Positions 1-64,000 of a DNA stretch of 64,000 nt are shown here, piece after piece. The stretch comes from Rhizophagus irregularis. Taxonomy: Eukaryota; Glomeromycota; Glomeromycetes; Glomerales; Glomeraceae. A program made the position numbers and the translations under genes. The stretch is from positions 2,480,001-2,544,000 of the forward strand of contig NC_089452.1 in the NCBI RefSeq assembly GCF_026210795.1. The letters run 5' to 3'. The notes beneath the pieces were generated by a model. That model saw only the letters and a program-made list of their open reading frames with translations. It did not search any database and was not told the origin of the DNA. Numbering within the stretch: position 1 is the first letter of the stretch; every line of letters starts with the position of its first letter.

Positions 1-1905
1 GACGGCTCTCCTCTATTTGGAAAACAACTTAGCAAACAACAATATTCTTGCAAGATTGTCCACTGGACCTCTGATTGTGTGACTCGACCTAATGATGTTA
101 TCACGCTCACTCCCTGTCCTGGTTGTTCTAAACACGTACCGGTTACCCATACTAAAAGCAATCCAACAGATGTTACTCCTTTATGTATCATCCCAAAGCT
201 TTCTCCTCTTAGATCTCTAATTCTCCCAACAACGCAGGAACGTATTAGACATGACACCACCGCTATTACTTCTCCTTTTACTTGGGCGGACCTTGACGAG
301 TCTGTAAGATCCTATTATGGTCGGTTGGACATCCATCCTGATTTTTCACAAGAAGTTGTGGTTACTCTCCCTTCTCCTTCTCCTCCTCCCTCTTTGGGTT
401 CGGCTGCTCCTCTTGCTTTTGCTGCCTCACCGTTAGCGACTCCTCCTGATAACCATTATTGTTTTTATACCGATGGCTCTTTAATTAACCTTGGCACTCC
501 TGATGTTTCTATGGGTTGGTCTTGGATTCAAGTCCTTGATGGCGCTGGTTTTTTTCAATCTATCGCTGCTCACGCTCATGGAATTATTCACAATTGGCCT
601 TCTTCTACAAGAGCTGAAATCGCCACTATACACGCTGCTCTTACAGTCACTCCTCCTTCTTCAACGGTCACTATTCATACTGACTCTCAATCTGCCATAG
701 ATGGTCTTCGTCTATGTGCTACCTTTTCTTATTCCAATAGTAGGATTTATTACAAGACCACCAATTTTGAACTTTGGGCTATTATTGAACGTCTCATCTC
801 CTCCAAATCTTTATCTGTCACGGCTGTTAAAGTGAAAGGTCACTCTGGTAATTTTTATAATGACTACGCGGACTCTCTGGCCAACTCTGCGCATACTTCT
901 TCTTCAGCAATTCTTCTTTCTAATCTGGATCAAGTATCTCCTCACGATTTCTTATTAAAATATGATGATATTTTATGCGAATCTAACCCACGACGCCTAT
1001 TCAAGCAATATTCGCAAATGCTATGGATGCATAGATTAACGCGTCTATCACGTTTTAACTTTACCATTGCTATATCTTCTATCTCAGATTTCGTGATTGA
1101 TTGGGATCTTACTTGGTTCTCGCTAAATTCCGAACCACAGCATGATGCCTCTTTTACTCGTGCTCATGCTTCCTCTCATCGCACCTTTAAATTCAAACTC
1201 TTTTTGGAAGATTTGCCTACCTTGGAACATCTTAAAAGAATTCGCCCGGACTTGTATATCGACATTCTATCATGTCGTTCATGCCTCGACTCCAAAGAAG
1301 ATTTCATGCACTTGTTTATGTGCAAATGTAGACGAATCGCTATGGAACAGATTCTCCTCTCCTACCAACAACATTTTATTAACAAACTTCAAGAAGCTGG
1401 TAATCTCGTTATGAAAGATCCCTCTCTAATTATTAACAAATTCAAATCTCTTCCTTGCTGGTCCTTTTCCTCTTCAAATTGGACTTCATATAGTCTTGTC
1501 CGTGGCTGCCTTCCAAAATCCTTTGTCGAATTTTTTGAAGAACTCTCTATTCCGCGTAACTCTGTGATGAAGGTTATCTCTGCTATCCACAATCACTTTA
1601 TCCAAAAGATTAGAAAACGAATTTGGCTACCGCGCTCTTATGATAAATCTAAATGGGAAGACGCGATGAATATTACTCAAAAACTTAAACTTTCTCGGCC
1701 TTCTAATTTACCAAAGTCCACGTACTTATCTTTCTCAACTTTACCTCCTCCGACCCTTTCCGACGCCGCACGTGACTCCGACGTTGATTATTTAAAGAAC
1801 TCGATGAAATATGGTTTGCCTTGGTTTAATCACTATTCGGGTTTTATGGGTCGTCTAACGGTGCAACTTACTAACAGCTTTAGCAGGGTGGTGTGTCGAT
1901 TTTAA
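1..1905 (+). CDS. LINE ORF2 protein, C-terminal part: RNase H and zinc-finger tail
   Basis: The reading frame is open from base 1 and ends with TAA at 1905. It codes for the last third of an ORF2 polyprotein. An RNase H domain is visible with YTDGS (about 471-485), the glutamate in RAEI (about 610), TDSQSAID (about 679) and KGHSGNFYNDY (about 835), so all four acidic catalytic positions and the histidine are present. RNase H would remove the RNA strand during target-primed reverse transcription. Further on, a CRSC...H...C pattern (about 1270-1330) is the C-terminal zinc-finger seen in many LINEs. Where L2 has a stop codon (23696-23698), this copy still reads tryptophan (TGG). The endonuclease and reverse transcriptase would lie upstream, outside the window. 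Confidence 0.88.
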   Translation, partial: DGSPLFGKQLSKQQYSCKIVHWTSDCVTRPNDVITLTPCPGCSKHVPVTHTKSNPTDVTPLCIIPKLSPLRSLILPTTQERIRHDTTAITSPFTWADLDESVRSYYGRLDIHPDFSQEVVVTLPSPSPPPSLGSAAPLAFAASPLATPPDNHYCFYTDGSLINLGTPDVSMGWSWIQVLDGAGFFQSIAAHAHGIIHNWPSSTRAEIATIHAALTVTPPSSTVTIHTDSQSAIDGLRLCATFSYSNSRIYYKTTNFELWAIIERLISSKSLSVTAVKVKGHSGNFYNDYADSLANSAHTSSSAILLSNLDQVSPHDFLLKYDDILCESNPRRLFKQYSQMLWMHRLTRLSRFNFTIAISSISDFVIDWDLTWFSLNSEPQHDASFTRAHASSHRTFKFKLFLEDLPTLEHLKRIRPDLYIDILSCRSCLDSKEDFMHLFMCKCRRIAMEQILLSYQQHFINKLQEAGNLVMKDPSLIINKFKSLPCWSFSSSNWTSYSLVRGCLPKSFVEFFEELSIPRNSVMKVISAIHNHFIQKIRKRIWLPRSYDKSKWEDAMNITQKLKLSRPSNLPKSTYLSFSTLPPPTLSDAARDSDVDYLKNSMKYGLPWFNHYSGFMGRLTVQLTNSFSRVVCRF

Positions 1906-2173
1906 CAATGGGCGCATTGTTCGTTAGTTTGTTTGCATAGTTGCTTCTTCTTAGGTTGGAATATATCTAGGCGGGGGATCAGGATAGTTTTAGTGTTATG
2001 CGATTTTTCCTTTGTGAATTATTTTATAGCTTTATTACTATTTTGGAGACTATATAGTTTTGTTTTTAGTTAATTTTATTTTCCGTTTTTGTACTTTGAA
2101 AATTTTATTTTATTTTTGTAAATTCGTTAAATAAATTTAATAAAGATAAAGGCTACTATGCCACATTTGCCTT
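1906..2173 (+). other. 3' untranslated region of LINE L1
   Basis: This is non-coding, T-rich sequence almost identical to 24500-24770 of L2. It ends TTAATAAAGATAAAGGC followed by ACTATGCCACATTTGCCTT. The shared sequence ends exactly where the GACAAGGACTGAT target motif starts, which fixes the 3' end of the element. Confidence 0.8.
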
Positions 2174-2186
2174 GACAAGGACTGAT
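2174..2186. repeat. 13-bp target-site duplication of L2, left copy
   Basis: GACAAGGACTGAT stands here and again at 24771-24783, on both sides of L2. The uninterrupted target is visible in P3 on the opposite strand (about 61283-61300). A 13-bp duplication is typical of target-primed LINE insertion. The copy here also directly follows the 3' end of L1, so both LINEs used the same motif. Confidence 0.8.
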
Positions 2187-2299
2187 AAGGACTGAAGATC
2201 TCTTACCGCTGATCTATTGACCAAAAAATTTTCGGAAAGAAAATTTATATATCTTCGTACTAACAACTCTTATATTTTACCCAACTCATACCTTCTAAC

Positions 2300-2550
2300 A
2301 TGTCTAGAAACCTTGCTAGAAGAGGTGGCGGCAGCTATAATCCTAATAGTAATAAGGCTGCTCGTCAAGAAAAGAAAAATAATAAAAAACAACTCTCTGA
2401 TAACTCTGGCTCTGATAGTGATAGCACTACCCAAAAACGTTCCCGCATTATCACTGATAACACCATGGATGAAGATTTCGTTGCCGACACGCCGGCTGAC
2501 GATGGTTTAGATGGTTCAACTTCGACCGCTATTCCTCAACAAAATAATTC
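2300..2550 (+). pseudogene. LINE L2 ORF1, N-terminal part, split by insertion of P1
   Basis: The first ATG of the element (2300) opens a low-complexity N-terminus rich in Asn, Ser, Lys and Asp (begins MSRNLARRGGGSYNP). The frame runs into P1 at codon 84 and is taken up again at 16955 in the same phase, because the AATTC duplication restores it. This is the disordered, probably RNA-associated N-terminal tail of the ORF1 protein. No domain is recognisable in it. Confidence 0.75.
2546..2550. repeat. 5-bp target-site duplication of P1, left
   Basis: AATTC stands directly before GTCGTC and is repeated at 16955-16959 after GACGAC. With one copy removed, the LINE ORF1 frame is continuous. Confidence 0.85.
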
Positions 2551-2655
2551 GTCGTCGGGCTGGATGTGGGAGGTGCTAGCACCACCCACCTCCGGGTCTA
2601 ACGACCCGTCGCAGTACCTATTTGGACCTTGCAGGTCCCAGGAATTCCCCATATA
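2551..2655. other. Terminal hairpin cluster of P1
   Basis: Three stems follow each other at the tip: GTGGG...CCCAC enclosing the palindrome GGTGCTAGCACC, then CGGGTC-TAAC-GACCCG, then GGACCT-TGC-AGGTCC. Between and after them lie GCAGTACCTA and GGAATTCCCCATATATA. P2, P3 and P4 keep the spacer sequences but have different, still paired stems. Confidence 0.75.
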
Positions 2656-2930
2656 TACTACCACCATGGCCACAGTGGCCATGGCTGGTCACACTACTTT
2701 CCAACTCCTTTTTTTTATCCATTTTTTCTTATACATAAAACTACTATGACCACTATGACCACTATGACCAGACTACTAAAAAGTGGATAAAAACGTGAAT
2801 AAAGCCAAAATTAGACAGAATATCCGGTCATAGTACTGGCCACAGTTCGAGAAACTTATGATAATACTATGGCCACCTTAGTTAGCCCCTCAGGCTCCAA
2901 AACCCAATTTAAGCTATGACCACCCTTTAT

Positions 2931-3090
2931 CTACATACCTGGGACACCGAACTATGCCACTGAACTATGACCACCGAACTATGACCGCCGAACTATGACC
3001 ACTGAACTATGACCGCCGAACTATGACCACCCTTTATCTACTTAGGAACACCGAACTATGACCGCCGAACTATGACCACCGAACTATGGC
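2931..3090. repeat. Minisatellite in P1 TIR (GAACTATGACC units)
   Basis: Irregular tandem copies of a 14- to 15-base unit, GAACTATGACCACC and GAACTATGACCGCC, fill the inner part of the TIR. Related units occur in P2 (about 32450-32710, other strand). P3 and P4 have a different minisatellite at the same place. Confidence 0.75.
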
Positions 3091-3172
3091 CACTTTTCCC
3101 GTCAGAAAAAATAAGTAATTGAACAATGGGTATTGAGAATAGAGCATACCCAGATAAGTTTAGAAGGCAGTA

Positions 3173-3493
3173 CTAATCCGTTTTCCTCTTTTTTGCCTCT
3201 TTAAGACATTTATCAATACACTGCTTGCAAGTGTCATCAGCATCTAAAATTTTCTGTCCGAGTTTTTTGCATTGCCGATTGTAAGCCGTCTGCTGTCTCT
3301 TAGCAGCGGTTTCTTTCTTTTTCTCCTTAGTCTTCTTCTTGATCACCCAGTCTATTCCAGTAAAAGTATTCTTATGCATACCACAAATTGTGCAGTCACC
3401 ATGCAGCCGGTAACGCCCATTTGTAGTCATATCTTGTATTTCACTAGCAGTCTCAGTTTCCTTCTTGCACTTTAGACAGTAAAATCGTGTCAT
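3173..3493 (-). CDS. Small basic zinc-ribbon protein (DUF5679-like), P1
   Basis: The 106-residue protein begins MTRFYCLKCKKE. Two CxxC pairs (C6/C9 and C34/C37) frame the conserved NGRYRLHGDC segment. This pattern, YCxKC...NGRxxLxGxCxxCG, is that of the DUF5679 zinc ribbon found in large DNA viruses and relatives, including small core-type proteins. The second half is very rich in Lys (KKKTKEKKKETAAK) and has a third cluster, CKQCIDKC. It could bind nucleic acid; the exact role is unknown. It diverges from the integrase gene with 44 bases between the ATGs. The downstream end abuts the TIR. Confidence 0.7.
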   Translation of the reverse strand: MTRFYCLKCKKETETASEIQDMTTNGRYRLHGDCTICGMHKNTFTGIDWVIKKKTKEKKKETAAKRQQTAYNRQCKKLGQKILDADDTCKQCIDKCLKEAKKRKTD

Positions 3494-3537
3494 CTTGAGA
3501 TTTGAAGTCTGAAATCTTTCCTTTAATTTGTCGTAAT

Positions 3538-4629
3538 ATGTCACAATTAGAGAATTACTACAAGTACTACAGTCTATCCAGAGTACCAGCACGAATTTTA
3601 AAAGGTGAAGAGCACTACAACCTATACAAAAAGCCCCTAAAGGAAAAGTCAACAGAACGCCCAAAGGTAATTGTATGGAAACCAAATGCAACACATCAGG
3701 CAGATCTTGCAGAGATGCCAGTTGACCCCAAAGGATTCCACTATTTCCTCGTAGTGGTGGAAGTTGCAGGAAAGAGAGTCGATGCAGAGCCCTTGAAGGA
3801 TAAAACTGCAAATAGAGTACTAAACGGGTTTGTTAAAATCTATAGAAGAAATCGTATCAAGCCTCCAACACACCGACTGGAAACCGACTCTGGATCAGAA
3901 TTCACTAATGACCAGGTACGTGATTTTTTCCTGAACAGCCTAGGGGTGATGATGAGGTTTGGAGAGCCGGGAAGACATAAACAGCAATCATATGCTGAAA
4001 GAGCTATCCAAGCTATCCAAGAACCCCTTCTTAAACGAATGGTAGCACAGGAGTTGAAAACCGGGGTGACATCCGTGGAATGGTCAGAAGATTTCCATAA
4101 TATAGTGAGTAAAGTAAATGAACTCTGGCAGAGAAATCCCCCAGACATTCCGACAGGGTCACCCAAAGTGTCAAAAAAGACAGACCTCCTCTCTGAAGGA
4201 ACACGTGTCAGAGTCAAGTTAGATGAACCTATTTCTGTACTTGGTAACAAACTTCATGGAAAATTCCGTACAGGAGACATAAGATGGAACCCAAACATTC
4301 GTGTAATCAAAAAAATGATACTCTCACCTGAACAGCCTCCTACATATCTCCTTAATGGACCACATGGTCGATTAGGTGTATCCAGATGTGCATATACCCG
4401 AAAGGAATTGCAAGTAGTTTCTATTAATGAAAAGCCTCCACCTGACTCTGTGATAAGAGGACAACCCAAAAGATTCGTACCTGAGCAGATACTTCGGCAT
4501 CGCATTAGAAAAGGTCAAGACCAGTATTTGGTTAAGTGGGAGAGATACCCAGACACTGAGGCTACTTGGGAACCTGCTGACCAGTTGAAGGAAGATGTCC
4601 CTGACTTAATTCACAAATTTTGGGAATAA
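3538..4629 (+). CDS. Integrase (retroviral/Polinton DDE type) with C-terminal chromodomain, P1
   Basis: The protein has 363 residues from ATG 3538 (MSQLENYYKY); an earlier in-frame TTG is not needed. The catalytic core shows HQADLAEM (D56), ETDSGSEF (D117) and YAERAIQ (E154), a DDE triad with D(36)E spacing close to the retroviral D(35)E. The C-terminus (about 312-363) is a chromodomain: ILRHRIRKG, YLVKWERYPDTEATWEP. It would cut and join the element ends. The chromodomain may direct insertion to histone-marked chromatin. The gene converges on the protease gene, 26 bases apart. A perfect 5-bp target duplication agrees with staggered DDE cutting. Confidence 0.9.
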   Translation: MSQLENYYKYYSLSRVPARILKGEEHYNLYKKPLKEKSTERPKVIVWKPNATHQADLAEMPVDPKGFHYFLVVVEVAGKRVDAEPLKDKTANRVLNGFVKIYRRNRIKPPTHRLETDSGSEFTNDQVRDFFLNSLGVMMRFGEPGRHKQQSYAERAIQAIQEPLLKRMVAQELKTGVTSVEWSEDFHNIVSKVNELWQRNPPDIPTGSPKVSKKTDLLSEGTRVRVKLDEPISVLGNKLHGKFRTGDIRWNPNIRVIKKMILSPEQPPTYLLNGPHGRLGVSRCAYTRKELQVVSINEKPPPDSVIRGQPKRFVPEQILRHRIRKGQDQYLVKWERYPDTEATWEPADQLKEDVPDLIHKFWE

Positions 4630-4655
4630 AAAAAAAATAGAAGAATTAAAGGGTC

Positions 4656-5396
4656 TTATTTTTTATCCCCTCGATTAGCATCAGGAACTATCGGGATAAA
4701 AACATTCTTCCCATCACAGGTAAAGGCTATATGTTCACGTGATTCATGGACATCATAATTGTAACGTTTCAGACACGTTCGGCTTAACCCAATTTCCCTA
4801 TGCTTGTAACCACTTAAGACTGCAAGGTCCTCAGTGATAGCATAATCAGGGGTAAGTTTGATTGTCACTCCCTTTACCATGCCGAATGTCCTACCTGTTC
4901 CTGAAGCACCAGATATGTTATATGTAATACTCTTGTCGATATCCAACCCTAATTCCTCAGCAGCTTCTCTTTGAATAAACGACGCATTAGCACAAATGTC
5001 TGCTAAACACTGAATTGCTATTCCATTAACCTCCCCATCCAGTGCTAAAAGATCTTTAGTATTCTCTAAACGAGCTATGTCAATATCCATAGGATCGTCT
5101 ACCCTGATATCCTCTTCTTGTTCCTCCTCAACTAGGTCCTCCGGAATCTCTGTGACTTTTCTAGCAGACAATAACTCCTCCTGAAGAATCTCACGGAGTA
5201 ATTTCCTAAAGTCTGCAGACCTTAACAGGCTTAATAAGTCATTCTTAGTAACAGCTTTTGCAGGTGTAGACTTACTACCAGTAACTTTCACAGGAATCTT
5301 AACAGGAGTTGCTTTGCCTTTCAATGGCACACTAGAAGAGCTAACTGCTGTCTTATTTGGGGACGACTTAAGAAGTTTTGAGATACTCGAACCTAC
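4656..5396 (-). CDS. Retropepsin-like aspartic protease domain, P1
   Basis: The open frame has no ATG near its start; it overlaps the end of gag at a run of nine A. The first third is a basic linker and a helix (SLLRSADFRKLLREILQEE). A retropepsin-like fold follows: a short lead strand (VNGIAIQCLAD), the flap-like GTGRTFGMVKG, and the second hydrophobic half LAVLSGYKHREIGLS. The active-site motif is a family variant of D-T/S-G-A (DTCANASF in copies P2 to P4). It would process Gag. In retroelements this domain follows Gag and is made by frameshift or read-through, which fits the gene order here. Confidence 0.72.
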   Translation of the reverse strand, partial: VGSSISKLLKSSPNKTAVSSSSVPLKGKATPVKIPVKVTGSKSTPAKAVTKNDLLSLLRSADFRKLLREILQEELLSARKVTEIPEDLVEEEQEEDIRVDDPMDIDIARLENTKDLLALDGEVNGIAIQCLADICANASFIQREAAEELGLDIDKSITYNISGASGTGRTFGMVKGVTIKLTPDYAITEDLAVLSGYKHREIGLSRTCLKRYNYDVHESREHIAFTCDGKNVFIPIVPDANRGDKK

Positions 5397-6823
5397 TTTT
5401 TTTTTGACCCAACACGAACCATATAGACATCACCATCTTTTTCTCTCAATTCTACCTTTTCACCAAAACTCGCAGTATCAATGTCCATAGCATCATCATT
5501 AAGATCGAGGTTTCTCATTGCTCGGGCCAAATCCAGATCATCACGTCTATCTTTAGCCTTCTGAAGTTGTTTTGTAAGTATTTTAGACGTCCCAGGTTTA
5601 TATCCCATAATAAGATCAATAGCATTTTGATGATCATCCAAAGTCCACTCAGGAGCATCAGGATCATCACCAACATCATGATCTACATAACCATCATCCC
5701 AATCAGGATCCTGAGGATCCTGAACAACACGTCTCTGTGGTTTTGGTCGAACAGGTTTAATCTGCTGTCTATAGACTGGTGGATTACGAACTGGCCGAGC
5801 CTGTAATTGTTTAAATTGCACCTGAAAATTCTTGGTAAGTTCTTCAGCCTGAGCCTTAAGCAACTCTTGTAATTGTTCTTGAGTAACCCCAGATGACTTT
5901 GATGTCAGTACGACAGGTTCCTGTTTTCCTAATGGAGGTTGAGTTACATCACTGTAATCTGCTTGAAGTCGTCGATTTCTATCTTGTAACCCCAAGCGCA
6001 TTTCAGCCCTTCTCCGTTCTAAATTTCTCAGATGTTTAACCAAGTCATCAGGATTAAGATTACTAAACCTTTCTGCTTCAAAAATATTATCAGCCGAAAG
6101 ACCTCTAAAGAACTGGTCGATAATAAGATCATCAGTTAGTTTTAGTAATTTTCCAGCCCTCTTTACAGTTCTATAAAATGCATCAACTGGCTCATTTTCC
6201 TGATAAAGACTGTTAAAACGGATACGTTTCTTTTCATCTAAAATAGTTGGGAATTGTGTTCTAAGCCAATAAAGCGCCTGGTTAGGTTTAATACCTGGAA
6301 AAACTATAGGCCGATTATTATTAGCAGCAACACCAGCATCTGCAGTAGCTGGAGCAGCTCTATCTGTCGGACGAGCACCAGCTCTTCCCCAAGCTTTATC
6401 TCCACCTATTAAATCATGGGTAGGAATAAATGCTGCTCTAATAGTTACTAATGCATTAGCTACATCTGTAGCATAAACATGTGCTTCAGACCCATTTACA
6501 TAGGTACCTGCATTCGGTCCTCCTGCACCTTCTGGTATCACTAATGCTACAAAAGCAGCTAAATTAGCTCCACCTCTTGAAGTGATACCAGAAAGTTCCC
6601 AATTTTTTCCTGTAATTTCTCGATCAAACCATTCAGCCGCTTCACCAGCCATGCAGCTTCTAAGTATACCCATAGCTCTTTTCCAAGACTCTGGTGGCCC
6701 TCCAGCAGCATATGGGTTAAGATTAATAGTATCAAGATAACCCATATAAAGCCTAACAAATGTATCAATATCATCAGTAGCTTTACCCTCAAAAATCGGC
6801 AATCCTATCGCAGTGGTAGCCAT
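5393..6823 (-). CDS. Gag-like capsid protein of Ty3/gypsy type, P1
   Basis: The protein has 476 residues. The N-terminal part reads like a retrotransposon Gag: a FEGKATDDIDTFVRLYMGYL start, then RAMGILRSCMAGEAAEWFD and NWEL, the usual LxG.A..W signature. Residues of about 180-285 resemble the capsid C-terminal domain: an IRFNSLYQENEPVDAFYR helix pair and DQFFRGLSADN. A Gln-rich helix and a Pro/Arg-rich stretch follow (about 315-370), then an acidic tail (DDGYVDHDVGDDPDAPEW). No zinc knuckle is seen. It starts 19 bases inside the end of the coiled-coil gene and ends in the A9 run shared with the protease frame. A Gag in a Polinton-like DNA element is unexpected. Confidence 0.78.
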   Translation of the reverse strand: MATTAIGLPIFEGKATDDIDTFVRLYMGYLDTINLNPYAAGGPPESWKRAMGILRSCMAGEAAEWFDREITGKNWELSGITSRGGANLAAFVALVIPEGAGGPNAGTYVNGSEAHVYATDVANALVTIRAAFIPTHDLIGGDKAWGRAGARPTDRAAPATADAGVAANNNRPIVFPGIKPNQALYWLRTQFPTILDEKKRIRFNSLYQENEPVDAFYRTVKRAGKLLKLTDDLIIDQFFRGLSADNIFEAERFSNLNPDDLVKHLRNLERRRAEMRLGLQDRNRRLQADYSDVTQPPLGKQEPVVLTSKSSGVTQEQLQELLKAQAEELTKNFQVQFKQLQARPVRNPPVYRQQIKPVRPKPQRRVVQDPQDPDWDDGYVDHDVGDDPDAPEWTLDDHQNAIDLIMGYKPGTSKILTKQLQKAKDRRDDLDLARAMRNLDLNDDAMDIDTASFGEKVELREKDGDVYMVRVGSKKK

Positions 6824-7602
6824 ATCGTCTCTAGTGGATTGTTTAATATAGGTGGAGGAGGGTTCAATTGTCTAATTCGAAACCATTGTACCTGAATTCT
6901 AAGAGCAGCTATCTGTTGGAAAAGTCTATTCCTAAGTCTCCCTAATGTCTGAATCCCAAAACGCACCCTATTATTAGCATGTGCTAGCTGTGCATTAACC
7001 TGTCCAAGTTGCACATTAGCCAATACAAGTTGTCCTCCAGTCCGAGTAGCCCTCAGCCGCCAATGATTTAGAAGGATATTACCACGATTCACAGCATTTT
7101 GAGCCTCATTACGATCCATTACTGCTTGAGTATAATCTGCTTGTAATACATTACGTTCATGTCGTGCCTGATTACGTTCACCTATAGCCCGTCGACGAAG
7201 CTCTACCATAGTATCATAATCTCTTTGCAGGTTATGGTTTTCTTCTATGAAATTATCATTGGCAGCACGTATAATAACTAATTGACGTTCTAAATTAGTA
7301 AACGTTTCATCAAATGCATTTATCTTACCTTGTGCAAAAACTAACAAATCTTTTGTAATACCAAGTTCTTCATGTTTTGCTTTACAGCGATACATTAATA
7401 TATTAATAATATGTTTGATTTGATTATTTGCCTCCTGTATCTCTGAATCAACAGTTAAACGACCCCTGGTAGTCAATAAATTTGCATGAGCCTTTAGTAT
7501 TCTAACTAATTCATCATCGTCTTCTTCATTAGCCAAGTGTGCAGGAGGCGGTCCAGTAGGTTCTGAAGGAGTATAAACTGGAATTGGTGTTGATGTCGAC
7601 AT
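6805..7602 (-). CDS. Coiled-coil protein upstream of Gag, P1
   Basis: The protein has 265 residues and starts MSTSTPIPVYTPSEPTGPPP. The Pro-rich N-terminus is followed by a long helical region (about 30-240) rich in Arg, Asn, Gln and Leu with coiled-coil character (for example RRRAIGERNQARHERN). The C-terminal 60 residues, from NNRVRFGIQTLGRLRNRLF to LNPPPP, are nearly the same in both core types. It overlaps gag by 19 bases, which suggests translational coupling or one assembly unit. I know no family. A scaffold or internal virion-like protein is a guess from position. Confidence 0.7.
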   Translation of the reverse strand: MSTSTPIPVYTPSEPTGPPPAHLANEEDDDELVRILKAHANLLTTRGRLTVDSEIQEANNQIKHIINILMYRCKAKHEELGITKDLLVFAQGKINAFDETFTNLERQLVIIRAANDNFIEENHNLQRDYDTMVELRRRAIGERNQARHERNVLQADYTQAVMDRNEAQNAVNRGNILLNHWRLRATRTGGQLVLANVQLGQVNAQLAHANNRVRFGIQTLGRLRNRLFQQIAALRIQVQWFRIRQLNPPPPILNNPLETIWLPLR

Positions 7603-7633
7603 AGTATTTAAACTAAGTTAGAATAAAATTCAA
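7603..7633. promoter_or_regulatory. 31-bp shared promoter region, coiled-coil gene and ATPase gene (P1)
   Basis: Only 31 bases lie between two divergent ATGs. They are AT-rich (AGTATTTAAACTAAG then TTAGAATAAAATTCAA). The same spacing and nearly the same bases occur in all four copies (27378-27408, 48384-48414, 58662-58689). So small a space leaves room only for very compact promoters or 5' ends. Confidence 0.5.
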
Positions 7634-8857
7634 ATGGATCTTTATGTATACAATTTGGATGAGTACACGACCGACTCAAGACAAGGCAATGAGTTTGCTC
7701 CATCATGGCCCTTTCGATTAGCCGTAGCAGGTAGCTCAGACTCAGGTAAGACAACTATGATTATTAACTTGTTAATGGGTGACAAGAAGGCAAAGGAGGA
7801 TGGTAATCGGTATGTACTATGTGATGCAGTACTTTTAGTTGGCAGATATCTTGACGAGCCAAAGTGGGCAGTTGTACATGATTTTTTCGAAGAGGAGAAG
7901 ATCCCATTCACTGCAGTAACCCATAGTGAGATTCCAGAGATTGACTCCTTCGACCCTACTCAAGCTACTGTGGTAATCTTTGAGGATCTGATGGATGCAC
8001 CTAAAAAAATCCAGGATCTCATCACTGGTTACTTTACACATGGACGACACAAAAATATTTCATGTATTTATGTAGCCCAAAGATTCTTTGCCATTCCTAA
8101 GGCTATTCGAGAAAATGTTAACTACATCTCACTGCATGGAGGTCATGGGAGCCTTACAGATACCAAGAGAATCATCCGCCAATATACAGAAGAATCAGAG
8201 TCATTAGCACCAGTAATTGATGATCTTACTCTGCAACGTGAATTTGTAGTGTTTGATCTTAGACGGTCCAAAAGTGATCCACTGTCCATTCGAGTAAGAT
8301 GGGATACTAGTCTCAGTTCGATCACAGAGCAATCTCAGTTCAATCCTAGTTCGATCTCAGTTCAATCTCAGTTTGATCCAAGTTTGAACCCAGTTCGATC
8401 TCAGTCTGAACCCAGTTCAATCACAGTTCAATCCAAGTTTAGTCCCTATGGTCAGAAAGCTGTATTTGAAGCAAAAAAAGGTGGACACTTGATTGAATTT
8501 GCTCGGGTATTTCCATCCCCTAAAGAGCGTCAACATTTACTTGTACCTGGTGTCTTAGCCAAGAATACAGATACCTGGATTAAATTTGTCTTTCGGGAAG
8601 CTTATGGACTTTCTGGTAAGACCCTAGGAGCTGACTTTCAGGATTTCTTAGCAAAAGTACAGGGTAGGACTGCAAAGACTGAAACTCTGAAAACTGAGAA
8701 TGTGAAGGAGTTATTCTCCCGATATGAAGCCCTGAAGTCTAGTCGCCCTCTGGATAATAAAAAAATAATAGAAGGTATTGAAGTCCTTCTACAGATCTTT
8801 TCTAAGAGCCACATGGACCGTCGAGCATTACAAGTAGGGATTAATAGTATCTTGTGA
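7634..8857 (+). CDS. A32-type genome-packaging ATPase (FtsK/HerA superfamily), P1
   Basis: The protein has 407 residues. It shows Walker A GSSDSGKT (33-40), Walker B VVIFEDLMD (113-121), and the IYVAQRFFAIPKAIREN segment (145-161) at the place where A32-type ATPases have their sensor Q and R residues. In Polintons and NCLDV-like viruses this enzyme pumps DNA into capsids. Its presence argues that the element forms or once formed particles. Residues of about 226-272 are a run of imperfect repeats (SQFNPSSISVQSQFDPS). The C-terminal 130 residues are helical. The 3' end overlaps the convergent next gene by 17 bases. Confidence 0.85.
   Translation: MDLYVYNLDEYTTDSRQGNEFAPSWPFRLAVAGSSDSGKTTMIINLLMGDKKAKEDGNRYVLCDAVLLVGRYLDEPKWAVVHDFFEEEKIPFTAVTHSEIPEIDSFDPTQATVVIFEDLMDAPKKIQDLITGYFTHGRHKNISCIYVAQRFFAIPKAIRENVNYISLHGGHGSLTDTKRIIRQYTEESESLAPVIDDLTLQREFVVFDLRRSKSDPLSIRVRWDTSLSSITEQSQFNPSSISVQSQFDPSLNPVRSQSEPSSITVQSKFSPYGQKAVFEAKKGGHLIEFARVFPSPKERQHLLVPGVLAKNTDTWIKFVFREAYGLSGKTLGADFQDFLAKVQGRTAKTETLKTENVKELFSRYEALKSSRPLDNKKIIEGIEVLLQIFSKSHMDRRALQVGINSIL
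8311..8442 (+). repeat. Coding minisatellite in the P1 ATPase tail
   Basis: Tandem imperfect units of about 15 bases (TCTCAGTTCAATCC, TCTCAGTTTGATCC, AACCCAGTTCGATC) code for SQFDPS/NPVRS-like repeats. Units are arranged differently in P2 (about 26570-26705), P3 (about 59370-59490) and P4 (about 49092-49223), always without frame loss in this stretch. Confidence 0.7.
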
Positions 8858-9401
8858 GAATATCAAGTAATTCGTTTGCAGAAGCTCTAAGAATCATAGC
8901 ACTTTTTTTACGGCCTTCAAAGTCAATCCTTAACATCTTAGCCTTCAACCCTATTGCTCCTAAGGCACGAGAAGCAAAGTTCTTAGTCATTGAATTACTT
9001 ATATGATTTACATAGTTCTTATAGAATGTATTGAAAGGCTCGTCGATACCATCTGGATATGTACCCCTTAGAAATTGATATAAGGCAATTTCTCCACTAT
9101 CACAACCTATGGCTATAAGCTGTTCGAGAAGCCACTTCCTAATATCTTCATATGGCTCTCCATCTATAATTTTCATATCCAGTCTTTGTGTAAACAATTG
9201 TGTAAAGTCCACATTACTTGCCCGACGAATGATCTGAACTAACTTATCCCTAGCAAGTCCCAAGGCTTGTAGAGGGTCATTCTCATCACTAATCTTCTTT
9301 ATAATCTGTCTGTATAATACACTGGATAATCCTCTATGTGCTGTTTTTGGAGTGATTACTCCACAGTTTTGGTACTGGTTTATTACGATTGATGTTGACA
9401 T
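8841..9401 (-). CDS. Conserved protein of unknown function (186 aa), P1
   Basis: The protein begins MSTSIVINQYQNCGVI and is predicted mostly helical, with a long basic stretch near the end (IDFEGRKKSAMILRA). It is kept in all four copies with high similarity. It lies between the packaging ATPase, with which its 3' end overlaps by 17 bases, and the zinc-ribbon gene at 9447. I do not recognise it. Its place in the structural half of the element hints at a virion or assembly role, but nothing in the sequence proves it. Confidence 0.65.
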   Translation of the reverse strand: MSTSIVINQYQNCGVITPKTAHRGLSSVLYRQIIKKISDENDPLQALGLARDKLVQIIRRASNVDFTQLFTQRLDMKIIDGEPYEDIRKWLLEQLIAIGCDSGEIALYQFLRGTYPDGIDEPFNTFYKNYVNHISNSMTKNFASRALGAIGLKAKMLRIDFEGRKKSAMILRASANELLDILTRYY

Positions 9402-9446
9402 GGCTATCTTTCTTTATGTAAAAAAGAATTATTCAAAATTAAGTAA

Positions 9447-10028
9447 CTATTCGGAGCAGTCCTTGCACAACTTGTCCGTTAAGTCACTTGGGCTTACAGG
9501 CATGAGACATTCCCTACACAACTCAATATTAAGCTCTGCAAGTCTCGGGGTATGGTCCTCCAAAGTTCGTGGACGACCGGAAGGACCGGAGGAAGGTGTC
9601 CCGTTAGTCGTATCCTGCTGTAAGATAAAATCATCATATTCATCTTGGTCAGCCTGAATAGCGGCCCTGATTTGTTGTATATCATTGAAAGTTAACCGCT
9701 GCCCATCAAGATTTTCCTCATTATAGCGTGTTTCATTGATGATTTCCTCTATAAGCGCCTCTTCTTCATAATGGACAAGGTAGTAATCCTCAACTACCTC
9801 ATAGTCACTCTCAATCAGTCTATGATATGTTCTAGTACCACGTCGAACATAACGTCCTGTATCTGTATTTAAATATACAGGTTGCTCTTCAGGTGGAGGT
9901 GCAGTTTGTCTACGGACAAGCCTTCCATCAATATAATCATGGGATTCCATAACTATTCGATTAAAGGTATCTCCACCGATAATAATTGGACGTCCAGTTA
10001 TAGGGTTAGCTATATAAGGGTAAGACAT
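9447..10028 (-). CDS. Acidic protein with C-terminal zinc ribbon, unknown function (193 aa), P1
   Basis: It begins MSYPYIANPITGRPI. The middle is acidic (EEEALIEEIINET), and the end carries CRECLMPV and LCKDC, a CxxC...CxxC zinc-ribbon pair about 13 residues apart. A Pro/Ser linker (TPSSGPSGRPRT) separates the two. The motif AAATTGAAGA stands at 10067-10076, 39 bases upstream of the ATG. The N-terminus (NPITGRPIIIGGDTFN) resembles short modules seen in proteins of large DNA viruses, but I cannot name a family. Conserved in all copies. Confidence 0.65.
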   Translation of the reverse strand: MSYPYIANPITGRPIIIGGDTFNRIVMESHDYIDGRLVRRQTAPPPEEQPVYLNTDTGRYVRRGTRTYHRLIESDYEVVEDYYLVHYEEEALIEEIINETRYNEENLDGQRLTFNDIQQIRAAIQADQDEYDDFILQQDTTNGTPSSGPSGRPRTLEDHTPRLAELNIELCRECLMPVSPSDLTDKLCKDCSE

Positions 10029-10066
10029 GTCTTTTTTCTGTATGTGTCTACATACCTAATAGTTTT

Positions 10067-10076
10067 CTTCAATTTA
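10067..10076 (-). promoter_or_regulatory. AATTGAAGA motif before the zinc-ribbon gene (P1)
   Basis: On the minus strand it reads AAATTGAAGA, 39 bases upstream of ATG 10028. The same motif stands in P2 at 24806-24815, P3 at 61259-61268 and P4 at 50847-50856. Confidence 0.55.
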
Positions 10077-10087
10077 CAATAACCAAG

Positions 10088-10245
10088 TGACATGGTCATC
10101 AGTCCTTGTCGAAAAAAATGCAAGGATACCTGATGATAAAGTTACATGGTCATCAATCCTTGTCGAAAAAATGCAAGGATACCTGATGATAAGGTTACAT
10201 GGTCATCAGTCCTTGTCGAGAAATATGAGGATACCCGATAAATAA
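10088..10245. repeat. Array of three hairpin units (about 57 bp each), P1
   Basis: Each unit contains TCATCAGTCCTTG, a loop TCGAAAAAAATG, and CAAGGATACCTGATGA, which form an imperfect stem, followed by TAAGGTTACATGG. P1 has three units, P4 four (50866-51077) and P3 two (61278-61382). The array separates the structural/packaging half from the replication half. It could be an origin, a terminator or a regulatory hub. The LINE insertion in P2 is inside it. Confidence 0.75.
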
Positions 10246-10246
10246 G

Positions 10247-10663
10247 CTACTCCTGTTGAGTCCATTCGTTCCACTCCCAGTTCAGTCCCCAAGGGTCGCC
10301 TCCCCATCTTTGTTCACTTAATGCATGCTCTATGGTTTCCCTCTCTTGGGGGTCCACGACCATCCCATTCCTAAGCATTTTCTCCATAATATAAAGCTGA
10401 TCCTCGGTGAGGCGGTCTATCCATCTTTTATAGAAGTCGTTTACATCTTCAAATGATATCCAGTCAATATTCCCTTTTTCAAACGGCTTTCCAAGAGCTT
10501 GGACATGCCCAATTGTAGTAGCGTAATTTTTCCATCTCTTATATGCTTCTTGACGAACCTCCTGCCACCACACACTATCTACTTTACTCGCTGCAATAAG
10601 GTCAGTATCTGGGATCTTTGCAACAATGCGTTCGACTATTTCTACTGGTAATCGGTCCAACAT
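10247..10663 (-). CDS. F-box protein, P1
   Basis: The protein has 138 residues. The N-terminal 45 are a clear F-box: LPVEIVERIVAKIPDTDLI, then SKVDSVWWQEVRQEAYKRW. The rest is helical with many Trp and acidic residues (WGGDPWGLNWEWNEW) and could be a target-binding tail. F-box proteins join substrates to Skp1-cullin ubiquitin ligases. A mobile element could use one to remove a host defence factor, as some viruses do; that is inference. Motif TAATTGAAGA at 10691-10700 precedes it. Confidence 0.72.
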   Translation of the reverse strand: MLDRLPVEIVERIVAKIPDTDLIAASKVDSVWWQEVRQEAYKRWKNYATTIGHVQALGKPFEKGNIDWISFEDVNDFYKRWIDRLTEDQLYIMEKMLRNGMVVDPQERETIEHALSEQRWGGDPWGLNWEWNEWTQQE

Positions 10664-10690
10664 GATGTTATGTTACTTATACTATAGCCA

Positions 10691-10700
10691 TCTTCAATTA
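10691..10700 (-). promoter_or_regulatory. AATTGAAGA motif before the F-box gene (P1)
   Basis: The minus strand reads TAATTGAAGATGG, then CTATAGTATAAGTAACATAA, 27 bases upstream of ATG 10663. The CTATAxxTAAGTAACAT part also stands next to the motif in P3 at 39397-39417. Confidence 0.6.
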
Positions 10701-10772
10701 CTGTATGCCCATTACAAATGGATAAAAAATATAAACTAAATTCGTACAGGATCGTGGGACCACAGGAGCCGC

Positions 10773-11243
10773 TTATGCAAGAAGTTCTGTTAAGGTTTTC
10801 TCAGCCTCATTCATAGTGACAGCTCGCTTTGGGGAACCTGTTAATGAGTCCTTAGTTACATTATAATACAACTCGAAGAGGGCCTCAAGTTTGTCTAAAA
10901 GAGCTTGTTTATTCTTGTATGATTCACGAATCTTTGCTATCTTAGCAGTATATGCTGCATTATCTGGGAAGAGTTTTCTGGCCACGAACTTCACATATGA
11001 TACAGGAGACTTTGCTGTCTGGATTCTCTTGATATACTTCACATGATCCTGGACAAGGTAGCTGGTTTTGCTAAACCCAGATACTAATGCGACTATTATA
11101 GTGTCTTTCAATGCACGGATAATCTTGAGGACAGTTTCATCAGAGACAATGGTGAACTGATTATGTGATGCATCATAAATAACTTTATCACTAATGCTGT
11201 CAGTGCTGTTAATAATGCTTGCTAATTCGGTATATGTTGACAT
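10773..11243 (-). CDS. Conserved helical protein of unknown function (156 aa), P1
   Basis: It begins MSTYTELASIINSTDS. It is mostly alpha-helical, basic in the middle (DHVKYIKRIQTAKSP) and ends KTLTELLA. No cysteine cluster or catalytic motif is seen. It is kept intact in all three copies that cover this region (P1, P3, P4), directly upstream of DNA polymerase B in type I elements. A role in replication, for example as partner or terminal protein, is possible from position only. Confidence 0.62.
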   Translation of the reverse strand: MSTYTELASIINSTDSISDKVIYDASHNQFTIVSDETVLKIIRALKDTIIVALVSGFSKTSYLVQDHVKYIKRIQTAKSPVSYVKFVARKLFPDNAAYTAKIAKIRESYKNKQALLDKLEALFELYYNVTKDSLTGSPKRAVTMNEAEKTLTELLA

Positions 11244-11282
11244 GATTCCTTATACTTTTTTGTACTTTGTAATAAATAGGAA

Positions 11283-11292
11283 TCTTCAAATT
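11283..11292 (-). promoter_or_regulatory. AATTGAAGA-like motif before the 156-aa gene (P1)
   Basis: The minus strand reads AATTTGAAGA, 39 bases upstream of ATG 11243; P4 has it at 52117-52126. Confidence 0.45.
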
Positions 11293-11356
11293 GACTTTAC
11301 ATTCAAGCAAGAAAAAATATATATACCTACTGTAAATCCAACCGCATTCTTGGCAA

Positions 11357-13240
11357 TCATGTCCAGATAACCTTGTTTGCATTTTTCACATGGCAGTATC
11401 CTGCGGTTTCAAACTTGAGAGCTTTCAATGCTTTGGATGCATTTTCTGGACAAGTGATAAGTGTAGGACTACTCGGCTGTTCCTCTAGAATAAATCCATC
11501 TGTATGGATGCGTCGTACTTTATCCTTATATGGTTCTAATAACTCTGAAGTCATCTTCCGTCCATGTGCTAATAAGAATGGAGCAATCCTAGGATACTCA
11601 CCCTTGAAGGGACTACCTGGGTTTGTGAACTGGAATCGCCACTGGTCAGATCCTACTGGTACGATGGAGTCAAGTGTGTGGCCTTCTGGAAACTTGAATG
11701 GATCTGTTTGATCTGTGGTGAGTGTCTTGTAATTGCGTTTTCTCTGGCAGAGTGCTCCCCATAGTGTATTGAGAACTCTCTTTGCAACACGACCGGCCAC
11801 GCCACCCTGGTTCTTTATATTGAAGAGAAAGTGGACATACTCACCAAATATTACAGTCCCAGGAATTCTTGCTTCTCTGTCATATATCAAGGCATTTGGC
11901 TTTCCATCCTGGATTAACTGTATATCGAGACCAAGTTTCTTTGCTCGTTGTAAGTCAATGAATGTATAGACTCCCCTCTTATTCTGTCGGAAGAGAATGT
12001 CATTACCACTTACCTTGCCCCTTTGGGGCGCTCTCTGGGAGCTGGCACGAAATAATCCATACAAGGCATAACCTCTATGGTCTACAAAGTCTTTGAGTAT
12101 TTGAAACTTACCTTGTCGGATTGGAAAGTTTGCATTTGATTGCTGAATACTTGGATACAAACTTGTCACGTCGTATTGCCTTCCATAGCCCTTCCATTCA
12201 TTGTCTGCCCAGATAAGACCTCCCATCATTGCATCACTTATCCACTCTGCTTCGACTGGGTCAAGAGGATCATTGGCTGGAACCCCTACACTAAACCGTT
12301 CAAAAAGCCAGAGTGCAGTTCTCTTGTACGACCAGTTGTGGTAAGATAAGTCGATTCCTAGACCGAACTTCTTTGTAGCCTGTAGGAAGGAATCCCGCTC
12401 TTCATGGATCCTCTGGTATGTTTCCTCAAGTGTTTCATATATTCCAGTTTTACGATTCTTCTCAATAGGGATGAAGGAGTAACTATCAGAGTTCTTACCT
12501 TTCTGAAACTGTCCAACTGTAAGAGACTTAACTGTCTTACCATTGTATATTGTTACTACATTATTAACCCCATCTTCACGATAAACAAAGGGAGACTTTT
12601 GTTTTCTATCTAATTTACTAGGGTGAAGTCTTCCAGGATTCAGTGCAAGAGAGTAGTGGCCTTCAGACAGGATGAGGGTTGCACGTCTGTCAGATTTGCT
12701 CTTGGAAATTCGAGTGGAATCCCCTACAATATTAAGTGCAAGGCTTCCTGCAAGTTGTTCAACCTTATCCATATATGAGACTGGAACTGGAGCATCACGA
12801 TTGAGACCTAATGCCTTTTTGATATATTCAGGTTTTTTTATAGTCTTGGGTATTTTAGAGAATATACCATAGATATGCTTCAGGCATTCATACAGGCAAT
12901 CATTTAGCTCCCCATTGCATCCCCCTGCAACCGGTGGAGCATCTCTCACATAAATTATGAATCGTTCAAAGTAATCAGGATCTGCATCATCTGGTAGTTG
13001 TGCTTCATCATAGTGGTCTAAGAGTGAGAAGAGGCTGGCTGGTTGGTTTCCTGATGTCCATCCACCGGGTTTCCAGTTTTCATAGGGGAGCAGAATCTGA
13101 AATTTATGTGTCGGATACCGGGATTGGAGTTGCTGTCCAAGTCTGGCAATAGCTCCTCTAGAAAATCTTGCGCCTGAATACTGTAGTTCTTTGATATCTG
13201 GTCTTGTAGGTAAAGCACGTGCAATTTTTGAATAGGCCAT
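11357..13240 (-). CDS. Family B DNA polymerase, protein-primed type, P1
   Basis: The protein has 627 residues. Polymerase motif A is DVTSLYPS (357-364), motif B KRVLNTLWG (487-495), motif C IHTDGFI (578-584), in the arrangement of protein-primed polymerases of Polintons and related viruses. The N-terminal 300 residues hold a Cys/His segment, NDCLYECL (113-120) and GHYSLAL (194-200), which recalls a papain-like or OTU-like fold. Classic 3'-5' exonuclease motifs are not evident to me, and the protein is shorter than typical Polinton polymerases (about 1000 or more). It would copy the element from its inverted ends. Motif CAATTGAATAC precedes the ATG at 13259-13269. Confidence 0.87.
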   Translation of the reverse strand: MAYSKIARALPTRPDIKELQYSGARFSRGAIARLGQQLQSRYPTHKFQILLPYENWKPGGWTSGNQPASLFSLLDHYDEAQLPDDADPDYFERFIIYVRDAPPVAGGCNGELNDCLYECLKHIYGIFSKIPKTIKKPEYIKKALGLNRDAPVPVSYMDKVEQLAGSLALNIVGDSTRISKSKSDRRATLILSEGHYSLALNPGRLHPSKLDRKQKSPFVYREDGVNNVVTIYNGKTVKSLTVGQFQKGKNSDSYSFIPIEKNRKTGIYETLEETYQRIHEERDSFLQATKKFGLGIDLSYHNWSYKRTALWLFERFSVGVPANDPLDPVEAEWISDAMMGGLIWADNEWKGYGRQYDVTSLYPSIQQSNANFPIRQGKFQILKDFVDHRGYALYGLFRASSQRAPQRGKVSGNDILFRQNKRGVYTFIDLQRAKKLGLDIQLIQDGKPNALIYDREARIPGTVIFGEYVHFLFNIKNQGGVAGRVAKRVLNTLWGALCQRKRNYKTLTTDQTDPFKFPEGHTLDSIVPVGSDQWRFQFTNPGSPFKGEYPRIAPFLLAHGRKMTSELLEPYKDKVRRIHTDGFILEEQPSSPTLITCPENASKALKALKFETAGYCHVKNANKVIWT

Positions 13241-13258
13241 TTGATATAACTATGAATT

Positions 13259-13269
13259 GTATTCAATTG
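13259..13269 (-). promoter_or_regulatory. AATTGAA motif before DNA polymerase B (P1)
   Basis: The minus strand reads CAATTGAATAC, about 19 bases upstream of the ATG. P4 keeps it at 54091-54100. Confidence 0.45.
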
Positions 13270-13323
13270 TAATATAGGTTTTTTATATAAAAAATATAAG
13301 ATAACTAAGAGGCGCTTATCTTA

Positions 13324-15753
13324 TTAAAAGGAGTCAATCATATCACAGGCCTCATCAATATCCAGCTCGTCTACAAATCCATTAGCGGCCTCCCACTGGC
13401 GTTCCATCTCGGTCTTTGGACGTTCTTCGGGGATCTCTCGCGCTTTACCCTTATTCATCTTCATAGTTTCATAACCGGAGGTGGTAGGGATAATCTCGGC
13501 ATCATGATCCTCCTTATATGCTCTTATTAAATCTGCAAGCTCTTTACGGCTAGGTGTTTTAGATAAGTATCCATTATATTCGATCCAGTCCTTGAAGCGG
13601 TCTACTACTTCCCTAAGGTAGTACTGGTACTCGTCCTCAATACGTGTTGTGGGACATTCCTCTACTTCAAACGCGAGTATTTCCCAGTCATACTCGTCTG
13701 ACGCGTTTTGGTACTTAGCCCATAAATCCTTACCTGTATTGTAGAGATCATTGAAGACCTGGTCCTTTGAATTCTTGACCCATGGCTTATAATCCCATCG
13801 GTGCCTTTCATGCCAAGCCCAGTGTGCTCGAGTACCTTCCTTTGGTTCAGGGTCCCAGTCAACTTCTAGTTCTGTGTCGGGTTCTGGGATAGGTTGCTCT
13901 TCAGGAGCCGGTTCTGGGTCAGGCTTAGTGACAGATGCAGAAGATTCTGCGAGAGACTCGGGTTGTTGTTCAGGAGCTGGGTTCACAGTTGTAAAATCTG
14001 AGTCAGATAGCAAGTCATCTAAAACGTCATAGTCATCATCAGCTTTAAATGCAGGTTCCTCAGCAGGCGGATCATTTTCTTGATCAGGTTCCTCATCAGA
14101 TAGATAACAGTCCGAGAAGCTATCTATAGGTTCATCAGTATCTGACTCTATGGGAGCTGGAGATTCCTCAGGAATAGGATCCTCTTTGATGACAGGTGCG
14201 GGTTTTACCTTCAAGCAATCGGGCTTAAGTGGTACTGGTGGTGGAGTCTTTTTGGAAACTGGTTTCTCTTCAGTAGGCTTCTTCTCGACAGGAGCGGGTT
14301 TTTCTTCAGCAGGTTTCTCAACAACTGGCTCCACTTCCTCTTGATTTACCTGTGCTTCCTGTATGTCTTGTGTCTCCTGGATTACTCTACTAAAATTCTT
14401 CGCAATTTTTGCTTTATCTAGTATGTAATAGTTTATTCTAGCACCTGAACGTCTTGGGCGAGTTTTAGGAATGAATTGCTTAATCTCCATACCAAACTTA
14501 TTATCACTAAGTGTTTTGTTTTCACCCTTCTCACTGCACCAATTCTGGTAAGTACTATAGAAATTTGTACAAGGGATTTCAAGTGTATCACAATTGTCGG
14601 GCCACATCATTTCAAGGTAATATTGTATGAAACGCTGGGGATTTGGAATACTTGCTTCAATTAGCTCCTGTTTCATTTGAGTATCAGGAATAGATCGGGG
14701 ATTGAAGCTAGTTAAGTCTCGGCTAAGTAGATAGGACATGAAGGAACTGGCTGTATCTGGATTTTCTAATACTTTTACTAGAGAACTGAAGTATTCTCGA
14801 TTACCCTTATATTTGGCTGAGACGTTAAGAGCTACAAATCTTTCATCTCCCATTTCTATGCGAATTGGCATAGCATGATTACTCAGGATCATGTAGCCAG
14901 CAAAGTCATCAATAACCTTCACATCTATTCCTTTTTCCTCGATAGAGATGTAAGGCTCAGTGATTAAACTCTTAAGTCGGTTATTTGCTCCATGCCATTC
15001 CTTGCCTGTCATATCACATTCATTGAGGATAATGAGTTTTTTGGCACGAACAGCTGCATTGAACCTTCCCATTACATCTTCAAGACGGGTAGTGGAGAGA
15101 AAGTTTTCACGACCAAGAATATGTTCTCCGATAAAATCGGTTAAGATATTCTTACCACATCTGGGGGGACTGCGCATAATAATTGCTGTACCGGGTTTTT
15201 TGTCGGGATTTTGAACCAGAAATGCGAGCCAGTTGAGGATGTATGTAGTTAACTGCTTATCCTCTGCACACCATACCTCATGAATATGTTGAATGATTGG
15301 ATTAACTAGGTTCGATTTGATGTGCTCAGCGGGTTGAGCCCTGAAACCTAGAAAGAGATTGAAGAATTCAGGATTATACTTTGGTGCATTTGGGGGATAA
15401 GGCATGAAATTAACATCTGTATAACAGATCTTTGTAACTGAGGCTTGGATAAGAAGGTCCTTTAACTTGGTGGATGTGGTCATACCATCATCTTCTCCTG
15501 TATCTGACCGAATACTTACCTTGTGCTTAGTAGAAATTCCCTTGAGATCTGCAGCAAACTCAAAGTATATGCTTCCATTATAAGCCTTCTTTTTTCTGAT
15601 CCACATGCCGGACTTCGTGGTGATGAAAGCCACAGAAGCTGAGATTGCTAAATTGACGCTTTCTTTTGTGTGTGTACCTATACACTTTTTAAGAAGGTCA
15701 TCGTAGAAGAAACGGTTGTTGGGGTTAAAGATTGCTGGAACTTGAGCGGCCAT
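13324..15753 (-). CDS. SF3 helicase (D5-like) with long acidic C-terminal extension, P1
   Basis: From ATG 15753 (MAAQVPAIFN) the protein has 809 residues; a TTG five codons earlier is less likely. SF3 motifs: Walker A RSPPRCGKN (194-202), Walker B KLIILNECD (239-247), motif C YMILSN (287-292), then GDERFVAL with the arginine. The region upstream (20-180) is a D5-N type domain. Residues of about 480-640 form a Pro/Glu/Lys-rich, low-complexity acidic linker (KPAEEKPAPVEKKPTEEKPV). The C-terminal 170 residues are Trp/Asp/Glu-rich and helical. The helicase would unwind DNA for polymerase B. In P4 the helicase core at the same place is a different lineage, although the flanks match. Confidence 0.85.
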   Translation of the reverse strand: MAAQVPAIFNPNNRFFYDDLLKKCIGTHTKESVNLAISASVAFITTKSGMWIRKKKAYNGSIYFEFAADLKGISTKHKVSIRSDTGEDDGMTTSTKLKDLLIQASVTKICYTDVNFMPYPPNAPKYNPEFFNLFLGFRAQPAEHIKSNLVNPIIQHIHEVWCAEDKQLTTYILNWLAFLVQNPDKKPGTAIIMRSPPRCGKNILTDFIGEHILGRENFLSTTRLEDVMGRFNAAVRAKKLIILNECDMTGKEWHGANNRLKSLITEPYISIEEKGIDVKVIDDFAGYMILSNHAMPIRIEMGDERFVALNVSAKYKGNREYFSSLVKVLENPDTASSFMSYLLSRDLTSFNPRSIPDTQMKQELIEASIPNPQRFIQYYLEMMWPDNCDTLEIPCTNFYSTYQNWCSEKGENKTLSDNKFGMEIKQFIPKTRPRRSGARINYYILDKAKIAKNFSRVIQETQDIQEAQVNQEEVEPVVEKPAEEKPAPVEKKPTEEKPVSKKTPPPVPLKPDCLKVKPAPVIKEDPIPEESPAPIESDTDEPIDSFSDCYLSDEEPDQENDPPAEEPAFKADDDYDVLDDLLSDSDFTTVNPAPEQQPESLAESSASVTKPDPEPAPEEQPIPEPDTELEVDWDPEPKEGTRAHWAWHERHRWDYKPWVKNSKDQVFNDLYNTGKDLWAKYQNASDEYDWEILAFEVEECPTTRIEDEYQYYLREVVDRFKDWIEYNGYLSKTPSRKELADLIRAYKEDHDAEIIPTTSGYETMKMNKGKAREIPEERPKTEMERQWEAANGFVDELDIDEACDMIDSF

Positions 15754-15973
15754 TTTTTGTTCTATCAAATCGAGTACTAATTTATAGTTACCTAATCTTC
15801 AATTGCCGAATATTTTTTCCAAAGATCTGCACTCCTACCAGGTTACCCTCCTGTAGTCCTGTGGTTCTGCGGTTCTGCGGTCCTCCGGTTATATCTGGTT
15901 ATCTTCTAGGGGTAAAAAAAAAACTATAAACCACGAACCTTTACGACTGCTCTAAATCTTCCCTTCCCCTTTT
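15754..15973. other. Non-coding spacer between helicase and F-box-like gene, P1
   Basis: These 220 bases hold the promoter motif of the helicase, a C/T-rich stretch (GTTACCCTCCTGTAGTCC, with TCTGCGG repeated) and an A9 run. P4 has the same spacer at 56709-56927. No ORF or RNA gene is seen. Confidence 0.6.
15797..15806 (-). promoter_or_regulatory. AATTGAAGA motif before the helicase gene (P1)
   Basis: The minus strand reads CGGCAATTGAAGATTAGG, then TAACTATAA, 43 bases upstream of ATG 15753. The same block precedes a different gene, the F-box-like one, in P3 (39387) and P2 (32339). Confidence 0.6.
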
Positions 15974-16342
15974 TCAAACTACATATATCTGAAATCCAAA
16001 CCGCTCAAGAGCTCCTTTTACTATAGTTAGCTCTTTTCTAGTGTCCATTAACTCTTTACAAGCCTTTTGATACGCCTTCCATTCAAGTTCACGGAGGTCA
16101 CGATTTCTATTATCCTCCTCCTCCGATCGACCAAGAGCATCATTTGCTTTTTCCTTCTTTTCTACTGCCCTGTCGTATGCCTCCTCGGCTTTTTTATGCC
16201 GCTTCCAGAGTACTCGTTCAGCTTCGGCTTTCCAGATTGGGCTGACTTCTAGAAGATGTGGCCCAAAATTGCTATTTGGAATGCGTTCCAGGATATGGCC
16301 TACAAGTTCAGGGATTACTGATACTGCGTGCGGGGTATACAT
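15974..16342 (-). CDS. Second F-box-like protein with coiled coil (122 aa), P1
   Basis: It starts MYTPHAVSVIPELVGHILE. Residues 9-50 fit an F-box-like pattern (ELVGHILERIPNSNF, LEVSPIWKAEAERVLWKR). A charged coiled coil follows (AEEAYDRAVEKKEKANDALG) and continues to the end. It is the outermost gene at the helicase end; its promoter lies in the TIR, with TAATTGAACA at 16380-16389. It may hand host proteins to ubiquitin ligase. The F-box match is weaker than in the 138-aa protein. Confidence 0.58.
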   Translation of the reverse strand: MYTPHAVSVIPELVGHILERIPNSNFGPHLLEVSPIWKAEAERVLWKRHKKAEEAYDRAVEKKEKANDALGRSEEEDNRNRDLRELEWKAYQKACKELMDTRKELTIVKGALERFGFQIYVV

Positions 16343-16371
16343 GTTATCTGTCCTTATAGATTACTTATGGT

Positions 16372-16954
16372 ATACCCATTGTTCAATTACTTATTTTTTC
16401 TGACGGGAAAAGTGGCCATAGTTCGGTGGTCATAGTTCGGCGGTCATAGTTCGGTGTTCCTAAGTAGATAAAGGGTGGTCATAGTTCGGCGGTCATAGTT
16501 CAGTGGTCATAGTTCGGCGGTCATAGTTCGGTGGTCATAGTTCAGTGGCATAGTTCGGTGTCCCAGGTATGTAGATAAAGGGTGGTCATAGCTTAAATTG
16601 GGTTTTGGAGCCTGAGGGGCTAACTAAGGTGGCCATAGTATTATCATAAGTTTCTCGAACTGTGGCCAGTACTATGACCGGATATTCTGTCTAATTTTGG
16701 CTTTATTCACGTTTTTATCCACTTTTTAGTAGTCTGGTCATAGTGGTCATAGTGGTCATAGTAGTTTTATGTATAAGAAAAAATGGATAAAAAAAAGGAG
16801 TTGGAAAGTAGTGTGACCAGCCATGGCCACTGTGGCCATGGTGGTAGTATATATGGGGGATTCCTGGGACCTGCAAGGTCCAAATAGGTACTGCGACGGG
16901 TCGTTAGACCCGGAGGTGGGTGGTGCTAGCACCTCCCACATCCAGCCCGACGAC
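16372..16954. repeat. Right terminal inverted repeat of P1 (type A)
   Basis: This is the inverse copy of 2551-3133. Its inner end lies 30 bases upstream of the F-box-like gene at 15974-16342, so the promoter of that gene lies largely in the TIR. Confidence 0.88.
16380..16389 (-). promoter_or_regulatory. AATTGAA motif in the TIR before the F-box-like gene (P1)
   Basis: The minus strand reads AAGTAATTGAACAATGGG, 37 bases upstream of ATG 16342. Since it is in the TIR, the same sequence lies also near the other end (about 3115-3133), in front of no gene on that strand. Confidence 0.45.
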
Positions 16955-16959
16955 AATTC
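16955..16959. repeat. 5-bp target-site duplication of P1, right
   Basis: AATTC follows the GACGAC terminus and matches 2546-2550. Confidence 0.85.
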
Positions 16960-18830
16960 CCGCAGCACCTCTCAAGAAAATACTCAAACATCTACCCCGA
17001 ATAATTCTGCTGCGCCTACTGCGCCTGGCCAAGACGCGTCCTCTGGAGCTGACGCGTCAATTCATGCACCTCGAAACAAAGAAAATAACTCATCCCTTAA
17101 CGCGTCCCCTAATATGGGCATGAATGATGGTACATCGCCCGATCAGGCTGTCGATCCCTCCCCTACCATTACCATTAATCGTCAAGATTTCCTGGCTGCG
17201 GCTGCGCCCAACTCCGCTCCCCAAACTTTGGAAACTTAAAACTAATAAGGCAATCATTGATGCCGTTAACAACTTATTTTTAGAAACATATGAATCATAT
17301 ACCGGTCGGGCTCGTATGACTGGTTCAGGGGACGCTAAACGTCTTATCATTCATTTTCACACTGCGGATGCTCGTGACTTGTGTGTTGGTAGTACACACT
17401 CTGAGTTTCCGGATTTACAATTCCACTTGTACGATCCAAAACAACTCCGGTCTGATGAAGATCTCTGGGCAATTCAAGTCACTGATATACCGTTCTTCAT
17501 CACTAAACCTCAACTCCAATCCTATTTTAAAAAATTCGGCAATCTGCTTTCCCTCCATCTTTATTCAAGGAAAGGTGCCAAGATGCAACAAGCCCGCATC
17601 GTCTATGATCACTCCGATGCTATTTCCCGCTTTACTACACAATGGGCTGTGTACTGTTTTTCCACTTGTTTACGTGTCACTCCATGTCACTACTCTGTGG
17701 ATCAAAAGGCTTCTCGTTGTGAATTCGTTGCAATTCTCTCTGGTCTTCCCGCTAATACCAAAGACATCCATCTCGCTCCCTTGGTTAAAGAACATGGAGC
17801 TAAAGCTATTAACATTCCCCTTTCCTTAAACTCCTATAAGCCCAAACCATGGGCCTATGTTACTTTTAACTCACAGGCTACAATGGATGCCGCCATGGAA
17901 CAAACTATTGGTTTTCAAGGCCGCACTCTCAGATGGGGTACATCCAACGATTCGAAAGCTCTTTGCCACAGATGTGGTAAACTCGGTTGTGCTCCTACCT
18001 CCTGCCCGCTTAATCAACGCCGCGGTCGTTCACGCACTCGTGACCCTGTTGCTGCTCTCAAAGAACGTTTCAACATTGGCCAACGACCTGCTCAACAAAG
18101 ATTTCCACGTAATAATTCCAGGTCTCGATCTCGATCTAAATCCCGCGATCGTTCTGCCTCTGCTCAACGTTCCAATCCCAACTCTAATAGCTCTAATAAT
18201 AATAATAATAACAATAACAATGCTAACCCCTCCTCCTCTGGTTCAATCAACTCCTCCTCAACTGCTCATGGACGTACACCTTCCAAGAATCGGAAAGGCA
18301 AAGATAGATCTGTTTCTTTTTCATCTAATGCTCGAGCTCCACTCCCGGACCCGAATTCTTCTAATGCTCTTGAGGCTGCCCTTAAGATTCTTAATGTTTT
18401 AAAAGATCTTCAACAAGATGTTGCTCGTGTGGAATCCCGCATCTCAAATCTTGAACTTAACAACCAACGGCTATCTGCTATTGAAGCCCACTTAGGCATC
18501 AATCCTCCCTCTGCACCTGTTGTCAATTCCGAACCTGATCGGATGGAAGAAGACCTTCCCGAAACCACTGGTACCTTAATCCCGCATCCAAGCGCACCCT
18601 TGTCTTCTGGTCCAAAGAAAGCTTCTCCCCCTAATTCTACACTTAACAAAGCTTCGCACTCTGCTCCGGCTTCCAACTCTATCCCTTCCCCGCAAGATGA
18701 ATTGAACTCAGTTATTCAAGATCAAAAAGCGATTAAAGATACTTTACAATCACTCACTGGTTCCATTCAAGGTTTTATTGCTTCTCTTGGTGGCTCTTCC
18801 TCCGATCGAGCTTCAGCTCCTTCGCAATAA
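16955..18830 (+). pseudogene. LINE L2 ORF1, C-terminal part: RRM-like domains and zinc knuckle (frameshifted)
   Basis: After the P1 insertion the ORF1 frame continues to a stop at 17237-17239. The main part of the protein then lies in the next frame to 18830. The switch falls at GGAAACTTAAAACTAATAAG, which looks like a 7-base insertion (TAAAACT), so this copy is broken there. The downstream part shows two RRM-like folds (about 17460-17640 and 17730-17900), then a CHRCGKLGCAPTSCP zinc knuckle (about 17962-18006), an Arg/Ser-rich stretch, an Asn run and a coiled-coil segment (about 18360-18480). RRM plus CCHC is the usual make-up of ORF1 RNA-binding proteins in this LINE group, which coat the element's RNA. 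Confidence 0.8.
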
Positions 18831-18877
18831 CTGACTTACCTCTCACCCTCCCCGTTTATTATTATCATTGTGCTCTA

Positions 18878-21800
18878 ATGTCAGACAATTTTAATTATGA
18901 TACATTTGTTCGAAACCCACCCAACCCTGAAGACACTTATAATTTTTCAGAACATGAATCTTTATTTTCTTCTTTAAACTCTTCCCCAATTCCCAATTCC
19001 TTTAATATTTCATCCTTTAATGTTAATGGTCTTCGTCAAAATAGCCAAGTTAAAATTGATCAAATTTCGAATTTCTTCAATCTTAAACACATTTCTTTTG
19101 GTGGTATCGTTGATACCCATTTATCCCCTAAACAGATTCACTTTTTATCTAAGCGCCTTCCTAATTATACTGTCTTTTCATCTGATATAGATACCACCAA
19201 ACAAATTAAATTTACTGGTGGTGTTTCTCTTTTTATTGAAAAATCACTCGCTTCCCATGTCCAAGATTTTGTTTCACATTCTTCGCGTATCTTATCTGTT
19301 GACCTCTATTTTAAAGGCAACATTAAATTGCGTATTTTTGTCATATATATTCCTCCTATTTCTGATTCCAAATTACGATCGGAAACTATTGACCTTCTTT
19401 TACAATTATTGGTGCATACTAAACAACAAAACTTTTATCACGCCGTTTGTGGCGATTTTAATATGCACTTAGATATTTACTACCCCATTTACTTTAATCG
19501 CCCTTCTGTTGCTTCTCAACGAGCTTATCGCTTGTTATATCATCTTTTATCTCATGGTTATGAAGAAACTTTTCCTGTTAACGCTTCAGATTCTCTAGGC
19601 ACCTTTCACCGTGATAACCAAATCACTCGCATAGACTATGTTTGGTCTTGCTCGATGCTTAAAAACTTCGCTCTCACTTCCTACATATTCGATGCTCAAG
19701 ATACTTGTTCCTCTGATCATAATCCTGTTATCACGTATTTTGATAACTCGCTCTTGTCAGCGTCTATCAAGGTTGCTCGTGCTAAACAACTTCAACGTCG
19801 AACTCGCCGCATATTCAAATTTGATTCAGTCACTACTCAACAATGGGAATCCTTTTCTACTCAAGCTGATTCTTTATGCGATGTTCCTCCTTCAACCTTC
19901 TCAACATGGCACGTCAACCAACAATGTGAATATTTACATTCTCGTATAGTGAAAGCTGCTAATGCCTCTCTCCCTTCTGTCACGGTTGGTAATCAATATA
20001 CTCCCACGGTGCCTACAGATTTGGAAGCATTAACTCAACATTACCGTTTCCTCAGCCGTCTTTTGCATTCGATACGCTTATTGCGAAAATATCCTTCCAC
20101 ATATTATAATAGATATGAACGTATTTGGTCCATTCATTTCGCTCGACTTCAAAAAATTCTTCATCTTTATAAGAAGGTTATTCCTTCTCCCCCTATTTTA
20201 CCTACTTCTTTATCCACATGTAGGCAAGACGATTTTAAATTTTTATTAGATTCTTTAAAGACTATTTCTAGTGCCCTCCATGGCCTCCTTCTTCTTAAAG
20301 AAAAAGATTTTCAAGATTCTTCCATTCGTGCTAAATTGGATGATAGGGATAACAATTTTGAAACTGATATCTCTTCGTTTATTGATTCTGCTCTTTCACG
20401 AACAAGACGTCGTATTACTTTGGATCGTGTCTTTATTGACCACCCTACACAACCTAAACTTTTGACGGATCCACACGATATTGATGACACCGTTATCAAC
20501 CATTTTCAGAACTCTGTTCCTATTAAATCATCTCCTCTGGCTCATATTTCAGCCCTTCCTGAAAGATGGTCCTCTGCCTATCGTCCCATAGATGATGTGG
20601 ATCCCTCTATTTACATTTCTCTATTGGATCCTCCTACCCTTGATGAATGGTTGTCTACGGTCTTCTCGATGCCGAATGATAAAGCTCCTGGTCCCTCTAT
20701 GATCACTTATGAGATGCTTAAGCATTTGGGTTCTACCACTTCCGCTTTGGTTCTGATCCTGGTACAATCATGCCTTCGTACTGCTGATATTCCTGATTTA
20801 TGGCGTCAAGCTATGGTTTTTCCTATCCCTAAACCTCACGAATGGAAATGTCAACTCAAAAATACAAGACCCATTACTCTACTTGAAGTAATTAGAAAAT
20901 CTTTGGTCAAACTCTTTTATAATCGTCTCGCTTCCATTTTGGCTTCAAATGAAGTGCTCAAAGGAGGAAACTTCGCCGGTCTCCCTGGTGGTTCTTGTCG
21001 CGACCCTATTGTCATCCTGGAATCTATTATCCATGATGCTCATGTCAACAAATCGCCGCTTTGGATTCTTTCACAAGATATTTCGAAGGCTTTCGACTCG
21101 GTTGATCTCAAGATGTTGCGTTTTGCGTTAGAACGCATTAAACTTCCGGCTTCTGCTATCAAATTTATTTTATCCCTTTTTATGAAACGCTCTAACCGCG
21201 TTTTTACTGCTCATGGAACTACACCTTCTTACCGCGTTCGTATTGGTATAGATCAAGGCGAAGTTATCTCTCCTTTACTCTGGGTTATATATATAGACCC
21301 TTTATTGACTGTTCTTAAAAATGAAATGATGGATCCATATATACTTCACGCTTCTTCTTTATCTAATCCCTTGGCCGAGGCAAATTTGGATGGGTTACGA
21401 ATTAACAACTTGGTCTTTATAAATGACTCTACTTTAATTTCGTCATCCAAATTTGGAATGGAATCGATGCTCTCTATCACGGAAGAATTTTATCAAATTA
21501 ATAATACTTCCGCTAATCACAACAAATATGTTTTAATTACTAATTCGTTGCCTCCCACTTCAGTTGTTTCGCCTCCTCCAGTCGTGTTTGACTTGCAATT
21601 ATCTGGACTAAACAAAGTTCCTTCCATTTCTATTGTGCCTATCTCCATGAATAGCTCTTTCCGCTTCCTGGGCGTCTGGTTCAATGTTGCTGGTTCTCGA
21701 GATTTTGTCAAAAAGCAAGTTGCTCATGAATGCAACTCCTTCGCGGCTATCGTTCGCCCTGCTAAATTGTCTGCAAAACAAGTTGTTTACCTACACAATA

Positions 21801-24499
21801 CCGTCCTTATTCCGAAGTTGGAATATCGTATGCAAGTCACTCACCTCTCCGAATCTGAATTTACCTTGGCAACCAGCAGCATCCGTTCCTTGGTTAAACA
21901 CAAGGCCAATTTTTCGCGAGCGCTCCCTGATTCTATCTTGTTTTTATCTCAAGGCTTGGGGTTAATCAATTTATTTTTTCACCAATCACAAACACATTTA
22001 ATTAATTTATTTTTATTAGCTAATTCTTCTTCTTCTTTTATGAAAATGTTGTTTTTATATAGATTGCGTTTAATTCAATTTTCTTTTTTGATTCCTATTT
22101 CTCCCTTATTAGTTAAAGATTGGACCTTATGGTCTAAACTTTTTGCTTTTAAACAGGATTATATCGCTTGCACTATTGCTCTCCTGACCACCTCTCCCTT
22201 CAAGTTATCACGTTCTCGATTATCAACCTCGTCTGACCTTACTATACCTAATGGTCACACGCCTTTATTTGAAGTGATGACTCCAAAAATTTTTATAGCT
22301 TACTTCCGACGCCTTAGATGTTTGCAACTTTATTATCTATCTCAATTCATCACATCTCAAGGAACCCATATGATCACTTGGAATGTTTATTTATCCAGTC
22401 TATCAAGTAGGAAAGGCCATCGAATCCTCCCGCATAAATGGTTCAATGACATCTACCAATGCGTTACTGTTCCAAATTCCAATTCTCTGCTCTTGGATCA
22501 ATTTTCTTCTGATGCTATCCCTTCAAGCATTGATTTGGCTCCAGCCTTTGGTTCTTCTAGAAAATCCATGAAATGGATCATAACTTTGGACGACGATGGC
22601 TCTCCTCTTTTTGGAAAACAACTTAGCAAACAACAATATTCCTGCAAGATCGTCCATTGGACCTCTGATTGTGTAACTCGACCTAATGATGTTATCACGC
22701 TCACTCCTTGTCCTGGTTGCTCTAAGCATGTACCAGTTACCTATAATAAAAACCGTCCAACAGATGTTACTCCTTTATGTATCATCCCAAAACTTTCTCC
22801 TCTTAGATCTTTAATTTTCCCAACGACGCAGGAACGCATTAGACATGACACCACCTCTATTACTTCTCCTTTTACTTGGGCGGACCTTGACGAGGTTGTA
22901 AGATCCTATTATGGTCGTTTGGATATTTATCCTGATTTCTCACAAGAAGATGTGGTTATTCTCCCTTCTCCTTCTCCTCCCCCCTTTTTGGGTTCGACTG
23001 CTCCTCTTGCTTTTGCTGCCTCACCGTTAGCGACTCCTCCTGATAATCATTATTGTTTTTATACCGATGGTTCTTTAATTAACCTTGGCACTCCTGACGT
23101 TTCTATGGGCTGGTCTTGGGTTCAAGTCCTCGATGGCGCTGGCTTTTTCCAATCTATCGCTGCTTACGCACATGGAATTATTCACGATTGGCCTTCTTCT
23201 ACAAGAGCTGAAATTGCCGCTATACATGCTGCTCTGACTGTCACTCCTCCTTCTTCAACGGTCACTATTTATACTGACTCTCAATCTGCCATAGATGGTC
23301 TTCGCCTATGTGCTACCTTTTCTTATTCCAATAGTAGGCTTTATTACAAGACCACCAATTTTGAACTTTGGGCTATTATTGAACGTCTCATTTTATCCAA
23401 ATCTTTATCCGTCACGGCTGTTAAAGTGAAAGGTCACTCTGGTAATTTCTATAATGACTACGTGGACTCTCTGGCCAACTCTGCACACACTTCTTCTTCA
23501 GCGATTCTTCTTTCTGATCTGGATCAAGTTTCTCCTCACGATTTCTTATTAAAATATGATGATATCTTATGCGAATCCAACCCACGACGCTTATTCAAGC
23601 AATATTCACAAATGCTGTGGATGCATAGATTAACGCGTTTATCACGTTTTAATTTTACCATTGCTTTATCTTCTACCTTAGATTTCGTGATTGATTAGGA
23701 TCTTACTTGGTTCTTGTTAAATTCAGAACCCCAGCATGATGCCTCTTTTACTCGTGCTCATGCTTCCTCTCATCGCACCTTCAAATTCAAACTCTTTTTG
23801 GAAGATTTGCCTACTTTGGAACATCTTAAAAGAATTCGCTCGGACTTGTATATCGACATCTTATTGTGTCGTTCATGCCTCGACTCCAAGGAAGATTTCA
23901 TGCACTTGTTTATGTGCAAATGTAGACGAATCGCTATGGAACAGATTCTCCTTTCCTACCAAAAACATTTTATTAACAAACTTCAAGAAGCTGGTGATCT
24001 TGTTAAGATAGATCCCTCTTTAATTATTAACAAATTTAATTCTCTTTCTTGTTGGTCCTTTTCTTTGTCAAATTGGACTTCATATAGTCTTGTCCGTGGC
24101 TGCCTTCCAAAATCCTTTGTCGAATTTTTTGAAGAACTCTCTATTCCACGAAATTCTGCGATGAAGGTTATCTCTGCTATCCACAATCAATTTATCCAAA
24201 AGATCAGAAAACGAATTTGGCTACCGCGTTCCTATGATAAATCCAAATGGGAAGACGCGATGAATATTACTCAAAAACTTAAACTTTCTCGGCCTTCTAA
24301 TTTGCCAAAGTCCACGTACTTACCTTTCTCAACTTTACCTCCTCCGACCCTTTCCGATGCCGCACGTGACTCCGACGTTGATTATTTAAAGAACTCGATG
24401 AAATATGGTTTGCCTTGGTTTAATCACTATTCGGGTTTTATGGGTTGTCTAACGGTGCAACTTACTAACAGCTTTAGCAGGGTGGTGTGTGAATTTTAA
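18878..24499 (+). pseudogene. LINE L2 ORF2: APE endonuclease, reverse transcriptase, RNase H (one in-frame stop)
   Basis: The ORF begins ATG at 18878, 47 bases after ORF1, and would code for 1873 residues. It is cut by TAG at 23696-23698, where L1 reads TGG. Domains in order: APE-type endonuclease (SSFNVNGLR near residue 45, CGDFNMHLD near 192, RIDYVW, SSDHNPVITYF near 280); reverse transcriptase (KAPGPS near 610, LSQDISKAFDSVD near 730, GIDQGEVISPLLW); RNase H (CFYTDGS, RAEIAAIH, TDSQSAID, KGHSGNFYNDY); C-terminal CRSC zinc finger. The reverse transcriptase motif usually read as [FY]xDD is FIND here (21416-21427), so the first catalytic aspartate is asparagine. A single G-to-A change explains both this and the stop. 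The protein would nick the target and copy the RNA in place. Confidence 0.85.
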
Positions 24500-24770
24500 T
24501 AATGGGCGCATTGTTCGTTGGTTTGTTTACATAGTTGCTTCTTCTTAGGTTGGAATATATCTAGGCGGGGGATCAGGATAGTTTTAGTGTTATGCGATTT
24601 TTTCTCTTTTGAATTATTTTATAGCTTTATTACTATTTTGGAGACTATATAGTTTTGTTTTTAGTTAATTTTATTTTTCTTTTTTTGTACTTTGAAAATT
24701 TTATTTTATTTTTGTAAGTTCGTTAAATAAATTTAATAAAGATAAAGGCTACTATGCCATATTTGCCTTT
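24500..24770 (+). other. 3' untranslated region of LINE L2
   Basis: This is T-rich non-coding sequence matching 1906-2173 of L1. It ends GATAAAGGCTACTATGCC and then ATATTTGCCTTT, with P2 sequence starting at 24771. The conserved tail is presumably what the reverse transcriptase recognises. Confidence 0.8.
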
Positions 24771-24783
24771 GACAAGGACTGAT
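24771..24783. repeat. 13-bp target-site duplication of L2, right copy
   Basis: GACAAGGACTGAT is identical to 2174-2186. It continues into GACGATGTCACTTGG, which is P2 sequence also seen in P3 (opposite strand, 61276-61300). Confidence 0.8.
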
Positions 24784-24852
24784 GACGATGTCACTTGGTT
24801 ATTGTAAATTGAAGATAACAATTAGGTATGTAGACACGTACAGAAAAAAGAT

Positions 24853-25437
24853 ATGTCATACCCTTATATAACTAATCCTATAACCGGACGTCCAATCCGT
24901 GTTGGTGGAGATACCTTTAATCGAATAGTTATGGAATCCCATGATTATATCGATGGAAGCCTTGTCCGTAGACAAACCGCACTGCCTCCACCCCAGGAAC
25001 AACCTGTATATTTAAATACAGATACAGGACGCTATATTCAACACGGTACTAGAACGTATCATAAACTGATTGAGAGTGACTATGAGGTAGTCGAGGACTA
25101 CTATTTTGTTCATTCTGAAGAGGAGGAGCTTATAGAGGAAATTATCAATGAAACACGCTATAATGAGGAAAATCTTGATGGCCAGCGGTTAACTTTCAAT
25201 GATATACAACAAATCAGGGCCGCTATTCAAGCTGACCAAGATGAATATGATGATTTTATCTTACAGCAGGATACGACTAACGGGACACTTTCCTCCGGTC
25301 CTTCTGGTCGTCCACGAACTTTGGAGGACCATGCCCCGAGACTTGCTGAGCTTAATATTGAGTTGTGTAGGGAATGTCTCATGCCTGTAAGCCCAAGTGA
25401 CTTAACGGACAAGTTGTGCAAGGACTGCGCTTCCTAA
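24853..25437 (+). CDS. Acidic protein with C-terminal zinc ribbon (194 aa), P2
   Basis: This is the counterpart of 9447-10028: the same start (MSYPYITNPITGRPI), acidic centre, and CRECLMPV/LCKDC zinc ribbon at the end. AAATTGAAGA stands at 24806-24815, 37 bases before the ATG and just 23 bases downstream of the LINE junction. The frame is open. Confidence 0.65.
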   Translation: MSYPYITNPITGRPIRVGGDTFNRIVMESHDYIDGSLVRRQTALPPPQEQPVYLNTDTGRYIQHGTRTYHKLIESDYEVVEDYYFVHSEEEELIEEIINETRYNEENLDGQRLTFNDIQQIRAAIQADQDEYDDFILQQDTTNGTLSSGPSGRPRTLEDHAPRLAELNIELCRECLMPVSPSDLTDKLCKDCAS

Positions 25438-25589
25438 TGGTCAGTCCTCCGGTCCTCCAGTCTTTCCAACGGTTGATCCCTTAATGCCAGTTATTTTTTT
25501 TTATACAAATGACAGGTATTTAAAGATAACAATATATAAAAAAGATTGTGAAGGATACTAAGTGAGCGAATAATCAAAGAAAAATAGCC
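25438..25589. other. Spacer between the two small genes in P2
   Basis: This stretch is AT-rich with GGTCCTCCAGTCTTTCC-like and T-run sequence. The longer spacer (152 bases instead of 45 in P1) is shared with P3 (60477-60636) and marks core type II. Confidence 0.55.
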
Positions 25590-26141
25590 ATGTCAACATC
25601 AATCGTAATAAACCAGTGTCAGAACTGTGGAGTATTCTCTGCAAAAGCGGCATATAGAGGATTATCCAGCGTGTTGTATAGACAGATTATAAAGAAGATT
25701 GGTGACGAGAGTGAACCTTTACAAGCCTTGGGACTTGCCAGGGATAAGTTGGTCCAGATTATTCGTCGGGCAAGTAATGCGGATTTTACGCAATTATTCA
25801 CACAAAGACTGGATATGAAAATTATGGACGGAGATTCATACGAGGATACTAGGAAGTGGCTTCTTGAACAGCTTATAGCCATTGGATGTGACAGTGGGGA
25901 AATTACCTTATATCAGTTCTTACGGAATACATATCCGGATGGTATTGATGAACCCTTTACTACATTCTATGAGAACTATGTAAGTCATATAAGTAATCCG
26001 ATGACTAAGAACTTTGCTTCTCGAGCCTTAGGAGCTATTGGGTTAAAAGCTAGGACTCTACGGATTGACTTCGAAGGACGTAAAAAAAGCGCCATGATTC
26101 TTAGGGCTTCTGCGGAAGAACTTCGCGAGATGGGTTGCTAA
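25590..26141 (+). CDS. Conserved protein of unknown function (183 aa), P2
   Basis: This is the counterpart of 8841-9401 (MSTSIVINQCQNCGVF start, IDFEGRKKSAMILRA near the end). It ends 14 bases before the convergent ATPase gene instead of overlapping it as in P1 and P4. Confidence 0.62.
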   Translation: MSTSIVINQCQNCGVFSAKAAYRGLSSVLYRQIIKKIGDESEPLQALGLARDKLVQIIRRASNADFTQLFTQRLDMKIMDGDSYEDTRKWLLEQLIAIGCDSGEITLYQFLRNTYPDGIDEPFTTFYENYVSHISNPMTKNFASRALGAIGLKARTLRIDFEGRKKSAMILRASAEELREMGC

Positions 26142-26154
26142 AGCAACCAGATTC

Positions 26155-27377
26155 TTACAAAATACTATTGATCCCTACTCGTAATGCTCGACGGTCCATA
26201 TGACCCTTAGAAAAGATCTGTAAAAGGACCCCGATGCCTTCTATTATTTTTTTATTATCCAAAGGGTGACTAGACTTCAGGGTTTCATACCGGGAGAATA
26301 ACTCCTTTACGGTCTCAGGTTTTGGAATTTCAGTCTTCGCGGTCCTATCCCGTACTTTCGCTAAGAAGTTTTGGAAGTCTGATCCCAGGGTCTTACCAGA
26401 TAGTCCGTAGGCTTCCCGAAAGACGTACTTAATCCAGGTATCTGCGTTCTTAGCTATAACACCAGATACGAGGAGGTGTTTTCTTTCTTTAGGCGATGGA
26501 TATTCCCGAGCAAACTCGATTAGCTGGGAGGACTTTTTTGCTTCAGCTATGGCTTTCTGGCCATAGGGACTAAACTTCGATCGAACTGGGTTCAAACTCG
26601 GATTGAACGGGGATCGAACTGGGTTCAAACTCAGATCGAACGGAGATTGAACTGAGATCGAACTAGGATCGAACTGAGATTGATCGGTGATCGAACTGAG
26701 ACTAGTATCCCATCTAACCCGAATAGATAACGGATCGCTCTTGGATCTTCTAAGATCAAATACTATAAATTCGCGTTGTAGAGTAAGGTCATCGATTACT
26801 GGAGCTAGTGACTCTGATTCTTCTGTATACTGGCGGATGATCCTCTTAGTATCGGTTAAACTTCCGTGCCCTCCATGTAGGGAAATATAATTCACATTTT
26901 CACGAATAGCCTTGGGAATGGTAAAGAATCTTTGGGCCACATAGATACATGAAATATTTTTGTGTCGTCCGTGTGTAAAAAATCCAGTGATGAGATCCTG
27001 GGTTTTTTTAGGCGCATCCATCAAATTCTCGAAGATTACCACAGTAGCCTGGGTGGAGTCGAAGTCCTTGACATTTGGAATCTCACTATGGGATACTGCG
27101 TAAATGGAATTTCTTCTTCTTTGAAAAAATCACGTACGACTGCCCACTTCAGTTCATCGAGGTATCTTCCAACTAGAATTACCGCATCACATAATATGTA
27201 CCTTTCGCCATCCTCCTTTGCCTTCTTGTCTCCCATTAACAAATTAATGATCATAGTTGTCTTACCCGAGTCAGAACTTCCTGCTACGGCAAGACGGAAA
27301 GGCCATGATGGGGCAAACTCATTACCCTGTCTTGAGTCGGTCGTGTACTCGTCCAAATTGTATACATAAAGATCCAT
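26155..27377 (-). pseudogene. A32-type packaging ATPase, broken copy, P2
   Basis: This is clearly the same gene as 7634-8857: Walker A (GSSDSGKT), the IYVAQRFF segment and the repeat-rich tail are recognisable. This copy looks broken, about once. The repeat tract has a different unit order from P1. Confidence 0.8.
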
Positions 27378-27408
27378 TTGAATTTTATTCTAATTTAGTT
27401 TAAATACG

Positions 27409-28113
27409 ATGTTGACACCAATTGCAATTTATACTCCTTCAGAGCCTACTGGACCACCTCCTAGGGATTTGCGTGATATGAATAATATACCATTAGTTGC
27501 GGTAATTAAGGATCTAACAGATTTTTTAACTGTCAGTGATCGCATGGTTGTTAATCGAGATGTACAAAATGCAAACCATCGTCTTAAACATGCTCTTAAT
27601 TTATTAATTCATCGCTGTAGAGAAACATACGAAGAACGTGATATATTAAAAGCGGAACGCGATCGATCTCGAAAAGAACGTGATGAATTACAAGACGAAC
27701 TCGAGGTTCAAACAGGTTTGTTAGGTTTTACACAAGATGAGCTAAATATCGTACAAGATACTATTACTGGTTTGGAAGCTAATTTGGCTGAATTAGAACG
27801 TGAGTTTGGTGGTATGCGGATGACTAATCGTCGTCTTCAGCAGCAATATAATCTTATGAGAGGAGAACGTAATAGAGCTATAGGTGAACGTAATAGAGCT
27901 ATAGGCGAGCGTGATGCAGCACGAAATCAGCTTGTATATGCCAATAATCGGGTTCTTTTTGGAATTCGGACATTGGGACGTCTTAGGAATCGACTTTTCC
28001 AACAAATAGCCGCTCTGCGTATCCAAGTACAATGGTTTCGGATTAGACAATTGAACCCTCCTCCACCTCCTCTCAACAATCCACAAAATACGATATGGCT
28101 GCCGTTGGTATAG
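27409..28113 (+). CDS. Coiled-coil protein upstream of Gag, type II (234 aa), P2
   Basis: The N-terminal Pro-rich start (IAIYTPSEPTGPPP) and the last 60 residues match the P1 protein (27409 corresponds to 7602). The helical middle is strongly different and shorter, with heptad-like RNRAIGERNRAIGERD repeats. It diverges from the ATPase gene by 31 bases and overlaps gag by 19, as in P1. Confidence 0.68.
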   Translation: MLTPIAIYTPSEPTGPPPRDLRDMNNIPLVAVIKDLTDFLTVSDRMVVNRDVQNANHRLKHALNLLIHRCRETYEERDILKAERDRSRKERDELQDELEVQTGLLGFTQDELNIVQDTITGLEANLAELEREFGGMRMTNRRLQQQYNLMRGERNRAIGERNRAIGERDAARNQLVYANNRVLFGIRTLGRLRNRLFQQIAALRIQVQWFRIRQLNPPPPPLNNPQNTIWLPLV

Positions 28114-29591
28114 CTGCCCCCATATTTCATGGTCGGGAAGATGAAGATCTTAATCTTTTTATTGATAACTTTTTAGGGTATATTAATACCGTTGGTATTG
28201 ATCCATTGGACGATGTCGGTGCGCCTCCTGGTCGGGTGCGAGCGATGGGAGTTCTTCGTAGCTGTATGAGAAATGAAGCGGCGAGGTGGTTTGATGCAGA
28301 ACTTACTGGAAAAAATTGGAAACTCTCGAGTATTCGGTTAGTGGCTGCTGCAAATGGTGGAGCCGGTGCTACTTGCCGAGCGTTCAGAGCTTTAGCTGTT
28401 CCTGAGGTTGCTAATGGATTACATGTTGGTACTTACTTACCCGGGTCTGATGCTGATGTATATTCAAGGATTGCAGGTAATGCGGCGGTAACCGTTGGAG
28501 ATGCATTTTTCCCATCACGCGCTGATATCGTTAGAACGAATTTTAAAGTTGAAGAGCAGTGGAGGCGTGCAGGCGGACGTTCTACTCATCAACCCGTTAA
28601 TGGGTTGGGAAATCATGGAGGTCCATTTAATGCTGCTGCCCAGAATCAACCGATAGTCTTACAGGGAATTCTCCTGGATCAAGCATTTATGTATATGCGC
28701 ACAAATTTTCCAACTGTCGTGGAAGAAAGACTTCAAATACGATTTAGTAACCTTTACCAGGAACAAGGTGAACCTGTTCGATCTTACTATAAGCGAGTTG
28801 AGAGGGCTGGGGATATTGTAGGATATAATCGAATTATGGTTACTGACCAGTTTTATAGAGAACTTTTGCCGGAAAACGTTATTGAAGCTTCTAGAATCGG
28901 GGCGGCACCTCTTAATACATTAATTGATAGATTGAGTGATCTTGAGCGACGAAAGGGCGAAATGTTCTATGGATTACAAAGGCGTCAGGGTATTGAAAAG
29001 GCTAAAAAAGAGGAATTAGCTGGCTATACTCATCCCGTAACTCCACACGAAGGTGCTGTAATACAAAGGTCAACAGACGTTATTACTCAAGAACGATTAC
29101 AAGAATTGCTCAAGGCACAAGCCGAGGAACTTACCAAGAATTTCCAGGCGCAATTTAAACAATTACAAGCATTTAAACCAGTTCGTAAACCACCGGTCTA
29201 TAGACAACAGATTAAACCTGTTCAACCAAAACCACAGAGACGTGTTGTTCAGGATCATCAGGATCCTGATTGGGATGATGGTTATGTAGATCATGATTTT
29301 GGTGATGACCCTGGTGACCCTGATGCTCCTGAATGGACTAGTGAGGATGATCAACATGTTATTGATCTTATTATGGGATATGAGACGTCTAAAAGATTTC
29401 CAAAGAGACTTCAGAAGGCTAAAGATAGACGCGATGATCTGGAATTAGCCCGAGCAATGAGAAACCTCGATCTTAACGATGATGCTATGGATATTGATAC
29501 TAATACCGCGAGTTTTGATGACTTGAAAATTGTTCCCGATGAGGAAGGTGGTTTTCGGATTTGTGCGGTTCGAAGTACAAAAAAAAAGTAA
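28095..29591 (+). CDS. Gag-like capsid protein, type II (498 aa), P2
   Basis: The layout is that of the P1 Gag, but the capsid-like region is a distinct version: IFHGREDEDLNLFIDNFLGY, RAMGVLRSCMRNEAARWFD, NWKL, then the C-terminal-domain-like IRFSNLYQEQGEPVRSYYK. From about residue 320 on it is nearly the same as in P1 (KAQAEELTKNFQAQFKQLQ). It ends in the conserved A9 run. The frame is open. Confidence 0.76.
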   Translation: MAAVGIAAPIFHGREDEDLNLFIDNFLGYINTVGIDPLDDVGAPPGRVRAMGVLRSCMRNEAARWFDAELTGKNWKLSSIRLVAAANGGAGATCRAFRALAVPEVANGLHVGTYLPGSDADVYSRIAGNAAVTVGDAFFPSRADIVRTNFKVEEQWRRAGGRSTHQPVNGLGNHGGPFNAAAQNQPIVLQGILLDQAFMYMRTNFPTVVEERLQIRFSNLYQEQGEPVRSYYKRVERAGDIVGYNRIMVTDQFYRELLPENVIEASRIGAAPLNTLIDRLSDLERRKGEMFYGLQRRQGIEKAKKEELAGYTHPVTPHEGAVIQRSTDVITQERLQELLKAQAEELTKNFQAQFKQLQAFKPVRKPPVYRQQIKPVQPKPQRRVVQDHQDPDWDDGYVDHDFGDDPGDPDAPEWTSEDDQHVIDLIMGYETSKRFPKRLQKAKDRRDDLELARAMRNLDLNDDAMDIDTNTASFDDLKIVPDEEGGFRICAVRSTKKK

Positions 29592-30310
29592 ACTCGGATA
29601 AGGGTGTAAGTATCTCGAAACTTCTTAAATCTGTTCCAAAAAAATCAGTTAAAATGACTCCTATTAAGATTCCTGTAAAGGTTACTAGTAGTAAGCCCAC
29701 ATTTATAAAAGCCGTCACCAAAAATGATTCATTAAGTTTATTAAGGTCTGCAGATTTTAGGAAATTACTCCGCGAGATTCTTCGGGAAGAATTAAAGTCT
29801 GCTCGTAAAAGTACGGAGATTCTGGAAGACCTAGTTGAGGAAAAACAAGAAGAGGATATCAGGGAAGATGACCCGATGGATATTGACATAGCTCGTTTGG
29901 AGAATACTAAAGATCTTTTAGCGCTGGATGGGAAGGTCAATGGGATAGCAATTCAGTGTTTAGCAGATACTTGTGCTAACGCGTCTTTTATTCAGAGGGA
30001 AGCCGCTGAAGAATTAGGGTTGGATATCGACAAGAGTATTACACATAATATATCTGGTGCTCCGGGTTCTGGTAGGACATTCGGCATGGTAAAAGGTGTG
30101 TCAATCAAACTAACCCCTGATTGTGTAATCACTGAGAATCTTGCGGTTTTAAGCGATTACAAGCATAGGGAGATTGGATTGAGCCGGACGTGTCTGAAAC
30201 GTTACAATTATAATGTCCATGAATCACGTGAACATATCGCCCTTACTTGTAATGAGAAGAATGTTTTTATCCCGATAGTTTCTGACGTGAATCGAGGAGA
30301 CAAAAAATAG
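29588..30310 (+). CDS. Retropepsin-like aspartic protease domain, P2
   Basis: This is the counterpart of 4656-5396 with VNGIAIQCLADTCANASF, the GSGRTFGMVKG flap-like loop and LAVLSDYKHREIGLS. The frame opens in the A9 run at the gag end and has no own ATG there. It converges on the integrase gene, 14 bases apart. Confidence 0.7.
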   Translation, partial: VNSDKGVSISKLLKSVPKKSVKMTPIKIPVKVTSSKPTFIKAVTKNDSLSLLRSADFRKLLREILREELKSARKSTEILEDLVEEKQEEDIREDDPMDIDIARLENTKDLLALDGKVNGIAIQCLADTCANASFIQREAAEELGLDIDKSITHNISGAPGSGRTFGMVKGVSIKLTPDCVITENLAVLSDYKHREIGLSRTCLKRYNYNVHESREHIALTCNEKNVFIPIVSDVNRGDKK

Positions 30311-30324
30311 GGAATATTTATTTT

Positions 30325-31416
30325 TTATTCCCAAAACTTGCGGATTAAGGCAGGGACATCTTCCTCCAACCGGTCAGCAGGTTCCCAAGTGGCTTCGGTA
30401 TCTGGGTATCGTTCCCACTTGACTAGATACTGGTCTTGACCCTTCCTGATGCGATGCCGGAGTATCCGCTCAGGTACAAATCTTTCGGGTTGCCCTCTTA
30501 TCACGGAGTCAGGTGGGGGGTATTCATTTTCTGGAACAATCTGCAACTCTTTTCGGGTGTACGCACATCTGGATACACTTAGTCGCCCGTGTGGTCCATC
30601 AAGAAGATACGTAGGGGGTTGTTCGGGTGAGAGTATCATTTTTTTGATAACACGAATATTGGGATTCCATCTTATGTCACCTGTACGAAATTTTCCATGA
30701 AGTTTATTACCGAGTACTGAGATAGGTTCATCTAACTTTACTCGGACACGCATTCCTTCAGAGAGAAGGTCCGTCTTTTTTGATACTTTTGGTGACCCAG
30801 TCGGAATATCTGGAGGATTTCTTTGCCAGATTTCATCTATTTTATTAACTACATCACGGAAATCTTCTGACCATTCCACAGATGTCACCCCGGTCTTCAA
30901 CTCCTGTGCTACCATTCGTTTGAGAAGGGGTTCTTGAATAGCTTGGATAGCTCGTTCAGCGTATGATTGCTGTTTGTGTCTTCCCGGCTCTCCAAACCTC
31001 ATCATCACCCCTAGGCTGTTCAGGAAAAAATCACGTACCTGATCATTGGTGAATTCTGATCCGGAGTCTGTCTCTATTCGATGTGTTGGTGGCTTAATGC
31101 GATTTCTTCTGTAGATTTTAACAAATCCATTGAGAACCCTATTTGCAGTTTTATCCTTTAGGGGTTCTGCGTCGACTCGTTTACCCGCGACTTCCACCAC
31201 TACGAGGAAATAGTGGAATCCTTTGGGGTCGACTGGCATCTCTGCGAGATCTGCCTGATGTGTCGCATTTGGTTTCCATACAACTACTTGTGGACGCTCT
31301 GATGACTTCTCCTTTAGGGGCTTTTTATATAGGTTGTAGTGCTCCTCACCTTTTAGAATTTGTGCCGGTACTCCGGAGAGATTGTAGTATTTGTAGTAAT
31401 TCTCTAAATGCGACAT
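30325..31416 (-). CDS. DDE integrase with chromodomain, P2
   Basis: The protein has 363 residues from ATG 31416 (MSHLENYYKYYN). The DDE core (HQADLAEM, ETDSGSEF, YAERAIQ) and C-terminal chromodomain (YLVKWERYPDTEATWEP) are as in P1. Differences from P1 are scattered and mostly conservative, which is the mark of selected divergence rather than decay. The frame is open. Confidence 0.88.
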   Translation of the reverse strand: MSHLENYYKYYNLSGVPAQILKGEEHYNLYKKPLKEKSSERPQVVVWKPNATHQADLAEMPVDPKGFHYFLVVVEVAGKRVDAEPLKDKTANRVLNGFVKIYRRNRIKPPTHRIETDSGSEFTNDQVRDFFLNSLGVMMRFGEPGRHKQQSYAERAIQAIQEPLLKRMVAQELKTGVTSVEWSEDFRDVVNKIDEIWQRNPPDIPTGSPKVSKKTDLLSEGMRVRVKLDEPISVLGNKLHGKFRTGDIRWNPNIRVIKKMILSPEQPPTYLLDGPHGRLSVSRCAYTRKELQIVPENEYPPPDSVIRGQPERFVPERILRHRIRKGQDQYLVKWERYPDTEATWEPADRLEEDVPALIRKFWE

Positions 31417-31460
31417 ATTACGACAAATTAAAGGAAAGATTTCGGACTTCAAATCTTAAG

Positions 31461-31781
31461 ATGACACGATTTTACTGCCTAAAGTGTAAGAAGGAAACTG
31501 AGACTGCTAGTGAAATACAAGATATGACCACAAATGGGCGTTACCGGCTGCATGGTGATTGCACAGTTTGTGGTATGCATAAGAATACTTTTACTGGAAT
31601 AGACTGGGTTATTAAAAAGAAAACTAAGGAGAAGAAAAAAGAAACCGCAGCTAAAAGACATCAGACGGCATACAATCGGCAATGCAAAAAACTCGGGCAA
31701 AAAATTTTAGAGGCTGATGACGCGTGTAAACAGTGTATTGATAAATGCCTTAAGGAAGCAAAAAAGAGGAAGACGGATTAG
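31461..31781 (+). CDS. Small zinc-ribbon protein (DUF5679-like), P2
   Basis: The 106 residues have MTRFYCLKCKK, NGRYRLHGDCTVCG and a Lys-rich tail, nearly the same as P1. Diverges from the integrase gene with 44 bases between ATGs. Its end lies 9 bases from the convergent F-box-like gene. Confidence 0.7.
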   Translation: MTRFYCLKCKKETETASEIQDMTTNGRYRLHGDCTVCGMHKNTFTGIDWVIKKKTKEKKKETAAKRHQTAYNRQCKKLGQKILEADDACKQCIDKCLKEAKKRKTD

Positions 31782-31790
31782 TATCGCCTT

Positions 31791-32228
31791 CTAAAAGTAT
31801 TCTTCATCATCTGAGTCATCGAGAGATACCTCTCCATCATCTGATTCATCGTCCGAGTCATCAAGAGTGCGGCCTTCCTTAAGCAATTGGATGTTATACG
31901 TTATTTGAGTCCATTTCTCCCAGTCGGACTCTTGCGTTATAAAGCCGCATCTGAGGAGGGCTCTTTCTACTGCCACCATTCCTGAAAACCTAGTGTATTT
32001 TTTCTGATCGGCTTCATTGAAATTGTCAATGGCCTCCCTGTAGTAGTCTACTGCCTGTTTGTATACCTCTTCAGCTTCTTTATATCGCTTCCACAACTCG
32101 GCTTTACAACAGTTGTACCAGAGTCTGTTAATCTTGAGATGCTCTCCGAATTCTTTAACCAGAAGGTTTCTGACCATCTCTCTTACTATGTCCAGGTCGT
32201 TGAGGGCGAAGCCTGCATTTGGATCCAT
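31791..32228 (-). CDS. F-box-like protein with acidic tail (type II), P2
   Basis: Residues 13-50 fit an F-box-like pattern (DIVREMVRNLLVKEFGEHL, KAELWKRYKEAEEVYKQAV). A helical part and a very acidic repeat tail follow (DDSDDESDDGEVSLDDSDDE). It stands at the integrase end; type I elements have their F-box-like gene at the opposite end. P3 has a longer version starting further upstream, so the P2 N-terminus may be shortened. CAATTGAAGA stands at 32330-32339. Confidence 0.58.
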   Translation of the reverse strand: MDPNAGFALNDLDIVREMVRNLLVKEFGEHLKINRLWYNCCKAELWKRYKEAEEVYKQAVDYYREAIDNFNEADQKKYTRFSGMVAVERALLRCGFITQESDWEKWTQITYNIQLLKEGRTLDDSDDESDDGEVSLDDSDDEEYF

Positions 32229-32339
32229 TTACAGATTCCATAGATGTCTACAAGATCAAGCCCGAGGTCTTCGGCAAGAGAAGTGGCGGCGTGTAAGTTT
32301 ATCATTGTATGTTACTTATAGTTACCTAATCTTCAATTG

Positions 32340-33019
32340 CCGAATGTATTTTTTCGAGTGAGATAGAGGGGCAGGTGTCCATAGCTTGAATCGGGTTTTG
32401 AAGCCTAAGGGGCTTACTAAAGTGTCCATAGTTCAGCTGCCATAGTTCGGGATATAGAGTGGTCATAGTTCGGCGGTCATAGTTCAGTGGTCATAGTTCG
32501 GTGGTCATAGTTTGGGATAAGTGGTCATAGTTCAGGGCAAGTGGCCATAGTTCAGTGGTCATAGTTCGGTGGCATAGTTCAGTGTCCCAGGTAAGTAGAT
32601 AAAGGGTAATTATAGCATGAATCAGGTTTTGGAGCCTGAGGAGTTTACTAAGGTGGACATAGTTCGGTGGTCATAGTTCGGCGGTCATAGTTCAGTGGTC
32701 ATAGTATTATCATATATTTTTCGAACTATGGCCAGTACTATGACCGGATATTCTGTCTGATTTCGGCTTTATTCGTGTTTTTATCCACTTTTTAGTAGTC
32801 TGGTCATAGTGGTCATAGTGGTCATAGTAGTTTTAATATATAAGAAAAAATGGATAAAAAAAAGAAGTTGGAAAGTACTGTGACCAGCCATGGCCACTGT
32901 GGCCATGGCGTTAGTATATATGGGGAATTCTCTACCCCATGAAGGAGGGATGTAGGTACTGCGAGGCCACGAGGCCAAGGTGGGATGAGCGTAGCGAGGC
33001 ACACTACCAGCCTGACGAC
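32340..33019. repeat. Terminal region of P2 (type A TIR), right end
   Basis: It contains GGTCATAGTTCGG-type minisatellite units (32450-32710) as in P1, the CCATGGCCACTGTGGCCATGG hairpin (about 32888-32908) and a terminal hairpin cluster (32915-33019) ending CCTGACGAC. The partner TIR is outside the window, so its length cannot be measured. Confidence 0.75.
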
Positions 33020-33414
33020 TCCTTTGTGATCATTCATAATTAATAAAGCGCGTTACTGTTAAAAAAAAAAAAAAAATAACGAAGATATTAAAGCATTCGA
33101 ATTTGAAATTTCTAAAAGAAGTTATTTGTTATGATTTAAAGTGAAAGAAGTTTTTTTAAGACGTATATGTAATTCATCCAAATATCAAATAAATGTTTTT
33201 TTTTATTGTAAATTTAGCTTGAGTTTATCATATCATGTAATCGAATTCAATCTGTACGTAAAAACGATATAATAAAATTTTTTTTTTATACATCTATTTT
33301 TATCTCGGGTATAAATTAATGGATTTATTTAAATTCGTTTTGATTGGATCAAGTCGATACTTACAAATCTGATTCATATTCACAAATTAGCACCCAATCC
33401 AAATGATTGACATA
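33020..33414. other. AT-rich spacer after P2
   Basis: There is no ORF of note. It has a run of 16 A (33061-33076) and a T9 run (about 33282-33290). It starts TCCTT, which should be the 5-bp target duplication of P2 if its other end is found with the same bases. Nothing else is recognised. Confidence 0.5.
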
Positions 33415-34523
33415 GTTTATAAACTGAAACTTCGTGCACAAAATCTCAGCTAAGAAACTGCCCATGGGCAGATTTGCTCATGGGATTTGATTGGCTAATA
33501 TTTAGTTGGTTTATATCAGCCAAATAAGGTAATTTTATAATTTCTAAATGCAGATTTTCCTATAAACCAGCATGCAAGGATTGCATTGATATAAATTTTG
33601 TACTACCCAATAACCAAAAAAAGTCAAAAAAAATTAAAGTTATACAGAAATTCTGACTAAAATTGAAATCATTATAGCCAGAATTAAGCTAATTCTGGCC
33701 GACCAGTTTCTGTCTAATAATTCGTCCAATTAAATTCCATCAATTCCTTTACCCAATGCGCAGTTTCCGTTTTATATAAACCAATCAAATTTCATTAAAT
33801 CATTTACCTAATGGATAAAATTGTCCATTTTATATAAACCAGTCAAATTTCATCAAATCATTTACCTAATATGAGGTAGTTTATAGCCAAAATTAATATG
33901 ACCGGCTAGAATTAAGTTAATTTGGTTGGATAAAATTGTCCATTTTATATGAGCCAATCAAATTTTATCAAATCATAGACAAAATTGTTCATTTTATATG
34001 AGTCAATCAAATTTTATCAAATCATGGACAAAATTGTCCATTTTATATGAACCAATCAAATTTTATTAAATCATGGACAAAATTGTCTGTTTTATATGAA
34101 CCTATCAAATTTTATTAAATCATAGACAAAATTGTCCATTTTATATGAGCCAATTAAATTTCATCAAATCATGGACAAAATTGTCTGTTTTATATGAACC
34201 AATCAAATTTTATTAAATCATGGACAAAATTGTCCGTTTTATATGAGCCAATCAAATTTCATCAAATTATGGACAAAATTGTCCGTTTTATATGAATTAA
34301 TCAAATTTTATTAAATCATGGACAAAATTGTTTATTTTATATGAGCCAATCAAATTTCATCAAATCATAGACAAAATTGTCCGTTTTATATGAACCAATC
34401 AAATTTTATTAAATCATGGACAAAATTGTCCGTTTTATATGAACCAATCAAATTTCATGGCAGATTTCGCCCATGGGCAGTTTCTTAGCTGAGATTTTCT
34501 GCACAAATTTTCAGCTTATAAAC
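33415..34523. mobile_element. MITE-like element with about 62-bp inverted ends and internal 49-bp array
   Basis: The left end (GTTTATAAACTGAAAC ... CTCAGCTAAGAAACTGCCC, ATGGGCAGATTT) is inverted at 34461-34523 (CGCCCATGGGCAGTTTC ... TCAGCTTATAAAC). The inside is non-coding and filled with tandem units. Related single ends occur at 34560-34620 and 38585-38650. A clear target duplication was not found. No transposase is encoded, so it would be non-autonomous. Confidence 0.6.
33935..34460. repeat. Tandem array, 49-bp unit
   Basis: About ten units of GGACAAAATTGTCC, GTTTTATATGAACCAATCAA and ATTTTATTAAATCAT. The unit carries a 6-bp hairpin (GGACAA-AA-TTGTCC) and a CCAAT box. Diverged units precede it (about 33725-33870), and three inverted units lie at 38660-38825. 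Confidence 0.78.
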
Positions 34524-34542
34524 TTTATCATTTAAATTCAAC

Positions 34543-36004
34543 CAATCAAATTTCATGGGCATTTATCCCATGGGCAGTTTCTTAGTTGAAATTTTGTGCA
34601 GAAACTTTCAGCTTATAAATTACATAGTTTGACCACTGGCTCGAATTAAATATAATTCTGGCCAAATCGTTCTATTTATTGCAAAAACTGTTTACCTGCA
34701 TACCATTAAGGACTTTATCACGTGAAGTTACTTTAAATTTGAAAAAGAAAAATTTTTGGTTCTTGCAAAGCCCATGAGATCTGATTGGTCCATATAACTT
34801 ACCAATATTTAATTACAAATAAGGCAATTTTATAACTTTTGACTGGATATTTATTCTAAACTCAACAGTAAGGATTGCACTAACATATATTTTGTACCAC
34901 CTTATAACTATAAAAAAGGCAAAATTTTTTTGAGGTTACACATTAATTTGGCCAGAATTAAGATAATTTTGCCCAGCAAAATTTGGCCAGAATTAAATTT
35001 GGGTCAGAATTATAAAAACGAACATTTATGTCTGTTTTTGTAAATTTAGTTAGCATTATAAATGTAAATATTATAAATTGCATTAATTTATCATAATCCA
35101 GTAAATAGAAAAAACAATTATAACTTATTAGCTTTGTCTCATCAAGGCATGTTAAATTGTTAAATGGTGGTTTCTATCATCAATAGATTGGTATTTAGAA
35201 ATATTTAAGAATACAAAAAAATTCTTTTCAAAAAAATGTTAATAACTTATTATTTATTATTCTAAAGGTATAAAACTCCTACCATTTAATACATCTCAAT
35301 ACAATCCAACAAGCTGTGTATTAATTTGGTATATTTAACCAAAAAAAAATTTTTTTATTGTATTTAAATATCCAATAAAAATCAGACATATAAAAAAATA
35401 TTTATATTATTTTTGTAATTTATTTAATATATGAAAGTATATAATTATGAAAATTTTGTAAAGAAAAATATATAAAAATTTATAATTAATATAATTACTA
35501 TGATTTATTATTTTAATATATCACATATTTATGGAAGTTTACTTGAACATAACATATACAGTATAATTATATTATATTATAAATTATTAATAAAGAAAAT
35601 GTATAAATAAATTTCCAATATATTTTACTAATTATTATAATTTATTATTTAATTTATAATACAATTGCAATTTAACATTTAAAAAATGATTTTTTGTATT
35701 TATTTTTTACTAAAAAGCAAATAAAAAATAAACAAAAAAATTAATGTTTTATTTAAAATAATTTTTAAATAATAATTAAAAGATCTTCTGACATTTTATT
35801 AGATTTAAAAATTATCAGAAATTTAAATCCTTCAATTATTAATACATTACATATTTATGGAAGTTAAATAAATATATTTATTTATTAATCTATTTAATGT
35901 AATTTAGCAATTAACATTAAGTTTATTTTAATTTTATTTATTTTTTTTATTGATCCAAATTATTTTAAAAATTGATAGAAAATTAAAGGATTTGGCTCTT
36001 AATT
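34543..36004. repeat. Left arm of a large palindrome (about 1.46 kb)
   Basis: The arm is the reverse complement of 36237-38660 once the 961-bp transposon in the right arm is removed. Matching landmarks are GGCATGTTAAATTG (about 35145) against 37080-37095, and AAAGGATTTGGCTCTTAATT (35985-36004) against AATTAAGAGCCAAATCC. A few base differences between the arms are visible. No coding content; about 85-90 percent A+T by eye in the inner part. Confidence 0.8.
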
Positions 36005-36236
36005 ATTAATACATTATATATTTATAGAAGTTAAATAAACATACCTATTTAGTGGAATTTAATATTTAAAATTATTTTATTAATTTAAAACTTTGTTTTT
36101 ATTTACAGTATTTATTTATTAATTTTTTTTTATTAGACACAAATTATTTTAAATATTGTTAGAAATTGGATCAACAAAATCATTTATTAAAAAATTTGGA
36201 TTTGCGAAATGTACTGATAAACATTTACTACAATAA
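36005..36236. other. Loop of the palindrome
   Basis: These 232 bases begin with TATTAATACATTATATATTT, a diverged tandem copy of the arm's TATTAATACATTACATATTT (about 35838). So a monomer of about 165 bp is partly repeated next to the centre. No gene seen. Confidence 0.6.
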
Positions 36237-37121
36237 ATTAAGAGCCAAATCCTTTAATTTTCTATCAATTTTTAAAATAATTTGGATCAATAAAAAAAAT
36301 AAATAAAATTAAAATAAACTTAATGTTAATTGCTAAATTACATTAAATAGATTAATAAATAAATATATTTATTTAACTTCCATAAATATGTAATGTATTA
36401 ATAATTGAAGGATTTAAATTTCTGATAATTTTTAAATCTAATAAAATGTCAGAAGATCTTTTAATTATTATTTAAAAATTATTTTAAATAAAACATTAAT
36501 TTTTTTGTTTATTTTTTATTTGCTTTTTAGTAAAAAATAAATACAAAAAATCATTTTTTAAATGTTAAATTGCAATTGTATTATAAATTAAATAATAAAT
36601 TATAATAATTAGTAAAATATATTGGAAATTTATTTATACATTTTCTTTATTAATAATTTATAATATAATATAATTATACTGTATATGTTATGTTCAAGTA
36701 AACTTCCATAAATATGTGATATATTAAAATAATAAATCATAGTAATTATATTAATTATAAATTTTTATATATTTTTCTTTACAAAATTTTCATAATTATA
36801 TACTTTCATATATTAAATAAATTACAAAAATAATATAAATATTTTTTTATATGTCTGATTTTTATTGGATATTTAAATACAATAAAAAAATTTTTTTTTG
36901 GTTAAATATACCAAATTAATACACAGCTTGTTGGATTGTATTGAGATGTATTAAATGGTAGGAGTTTTATACCTTTAGAATAATAAATAATAAGTTATTA
37001 ACATTTTTTTGAAAAGAATTTTTTTGTATTCTTAAATATTTCTAAATACCAATCTATTGATGATAGAAACCACCATTTAACAATTTAACATGCCTTGATG
37101 AGACAAAGCTAATAAGTTATA

Positions 37122-38082
37122 CAGTCAACTCCCTCTATAGTCACTCCCGTTATAGTCACATTCTACTATATAGTCACACCAGTTGAATGTTCAAAACACT
37201 TTATTATTAAAATCTATCCTATATAGTCACAATCTATCTATAGTCACTATCACACCTATCCTCAAAAATCTTATATTAAAAAGAACCGTTTATAATCACA
37301 GTTATATAAAGAATATATTAAATAACTTGGCATCTAATAATCGTACAAAGATGTATCATAGCTTGTTAGAATCTTCTCACTGAGACGAATCGAATGGTGG
37401 TAGTTTTATCCTTTTCCGATCACTGGCTGACGAGTTATTCAACAAAATGTTAAACATCGGCATTATAATATTTCTTGATTTACGTTTACTGCGCCATTTA
37501 ACATTTTGCTAGATTTCTCAGTACCTAGTGATTGTAAAAAGACGATTTATAGCTCGTTGGAATCGCCTCATCGAGACGAATCGAATGGTGGTAGGCTCAT
37601 CTCTCTGTGATCAATATTGACGGAGTTATTACTTAAAAACCATTTAATATTTTTTAATTTCGGAAATTGATCTAGTGATTAGATTTCGATGCATCTTATA
37701 CCATTAGATTCGTCTCATCAAGACGAATCGAATGGTAGTAAGATCGTCTTTCTAGGATCAATATTGGCAGAGTTATTACACAAAAACCATTAATATTTTT
37801 TTAATTTCGGAAATTAATCTAGTGATTGGATTTCGACGTATTTTATACCATTAGAACCGTCTCATAAAGACGAATCGAATGGCGGTAAGATCATCTCTCT
37901 ACGATTAATATTGGCGAAGTTACGATACAATAAAGTTTTAAGTATAATTCTGGCTAAAATTATGTTAATTTTTGGCCGGAATTATGATATACAAATATAA
38001 GAAATTTTTTATATAGTCACATCTCTTTATAATCACCAAATATGGACTGTCCCAAATGTGTGACTATAAAGAGAGTTGACTG
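37122..38082. mobile_element. Pogo/Tc1-mariner-type non-autonomous transposon, 961 bp
   Basis: Ends are CAGTCAACTCCCTCTATAG and the inverse, AAGAGAGTTGACTG. A TA duplication flanks both sides (37120-37121 and 38083-38084). The left palindrome arm shows the empty site (AAGTTATAATTG on the inverse strand). The CAGTCAACTC start is typical of pogo/Fot1 elements. No transposase frame is present; only a 66-residue open stretch. The inside is made of about four diverged repeats. Confidence 0.8.
37320..37925. repeat. Four diverged repeats inside the pogo-like element
   Basis: Each unit (about 150-190 bp) has TAGAAYCGTCTCAT-like sequence, AGACGAATCGAATGG and a GATCAATATTGGC block, then a TTTAATTTCGGAAATTAATC block. 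TCTCATCGAGACGA makes a small hairpin in each unit. Copies start near 37365, 37555, 37705 and 37850. Confidence 0.6.
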
Positions 38083-38659
38083 TAATTGTTTTTTCTATTT
38101 ACTGGATTATGATAAATTAATGCAATTTATAATATTTACATTTATAATGCTAACTAAATTTACAAAAACAGACATAAATGTTCGTTTTTATAATTCTGAC
38201 CCAAATTTAATTCTGGCCAAATTTTGCTGGGCAAAATTATCTTAATTCTGGCCAAATTAATGTGTAACCTCAAAAAAATTTTGCCTTTTTTATAGTTATA
38301 AGGTGGTACAAAATATATGTTAGTGCAATCCTTACTGTTGAGTTTAGAATAAATATCCAGTCAAAAGTTATAAAATTGCCTTATTTGTAATTAAATGTTG
38401 GTAAGTTATATGGACCAATCAGATCTCATGGGCTTTGCAAGAACCAAAAATTTTTCTTTTTCGAATTTAAAGTAACTTTATGTGATAAAGTCCCCAATGG
38501 TATGCAGGTAAACAGTTTTTGCAATAAATAGAACGATTTGGTCAGAATTATATTTAATTCGGGCTGGTGGTCAAACTATGTAATTTATAAGCTGAAAATT
38601 TCTGCACAAAATTTCAGCTAAGAAACTGCCCATAGGATAAATGCCCATGAAATTTGATT

Positions 38660-38931
38660 GGTTCACAATTTTGTCCATGATTTGATGAAATTTGATTGGC
38701 TCATATAAAACGGACAATTTTGTTCATGATTTAATAAAATTTGATTGGTTCATATAAAATGGACAATTTTGTTCATGATTTGATAAAATTTGATTGGCTC
38801 ATATAAAACGGACAATTTTGTCCAACCAAATTAACTTAATTCTGGCCGGTCATATTAATTTTAGCTAGAAATTACCGCATATTAGGTAAATTATTTGATG
38901 AAATTTGATTGGTTCATATAAAATGGACAAT
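38660..38931. repeat. Inverted 49-bp units left of P3
   Basis: Three units of TTTGATTGGCTCATATAAAA and GGACAATTTTGTCCATG, in opposite orientation to the array at 33935-34460, then a diverged piece with TTCTGGCCGG. P3 is inserted after ATGGACAAT; ACAAT is the likely 5-bp duplication. Confidence 0.65.
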
Positions 38932-39386
38932 GTCGTCGGGCTGGTAGTGTGTCTCGCTACGCTCACCCCACCTCGGCCAGGGCCTCGCAGTACCTACATC
39001 TCCCCTCCGTGGGGTAGGAATCCCCTATATCTGTCACCATCTGTCATTAACATCTGTCATATAATAATATACTAAAAAAGAATGAAATAAGGGAAAAGAG
39101 AGGAAAATACGATAGAATCAGAGGGGTATGACAGATATGACGGATATGACAGATGTTTCAGAAAAATCGGGAGAGGATACTCCCAGAAAAAAGTTTTGAT
39201 TTTACCCCCCAGATCTGTCATTCTGTCATAGATCTGTCATATGATCAGGATTCAGTCTATTCATCTGTCGGAAGCAGTGAGATAGCAAACCGAGTAAACA
39301 GGTAGGTTAATAGCCCCTAGAAGGTCTGTAAAGCCACAGAGAGATAACCGGGTAGAAGCGCGGATCTTTGGAAAAAATACATTCGG
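38932..39386. repeat. Terminal region of P3 (type B), left end
   Basis: A hairpin cluster (38932-39035) with stems GGCC-AG-GGCC and CCCC-TCCGT-GGGG is followed by ATCTGTCAT/GATATGACAGATG units, a C6 run, and GCAGTGAGATAGCAAACC ... CCCCTAGAAGGTCTGTA. The inner block is shared with P4 (43795-43855), not with P1 or P2. The right TIR is beyond the window. Confidence 0.72.
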
Positions 39387-39420
39387 CAATTGAAGATTAG
39401 GTAACTATAAGTAACATACA

Positions 39421-39936
39421 ATGATAAACTTACACGCCGCCACTTCTCTTGCCGAAGATCTTGGTCTCGATCTTGTAGACATCTATGGAATCCGTAAATG
39501 GATCCAAATGCAGGCTTCGCCCTTCAACGACCCGGACATAGTAAGAGAGATGGTCAGAAACCTTCCGATCAAAGAATTCGGAAAACATCTCAAGATAAAC
39601 AGACTCTGGTACAACGGTTGTAAAGCCGAGTTGTGGAAGCGATATAAAGAAGCTGAGGAGGTATACAAACAGGCAGTAGACTACCACAGGGAGGCCATTG
39701 GCAATTTCAATGAAGCCGATCAGAAAAAATACACTAGGTTCGCAGGAATGGTGGCAGTAGAAAGAGCTCTTCTCAGATGTGGCTTTATAACGCAAGAGTC
39801 CGACTGGGAGAAATGGACTCAAATAACGTACAACATCCAATTGCTTAAGGAAGGCCGCACTCTTGATGACTCGGACGATGAATCAGATGATGGAGAGGTA
39901 TCTCTCGATGACTCGGATGATGAGGAATACTTTTAG
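39421..39936 (+). CDS. F-box-like protein with acidic tail (171 aa), P3
   Basis: This is the longer version of the P2 protein at 31791-32228: it begins MINLHAATSLAEDLGLD, then DIVREMVRNLPIKEFGKHL (about 40-58), KAELWKRYKEAEEVYKQAV, and the DDSDDESDDGEVS tail. CAATTGAAGA lies at 39387-39396, followed by TAACTATAAGTAACAT, 24 bases before the ATG. Possible adaptor to the host ubiquitin system; the F-box match is moderate. Confidence 0.6.
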   Translation: MINLHAATSLAEDLGLDLVDIYGIRKWIQMQASPFNDPDIVREMVRNLPIKEFGKHLKINRLWYNGCKAELWKRYKEAEEVYKQAVDYHREAIGNFNEADQKKYTRFAGMVAVERALLRCGFITQESDWEKWTQITYNIQLLKEGRTLDDSDDESDDGEVSLDDSDDEEYF

Positions 39937-39945
39937 AAGGCGGTA

Positions 39946-40265
39946 CTAATCCGTCTTCCTCTTTTTTGCCTCCTTAAGGCATTTATCAATACACTGCTTA
40001 CACGTGTCATCAGAATCTAAGATTTTCTGCCCGAGTTTTTTGCATTGCCGATTGTACGCCGTCTGATGTCTTTTAGCCGCAGTTTCTTTTTCTTCTCCTT
40101 GGTTTTCTTTTTGATAACCCAGTCTATCCCAGTAAAAGTATTCTTATGCATACCACAAACTGTGCAATCACCATGCAGCCGGTAACGCCCATTTGTGGTC
40201 ATATCTTGTATTTCACTAGCAGTCTCGGTTTCCTTCTTACACTTTAGGCAGTAAAATCGTGTCAT
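39946..40265 (-). pseudogene. Small zinc-ribbon protein (DUF5679-like), broken copy, P3
   Basis: The CxxC pairs and NGRYRLHGDCTVCG segment match P1. The copy looks broken, about once. It ends 9 bases from the F-box-like gene, as in P2. Confidence 0.7.
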
Positions 40266-40309
40266 TTTAAGATTTGAAGTCCAAAATCTTTCCTTTAATT
40301 TGTCGTAAT

Positions 40310-41401
40310 ATGTCGCAATTAGAGAATTACTACAAATACTACAATCTCTCCGGAGTACCAGCACGAATTCTAAAAGGTGAGGAGCACTACAACCTATACA
40401 AAAAGCCCCTAAAGGAGAAGTCATCAGAGCGTCCACGAGTAGTTGTATGGAAACCAAATGCGACGCATCAGGCAGATCTCGCAGAGATGCCAGTCGACCC
40501 CAAAGGATTCCACTATTTCCTCGTATTGGTGGAAGTCGCGGGTAAACGAGTCGACGCAGAACCCCTAAAGGATAAAACTGCAAATAGGGTTCTCAATGGA
40601 TTTGTTAAAATCTACAGAAGAAATCGCATTAAGCCACCAACACATCGAATAGAGACAGACTCTGGATCAGAATTCACCAATGATCAGGTACGTGATTTTT
40701 TCCTGAACAGCCTAGGGGTGATGATGAGGTTTGGAGAACCGGGAAGACACAAACAGCAATCATACGCTGAACGAGCTATCCAAGCTATTCAAGAACCCCT
40801 TCTCAAACGAATGGTAGCACAGGAGTTGAAGACCGGGGTGACATCCGTGGAATGGTCAGAAGATTTCCATGATGTGGTTAGTAAAATAGATGAAATCTGG
40901 CAAAGAAATCTCCCAGACATTCCGACTGGATCACCAAAAGTGTCAAAAAAGACGGACCTTCTCTCTGAAGGAACGCGTGTCCGAGTAAAGTTAGATGAAC
41001 CTATCTCAGTACTCGGTAATAAACTTCATGGAAAATTTCGTACAGGTGACATAAGATGGAATCCCAATATTCGTGTCATCAAAAAAATGATACTCTCACC
41101 CGAACAACCTCCTACGTATCTTCTTGATGGACCACACGGGCGACTAGGTGTATCCAGATGTGCGTACACCCGAAAAGAGTTGCAGATTGTTCCAGAAAAT
41201 GAATATCCCCCACCTGACTCTGTGATAAGAGGGCAACCCGAAAGATTTGTACCTGAGCGGATACTCCGGCATCGCATCAGGAAGGGTCGAGACCAGTATC
41301 TAGTCAAGTGGGAACGATACCCAGATACCGAAGCCACTTGGGAACCCGCTGACCGGTTGGAGGAGGATGTCCCTGCCTTAATCCGCAAGTTTTGGGAATA
41401 A
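40310..41401 (+). CDS. DDE integrase with chromodomain, P3
   Basis: The protein has 363 residues from ATG 40310. It is very close to the P2 integrase (shares the ENEYPPPDSVIRGQPERF version of the region before the chromodomain). DDE residues and chromodomain are in place; the frame is open. Confidence 0.88.
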   Translation: MSQLENYYKYYNLSGVPARILKGEEHYNLYKKPLKEKSSERPRVVVWKPNATHQADLAEMPVDPKGFHYFLVLVEVAGKRVDAEPLKDKTANRVLNGFVKIYRRNRIKPPTHRIETDSGSEFTNDQVRDFFLNSLGVMMRFGEPGRHKQQSYAERAIQAIQEPLLKRMVAQELKTGVTSVEWSEDFHDVVSKIDEIWQRNLPDIPTGSPKVSKKTDLLSEGTRVRVKLDEPISVLGNKLHGKFRTGDIRWNPNIRVIKKMILSPEQPPTYLLDGPHGRLGVSRCAYTRKELQIVPENEYPPPDSVIRGQPERFVPERILRHRIRKGRDQYLVKWERYPDTEATWEPADRLEEDVPALIRKFWE

Positions 41402-41415
41402 AAAATAAATATTCC

Positions 41416-42147
41416 CTATTTTTTGTCTCCTCGATTCACGTCAGAAACTATCGGGATAAAAACATTCTTCTCATTACAAGTAAGGGTGATATGTTCACGT
41501 GATTCATGGACATCATAATTGTAACGTTTCAGACACGTCCGGCTCAATCCAATCTCCCTATGCTTGTAATCGCTTAAAACCGCGAGATTCTCAGTGATTA
41601 CACAATCAGGGGTTAGTTTGATTGACACACCTTTTACCATGCCGAATGTCCTACCAGAACCCGGAGCGCCGGATATGTTATGTGTAATACTCTTGTCGAT
41701 ATCCAACCCTAATTCTTCAGCGGCTTCCCTCTGAATAAAAGACGCGTTAGCACAAGTGTCTGCTAAACACTGAATTGCTATCCCATTGACCTCCCCATCC
41801 AGCGCTAAAAGATCTTTAGTATTCTCCAAACGAGCTATGTCAATATCCATCGGATCATCTTCCCTGATATCCTCCTTACGGTCTTCTTGTTTTTCCTCAA
41901 CTAGGTCTTCCAGAATCTCCGTACTTTTACGAGCAGACTTTAATTCTTCCCGAAGAATCTCGCGGAGTAATTTTCTAAAATCTGCAGACCTTAATAAACT
42001 TAATGAATCATTTTTGGTGACGGCTTTTATAAGTGTGGGCTTACTACTAGTAACCTTCACAGGAATCTTAATAGGAGTCATTTTAACTGATTTTTTTGGA
42101 ACAGATTTAAGAAGTTTCGAGATACTTACACCCTTATCCGAGTTTAC
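41416..42147 (-). CDS. Retropepsin-like aspartic protease domain, P3
   Basis: Like P2 (DTCANASF, GSGRTFGMVKG), with three extra residues in the acidic linker (EKQEDRKEDIRED). The frame opens in the A9 run at the gag end. Confidence 0.7.
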   Translation of the reverse strand, partial: VNSDKGVSISKLLKSVPKKSVKMTPIKIPVKVTSSKPTLIKAVTKNDSLSLLRSADFRKLLREILREELKSARKSTEILEDLVEEKQEDRKEDIREDDPMDIDIARLENTKDLLALDGEVNGIAIQCLADTCANASFIQREAAEELGLDIDKSITHNISGAPGSGRTFGMVKGVSIKLTPDCVITENLAVLSDYKHREIGLSRTCLKRYNYDVHESREHITLTCNEKNVFIPIVSDVNRGDKK

Positions 42148-43455
42148 TTTTTTTTTGTACTTCGAACCGCACAAATCCGAAAACCACCTTCCTCATCGGG
42201 AACAATTTTCAAGTCATCAAAACTCGCGGTATTAGTATCAATATCCATAGCATCATCATTAAGATCGAGGTTTCTCATTGCTCGGGCTAATTCCAGATCA
42301 TCGCGTCTATCTTTAGCCTTCTGAAGTCTCTTTGGAAATCTTTTAGACGTCTCATATCCCATAATAAGATCAATAACATGTTGATCATCCTCACTAGTCC
42401 ACTCAGGAGCATCAGGGTCACCAGGGTCATCACCAAAATTATGATCTACATAACCATCATCCCAATCAGGATCCTGATGATCCTGAACAACGCGTGGCCG
42501 TGGCTTTGGCCGAACAGGTTTAATCTGTTGTCTATAGACCGGTGGTTTACGAACTGGCTTAGATGCTTGTAATTGTTTAAATTGTGCCTGGAAATTCTTG
42601 GTAAGTTCCTCGGCTTGTGCCTTGAGCAATTCTTGTAATCGTTCTTGAGTAATAACGTCTGTCGACCTTTGTATTACAGCACCTTCGTGTGGAGTCACGG
42701 GATGAGTATAGCCAGCCAATTCCTCTTTTTTAGCCTTTTCAATACCCTGACGCCTTTGTAATCCATAGAACATTTCGCCCTTTCGTCGCTCAAGATCACT
42801 TAATCTATCGATTAATGTATTAAGAGGTGCCGCCCCGATTCTGGAAGCTTCAATAACGTTTTCCGGCAAAAGTCCTCTATAGAACTGGTCAGTAACCATA
42901 ATTCGATTATATCCTACAATATCCCCAGCCCTCTCAACTCGCTTATAGTAAGATCGAACAGGTTCACCTTGTTCCTGGTAAAGATTACTAAATCGTATCT
43001 GAAGTCTTTCTTCCACGACGGTTGGAAAATTTGTACGCATATGCATAAATGCTTGATCCAGGAGAATCCCCTGTAAGACTATTGGTTGATTCTGGGCAGC
43101 AGCATTAAATGGACCTCCATGATTTCCCAACCCATTAACGGGTTGATGAGTAGGACGTCCGCCCGCACGCCTCCACTGCTCTTCAACTTTAAAATTCGTT
43201 CTAACGATATCAGCGCGTGATGGGAAAAATGTTTCTCCAACGGTTCTCGCCGCATTAGCTAAAATCCTTGAATATACATCAGCATCAGACCCGGGTAAGT
43301 AAGTACCAATATGTAATCCATTAGCAACCTCAGGAACAGCCAAAGCTCTGAATGCTCGGCGAGTGGCACCGGCTCCACCATTTGCAGCAGCCACTAACCG
43401 AATATTCGAGAGTTCCCAATTTTTTCCAGTAAGTTCTGCATCAAACCACCTCGCC
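42144..43455 (-). pseudogene. Gag-like protein type II, main part, split by P4 insertion, P3
   Basis: This is the same protein as P2 28095-29591, from the capsid-like core to the acidic tail. The N-terminal part lies at 57782-57966 on the other side of P4. Insertion of P4 separates the two. Confidence 0.78.
43451..43455. repeat. 5-bp target-site duplication of P4, left
   Basis: TCGCC before GTCGTC, repeated at 57777-57781 after GACGAC. Confidence 0.85.
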
Positions 43456-43916
43456 GTCGTCGGTCTGGATGTGGGTCTCGCTACCGCTCACCCACCTCGG
43501 ACTCACGTCCTCGCAGTACCTACTTGGGCCTTAATGGCCCTGGAATCCCCATATATCCACCACAATCTGGGACAACATCTGGAACAAATATATATACCAA
43601 ATAACTAGAAAAAAATAGAAAAGGAAGCAATAACGGATATAGTGAGAGGGTTGTCCCGGATGTGGCAGATGTGGCAGATGTTTCAGAAAAATTATGAGAG
43701 GACATCCCCCCAGAAAAAGTTTTATTTTTACCCCCCAGATCCGCCACATCCGGAACATCTGGAACAAGTCAGGATTCCGTCTAATAATCTGTTGGAGGCA
43801 GTGAGATAGCAAACCAGGTAAGTTAGCAGGTAAGCCCCTAGAAGGTCTATAGAGCCAGTAAGACCAACCCCGTCCTGCCCCCGTCAGAAAAAATAAGTAA
43901 TTGAACAATGGGTATT
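43456..43916. repeat. Left terminal inverted repeat of P4 (type B)
   Basis: Inverse of 57317-57776. Tip: hairpins GTGGG...CCCAC, GGAC-TCAC-GTCC, GGGCC-TTAAT-GGCCC. Inner part: GATGTGGCAGATGTGGCAGA and CCGCCACATCCGGAACATC, then GCAGTGAGATAGCAAACC. The innermost AAATAAGTAATTGAACAATG matches the innermost part of the P1 TIR. Confidence 0.88.
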
Positions 43917-43954
43917 GAGAATAGAGCATAACAAGATAAGTTTAGAAGGTAGTA

Positions 43955-44275
43955 CTAATCCGTCTTCCTCTTTTTTGCCTCCTTAAGGCATTTATCAATA
44001 CACTGTTTACACGCATCATCAGAATCTAAGATTTTCTGTCCAAGTTTTTTGCATTGCCGATTGTAAGCAGTCTGCTGTCTCTTAGCAGCGGTTTCTTTCT
44101 TTTTCTCCTTAGTCTTCTTCTTGATCATCCAGTCTATTCCAGTAAAAGTATTCTTATGCATACCACAAATTGTGCAGTCACCATGCAGCCGGTAACGCCC
44201 ATTTGTAGTCATATCTTGTATTTCACTAGCCGTTTCAGTTTCCTTCTTGCACTTTAGGCAGTAAAAACGTGTCAT
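43955..44275 (-). CDS. Small zinc-ribbon protein (DUF5679-like), P4
   Basis: The 106 residues match P1 with few changes; CxxC pairs and the Lys-rich tail are intact. Divergent from integrase with 44 bases between ATGs. Confidence 0.7.
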   Translation of the reverse strand: MTRFYCLKCKKETETASEIQDMTTNGRYRLHGDCTICGMHKNTFTGIDWMIKKKTKEKKKETAAKRQQTAYNRQCKKLGQKILDSDDACKQCIDKCLKEAKKRKTD

Positions 44276-44319
44276 TTTAAGATTTGAAGTCTAAAACCAT
44301 TCCTTTAATTTGTTGTAAT

Positions 44320-45411
44320 ATGTCACACTTAGAGAATTACTATAAGTACTACAATCTCTCCGGAGTACCAGCACGAATTCTAAAAGGTGAAGAGCACTAC
44401 AACCTATACAAAAAGCCCCTAAAGGAAAAGTCAACAGAACGCCCAAAGGTAATTGTATGGAAACCAAATGCAACACATCAGGCAGATCTTGCAGAAATGC
44501 CAGTTGACCCCAAAGGATTCCACTATTTTCTCGTAGTGGTGGAAGTTGCAGGAAAGAGAGTTGATGCAGAACCCCTAAAGGATAAGACTGCAAATAGAGT
44601 TCTAAACGGGTTTGTCAAAATCTACAGAAGAAATCGTATTAAGCCACCAACACACAGACTGGAGACAGACTCCGGATCAGAATTCACTAACGACCAGGTA
44701 CGTGATTTTTTCCTGAACAGCCTAGGGGTAATGATGAGGTTCGGAGAGCCAGGAAGGCATAAACAGCAATCTTATGCTGAAAGAGCTATCCAAGCCATCC
44801 AAGAACCCCTTCTTAAACGAATGGTAGCACAGGAGTTGAAAACCGGGGTGACATCCGTGGAATGGTCAGAAGATTTCCATAATATAGTGAGTAAAGTAAA
44901 TGAACTCTGGCAGAGAAATCCCCCAGACATTCCGACAGGATCACCCAAAGTGTCAAAAAAGACGGATCTCCTCTCTGAAGGAGCACGTGTCAGAGTCAAG
45001 TTAGATGAACCTATCTCAGTACTCGGTAATAAACTTCACGGAAAATTCCGTACAGGAGACATAAGATGGAACCCAAACATTCGTGTAATCAAAAAAATGA
45101 TACTCTCACCCGAACAGCCTCCTACATATCTCCTTAATGGACCACATGGTCGATTAGGTGTATCCAGATGTGCATATACCCGAAAGGAATTGCAAGTAGT
45201 TCCTATTAATGAAAAGCCTCCACCTGACTCTGTGATAAGAGGACAACCTGAAAGATTTATTCCTGAGCAGATACTTCGGCATCGCATTAGAAAAGGTCAA
45301 GACCAGTATTTGGTTAAGTGGGAGCGCTATCCAGACACTGAGGCTACTTGGGAACCTGCTGACCGGTTGAAGGAGGATGTCCCTGACTTAATTCGCAAAT
45401 TTTGGGAATAA
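44320..45411 (+). CDS. DDE integrase with chromodomain, P4
   Basis: The protein has 363 residues from ATG 44320 (MSHLENYYKYYN). It is close to P1 (STERPKVIVWKPN version), and the frame is open with all DDE residues. Converges on the protease, 25 bases apart. Confidence 0.88.
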   Translation: MSHLENYYKYYNLSGVPARILKGEEHYNLYKKPLKEKSTERPKVIVWKPNATHQADLAEMPVDPKGFHYFLVVVEVAGKRVDAEPLKDKTANRVLNGFVKIYRRNRIKPPTHRLETDSGSEFTNDQVRDFFLNSLGVMMRFGEPGRHKQQSYAERAIQAIQEPLLKRMVAQELKTGVTSVEWSEDFHNIVSKVNELWQRNPPDIPTGSPKVSKKTDLLSEGARVRVKLDEPISVLGNKLHGKFRTGDIRWNPNIRVIKKMILSPEQPPTYLLNGPHGRLGVSRCAYTRKELQVVPINEKPPPDSVIRGQPERFIPEQILRHRIRKGQDQYLVKWERYPDTEATWEPADRLKEDVPDLIRKFWE

Positions 45412-45436
45412 AAAAAAATAGAAGAATTAAAGGGTC

Positions 45437-46177
45437 TTATTTTTTATCCCCTCGATTAGCATCAGGAACTATCGGGATAAAAACATTCTTCCCATCACAG
45501 GTAAAGGCTATATGTTCACGTGATTCATGGACATCATAATTGTAACGTTTCAGACACGTTCGGCTTAACCCAATTTCCCTATGCTTGTAACCACTTAAGA
45601 CTGCAAGGTCCTCAGTGATAGCATAATCAGGGGTAAGTTTGATTGTCACTCCCTTTACCATGCCGAATGTCCTACCTGTTCCTGAAGCACCAGATATGTT
45701 ATATGTAATACTCTTGTCAATATCCAACCCTAATTCCTCAGCAGCTTCTCTCTGAATAAAAGACGCATTAGCACAAGTGTCTGCTAAACACTGAATTGCT
45801 ATTCCATTAACCTCCCCATCCAGTGCTAAAAGATCTTTAGTATTCTCTAAACGAGCTATGTCAATATCCATAGGATCATCTACCCTGATATCCTCTTCTT
45901 GTTCCTCCTCAACTAGGTCCTCCGGAATCTCTGTGACTTTTCTAGCAGACAATAACTCCTCCTGAAGAATCTCACGGAGTAATTTCCTAAAGTCTGCAGA
46001 CCTTAACAGGCTTAATAAATCATTCTTAGTAACAGCTTTTGCAGGTGTAAACTTACTACCAGTAACTTTCACAGGAATCTTAACAGGGGTTGCTTTGCCT
46101 TTCAATGGCACACTAGAAGAGCTAACTGCTGTCTTATTTGGGGACGACTTAAGAAGTTTTGAGATACTCGAACCTAC
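45437..46177 (-). CDS. Retropepsin-like aspartic protease domain, P4
   Basis: Nearly identical to P1, with DTCANASF as active-site motif. Opens in the A9 run at the end of gag, without an own ATG. Confidence 0.7.
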   Translation of the reverse strand, partial: VGSSISKLLKSSPNKTAVSSSSVPLKGKATPVKIPVKVTGSKFTPAKAVTKNDLLSLLRSADFRKLLREILQEELLSARKVTEIPEDLVEEEQEEDIRVDDPMDIDIARLENTKDLLALDGEVNGIAIQCLADTCANASFIQREAAEELGLDIDKSITYNISGASGTGRTFGMVKGVTIKLTPDYAITEDLAVLSGYKHREIGLSRTCLKRYNYDVHESREHIAFTCDGKNVFIPIVPDANRGDKK

Positions 46178-47604
46178 TTTTTTTTTGACCCAACACGAAC
46201 CATATAGACATCACCATCTTTTTCTCTCAATTCTACCTTTTCACCAAAACTCGCAGTATCAATGTCCATAGCATCATCATTAAGATCGAGGTTTCTCATT
46301 GCTCGGGCCAAATCCAGATCATCACGTCTATCTTTAGCCTTCTGAAGTTGTTTTGTAAGTATTTTAGACGTCCCACGTTTATATCCCATAATAAGATCAA
46401 TAGCATTTTGATGATCATCCAAAGTCCACTCAGGAGCATCAGGGTCATCACCAACATCATGATCTACATAACCATCATCCCAATCAGGATCCTGAGGATC
46501 CTGAACAACACGTCTCTGTGGTTTTGGTCGAACAGGTTTAATCTGCTGTCTATAGACTGGTGGATTACGAACTGGCCGAGCCTGTAATTGTTTAAATTGC
46601 ACCTGAAAATTCTTGGTAAGTTCGTCAGCTTGAGCCTTAAGTAACTCTTGTAATTGTTCTTGAGTAACCCCAGATGACTTTGATGTCAGTACGACAGGTT
46701 CCTGTTTTCCTAATGGAGGTTGAGTTACATCACTGTAATCTGCTTGAAGTCGTCGATTTCTATCTTGTAACCCCAAGCGCATTTCAGCCCTTCTCCGTTC
46801 TAAATTTCTCAGATGTTTAACCAAGTCATCAGGATTAAGATTACTAAACCTTTCTGCTTCAAAAATATTATCAGCCGAAAGACCTCTAAAGAACTGGTCG
46901 ATAATAAGATCATCAGTTAGTTTTAGTAATTTTCCAGCTCTCTTTACAGTTCTATAAAATGCATCGACTGGCTCATTTTCCTGATAAAGACTGTTAAAAC
47001 GGATACGTTTCTTTTCATCTAAAATAGTTGGGAATTGTGTTCTAAGCCAATAAAGCGCCTGGTTAGGTTTAATACCTGGAAAAACTATAGGATGATTATT
47101 AGCAGCAGCAACACCAGCATCTGCAGTAGCTGGAGCAACTCTATCTGTCGGACGAGCACCAGCTCTTCCCCAAGCTTTATCTCCACCTATTAAATCATGG
47201 GTAGGAATAAATGTTGCTCTAATAGTTGCTAATGCATTATTTATATCTCTTGAATAGATTTGTGCTTCAGACCCATTTACATAGGTACCTGCATTTGGTC
47301 CTCCTGCACCTTCTGGTATTACTAATGCTACAAAAGCAGCTAAATTAGCTCCACCAGCTGAATTAATACTAGAAAGTTCCCAATTTTTTCCTGTAATTTC
47401 TCGATCAAACCATTCAGCCGCTTCACCAGCCATGCAGCTTCTAAGTATACCCATAGCTCTTTTCCAAGACTCTGGTGGCCCTCCAGCAGCGTATGGGTTA
47501 AGATTGATAGTATCAAGATAACCCATATAAAGCCTAACAAATGTATCAATATCATCAGTAGCTTTACCCTCAAAAATTGGCAATCCTATCGCAGTGGTAG
47601 CCAT
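46174..47604 (-). CDS. Gag-like capsid protein, type I (476 aa), P4
   Basis: Same length as P1 and nearly identical. The visible differences cluster around residues 80-120 and 160-170 (for example AQIYSRDINNALATIRATF against AHVYATDVANALVTIRAAF), an exposed-loop-like pattern or a conversion tract. The frame is open. Confidence 0.77.
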   Translation of the reverse strand: MATTAIGLPIFEGKATDDIDTFVRLYMGYLDTINLNPYAAGGPPESWKRAMGILRSCMAGEAAEWFDREITGKNWELSSINSAGGANLAAFVALVIPEGAGGPNAGTYVNGSEAQIYSRDINNALATIRATFIPTHDLIGGDKAWGRAGARPTDRVAPATADAGVAAANNHPIVFPGIKPNQALYWLRTQFPTILDEKKRIRFNSLYQENEPVDAFYRTVKRAGKLLKLTDDLIIDQFFRGLSADNIFEAERFSNLNPDDLVKHLRNLERRRAEMRLGLQDRNRRLQADYSDVTQPPLGKQEPVVLTSKSSGVTQEQLQELLKAQADELTKNFQVQFKQLQARPVRNPPVYRQQIKPVRPKPQRRVVQDPQDPDWDDGYVDHDVGDDPDAPEWTLDDHQNAIDLIMGYKRGTSKILTKQLQKAKDRRDDLDLARAMRNLDLNDDAMDIDTASFGEKVELREKDGDVYMVRVGSKKK

Positions 47605-48383
47605 ATCGTCTCTAGTGGATTGTTTAATATAGGTGGAGGAGGGTTCAATTGTCTAATTCGAAACCATTGTACCTGAATTCTAAGAGCAGCTATCTGTTGG
47701 AAAAGTCTATTCCTAAGTCTCCCTAATGTCTGAATCCCAAAACGCACCCTATTATTAGCATGTGCTAGCTGTACATTAACCTGTCCAAGTTGTGCATTAG
47801 CCAATACAAGTTGTCCTCCAGTCCGAGTAGCCCTCAGCCGCCAATGATTTAAAAGGATATTACCACGATTCACAGCATTTTGAGCCTCATTACGATCCCT
47901 TACTGCTTGAGTATAATCTGCTTGTAATACATTACGTTCATGTCGTGCCTGATTACGTTCACCTATAGCCCGTCGACGAAGCTCTACCATAGTATCATAA
48001 TCTCTTTGCAGGTTATGGTTTTCTTCTATAAAATTATCATTGGCAGCACGTATAATAACTAATTGACGTTCTAAATTAGTAAACGTTTCATCAAATGCAT
48101 TTATCTTACCTTGTGCAAAAACTAACAAATCTTTTGTAATACCAAGTTCTTCATGTTTTGCTTTACAGCGATACATTAATATATTAATAATATGTTTGAT
48201 TTGATTATTTGCCTCCTGTATCTCTGAATCAACAGTTAAACGACCCCTGGTAGTCAATAAATTTGCATGAGCCTTTAGTATTCTAACTAATTCATCATCG
48301 TCTTCTTCATTAGCCAAGTGTGCAGGAGGCGGTCCAGTAGGTTCTGAAGGAGTATAAACTGGAATTGGTGTTGATGTCGACAT
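47586..48383 (-). CDS. Coiled-coil protein upstream of Gag (265 aa), P4
   Basis: Nearly the same as 6805-7602 in P1; open. Overlaps gag by 19 bases and diverges from the ATPase by 31 bases. Confidence 0.7.
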   Translation of the reverse strand: MSTSTPIPVYTPSEPTGPPPAHLANEEDDDELVRILKAHANLLTTRGRLTVDSEIQEANNQIKHIINILMYRCKAKHEELGITKDLLVFAQGKINAFDETFTNLERQLVIIRAANDNFIEENHNLQRDYDTMVELRRRAIGERNQARHERNVLQADYTQAVRDRNEAQNAVNRGNILLNHWRLRATRTGGQLVLANAQLGQVNVQLAHANNRVRFGIQTLGRLRNRLFQQIAALRIQVQWFRIRQLNPPPPILNNPLETIWLPLR

Positions 48384-48414
48384 AGTATTTAAACTAAGTT
48401 AGAATAAAATTCAA

Positions 48415-49638
48415 ATGGATCTTTATGTATACAATTTGGATGAGTACACGACCGACTCAAGACAAGGCAATGAGTTTGCTCCATCATGGCCCTTTCGATT
48501 AGCCGTAGCAGGTAGCTCAGACTCAGGTAAGACAACTATGATTATTAACTTGTTAATGGGTGACAAGAAGGCAAAGGAGGATGGTAATCGGTATGTACTA
48601 TGTGATGCAGTACTTTTAGTTGGCAGATATCTTAACGAGCCAAAGTGGGCAGTTGTACATGATTTTTTCGAAGAGGAGAAGATCCCATTCACTGCAGTAA
48701 CCCATAGTGAGATTCCAGAGATTGACTCCTTCGACCCTACTCAAGCTACTGTGGTAATCTTCGAGGATCTGATGGATGCACCTAAAAAAATCCAGGATCT
48801 TATCACTGGTTACTTTACACATGGACGACACAAAAATATTTCATGTATTTATGTAGCTCAAAGATTCTTTGCCATTCCTAAGGCTATTCGAGAAAATGTT
48901 AACTACATCTCACTGCATGGAGGTCATGGGAGCCTTACAGATACTAAGAGAATCATTCGCCTATATACAGAAGAATCAGAGTCATTAGCACCAGTAATTG
49001 ATGATCTTACTTTGCAACGTGAATTTGTAGTGTTTGATCTTAGACGGTCTAAAAGTGATCCACTGTCCATTCGAGTAAGATGGGATACTAGTCTCAGTTC
49101 GATCACAGAGCAATCTCAGTTCAATCCTAGTTCAATCTCAGTTCAATCTCAGTTTGATCCAAGTTTGAACCCAGTTCGATCTCAGTCTGAACCCAGTTCA
49201 ATCACAGTTCGATCCAAGTTTAGTCCCTATGGTCAGAAAGCTGTATCTGAAGCAAAAAAAGGTGGACACTTGATTGAATTTGCTCGGGTATTTCCATCCC
49301 CTAAAGAGCGTCAACATTTACTTGTACCTGGTGTCTTAGCCAAGAATACAGATACCTGGATTAAATTTGTCTTTCGGGAAGCTTATGGACTCTCTGGTAA
49401 GACCCTAGGAGCTGACTTTCAGGACTTCTTAGCAAAAGTACAGGGTAGGACTGCAAAGACTGAAACTCTGAAAACTGAGAATGTGAAGGAGTTATTCTCC
49501 CGATATGAAGCCCTGAAGTCTAGTCGCCCTCTGGATAATAAAAAAATAATAGAAGGTATTGAAGTCCTTCTACAGATCTTTTCTAAGAGCCACATGGACC
49601 GTCGAGCATTACAAGTAGGGATTAATAGTATCTTGTGA
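48415..49638 (+). CDS. A32-type packaging ATPase, P4
   Basis: The 407 residues have the same Walker A, Walker B and IYVAQRFF segments as P1. The repeat tract (about 49092-49223) has the P1 unit order. The frame is open. Confidence 0.85.
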   Translation: MDLYVYNLDEYTTDSRQGNEFAPSWPFRLAVAGSSDSGKTTMIINLLMGDKKAKEDGNRYVLCDAVLLVGRYLNEPKWAVVHDFFEEEKIPFTAVTHSEIPEIDSFDPTQATVVIFEDLMDAPKKIQDLITGYFTHGRHKNISCIYVAQRFFAIPKAIRENVNYISLHGGHGSLTDTKRIIRLYTEESESLAPVIDDLTLQREFVVFDLRRSKSDPLSIRVRWDTSLSSITEQSQFNPSSISVQSQFDPSLNPVRSQSEPSSITVRSKFSPYGQKAVSEAKKGGHLIEFARVFPSPKERQHLLVPGVLAKNTDTWIKFVFREAYGLSGKTLGADFQDFLAKVQGRTAKTETLKTENVKELFSRYEALKSSRPLDNKKIIEGIEVLLQIFSKSHMDRRALQVGINSIL

Positions 49639-50182
49639 GAATATCAAGTAATTCGTCTGCAGAAGCTCTAAGAATCATAGCACTTTTTTTACGGCCTTCA
49701 AAGTCAATCCTTAACATCTTAGCCTTCAACCCTATTGCTCCTAAAGCACGAGAAGCAAAGTTCTTAGTCATTGGATTACTTATATGATTTACATAGTTCT
49801 CATAGAATGTAGTGAAAGGCTCGTCAATACCATCTGGATATGTATCTCTTAGAAATTGATATAAAGCAATTTCTCCACTGTCACAACCTATGGCTATAAG
49901 CTGTTCGAGAAGCCACTTCCTAATATCTTCATATGGCTCTCCATCCATAATTTTCATATCCAGTCTTTGTGTAAACAATTGTGTAAAGTCCACATTACTT
50001 CCCTGACGAATGATCTGAACTAACTTATTCCTAGCAAGTCCCAAGGCTTGTAGAGGGTCATTCTCATTACTAATCTTCTTTATAATCTGTCTGTATAACA
50101 CGCTGGATAATCCTCTATGTGCTGTTTTTGGAGTGATTACTCCACAGTTTTGGCATTGGTTTATTACGATTGATGTTGACAT
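49622..50182 (-). CDS. Conserved protein of unknown function (186 aa), P4
   Basis: Counterpart of 8841-9401 with the same 17-base overlap with the ATPase gene. Open. Begins MSTSIVINQCQNCGVI. Confidence 0.63.
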   Translation of the reverse strand: MSTSIVINQCQNCGVITPKTAHRGLSSVLYRQIIKKISNENDPLQALGLARNKLVQIIRQGSNVDFTQLFTQRLDMKIMDGEPYEDIRKWLLEQLIAIGCDSGEIALYQFLRDTYPDGIDEPFTTFYENYVNHISNPMTKNFASRALGAIGLKAKMLRIDFEGRKKSAMILRASADELLDILTRYY

Positions 50183-50227
50183 GGCTATCTTTCTTTATGT
50201 AAAAAAGAATTATTCAAAATTAAGTAA

Positions 50228-50809
50228 CTATTCGGAGCAGTCCTTGCACAACTTGTCCGTTAAGTCACTTGGGCTTACAGGCATGAGACATTCCCTACAC
50301 AACTCAATATTAAGCTCTGCAAGTCTCGGGGTATGGTCCTCCAAAGTTCGTGGATGACCGGAAGGACCAGAGGAAGGTGTTCCGTTAGTCGTATCTTGCT
50401 GTAAGATAAAATCATCATATTCATCTTGGTCAGCCTGAATAGCGGCCCTGATTTGTTGTATATCATTGAAAGTTAACCGCTGCCCATCAAGATTTTCCTC
50501 ATTATAGCGTGTTTCATTGATGATTTCCTCTATAAGCGCCTCTTCTTCATAATGGACAAGGTAGTAATCCTCAACTACCTCATAGTCACTCTCAATCAGT
50601 CTATAATATGTTCTAGTACCACGTCGAACATAACGTCCTGTATCTGTATTTAAATATACAGGTTGCTCTTCAGGTGGAGGTGCAGTTTGTCTACGGACAA
50701 GCCTTCCATCAATATAATCATGGGATTCCATAACTATTCGATTAAAGGTATCTCCACCGATAATAATTGGACGTCCAGTTATAGGGTTAGCTATATAAGG
50801 GTAAGACAT
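50228..50809 (-). CDS. Acidic protein with C-terminal zinc ribbon (193 aa), P4
   Basis: Counterpart of 9447-10028, almost identical; CRECLMPV and LCKDC at the end. Promoter motif at 50847-50856. Confidence 0.64.
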   Translation of the reverse strand: MSYPYIANPITGRPIIIGGDTFNRIVMESHDYIDGRLVRRQTAPPPEEQPVYLNTDTGRYVRRGTRTYYRLIESDYEVVEDYYLVHYEEEALIEEIINETRYNEENLDGQRLTFNDIQQIRAAIQADQDEYDDFILQQDTTNGTPSSGPSGHPRTLEDHTPRLAELNIELCRECLMPVSPSDLTDKLCKDCSE

Positions 50810-50865
50810 GTCTTTTTTCTGTATGTGTCTACATACCTAATAGTTTTCTTCAATTTACAATAACC

Positions 50866-51077
50866 AAGTGACATGGTCATCAGTCCTTGTCGAAAAAAAA
50901 TGCAAGGATACCTGATGATAAAGTTACATGGTCATCAATCCTTGTCAAAAAAATGCAAGGATACCTGATGATAAGGTTACATGGTCATCAATCCTTGTCG
51001 AAAAAATTCAAGGATACCTGATGATAAGGTTACATGGTCATCAGTCCTTGTCAAGAAATATGAGGATACCCGATAAA
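50866..51077. repeat. Array of four hairpin units, P4
   Basis: Same unit as in P1 (CATCAGTCCTTG ... CAAGGATACCTGATG), with one unit more. The loop varies between units and the stem is kept. The last unit is diverged in both P1 and P4 (ATATGAGGATACCCGAT). Confidence 0.75.
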
Positions 51078-51081
51078 TAAG

Positions 51082-51497
51082 CTACTCCTGTTGAGTCCAT
51101 TCATTCCACTTCCAGTCCAGTCTCCAAGGATCGCCTCCCCATCTTTGTTCACTTAATGCATGCTCTATGGTTTCCCTCTCTTGGGGGTCCACGACCATCC
51201 CATTCCTAAGCATTTTCTCCATAATATAAAGCTGATCCTCGGTGAGGCGGTCTATCCATCTTTTATAGAAGTCGTTTACATCTTCAAATGATATCCAGTC
51301 AATATTCCCTTTTTCAAACGGCTTTCCAAGAGCTTGGACATGCCCAATTGTAGTAGCGTAATTTTTCATCTCTTATATGCTTCTTGACGAACTTCCTGCC
51401 ACCACACACTATCTACTTTACTCGCTGCAATAAGGTCAGTATCTGGGATCTTTGCAACAATGCGTTCGACTATTTCTACTGGTAATCGGTCCAACAT
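51082..51497 (-). pseudogene. F-box protein, broken copy, P4
   Basis: Matches 10247-10663 almost throughout, including the F-box start and the Trp-rich tail. Looks broken, about once. Promoter motif TAATTGAAGA at 51525-51534. Confidence 0.7.
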
Positions 51498-51606
51498 GAT
51501 GTTATGTTACTTATACTATAGCCATCTTCAATTACTGTATGCCTATTACACATGGATAAAAAATATAGACTAAATTCGTACAGGATCGTAGGACCACAGG
51601 AGCCGC

Positions 51607-52077
51607 TTATGCAAGAAGTTCTGTTAAGGTTTTCTCAGCCTCGTTTTTAGTAATAGCTCGCTTTGGGGGACCGGTTGATGAGTCCTTAGTCGCATTATAA
51701 TACAATTCGAAGAGGGCCTCAAGTTTGTCTAAAAGAGCTTGTTTATTCTTGTATGATTCACGAATCTTTGCTATCTTAGCAGTATATGCTGCATTATCTG
51801 GGAAGAGTTTTCTGGCCACGAACTTCACATATGATACAGGAGAATTTGCCGTCTGGATTCGCTTGATATACTTCACATGATCCTGGACAAGGTAGCTGGT
51901 TTTGCTAAACCCAGATACTAATGCGACTACTATAGTGTCTTTCAATGCACGGATAATCTTGAGGACAGTTTCATCAGAGACAATGGTGAACTGATTGTGT
52001 GATGCATCATAAATAACTTTATCACTAATGCTGTCAGTGCTGTTAATAATGCTTGCTAATTCGGTATATGTTGACAT
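51607..52077 (-). CDS. Conserved helical protein of unknown function (156 aa), P4
   Basis: Counterpart of 10773-11243; open. The last 25 residues match the P3 version (SSTGPPKRAITKNEAEKTL) rather than P1, although the rest follows P1, so a short tract seems exchanged with type II. Confidence 0.62.
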   Translation of the reverse strand: MSTYTELASIINSTDSISDKVIYDASHNQFTIVSDETVLKIIRALKDTIVVALVSGFSKTSYLVQDHVKYIKRIQTANSPVSYVKFVARKLFPDNAAYTAKIAKIRESYKNKQALLDKLEALFELYYNATKDSSTGPPKRAITKNEAEKTLTELLA

Positions 52078-52190
52078 GATTCCTTATACTTTTTTGTACT
52101 TTGTAATAAATAGGAATCTTCAAATTGACTTTACATTCAAGCAAGAAAAAATATATATACCTACTGTAAATCCAACCGCATTCTTGGCAA

Positions 52191-54071
52191 TCATGTCCAG
52201 ATAACCTTGTTTGCATTTTTCACATGGCAGTATCCTGCGGTTTCAAACTTGAGAGCTTTCAATGCTTTGGATGCATTTTCTGGACAAGTGATAAGTGTAG
52301 GACTACTCGGCTGTTCCTCTAGAATAAATCCATCTGTATGGATGCGTCGTACTTTATCCTTATATGGTTCTAATAACTCTGAAGTCGTCTTTCGTCCATG
52401 TGCTAATAAGAATGGAGCGATCCTAGGATATTCCCCTTGAAGGGACTACCTGGGTTTGTGAACTGGAATCGCCACTGGTCAGATCCTACTGGTACGATGG
52501 AGTCAAGTGTGTGGCCTTCTGGAAACTTGAATGGATCTGTTTGATCTGTGGTGAGTGTCTTGTAATTGCGTTTCCTCTGGCAGAGTGCTCCCCATAGTGT
52601 ATTGAGAACTCTCTTTGCAACACGACCGGCCACGCCACCCTGGTTCTTTATATTGAAGAGAAAGTGGACATACTCACCAAATATTACAGTCCCAGGAATT
52701 CTTGCTTCTCTGTCATATATCAAGGCATTTGGCTTTCCATCCTGAATTAACTGTATATCGAGTCCAAGTTTCTTTGCTCGTTGTAAGTCAATGAATGTAT
52801 AGACTCCCCTCTTATTCTGTCGGAAGAGAATGTCATTACCACTTACCTTGCCCTTGGGCGCTCCCCTGGGAGCTAGCACGAAATAATCCATACAAGGCAT
52901 AACCTCTATGGTCTACAAAGTCTTTGAGTATTTGAAACTTACCTTGTCGGATTGGAAAGTTTGCATTTGATTGCTGAATACTTGGATACAAACTTGTCAC
53001 GTCGTATTGCCTTCCATAGCCCTTCCATTCATTGTCTGCCCAGATAAGACCTCCCATCATTGCATCACTTATCCACTCTGCTTCGACTGGGTCAAGAGGA
53101 TCATTGGCTGGAACCCCTACACTAAACCGTTCAAAAAGCCAGAGTGCAGTTCTCTTGTACGACCAGTTGTGGTAAGATAAGTCGATTCCTAGACCGAACT
53201 TCTTTGTAGCCTGTAGGAAGGAATCCCGCTCTTCATGGATCCTCTGGTATGTTTCCTCAAGTGTTTCATATATTCCAGTTTTACAATTCTTCTCGATAGG
53301 GATGAAGGAGTAACTATCAGAGTTCTTACCTTTCTGAAACTGTCCAACTGTAAGAGACTTAACTGTCTTACCATTGTATATTGTTACTACATTATTAACC
53401 CCATCTTCACGATAAACAAAGGGAGACTTTTGTTTTCTATCTAATTTGCTAGGGTGGAGTCTTCCGGGATTCAGTGCAAGAGAGTAGTGGCCTTCAGACA
53501 GGATAAGTGTTGCACGTCTGTCAGATTTGCTCTTGGAAATTCGAGTGGAATCCCCTACAATATTAAGTGCAAGGCTTCCTGCAAGTTGTTCAACCTTATC
53601 CATATATGAGACTGGAACTGGAGCATCACGATTGAGACCTAATGCCTTTTTGATATACTCGGGCTTTTTGATTGACTTTGGCATTTTAGAGAATGTGCCG
53701 TAGATATATTTCAGGCATTCATACAGGCAATCATTTAGCTCCCCGTTGCAACCCCCTGCAACCGGTGGGGCATCTCTCACATAAATTATGAATCGTTCAA
53801 AATAATCAGGGTCTGCATCATCCGGTAGTTGTGCTTCGTCGTAGTGGTCCAAGAGTGAGAAGAGGCTGGCTGGTTGGTTTCCTGATGTCCATCCACCGGG
53901 TTTCCAGTTTTCATAGGGAAGCAGAATCTGAAATTTATGTGTCGGATACCGGGATTGGAGTTGCTGTCCAAGTCTGGCAATAGCTCCTCTAGAAAATCTT
54001 GCGCCTGAATACTGTAGTTCTTTGATATCTGGTCTTGTAGGCAAAGCACGTGCAATTTTTGAATAGGCCAT
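52191..54071 (-). pseudogene. DNA polymerase B, protein-primed type, broken copy, P4
   Basis: Nearly identical to 11357-13240, with motifs A, B and C all recognisable. Looks broken, about two times. It has accumulated few other changes, so the breaks are recent. Confidence 0.82.
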
Positions 54072-54154
54072 TTGATATAACTATGAATTGTATTCAATTG
54101 TAATATAGGTTTTTTATATAAAAAATATAAGATAACTAAGAGGCGCTTATCTTA

Positions 54155-56708
54155 TTAAAAGGAGTCAATCATATCACAGGCCTCATCAATATCCAGCTCG
54201 TCTACAAATCCATTAGCGGCTTCCCATTCACGTTCCATATCAGTTTTTGGACGTTCCTCTGGGATTTCTCGTGCCTTACCCTTATTCATCTTCATAGTTT
54301 CATAACCGGAGGTGGTAGGGATAATCTCGGCATCATGATCCTCCTTATATGCTCTTATTAGATCTGCGAGTTCTTTACGGCTAGGTGTTTTAGGTAAGTA
54401 CCCATTATATTCTATCCAGTCCTTGAAGCGGTCTACTACCTCCCTAAGGTAGTACTGGTACTCGTCCTCAATACGTGTTGTGGGACATTCCTCTACTTCA
54501 AACGCGAGTATTTCCCAGTCATAGTTGTCTGACACGTCTTGGTACTTAGCCCATAAATCCTTACCTGTATTGTGGAGATCATTGAAGACCTGGTCCTTTG
54601 AATTCTTGACCCATGGCTTACGATCCCATCGGTGCCTTTCATGCCAAGCCCAGTGTGCTTGAGTACCTTCCTTTGGTTCAGGGTCCCAGTCAACTTCTAG
54701 TTCTGTGTCGGGTTCTGGGATAGGTTGCTCTTCAGGAGCCGGTTCTGGGTCAGGCTTAGTGACAGATGCAGAAAATTCTGCGGGAGACTCGGGTTGTTGC
54801 TCAGGGAACTGGGTTCACAGTTGTAAAATCTGAGTCAGATAGCAAGTCATCTAAAATGTCGTAGTCATCATCAGCTTTAAATGCAGGTTCCTCAGCAGGC
54901 GGCTCATTTTCTTGATCAGGTTCCTCATCAGATAAATAACAGTCCGAGAAGCTATCTATAGGTTCATCAGTATCTGATTCTATAGGAGCTGGAGATTCCT
55001 CAGGAATAGGATCCTCATTGATGACAGGTGCGGGTTTTACCTTCAAGCAATCGGGCTTAAGTGGTACTGGTGGTGGAGTCTTTTTGGAAACTGGTTTCTC
55101 TTCAGTAGGCTTCTTCTCAACAGGAGCGGGTTTTTCCTCAGCAGGTTTCTCAACAACTGGCTCCACTTCCTCTTGATCTACTTGCGATTTACTAGCTGGA
55201 TTATATATATTTGCTAAGAACTTCACCAAGGCATTTGGATCAGATGTAGGCTTCTCAGGAGTTTCTACATCTATTCCTTCTATATTGATTTCATCTGTTT
55301 CGTGGATCCATTTTTTGGTGAGAAACTTCTTGTAAAGGTCCTCCCTGGATATGCTGTAAACTCGTGGTGTTGCCTTACCTACACGTATTTTTCTGCTATT
55401 TATACCCAACTCATTTGATAGGATTCTAGAAGCGTTTATCTTTGATAGGGGTGTAATGCAATGAGTTTCACAGTATGAAGTATATACCCTATAAAATTCT
55501 TGAACAGGTAGGTCGGTTATATGATTTTTTACTATGAGGTAAGTGTCCTTTATGAATTGAAATAGGGGTGGGAGAGTCGATATGATGTGATCCTGCTTAG
55601 ATGTTGTCATAGGTGGTGGATTCCCATTGAAGTCTCGGGTAAGCATCTGCAATGGCTCTCAAATAAGCATAGAATGCCTCACTGGCGCCTGGGTATTTCA
55701 TAGCGTCACCGAGTTTTTTGAAGTAGTTGAGGTCTCCCTTGCGGGATGGTGACACATCCAAGAACACTGTGCGCCTATCATCATTATCCACTCTGAGAGC
55801 ATTTTCGTTGGTTAGGACGATAGTAGACATAAAGTTTTTATAATGTGTTGGTGTCTTGTATTTTTCATGGATTTCCATTATGTCACTCGTTACCTTATCC
55901 TTTAAAGAGCGATACAGATTATTCCACTGGCTTTTTTCCGTGGGCATTTCCTCGAGAAGAAGAAGAATCTTACCCTGTAATTGCCCATTGAAACTTCCAC
56001 GAATCGTCTGAGGATCGCTGGTCTTATAAACGAGTTGAGCCTAGGACGCTGCGCTGAATGAAATCTGTTATAATGCCTTTGCCCCAACCCCTGTCCAGAT
56101 TTCAGGTAAAGGATCGAATACATTTTCCTTCCAGCTGCCACACCGGCCAACCACTTTATGATATACTCAGTAAGATTCCAATCGCCTGAACACCAGATAT
56201 CCTGAATGTGAGAGAAGATAAATTTAACTGCGAGGTGGGTTGTAGATTCAAAAGTGGATATCGGACGCAGGATATGGAGGAATCCTGGAAAGATATTGAG
56301 ATAAAGTTGGCCACCTAGTTTAAAGATACGGGATTTTTGAGGGTCACAGGTAGCTACACATACAGTACTATATTCGATCATAAACCATTTGTTGATATTA
56401 AATTCAACCTTTTGTGAAGGACCCTGTTCAGATTGTGTGTAAAAGACTTTGGTAATTGGACGGATAAGTTTATTAATATTTTTATCAGGGATGTGCTCGA
56501 GGTTTTTGATTTCTGATCGCCACATGAAGACTCCATGCGGGTTGGAGCAGGGGATAAAGTAACTGCAAAGATAACCTTTAGCTTGATTGAGATCCCTCAT
56601 ATTCTTTGCAGCGTTAATGAGCCATTTAAGCTCATCAATACTAAAAGCCTTCTTTTGTTCACCGAACTTGGGGATAACTTGAGCTTGAGTGCTAGTTTGG
56701 GCAGTCAT
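54155..56708 (-). pseudogene. SF3 helicase of a different lineage, broken copy, P4
   Basis: The last third (acidic linker and Trp-rich C-terminal part) is nearly the same as in P1. The first part is another helicase: it begins MTAQTSTQAQVIPKF, has WNLTEYIIKWLAGVAAGRK before the Walker A region, and the SF3 motif C and arginine-finger part STIVLTNENALRVDNDDRR. The switch lies near 55175-55185 (P1: near 14340). Looks broken, about two to three times. Confidence 0.72.
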
Positions 56709-56927
56709 TTTTTGTTCTATCAAATCGAGTACTAATTTATAGTTACCTAATCTTCAATTGCCGAATATTTTTTCCAAAGATCTGCACTCCTAACAGGTTA
56801 CCCTCCTGTAGTCCTGTGGTCCTGCAATTCTGCAATCCTCCGGTTATATCTGGTTATTTTCTAGGGGTAAAAAAAAACTATAAACCACGAACCTTTACGA
56901 CTGCTCTAAATCTTCCCTTCCCCTTTT

Positions 56928-57287
56928 TCAAACTACATATATCTGAAATCCAAACCGCTCAAGAGCTCCTTTTACTATAGTTAACTCTTTTCTAGTGTCC
57001 GTTAACTCTTTACAAGCCTTTTGATATGCTTCCCATTCAAGTTCACGGAGGATACCCTCCTCTTCCAATGATTGGCCAAGAGCATCATTTGCTTTTTCCT
57101 TCTTTTCTACTGCCCTGTCGTATACCTCCTCGGCTTTTTTATGCCGCTTCCAGAGTACTCGTTCAGCTTCGGCTCTCCAAATTGGGCTGACTTCTAGAAG
57201 ATGTGGCCCGAAATTGCTACTTGGAATGCGTTCCAGGATATGGCCTACAAGTTCGGGGATTACTGATACTGCGTGCGGGGTATACAT
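56928..57287 (-). CDS. Second F-box-like protein with coiled coil (119 aa), P4
   Basis: Counterpart of 15974-16342 (MYTPHAVSVIPELVGHILE), three residues shorter in the coiled coil. Open. Confidence 0.58.
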   Translation of the reverse strand: MYTPHAVSVIPELVGHILERIPSSNFGPHLLEVSPIWRAEAERVLWKRHKKAEEVYDRAVEKKEKANDALGQSLEEEGILRELEWEAYQKACKELTDTRKELTIVKGALERFGFQIYVV

Positions 57288-57316
57288 GTTATCTGTCCTT
57301 ATAGATTACTTATGGT

Positions 57317-57776
57317 ATACCCATTGTTCAATTACTTATTTTTTCTGACGGGGGCAGGACGGGGTTGGTCTTACTGGCTCTATAGACCTTCTAGGGGCTT
57401 ACCTGCTAACTTACCTGGTTTGCTATCTCACTGCCTCCAACAGATTATTAGACGGAATCCTGACTTGTTCCAGATGTTCCGGATGTGGCGGATCTGGGGG
57501 GTAAAAATAAAACTTTTTCTGGGGGGATGTCCTCTCATAATTTTTCTGAAACATCTGCCACATCTGCCACATCCGGGACAACCCTCTCACTATATCCGTT
57601 ATTGCTTCCTTTTCTATTTTTTTCTAGTTATTTGGTATATATATTTGTTCCAGATGTTGTCCCAGATTGTGGTGGATATATGGGGATTCCAGGGCCATTA
57701 AGGCCCAAGTAGGTACTGCGAGGACGTGAGTCCGAGGTGGGTGAGCGGTAGCGAGACCCACATCCAGACCGACGAC
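57317..57776. repeat. Right terminal inverted repeat of P4 (type B)
   Basis: Inverse copy of 43456-43916. The TAATTGAACA promoter motif of the F-box-like gene is at 57325-57334 in its innermost part. Confidence 0.88.
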
Positions 57777-57781
57777 TCGCC
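57777..57781. repeat. 5-bp target-site duplication of P4, right
   Basis: TCGCC, matches 43451-43455. The gag sequence of P3 resumes after it. Confidence 0.85.
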
Positions 57782-57966
57782 GCTTCATCTCTCATACAGC
57801 TACGAAGAACCCCCATCGCTCGCACCCGACCCGGAGGCGCACCAGCATCGTCCAATGGATCAATACCAACGGTATTAATATACCCTAAAAAGTTATCAAT
57901 AAAAAGATTAAGATCTTCATCTTCCCGACCATGAAATATAGGGGCAGCTATACCAACGGCAGCCAT
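57782..57966 (-). pseudogene. Gag-like protein type II, N-terminal part, P3
   Basis: Starts ATG 57966 (MAAVGIAAPIFHGREDEDL) and runs to RAMGVLRSCMRDEAA, where P4 is inserted. Overlaps the coiled-coil gene by 19 bases as in the other copies. Confidence 0.77.
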
Positions 57967-58661
57967 ATCGTATTTTGTGGATGGTTGAGAGGAGGTGGAG
58001 GAAGGTTCAATTGTCTAATCCGAAACCATTGTACTTGGATACGCAGAGCGGCTATTTGTTGGAAAAGTCGATTCCTAAGACGTCCCAATGTCCGAATTCC
58101 AAAAAGAACCCGATTATTGGCATATACAAGCCGATTTCGTGCCACATCACGCTCGCCTATAGCTCTATTACGTTCACCTATAGCTCTATTACGTTCTCCT
58201 CTCATAAGATTATATTGCTGCTGAAGACGACGATTAGTCGTCCGCATACCACCAAACTCACGTTCCAATTCAGCCAAATTAGCTTCTAAACTAGTAATAG
58301 TATCTTGTACGTTATTTAGCTCATCTTGTGTAAGACCTAACAAACCTGTTTGAACCTCGAGTTCGTCTTGTAATTCATCGCGTTCTTTTCGAGATCGATC
58401 GCGTTCCGCTTTTAATATATCACGTTCTTCGTATGTTTCTCTACAGCGATGAATTAATAAATTAAGAGCATGTTTAAGACGATGGTTTGCATTTTGTACA
58501 TCTCGATTAACAACCATGCGATCACTGACAGTTAAAAAATCTGTTAGATCCTTAATTACCGCAACTAATGGTATATTATTCATATCACGCAAATCCCTAG
58601 GAGGCGGTCCAGTAGGCTCTGAAGGAGTATAAATTGCAATTGGTGTCGATGTCGACATCAT
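57948..58661 (-). CDS. Coiled-coil protein upstream of Gag, type II (237 aa), P3
   Basis: Nearly the same as P2 27409-28113, with the RNRAIGERNRAIGERD repeat; starts MMSTSTPIAIYTPSEP. Open. Confidence 0.68.
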   Translation of the reverse strand: MMSTSTPIAIYTPSEPTGPPPRDLRDMNNIPLVAVIKDLTDFLTVSDRMVVNRDVQNANHRLKHALNLLIHRCRETYEERDILKAERDRSRKERDELQDELEVQTGLLGLTQDELNNVQDTITSLEANLAELEREFGGMRTTNRRLQQQYNLMRGERNRAIGERNRAIGERDVARNRLVYANNRVLFGIRTLGRLRNRLFQQIAALRIQVQWFRIRQLNLPPPPLNHPQNTIWLPLV

Positions 58662-58689
58662 ATTTAAACTAAATTAGAATAAAATTCAA

Positions 58690-59913
58690 ATGGATCTTTA
58701 TGTATACAATTTGGACGAGTACACGACCGACTCGAGACAGGGTAATGAGTTTGCCCCATCATGGCCTTTCCGTCTTGCCGTAGCAGGAAGTTCTGACTCG
58801 GGTAAGACAACTATGATCATTAATTTGTTAATGGGAGACAAGAAGGCAAAGGAGGATGGCGAAAGGTACATATTATGTGATGCGGTAATTCTAGTTGGCA
58901 GATACCTCGATGAACCGAAGTGGGCAGTCGTACGTGATTTTTTCAAAGAAGAAGAAATTCCGTTTACCGCAGTATCCCATAGTGAGATTCCAAATGTTAA
59001 GGACTTCAACTCCACCCAGGCTACTGTGGTAATCTTCGAGGATTTGATGGATGCGCCTAAAAAAACCCAGGATCTCATCACTGGATTTTTTACACACGGG
59101 CGTCACAAAAATATCTCGTGTATCTATGTGGCCCAAAGATTCTTTACCATTCCCAAGGCTATTCGTGAAAATGTGAATTATATTTCCCTACATGGAGGTC
59201 ACGGAAGTTTGACCGATACTAAGAGGATCATCCGCCAGTATACAGAAGAATCGGAGTCACTAGCTCCAGTAATCGATGACCTTACTCTGCAACGCGAATT
59301 TATAGTATTTGATCTTAGAAGATCCAAGAGCGATCCGTTATCCATTCGGGTTAGATGGGATACTAGTCTCAGTTCGATCACTGATCAATCTCAGTTCGAT
59401 CCTAGTTCGAACTCAGTTCAATCCCCGTTCGATCCGAGTTTGAACCCAGTTCGATCAAAGTTCAATCCGAGTTTGAACCCAGTTCGATCAAAGTTTAGTT
59501 CCTATGGCCAGAAAGCCGTAGCTGAAGCAAAAAAGTCCTCCCAGCTAATCGAGTTTGCTCGGGAATATCCATCGCCTAAAGAGAGAAAACACCTTCTCGT
59601 ATCTGGTGTTATAGCTAAGAACGCAGATACCTGGATTAAGTACGTCTTTCGGGAAGCCTACGGATTATCTGGTAAGACCCTGGGATCAGACTTCCAAAAA
59701 TTCTTAGCAAAAGTACGGGATAGGACCACGAAGACTGAAATTCCAAAACCTGAGACCGTAAAGGAGTTATTCTCCCGATATGAAGTCCTGAAGTCTAGTC
59801 ACCCTTTGGATAATAAAAAATTAATAGAAGGCATCGGGGTCCTTTTACAGATCTTTTCTAAGGGTCATATGGACCGTCGAGCATTACGAGTAGGGATCAA
59901 TAGTATTTTGTAA
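58690..59913 (+). CDS. A32-type packaging ATPase, P3
   Basis: The 407 residues are open, with the same motifs as P1 and a type II sequence (KKTQDLITGFFTHGRHKN). The repeat tract reads SSITDQSQFDPSSNSVQS, then SPFDPSLNPVRSKFNPS, a different unit order from P1 and P2. It has the same length as P1 and P4 although units differ. Confidence 0.85.
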   Translation: MDLYVYNLDEYTTDSRQGNEFAPSWPFRLAVAGSSDSGKTTMIINLLMGDKKAKEDGERYILCDAVILVGRYLDEPKWAVVRDFFKEEEIPFTAVSHSEIPNVKDFNSTQATVVIFEDLMDAPKKTQDLITGFFTHGRHKNISCIYVAQRFFTIPKAIRENVNYISLHGGHGSLTDTKRIIRQYTEESESLAPVIDDLTLQREFIVFDLRRSKSDPLSIRVRWDTSLSSITDQSQFDPSSNSVQSPFDPSLNPVRSKFNPSLNPVRSKFSSYGQKAVAEAKKSSQLIEFAREYPSPKERKHLLVSGVIAKNADTWIKYVFREAYGLSGKTLGSDFQKFLAKVRDRTTKTEIPKPETVKELFSRYEVLKSSHPLDNKKLIEGIGVLLQIFSKGHMDRRALRVGINSIL

Positions 59914-60476
59914 GAATCTGGTTGCTTTAGCAACCCATCTCGCAAGTTCTTCGCAGAAGCCCTAAGAATCATGGCACTTTTTTTACGTCCTTCGAAGTCA
60001 ATCCGTAGCATCCTAGCTTTTAATCCAATAGCTCCTAAGGCTCGAGAAGCAAAGTTCTTAGTCATCGGATTTCTTACATGACTTACATAGTTCTCATAGA
60101 ATGTAGTAAAGGGTTCGTCAATACCATCCGGGTATGTATTCTGTAAGAACTGATATAAGGCAATTTCCCCACTGTCACATCTAATGGCTATAAGCTGTTC
60201 AAGAAGCCACTTCCTAGTATCCTCGTATGAATCTCCGTCCATAATTTTCATATCCAGTCTTTGTGTGAATAATTGCGTAAAATCCGCATTACTTGCCCGA
60301 CGGATAATCTGGACCAACTTATCCCTGGCAAGTCCCAAGGCTTGTAAAGGTTCACTCTCGTCGCCAATCTTCTTTATAATCTGTCTATACAACACGCTGG
60401 ATAATCCTCTATATGCCGCTTTTGCAGAGAATACTCCACAGTTCTGACACTGGTTTATTACGATTGATGTTGACAT
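59865..60476 (-). CDS. Conserved protein of unknown function (203 aa), P3
   Basis: Counterpart of 8841-9401 and 25590-26141. Its C-terminus differs from the other copies after ILRASA and runs 49 bases into the convergent ATPase end. Confidence 0.6.
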   Translation of the reverse strand: MSTSIVINQCQNCGVFSAKAAYRGLSSVLYRQIIKKIGDESEPLQALGLARDKLVQIIRRASNADFTQLFTQRLDMKIMDGDSYEDTRKWLLEQLIAIRCDSGEIALYQFLQNTYPDGIDEPFTTFYENYVSHVRNPMTKNFASRALGAIGLKARMLRIDFEGRKKSAMILRASAKNLRDGLLKQPDSYKILLIPTRNARRSI

Positions 60477-60636
60477 GGCTATCTTTCTTTGATTATTCGC
60501 TCACTTAGTATCCTTCACAATCTTTTTTATATATTGTTATCTTTAAATACCTGTCATTTGTATAAAAAAAAATAACTGGCATTAAGGGATCAACCGTTGG
60601 AAAGACCGGAAGACCAGAGGACCGGAGGACTCACCA
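60477..60636. other. Spacer between the two small genes in P3
   Basis: Matches 25438-25589 of P2 in reverse: an A8 run, GAAAGACCGGAAGACC and GGACCGGAGGACTC direct repeats. No gene. Confidence 0.5.
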
Positions 60637-61221
60637 TTAGGAAGCGCAGTCCTTGCACAACTTGTCCGTTAAGTCACTTGGGCTTACAGGCATGAGACAT
60701 TCCCTACACAACTCAATATTAAGCTCTGCAAGTCTCGGGGCATGGTCCTCCAAAGTTCGTGGATGACCGGAAGGACCGGAGGAAGGTGTCCCGTTAGTCG
60801 TATTCTGCTGTAAGATAAAATCATCATATTCATCTTGGTCAGCTTGAATAGCGGCTCTGATTTGTTGTATATTATTGAAAGTTAACCGCTGGCCATCAAG
60901 ATTTTCCTCATTATAGCGTGTTTCATTGATGATTTCCTCTATAAGCTCCTCCTCTTCAGAATGAACAAGGTAGTAGTCCTCAACTACCTCGTAGTCACTC
61001 TCAACCAGTCTATGATACGTTCTAGTACCGTGTTGAATATAGCGTCCTGTATCTGTATTTAAATATACAGGTTGTTCCTGGGGTGGAGGCGGTACGGTTT
61101 GTCTACGGACAAGCCTTCCATCGATATAATCATGGGATTCCATAACTATTCGATTAAAGGTATCTCCACCAACACGGATTGGACGTCCGGTTATAGGATT
61201 AGTTATATAAGGGTATGACAT
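60637..61221 (-). CDS. Acidic protein with C-terminal zinc ribbon (194 aa), P3
   Basis: Counterpart of 24853-25437 in P2, open, zinc ribbon intact. Promoter motif AAATTGAAGA at 61259-61268. Confidence 0.64.
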   Translation of the reverse strand: MSYPYITNPITGRPIRVGGDTFNRIVMESHDYIDGRLVRRQTVPPPPQEQPVYLNTDTGRYIQHGTRTYHRLVESDYEVVEDYYLVHSEEEELIEEIINETRYNEENLDGQRLTFNNIQQIRAAIQADQDEYDDFILQQNTTNGTPSSGPSGHPRTLEDHAPRLAELNIELCRECLMPVSPSDLTDKLCKDCAS

Positions 61222-61277
61222 GTCTTTTTTCTGTACGTGTCTACATACCTAATTGTTATCTTCAATTTACAATAACC

Positions 61278-61382
61278 AAGTGACATCGTCATCAGTCCTT
61301 GTCAAAAAATGCGAGGATGCCTGATGATGAGGTTACATGGTCATCAGTCCTTGTCGCAAAACACGAGGATACCTGATGAATA
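61278..61382. repeat. Array of two hairpin units, P3
   Basis: Units as in P1, two copies only. The first unit contains the uninterrupted LINE target (ATCGTCATCAGTCCTTGTC on this strand). Confidence 0.72.
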
Positions 61383-61698
61383 AGTTATTGGATTATTGGC
61401 CTAAAAAGCATTCATGGAAAAACTATGGATTATATTACAGAAAATGTGAACGGAGTTCATGTCACGTGATACCCTGAACAAATGTGTAGAGTGTCACGTG
61501 ATTTCATGCGGTACGTAGATCATTTCCTTTTTGGGCGATACCCGTTCCACAAAAAATCGATTTTGGTAAAAATGCGTTTGGAACCTTGTGTAACATAAAT
61601 TTCCTTTTTCGGTAATTCGGGATTACGCGGTAATGCCGGCCGGATCTAAAAAATATGACTCTGCAGGGTAATTCCTACGAAAGTCAAGTACAAAATGC
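61383..61698. other. Non-coding insert of about 310 bp, only in P3
   Basis: P1 and P4 have the F-box stop codon directly after the array; P3 has this extra stretch. It contains TCACGTGAT twice (about 61460 and 61494), GGTAATTCGGGATTACG and GGTAATGCCGGCCGGATC. No ORF, no clear inverted ends. It may be a small unknown element or a recombination remnant. Confidence 0.55.
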
Positions 61699-62118
61699 TT
61701 ACTCCTGTTGAGTCCATTCATACCACTCCCAGTCCCCAAGGATCGCCTCCCCATCTTTGTTCACTTAATGCATACTCTATGGTTTCCCTCTCTGGTCCAC
61801 GACCATCCCATTCCTAAGCATTTTCTCCATAATATAAAGCTGATCCTCGGTGAGGCGGTTTATCCATCTTTTATAGAGGTCGTTTACATCTTCAAACGTT
61901 ATCCAGTCAATTTCCCTCTTTATATAATGCTTTCCGAGAGCTCGGATTTCACAGTACACATCCCCGATCGTAGTGGCATAATTTTTCCACCTCTTATATG
62001 CCTCTCGACGAACTTCCTGCCACCACACTCTATCTACCTTACTCGCTGCAATAAGGTCAGTATCCGGGATCTTTGCGACAATGCGTTCGACTATTTCTAC
62101 TGGTAATCGGTCCAACAT
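61699..62118 (-). pseudogene. F-box protein, P3 copy, apparently broken
   Basis: The F-box (LPVEIVERIVAKIPDTDLI, SKVDRVWWQEVRREAYKRW) is well kept and the middle is a type II version (IRALGKHYIKREIDWITF). Looks broken, about once, in the C-terminal part. The promoter block at about 62147-62156 is as in P1. Confidence 0.66.
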
Positions 62119-62227
62119 GATGTTATGTTACTTATACTATAGCTATCTTCAATTACTGTATGCCTATTACACATGGATAAAAAATATAGACTAAATTCGT
62201 ACAGAATCGTAGGACCACAGGAGCCGC

Positions 62228-62698
62228 TTATGCAAGAAGTTCTGTTAAGGTTTTCTCAGCCTCGTTTTTAGTAATAGCTCGCTTTGGGGGACCGGTTGAT
62301 GAGTCCTTAGTCGCATTATAATACAATTCGAAGAGGGCCTCAAGCTTATCTAGGAGAGCTTGTTTATTCTTGTATGATTCGCGGATTTTTGCTATTTTAG
62401 CAGTATATGCCGCATTATCTGGGAAGAGTTTTCTGGCCACGAACTTCACATATGATACAGGAGAATTTGCCGTTTGGATTCGCTTGATATACTTCACGTG
62501 GTCCTGGACGAGGTAACTGGTTTTGCTAAACCCAGATACTAATGCGACTACTATAGTATCTTTTAATGCGCGGATAATCTTGGGGACAGTTTCGTCAGAG
62601 ACAACATTAGGCTGAATGCGCGATGCCTCGTAAATAACCTCCTCACTAGTGCTGTCAGTGCTGTTAACAATGCTTGCGAATTCGGTATATGTTGACAT
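62228..62698 (-). CDS. Conserved helical protein of unknown function (156 aa), P3
   Basis: Counterpart of 10773-11243, open. The first 45 residues differ most (STSEEVIYEASRIQPNVVS against SISDKVIYDASHNQFTIVS); the rest is nearly the same. Confidence 0.62.
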   Translation of the reverse strand: MSTYTEFASIVNSTDSTSEEVIYEASRIQPNVVSDETVPKIIRALKDTIVVALVSGFSKTSYLVQDHVKYIKRIQTANSPVSYVKFVARKLFPDNAAYTAKIAKIRESYKNKQALLDKLEALFELYYNATKDSSTGPPKRAITKNEAEKTLTELLA

Positions 62699-62780
62699 GA
62701 TTCTTTGTACTTTGTAAAAAATATAAATCTTCAGTTACCTGTTCATTCGAATGAGAAAAAATAAATATGAACCTCAGGGT

Positions 62781-63304
62781 TTACACTTGGGATACTGCAA
62801 GACAGTAGAAGCGTCGCTCGGCCTTTTGCATCAATGGAGAGCCTGGTCTATATAACCAGGGGATAGCGACTTTCTGGATTATCCTAGCCGCTTTATTGTT
62901 CCTTCTTTCTATATATCTCCTAAAGGCATTCTGGATCATTTCAGCATGATGAGTATAATAGTCGAAATTAAAATGCTTTGGGCAACTATATAAATGTAGT
63001 CGCACCGCTTGATCCATGAAAGCGTCAGCTCCCCATCCGCGATCAATAAAAGATTTACAGTAGGTACAGTACCACCTATTTGGTAGTCGTGATACTATTC
63101 TCCTAATGTGCACAATATAAGCATATACAGCTTGACGAGACCTTGGATAAGGTAGCCGCCTATGAAAACCTATTCTACTACAAGTCTCATAATATTGCAC
63201 AGCATTCTGAATGCGCTTAGCCCACGCGTGGAAACTTTCGTCGTCTTGTCTACCTAATCCGTCGGTGTTTTGCATTTGGGTATCTCGTAAGATTACATAT
63301 CCCA
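62781..63304 (-). CDS. Zinc-finger protein found only in the type II element (173 aa), P3
   Basis: From ATG 63304 (MGYVILRDTQMQNTDGL); a TTG four codons upstream is less likely. It has WYCTYC ... RLHLYSCPKH, a CxxC/HxxxCxxH-type zinc-binding pattern near residues 82-116, and then RYIERRNNKAARIIQKVA, an IQ-like basic helix, with WLYRPGSPLMQKAERRF at the end. It lies between the 156-aa gene and DNA polymerase B, where P1 and P4 have only about 110 non-coding bases. The C-terminal IQ/RPGS module recalls short host-type fungal proteins, so it may be captured cargo. ATAATTGAATAA precedes the ATG. Confidence 0.6.
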
Positions 63305-63368
63305 TAGGTTTATTCAATTATGCCATTACGATATGTCAGTAAAAAATATACATACCGGTCCCTAGCAA

Positions 63369-64000
63369 TCATGTCCAGATAACCTTGTTCGCATTTTTCA
63401 CATGGCAGTATCCCGCGGTTTCAAACTTGAAAGTCTTTAGAGTCGTATCTGCATTCTCTGAACAAGTGAAAAGCGCGGGGCTATCTGGCTGTTCTTCTAA
63501 AATAAATCCGTCTGTATGGATACGTCGTACTTTATCCTTGTATGGTTGAATTGCCTCAGATGTGATTTTGCGTCCACGTGCTAATAAGAATGGGGCGATC
63601 CTGGGATACTCACCTTTGAAGGGATTACCCGGGTTTGTAAACTGGAATCGCCACTGGTCAGATCCTACTGGTATGATAGAGTCGAGTGTATGGCCCTCTG
63701 GAAATGTAAATGGGTCTGTTTGATCTGCGGTGAGTGTCTTGTAATTACGCTTCCTCTGGCATAATGCTCCCCATAATGTGTTGAGGACTCGCTTTGCCAC
63801 GCGGCCAGCTATGCCACCCTGGTTTTTAATTTTGAAGAGGAAGTGTACATACTCACCGAATATTACAGTTCCAGGGATTCTCGCTTCTCTATCATATATC
63901 AATGCATTTGGCTTCCCATCCTGTATTAACTGTATATTGAGACCAAGTTTTTTTGCTCGTTGTAAGTCGATGAATGTATAGATTCCCCTTTTATTCTGTC
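63369..64000 (-). CDS. DNA polymerase B, C-terminal part, cut by the window edge, P3
   Basis: Motif B (KRVLNTLWG) and motif C (IHTDGFI) are present; motif A lies beyond the edge. Compared with P1 the thumb region differs (RKITSEAIQPYKDKV against RKMTSELLEPYKDKV), in line with core type II. The frame is open up to the edge. Confidence 0.83.
   Translation of the reverse strand, partial: QNKRGIYTFIDLQRAKKLGLNIQLIQDGKPNALIYDREARIPGTVIFGEYVHFLFKIKNQGGIAGRVAKRVLNTLWGALCQRKRNYKTLTADQTDPFTFPEGHTLDSIIPVGSDQWRFQFTNPGNPFKGEYPRIAPFLLARGRKITSEAIQPYKDKVRRIHTDGFILEEQPDSPALFTCSENADTTLKTFKFETAGYCHVKNANKVIWT

Follow-up and report, generated by a model that had tools for sequence, protein, structure and literature searches.

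A Maverick/Polinton element of Rhizophagus irregularis with a predicted Ty3/gypsy-type Gag and retropepsin-like protease, possibly in place of a jelly-roll capsid

The window analysed here is a stretch of 64,000 nucleotides from the genome of Rhizophagus irregularis, an arbuscular mycorrhizal fungus. It holds a complete element of 14,404 bp, P1, at positions 2551-16954. A Pfam search was run on 13 P1 ORFs with a report limit of E<=1, although the HMMER filters drop most matches above 0.1. The features of P1 are as follows, with E values from Pfam.

2551-3133, no strand: left terminal inverted repeat (TIR), begins GTCGTCGG; target duplication AATTC just before
3173-3811, minus strand: ORF of uncertain status with a DUF5679 domain (1.3e-16); overlaps the integrase ORF in the latter's 5' part
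3502-4629, plus strand: predicted DDE (rve) integrase with C-terminal chromodomain (rve 5.4e-9, Chromo 1.7e-17)
4656-5396, minus strand: predicted retropepsin-like aspartic protease (Pro; Asp_protease_2 4.7e-7), in the -1 frame to Gag
5397-5405, minus strand: run of nine A (coding strand), proposed slippage site, directly before the G of the last Gag codon and the stop
5393-6823, minus strand: predicted Ty3/gypsy-type Gag, 476 aa (Retrotrans_gag 0.03, below cut-off, plus deeper profiles)
6805-7602, minus strand: 265-aa probable coiled-coil protein (weak coiled-coil family matches in its lineage-2 homologue), overlapping the Gag start by 19 nt
7634-8857, plus strand: predicted A32-type packaging ATPase (Pox_A32 2.9e-9), divergent from Gag; 11-nt tandem repeat in the 3' half
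8841-9401, minus strand: 186-aa protein, no family
9447-10028, minus strand: 193-aa protein, weak 2-cysteine adaptor domain match (8e-4, below cut-off)
10247-10663, minus strand: 138-aa F-box-like protein (0.0086, below cut-off)
10773-11243, minus strand: 156-aa protein, no family
11357-13240, minus strand: predicted family B DNA polymerase, organellar/viral (protein-primed) type (DNA_pol_B_2 7.5e-8)
13324-15768, minus strand: predicted D5-like/DUF5906 SF3-type helicase (DUF5906 4e-19, Pox_D5)
15974-16342, minus strand: 122-aa ORF, no confident family
16372-16954, no strand: right TIR; AATTC just after

P1 is a Maverick/Polinton element that has been active recently, and its insertion is recent. 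The two inverted arms (583 nt) are 100% identical, target duplications measured 5 bp in all three elements examined, and an empty site can be recognised, in that the joined 235-nt flanks of P1 align uninterrupted with other LINE copies (96% over 1-235 at C24:2474246). TIRs were also present in a lineage-2 copy, as a 488-nt alignment at 99.4% with the palindromic duplication included. An extract of PMC12220804 defines Maverick/Polinton transposons by PolB, an rve integrase and TIRs, and P1 has all three; the 6-bp target duplication that the same extract gives as usual is typical of the group and not defining.

The first-pass annotation had credited P1 with a polymerase B, an SF3 helicase, an A32 ATPase and a chromodomain integrase, and the Pfam matches on the P1 ORFs agree with it in each case. 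The protein-primed type of the polymerase is a family assignment and should be read as probable; a PDB search with the polymerase gave no match. Several absences that the annotation had proposed were likewise borne out: among the 13 ORFs there was, at E<=1, no capsid family and so no double-jelly-roll major capsid protein (MCP) match, no Ulp1/adenovirus-type cysteine protease and no reverse transcriptase, the first two judged from sequence searches. Nor did we find an LTR pair in P1, because its direct repeats of at least 40 nt are only short arrays, located in the TIRs, the ATPase gene and one spacer. With neither reverse transcriptase nor LTR, an intact LTR element is rejected. A genome-wide search with the Capsid_NCLDV profile produced no match, but the control was silent too and this null therefore proves little. 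Every unspliced ORF longer than 265 aa has an assignment, on which ground a hidden unspliced double-jelly-roll capsid is rejected. We consider it improbable that the true capsid is an unrecognised protein (the 265-aa coiled-coil protein, the 186- or 193-aa protein or a spliced product) with Gag as an accessory; the three ORFs are conserved and have no confident family, but, read without splicing, all of them are too short to encode a double jelly roll. No P1 ORF matched a penton family and those of 156-193 aa carry no family; a small penton-like protein may be among the 156-, 186- and 193-aa ORFs, and there may also be a spliced gene.

According to profile comparisons, the 476-aa protein is probably a Ty3/gypsy-type Gag with N- and C-terminal capsid (CA) domains, as the first-pass annotation had supposed. 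By itself the P1 sequence matched Retrotrans_gag below the family cut-off. Of 20 relatives, 13 matched the same family at E<=1 (best 0.0055), but in this search unrelated families scored similarly in single members (e.g. 0.0025 and 0.0033), and a PDB search with a 20-sequence profile was borderline, with the PEG10 capsid best (E 0.014) and Atg17 second (0.02). This near-tie disappeared when the profile was deepened to 33 sequences, the PEG10 capsid (7lga) being the best match at E 7.1e-5. Furthermore, hhalign comparison with 25 Gags of LTR elements in this genome (27 extracts, minus L024 and L032, which were extracted in the wrong frame) gave probabilities of 93.1 and 95.1% and scores of 55.4 and 62.3; the maximum was 24.6 in 200 shuffles and 23.6 in 100, and reversed controls scored 14.8-16.8. 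The N and C parts align with the LTR Gags in order, with an insert of approximately 85-110 aa between them, and residues 80-165 had no match in either hhalign comparison. A chance or convergent match of a protein that is not a Gag would accommodate this unmatched stretch as well as the weak single-sequence and first profile results; however, no shuffle came near the observed scores, the two capsid parts are collinear and a retropepsin-like ORF comes after the 476-aa ORF. We regard this explanation as very improbable. Both the PDB profile search and the controlled profile-profile comparison contradict the idea that the protein has no relationship to Gag CA.

Among the LTR families of the genome, B (L022 type, 9 sequences) came closest by profile score (57.7), followed by A (41.9), D (36.0), F (34.1), E (29.8) and C (28.5), scores that partly reflect family size and do not amount to a phylogeny. 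Not one of 153 Polinton Gag relatives had a zinc knuckle, compared with 17 of the 20 LTR loci checked (out of 40). This absence is as expected if RNA packaging has been given up.

The protein at 4656-5396 appears to be a retropepsin-like, clan-AA aspartic protease domain, and it lies in the Gag-Pro order originally proposed. Its best PDB chain was 7efy (UBA domain-containing protein of Ddi type, E 0.012). The catalytic motif of retropepsins is D-S/T-G. At the position where DTG is expected, all 94 motif-bearing proteins have DTC and the P1 copy has DIC, and this replacement makes protease activity uncertain. A run of 7-11 A occurred at all 61 gag/pro junctions (A9 in 46), these being P1 and 60 of the 90 other Gag places, picked among the better-preserved. 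The frame of Pro relative to Gag was scored in 64 rows (the 60 fetched plus P1 to P4, with P2, P3 and P4 occurring in both forms): (i) it was -1 in 26, the 23 fetched ones all having A9; (ii) it was +1 in 12, comprising ten A8, one A11 and one A9 (L074); and (iii) the other 26 gave no call because the Gag anchor used also occurs in Pro. No RNA structure was detected 3' of the A run, with z values of 0.32 in one lineage and 0.33 in the other, which counts against a classical stimulated frameshift. In the public annotation, fused coiled-coil/Gag/Pro models (eight were read) connect the frames via predicted introns whose junctions differ; we take these introns to be gene finders bridging the frame change and no proof of splicing, although splicing may occur. 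The A run, the knuckle-less Gag and the substitution of DTC for DTG are new in this analysis.

Three further copies lie in the window.

24768-32206, no strand: P2, lineage-2 element in inverted orientation, extent taken from repeats and not from its own ends; gag at 28095-29591, pro at 29561-30310
39521-43455, no strand: P3, lineage 2, integrase-pro-gag part, outer boundary provisional; resumes at 57777-64000 and continues past the window
43456-57776, no strand: P4, second complete P1-lineage element, 14,321 bp; TIR 460 nt, 100%; target duplication TCGCC

The claim that four copies share one arrangement held in part. The order integrase-Pro-Gag-ATPase is kept in P1 to P4 when later cuts are allowed for, but only P1 and P4 are complete insertions. 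P4, whose aligned blocks are 94-98% identical to P1, has broken polymerase and helicase frames even though its insertion is complete, and it inserted into the gag of P3, cutting P3 there. P2 is interrupted between ATPase and polymerase by LINEs, a result for which some truncated ATPase and polymerase rows were left out.

Evidence that the Gag block belongs to the element also comes from the genome as a whole. In 79 of the 91 listed Gag places an ATPase is encoded by the other strand no more than 2.5 kb away, where about 0.09 would be expected; an ATPase or polymerase is nearby in 84 and neither in 7. Conversely, among the matches listed, 15 of 72 full-length ATPases lack a gag at that distance. 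Some of these unlinked genes are due to later insertions that cut elements, as P3 shows. We also compared 11 genes of one pair of elements between the two lineages. The dN/dS values were 0.39 for gag, 0.15 for pro, 0.09 for the ATPase (over 289 codons), 0.07 for the integrase, 0.06 for the polymerase, 0.34 for the helicase, 0.10 and 0.16 for the 186- and 156-aa proteins and 0.59 for the 265-aa coiled-coil protein, the last of these and Gag having the highest values. The value for the 122-aa ORF (0.25) was left out because its match is an other-strand ORF near the other end. Thus, purifying selection acts on both gag and pro across the two lineages. The first-pass annotation had argued against a chance insertion and had named a separate retroelement, present in some copies, as the result that would overturn its reading; linkage and selection corroborate the former and contradict the latter, and a chance retroelement insertion is rejected. 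A variant, in which a single ancestral copy received a retrotransposon fragment by chance insertion and the fragment is now decaying, could point to the retrotransposon type of the Gag and to the stops that many copies carry. It is hardly credible given that gag and pro are under selection across two lineages whose gag is 55% identical, that 39 of the 91 listed Gag rows (counted by hand) have no stop inside the match and that LTR and reverse transcriptase are absent; in practice, linkage and purifying selection exclude it.

Outside this genome, environmental Gag relatives showed 33-62% identity when compared with one of them, and such a broad family makes other hosts likely. A search of viral contigs for Gag and ATPase relatives confirmed none.

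Taken together, the sequence evidence supports the earlier reading of P1 as a Polinton with a Gag and an aspartic protease in place of the capsid. We estimate a probability of roughly 55% that its jelly-roll virion module was swapped for a Ty3/gypsy Gag-Pro that serves a packaging cycle. In such a cycle the element would be transcribed by the host, and its linear DNA would be copied by the polymerase B (of protein-primed type) and the SF3-type helicase. Gag would assemble the shell, and a minor share of Gag-Pro, arising by slippage on the A run where gag ends, would carry the protease into it for maturation. The A32-type ATPase would bring element DNA to or into the shell, and the chromodomain integrase would insert the DNA with 5-bp duplications. 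Against this cycle, A32-type ATPases are known from jelly-roll viruses, and no Gag shell is known to be filled by a motor. That a constrained ATPase has been kept though no MCP was found suggests that something is still packaged, and we infer that a Gag shell filled with DNA by this ATPase is the best mechanism. Specifically, a dsDNA element with linear DNA in a knuckle-less Gag shell, an A32-type ATPase and slippage-made Gag-Pro is our tentative model, to which we give slightly less than even odds.

A rather unlikely alternative, yet one to be weighed, is that the Polinton is purely a transposon whose Gag-Pro builds assemblies like those of Arc and PEG10, or has effects on the host or rival retroelements, with no DNA enclosed and another role for the ATPase. 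The shell is predicted from sequence, the active site of the protease is changed, PEG10 is the nearest solved relative of the Gag, and the two highest dN/dS values fall on the coiled-coil protein and Gag, as they might for proteins that interact with a host or competitor. Set against this, few genes are as constrained as the packaging-type ATPase, which adjoins gag in most listed places, and the gag-pro order and A run are kept in both lineages.

The Polinton of Glomus intraradices, that is, R. irregularis, was already known and is listed in an extract of PMC7805220 among those with no detectable MCP, a named gap that the present analysis fills. The same extract reads MCP-less Polintons as cases of capsid loss for a transposon life, and the survey in PMC4028283, as extracted, counts nine Polintons lacking the MCP that also lack the ATPase and protease. 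In the literature we found no report of a Gag in a Polinton, and P1 may represent a novel route to particle formation in a DNA element. If Gag is the capsid, then capsid genes can pass as complete modules from retroelements to DNA elements or back, and an ATPase for DNA packaging is able to cooperate with a shell of Gag. Elements so far regarded as 'capsid-free', such as the Polintons of Entamoeba invadens named in PMC7805220, would then have to be searched again with Gag profiles. In R. irregularis the elements are young and numerous, and since they reside in a cultured symbiotic fungus the question is directly testable.

With Maverick/Polintons P1 shares the family-B polymerase, the rve integrase with chromodomain, long TIRs and the A32-type ATPase; it differs in having no detected double-jelly-roll MCP, penton or Ulp1-type protease, in having the predicted Gag and retropepsin-like protease, and in its 5-bp rather than 6-bp duplications. 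In Ty3/gypsy elements (Metaviridae) the protease follows Gag in a shifted frame and a chromodomain integrase also occurs. P1 resembles them in its predicted Gag capsid domains; unlike them, it lacks reverse transcriptase, LTRs and the Gag zinc knuckle and has a DNA polymerase and a packaging ATPase. With PEG10/Arc-type domesticated Gags there is apparent homology in the capsid C-terminal domain (7lga), but those are host genes, whereas the P1 Gag is encoded by mobile DNA. Precedent for a module swap between virus realms comes from the parvovirids with a Polinton polymerase (Bidnaviridae). The passage of this polymerase to insect parvovirids is described in an extract of PMC11071308. In that case a parvovirus took the polymerase of a Polinton, whereas here a Polinton would have taken the Gag-Pro of a retroelement.

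P1 is a complete Polinton-like element of 14,404 bp (window 2551-16954), bounded by identical inverted arms of 583 nt each and by a copy of AATTC on either side, the target duplication. When its flanks were joined and the second AATTC removed, the resulting 235 nt gave an uninterrupted match to other LINE copies (the best at 96% along its entire length; at least 40 matches in the 146.7 Mb, 32-contig genome), and these uninterrupted copies represent the empty site of P1. The second complete copy of this lineage, P4 (43456-57776), has identical arms of 460 nt and the duplication TCGCC, while the arms of a lineage-2 element on contig C13 align over 488 nt at 99.4%, with the duplication ATTAA. Since their arms are identical, P1 and P4 are recent insertions.

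The first-pass annotation had assigned P1 the Polinton gene set without reverse transcriptase, LTRs, capsid or cysteine protease, and Pfam bears this out: we found an rve integrase that carries a chromodomain, an aspartic protease of clan AA, an ATPase of Pox_A32 type, a family-B polymerase of the viral/organellar kind and a helicase matching D5/DUF5906, and among the 13 ORFs scanned no reverse transcriptase, capsid or Ulp1-type protease family at E<=1. No LTR pair was found in P1. Every unspliced ORF above 265 aa has a Pfam family except the 476-aa protein, for which a single-sequence search gave Retrotrans_gag alone (E 0.03). All 11 genes with a counterpart in one lineage-2 copy have dN/dS below 1 in this single pair.

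P1 genes (window coordinates, strand) and dN/dS against one lineage-2 copy
4656-5396, minus: pro, 0.15
5393-6823, minus: gag (476-aa protein), 0.39
6805-7602, minus: 265-aa probable coiled-coil protein, 0.59
7634-8857, plus: ATPase, 0.09 (289 codons)
8841-9401, minus: 186-aa protein, 0.10
9447-10028, minus: 193-aa protein, 0.19
10247-10663: F-box-like ORF (match below the Pfam cut-off), 0.36
10773-11243, minus: 156-aa protein, 0.16
11357-13240: polymerase, 0.06
13324-15768, minus: helicase, 0.34
integrase, 0.07

The F-box-like product perhaps targets host ubiquitination. Its gene is preceded by a spacer with 53-bp tandem repeats (10059-10249, 50895-51084), and a comparable sequence occurs where P2, a lineage-2 element, meets a LINE (24768-24800). 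An 11-nt tandem repeat lies within the ATPase ORF in three copies (8278-8466, 49059-49258, 59312-59522). The first 250 polymerase residues contain a conserved-looking Cys/His stretch which we take to resemble the N-terminus of animal Polinton polymerases.

That the 476-aa protein is a Gag of Ty3/gypsy type, as had been proposed, is upheld by profile comparison. At E<=0.001, homologue searches gave 193 and 227 proteins (relatives are described from the best 120), and at E<=1 they gave 81. Retrotrans_gag appeared at E<=1 in 13 of 20 relatives (best 0.0055), and unrelated Pfam families reached similar E-values in single members. Against PDB, a 20-sequence profile placed the PEG10 capsid (7lga) first at E 0.014 with Atg17 a close second at 0.02; with 33 sequences PEG10 reached 7.1e-5 and the next match 0.02. 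Aligned by hhalign to 25 Gags that belong to LTR elements of this genome, the family scored 55.4 (probability 93.1%) against a maximum of 24.6 in 200 column shuffles and 15.6 and 16.8 for reversed alignments; with 33 sequences the score was 62.3 (100 shuffles, maximum 23.6; reversed, 14.8). Two segments match LTR Gags in collinear order, the first 80 residues (96.6%) and the stretch 175-290 (32.7%; score 30.2 versus a shuffle maximum of 21.7), and residues 80-165 gave no match with the 33-sequence profile. Judged from these profiles, the protein is a Ty3/gypsy-type Gag with a predicted insert in its capsid region.

Named relatives among the matches listed come from R. irregularis (including DAOM 181602/197198), plus one from R. 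diaphanus; many others are environmental, with identity to P1 down to 32% in the alignment of 33. Since the closest named proteins belong to R. irregularis, we take the genome to be that of this arbuscular mycorrhizal fungus. The environmental proteins P0019, P0021, P0062, P0071, P0095, P0106, P0109 and P0148-P0170 are mostly 440-505 aa and 33-62% identical to P0148. Given this divergence, and that no own-genome match listed falls below 49% identity to P1, the Gag family probably extends beyond a single fungus.

The family differs from LTR Gags of the same genome in the CCHC zinc knuckle, which none of 153 Polinton Gag relatives contains; of 40 LTR loci, 20 were checked and 17 have it, the other three being short extracts that may be cut. 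The protease motif is DTC rather than the canonical DTG in all 94 proteins (of 153) that show the flanking pattern; by locus, DTC occurs at 12 of 13 and DIC in P1. We regard pro, with its dN/dS of 0.15 (P1 versus one lineage-2 copy), as a constrained gene for a putative protease.

The P1 gag ends in GGGTCAAAAAAAAAGTAG, and the protease frame, -1 to gag, opens just upstream of it. We found that: (i) an A run of 7-11 occupies the gag/pro junction in 61 of 61 cases examined (A9 46, A8 12, A7 2, A11 1); (ii) pro lies at -1 in 26 and +1 in 12 of 38 readable rows, ten of the latter being A8; (iii) both A7 copies (L053, L068) read gag and pro as a single open frame of 737 codons; (iv) this is the only coding-strand run of >=8 A within the 12 P1 ORFs counted; and (v) lysine codons are used near-equally (AAA 131, AAG 138; 11 ORFs). 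These observations on run, frame and codon use make slippage, transcriptional or ribosomal, the likely route to Gag-Pro. Two or more lysines among the last five Gag residues (28/33 members, the environmental ones at protein level only) would fit a conserved A run. No stable RNA structure was found downstream of it.

Linkage to the packaging gene is extensive. Among the matches listed, with counts that are lower bounds, 79 of 91 Gag places have the ATPase no more than 2.5 kb upstream on the other strand, ATPase or polymerase is near 84 (neither at 7), and gag is near 82 of 107 ATPase places. Full-length ATPase places number 72, 57 with gag and 15 without; one of the 15 is P3, a lineage-2 element whose gag is interrupted by P4. 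We consider the composition and linkage of the element firmly established.

Lineage-2 Polintons seem to have been entered repeatedly by a LINE (ORF2 at 18878-23698; region 16955-24767 and about 1-2550) at a single position, in the stretch from ATPase to polymerase. In 41 ATPase-polymerase pairs the gap is 3.41-3.52 kb in 11, enlarged by 0.99-1.00 unit of 8.19 kb in five and by 2.0 units in one; the remainder are not whole units. Of the 40 LINE copies among the matches listed, 25 have a listed Polinton gene no more than 25 kb away. In P2 the distance is 83,144 bp (G000:C24:2421167-2507132, including the left part of the window, itself G000:C24:2480001-2544000); less the normal gap and P1 this leaves 7.97 units of 8.19 kb, so that some eight LINEs in tandem, one of them with P1 inside, may interrupt P2. 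Among the matches listed, only two LINE copies lie within this interval. Between P2 and P3 (33829-38663) are a tandem array of 49-bp units and a perfect palindrome, its 886-nt arms separated by 231 nt, enclosed by a second pair of inverted arms.

We favor, at a probability of about 0.55, replacement of the capsid by Gag with DNA packaging as the best reading of P1. A categorically new mechanism is possible. Our literature search, which covered a minority of subscription journals and preprints, addressed Polintons of R. irregularis as well as Gag and aspartic protease genes in Polintons generally; it found no such gene described, nor did the portions consulted of PMC4409740, PMC11071308, PMC10120064, PMC10328495 and PMC12220804 describe a Polinton Gag. 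Maverick is counted among recent expansions (PMC8647823) and TE orders (PMC11075540) of R. irregularis, with no gene content in the portions consulted. As a transposon P1 falls within the definition of Polintons; as a virion type it falls outside that of jelly-roll Polintons. In the sections consulted, the Polinton of Glomus intraradices (= R. irregularis) is named among those without detectable major capsid protein (MCP), which had still not been found (PMC7805220), and nine MCP-less Polintons also lack ATPase and protease (PMC4028283). Unlike those nine, P1 retains the ATPase.
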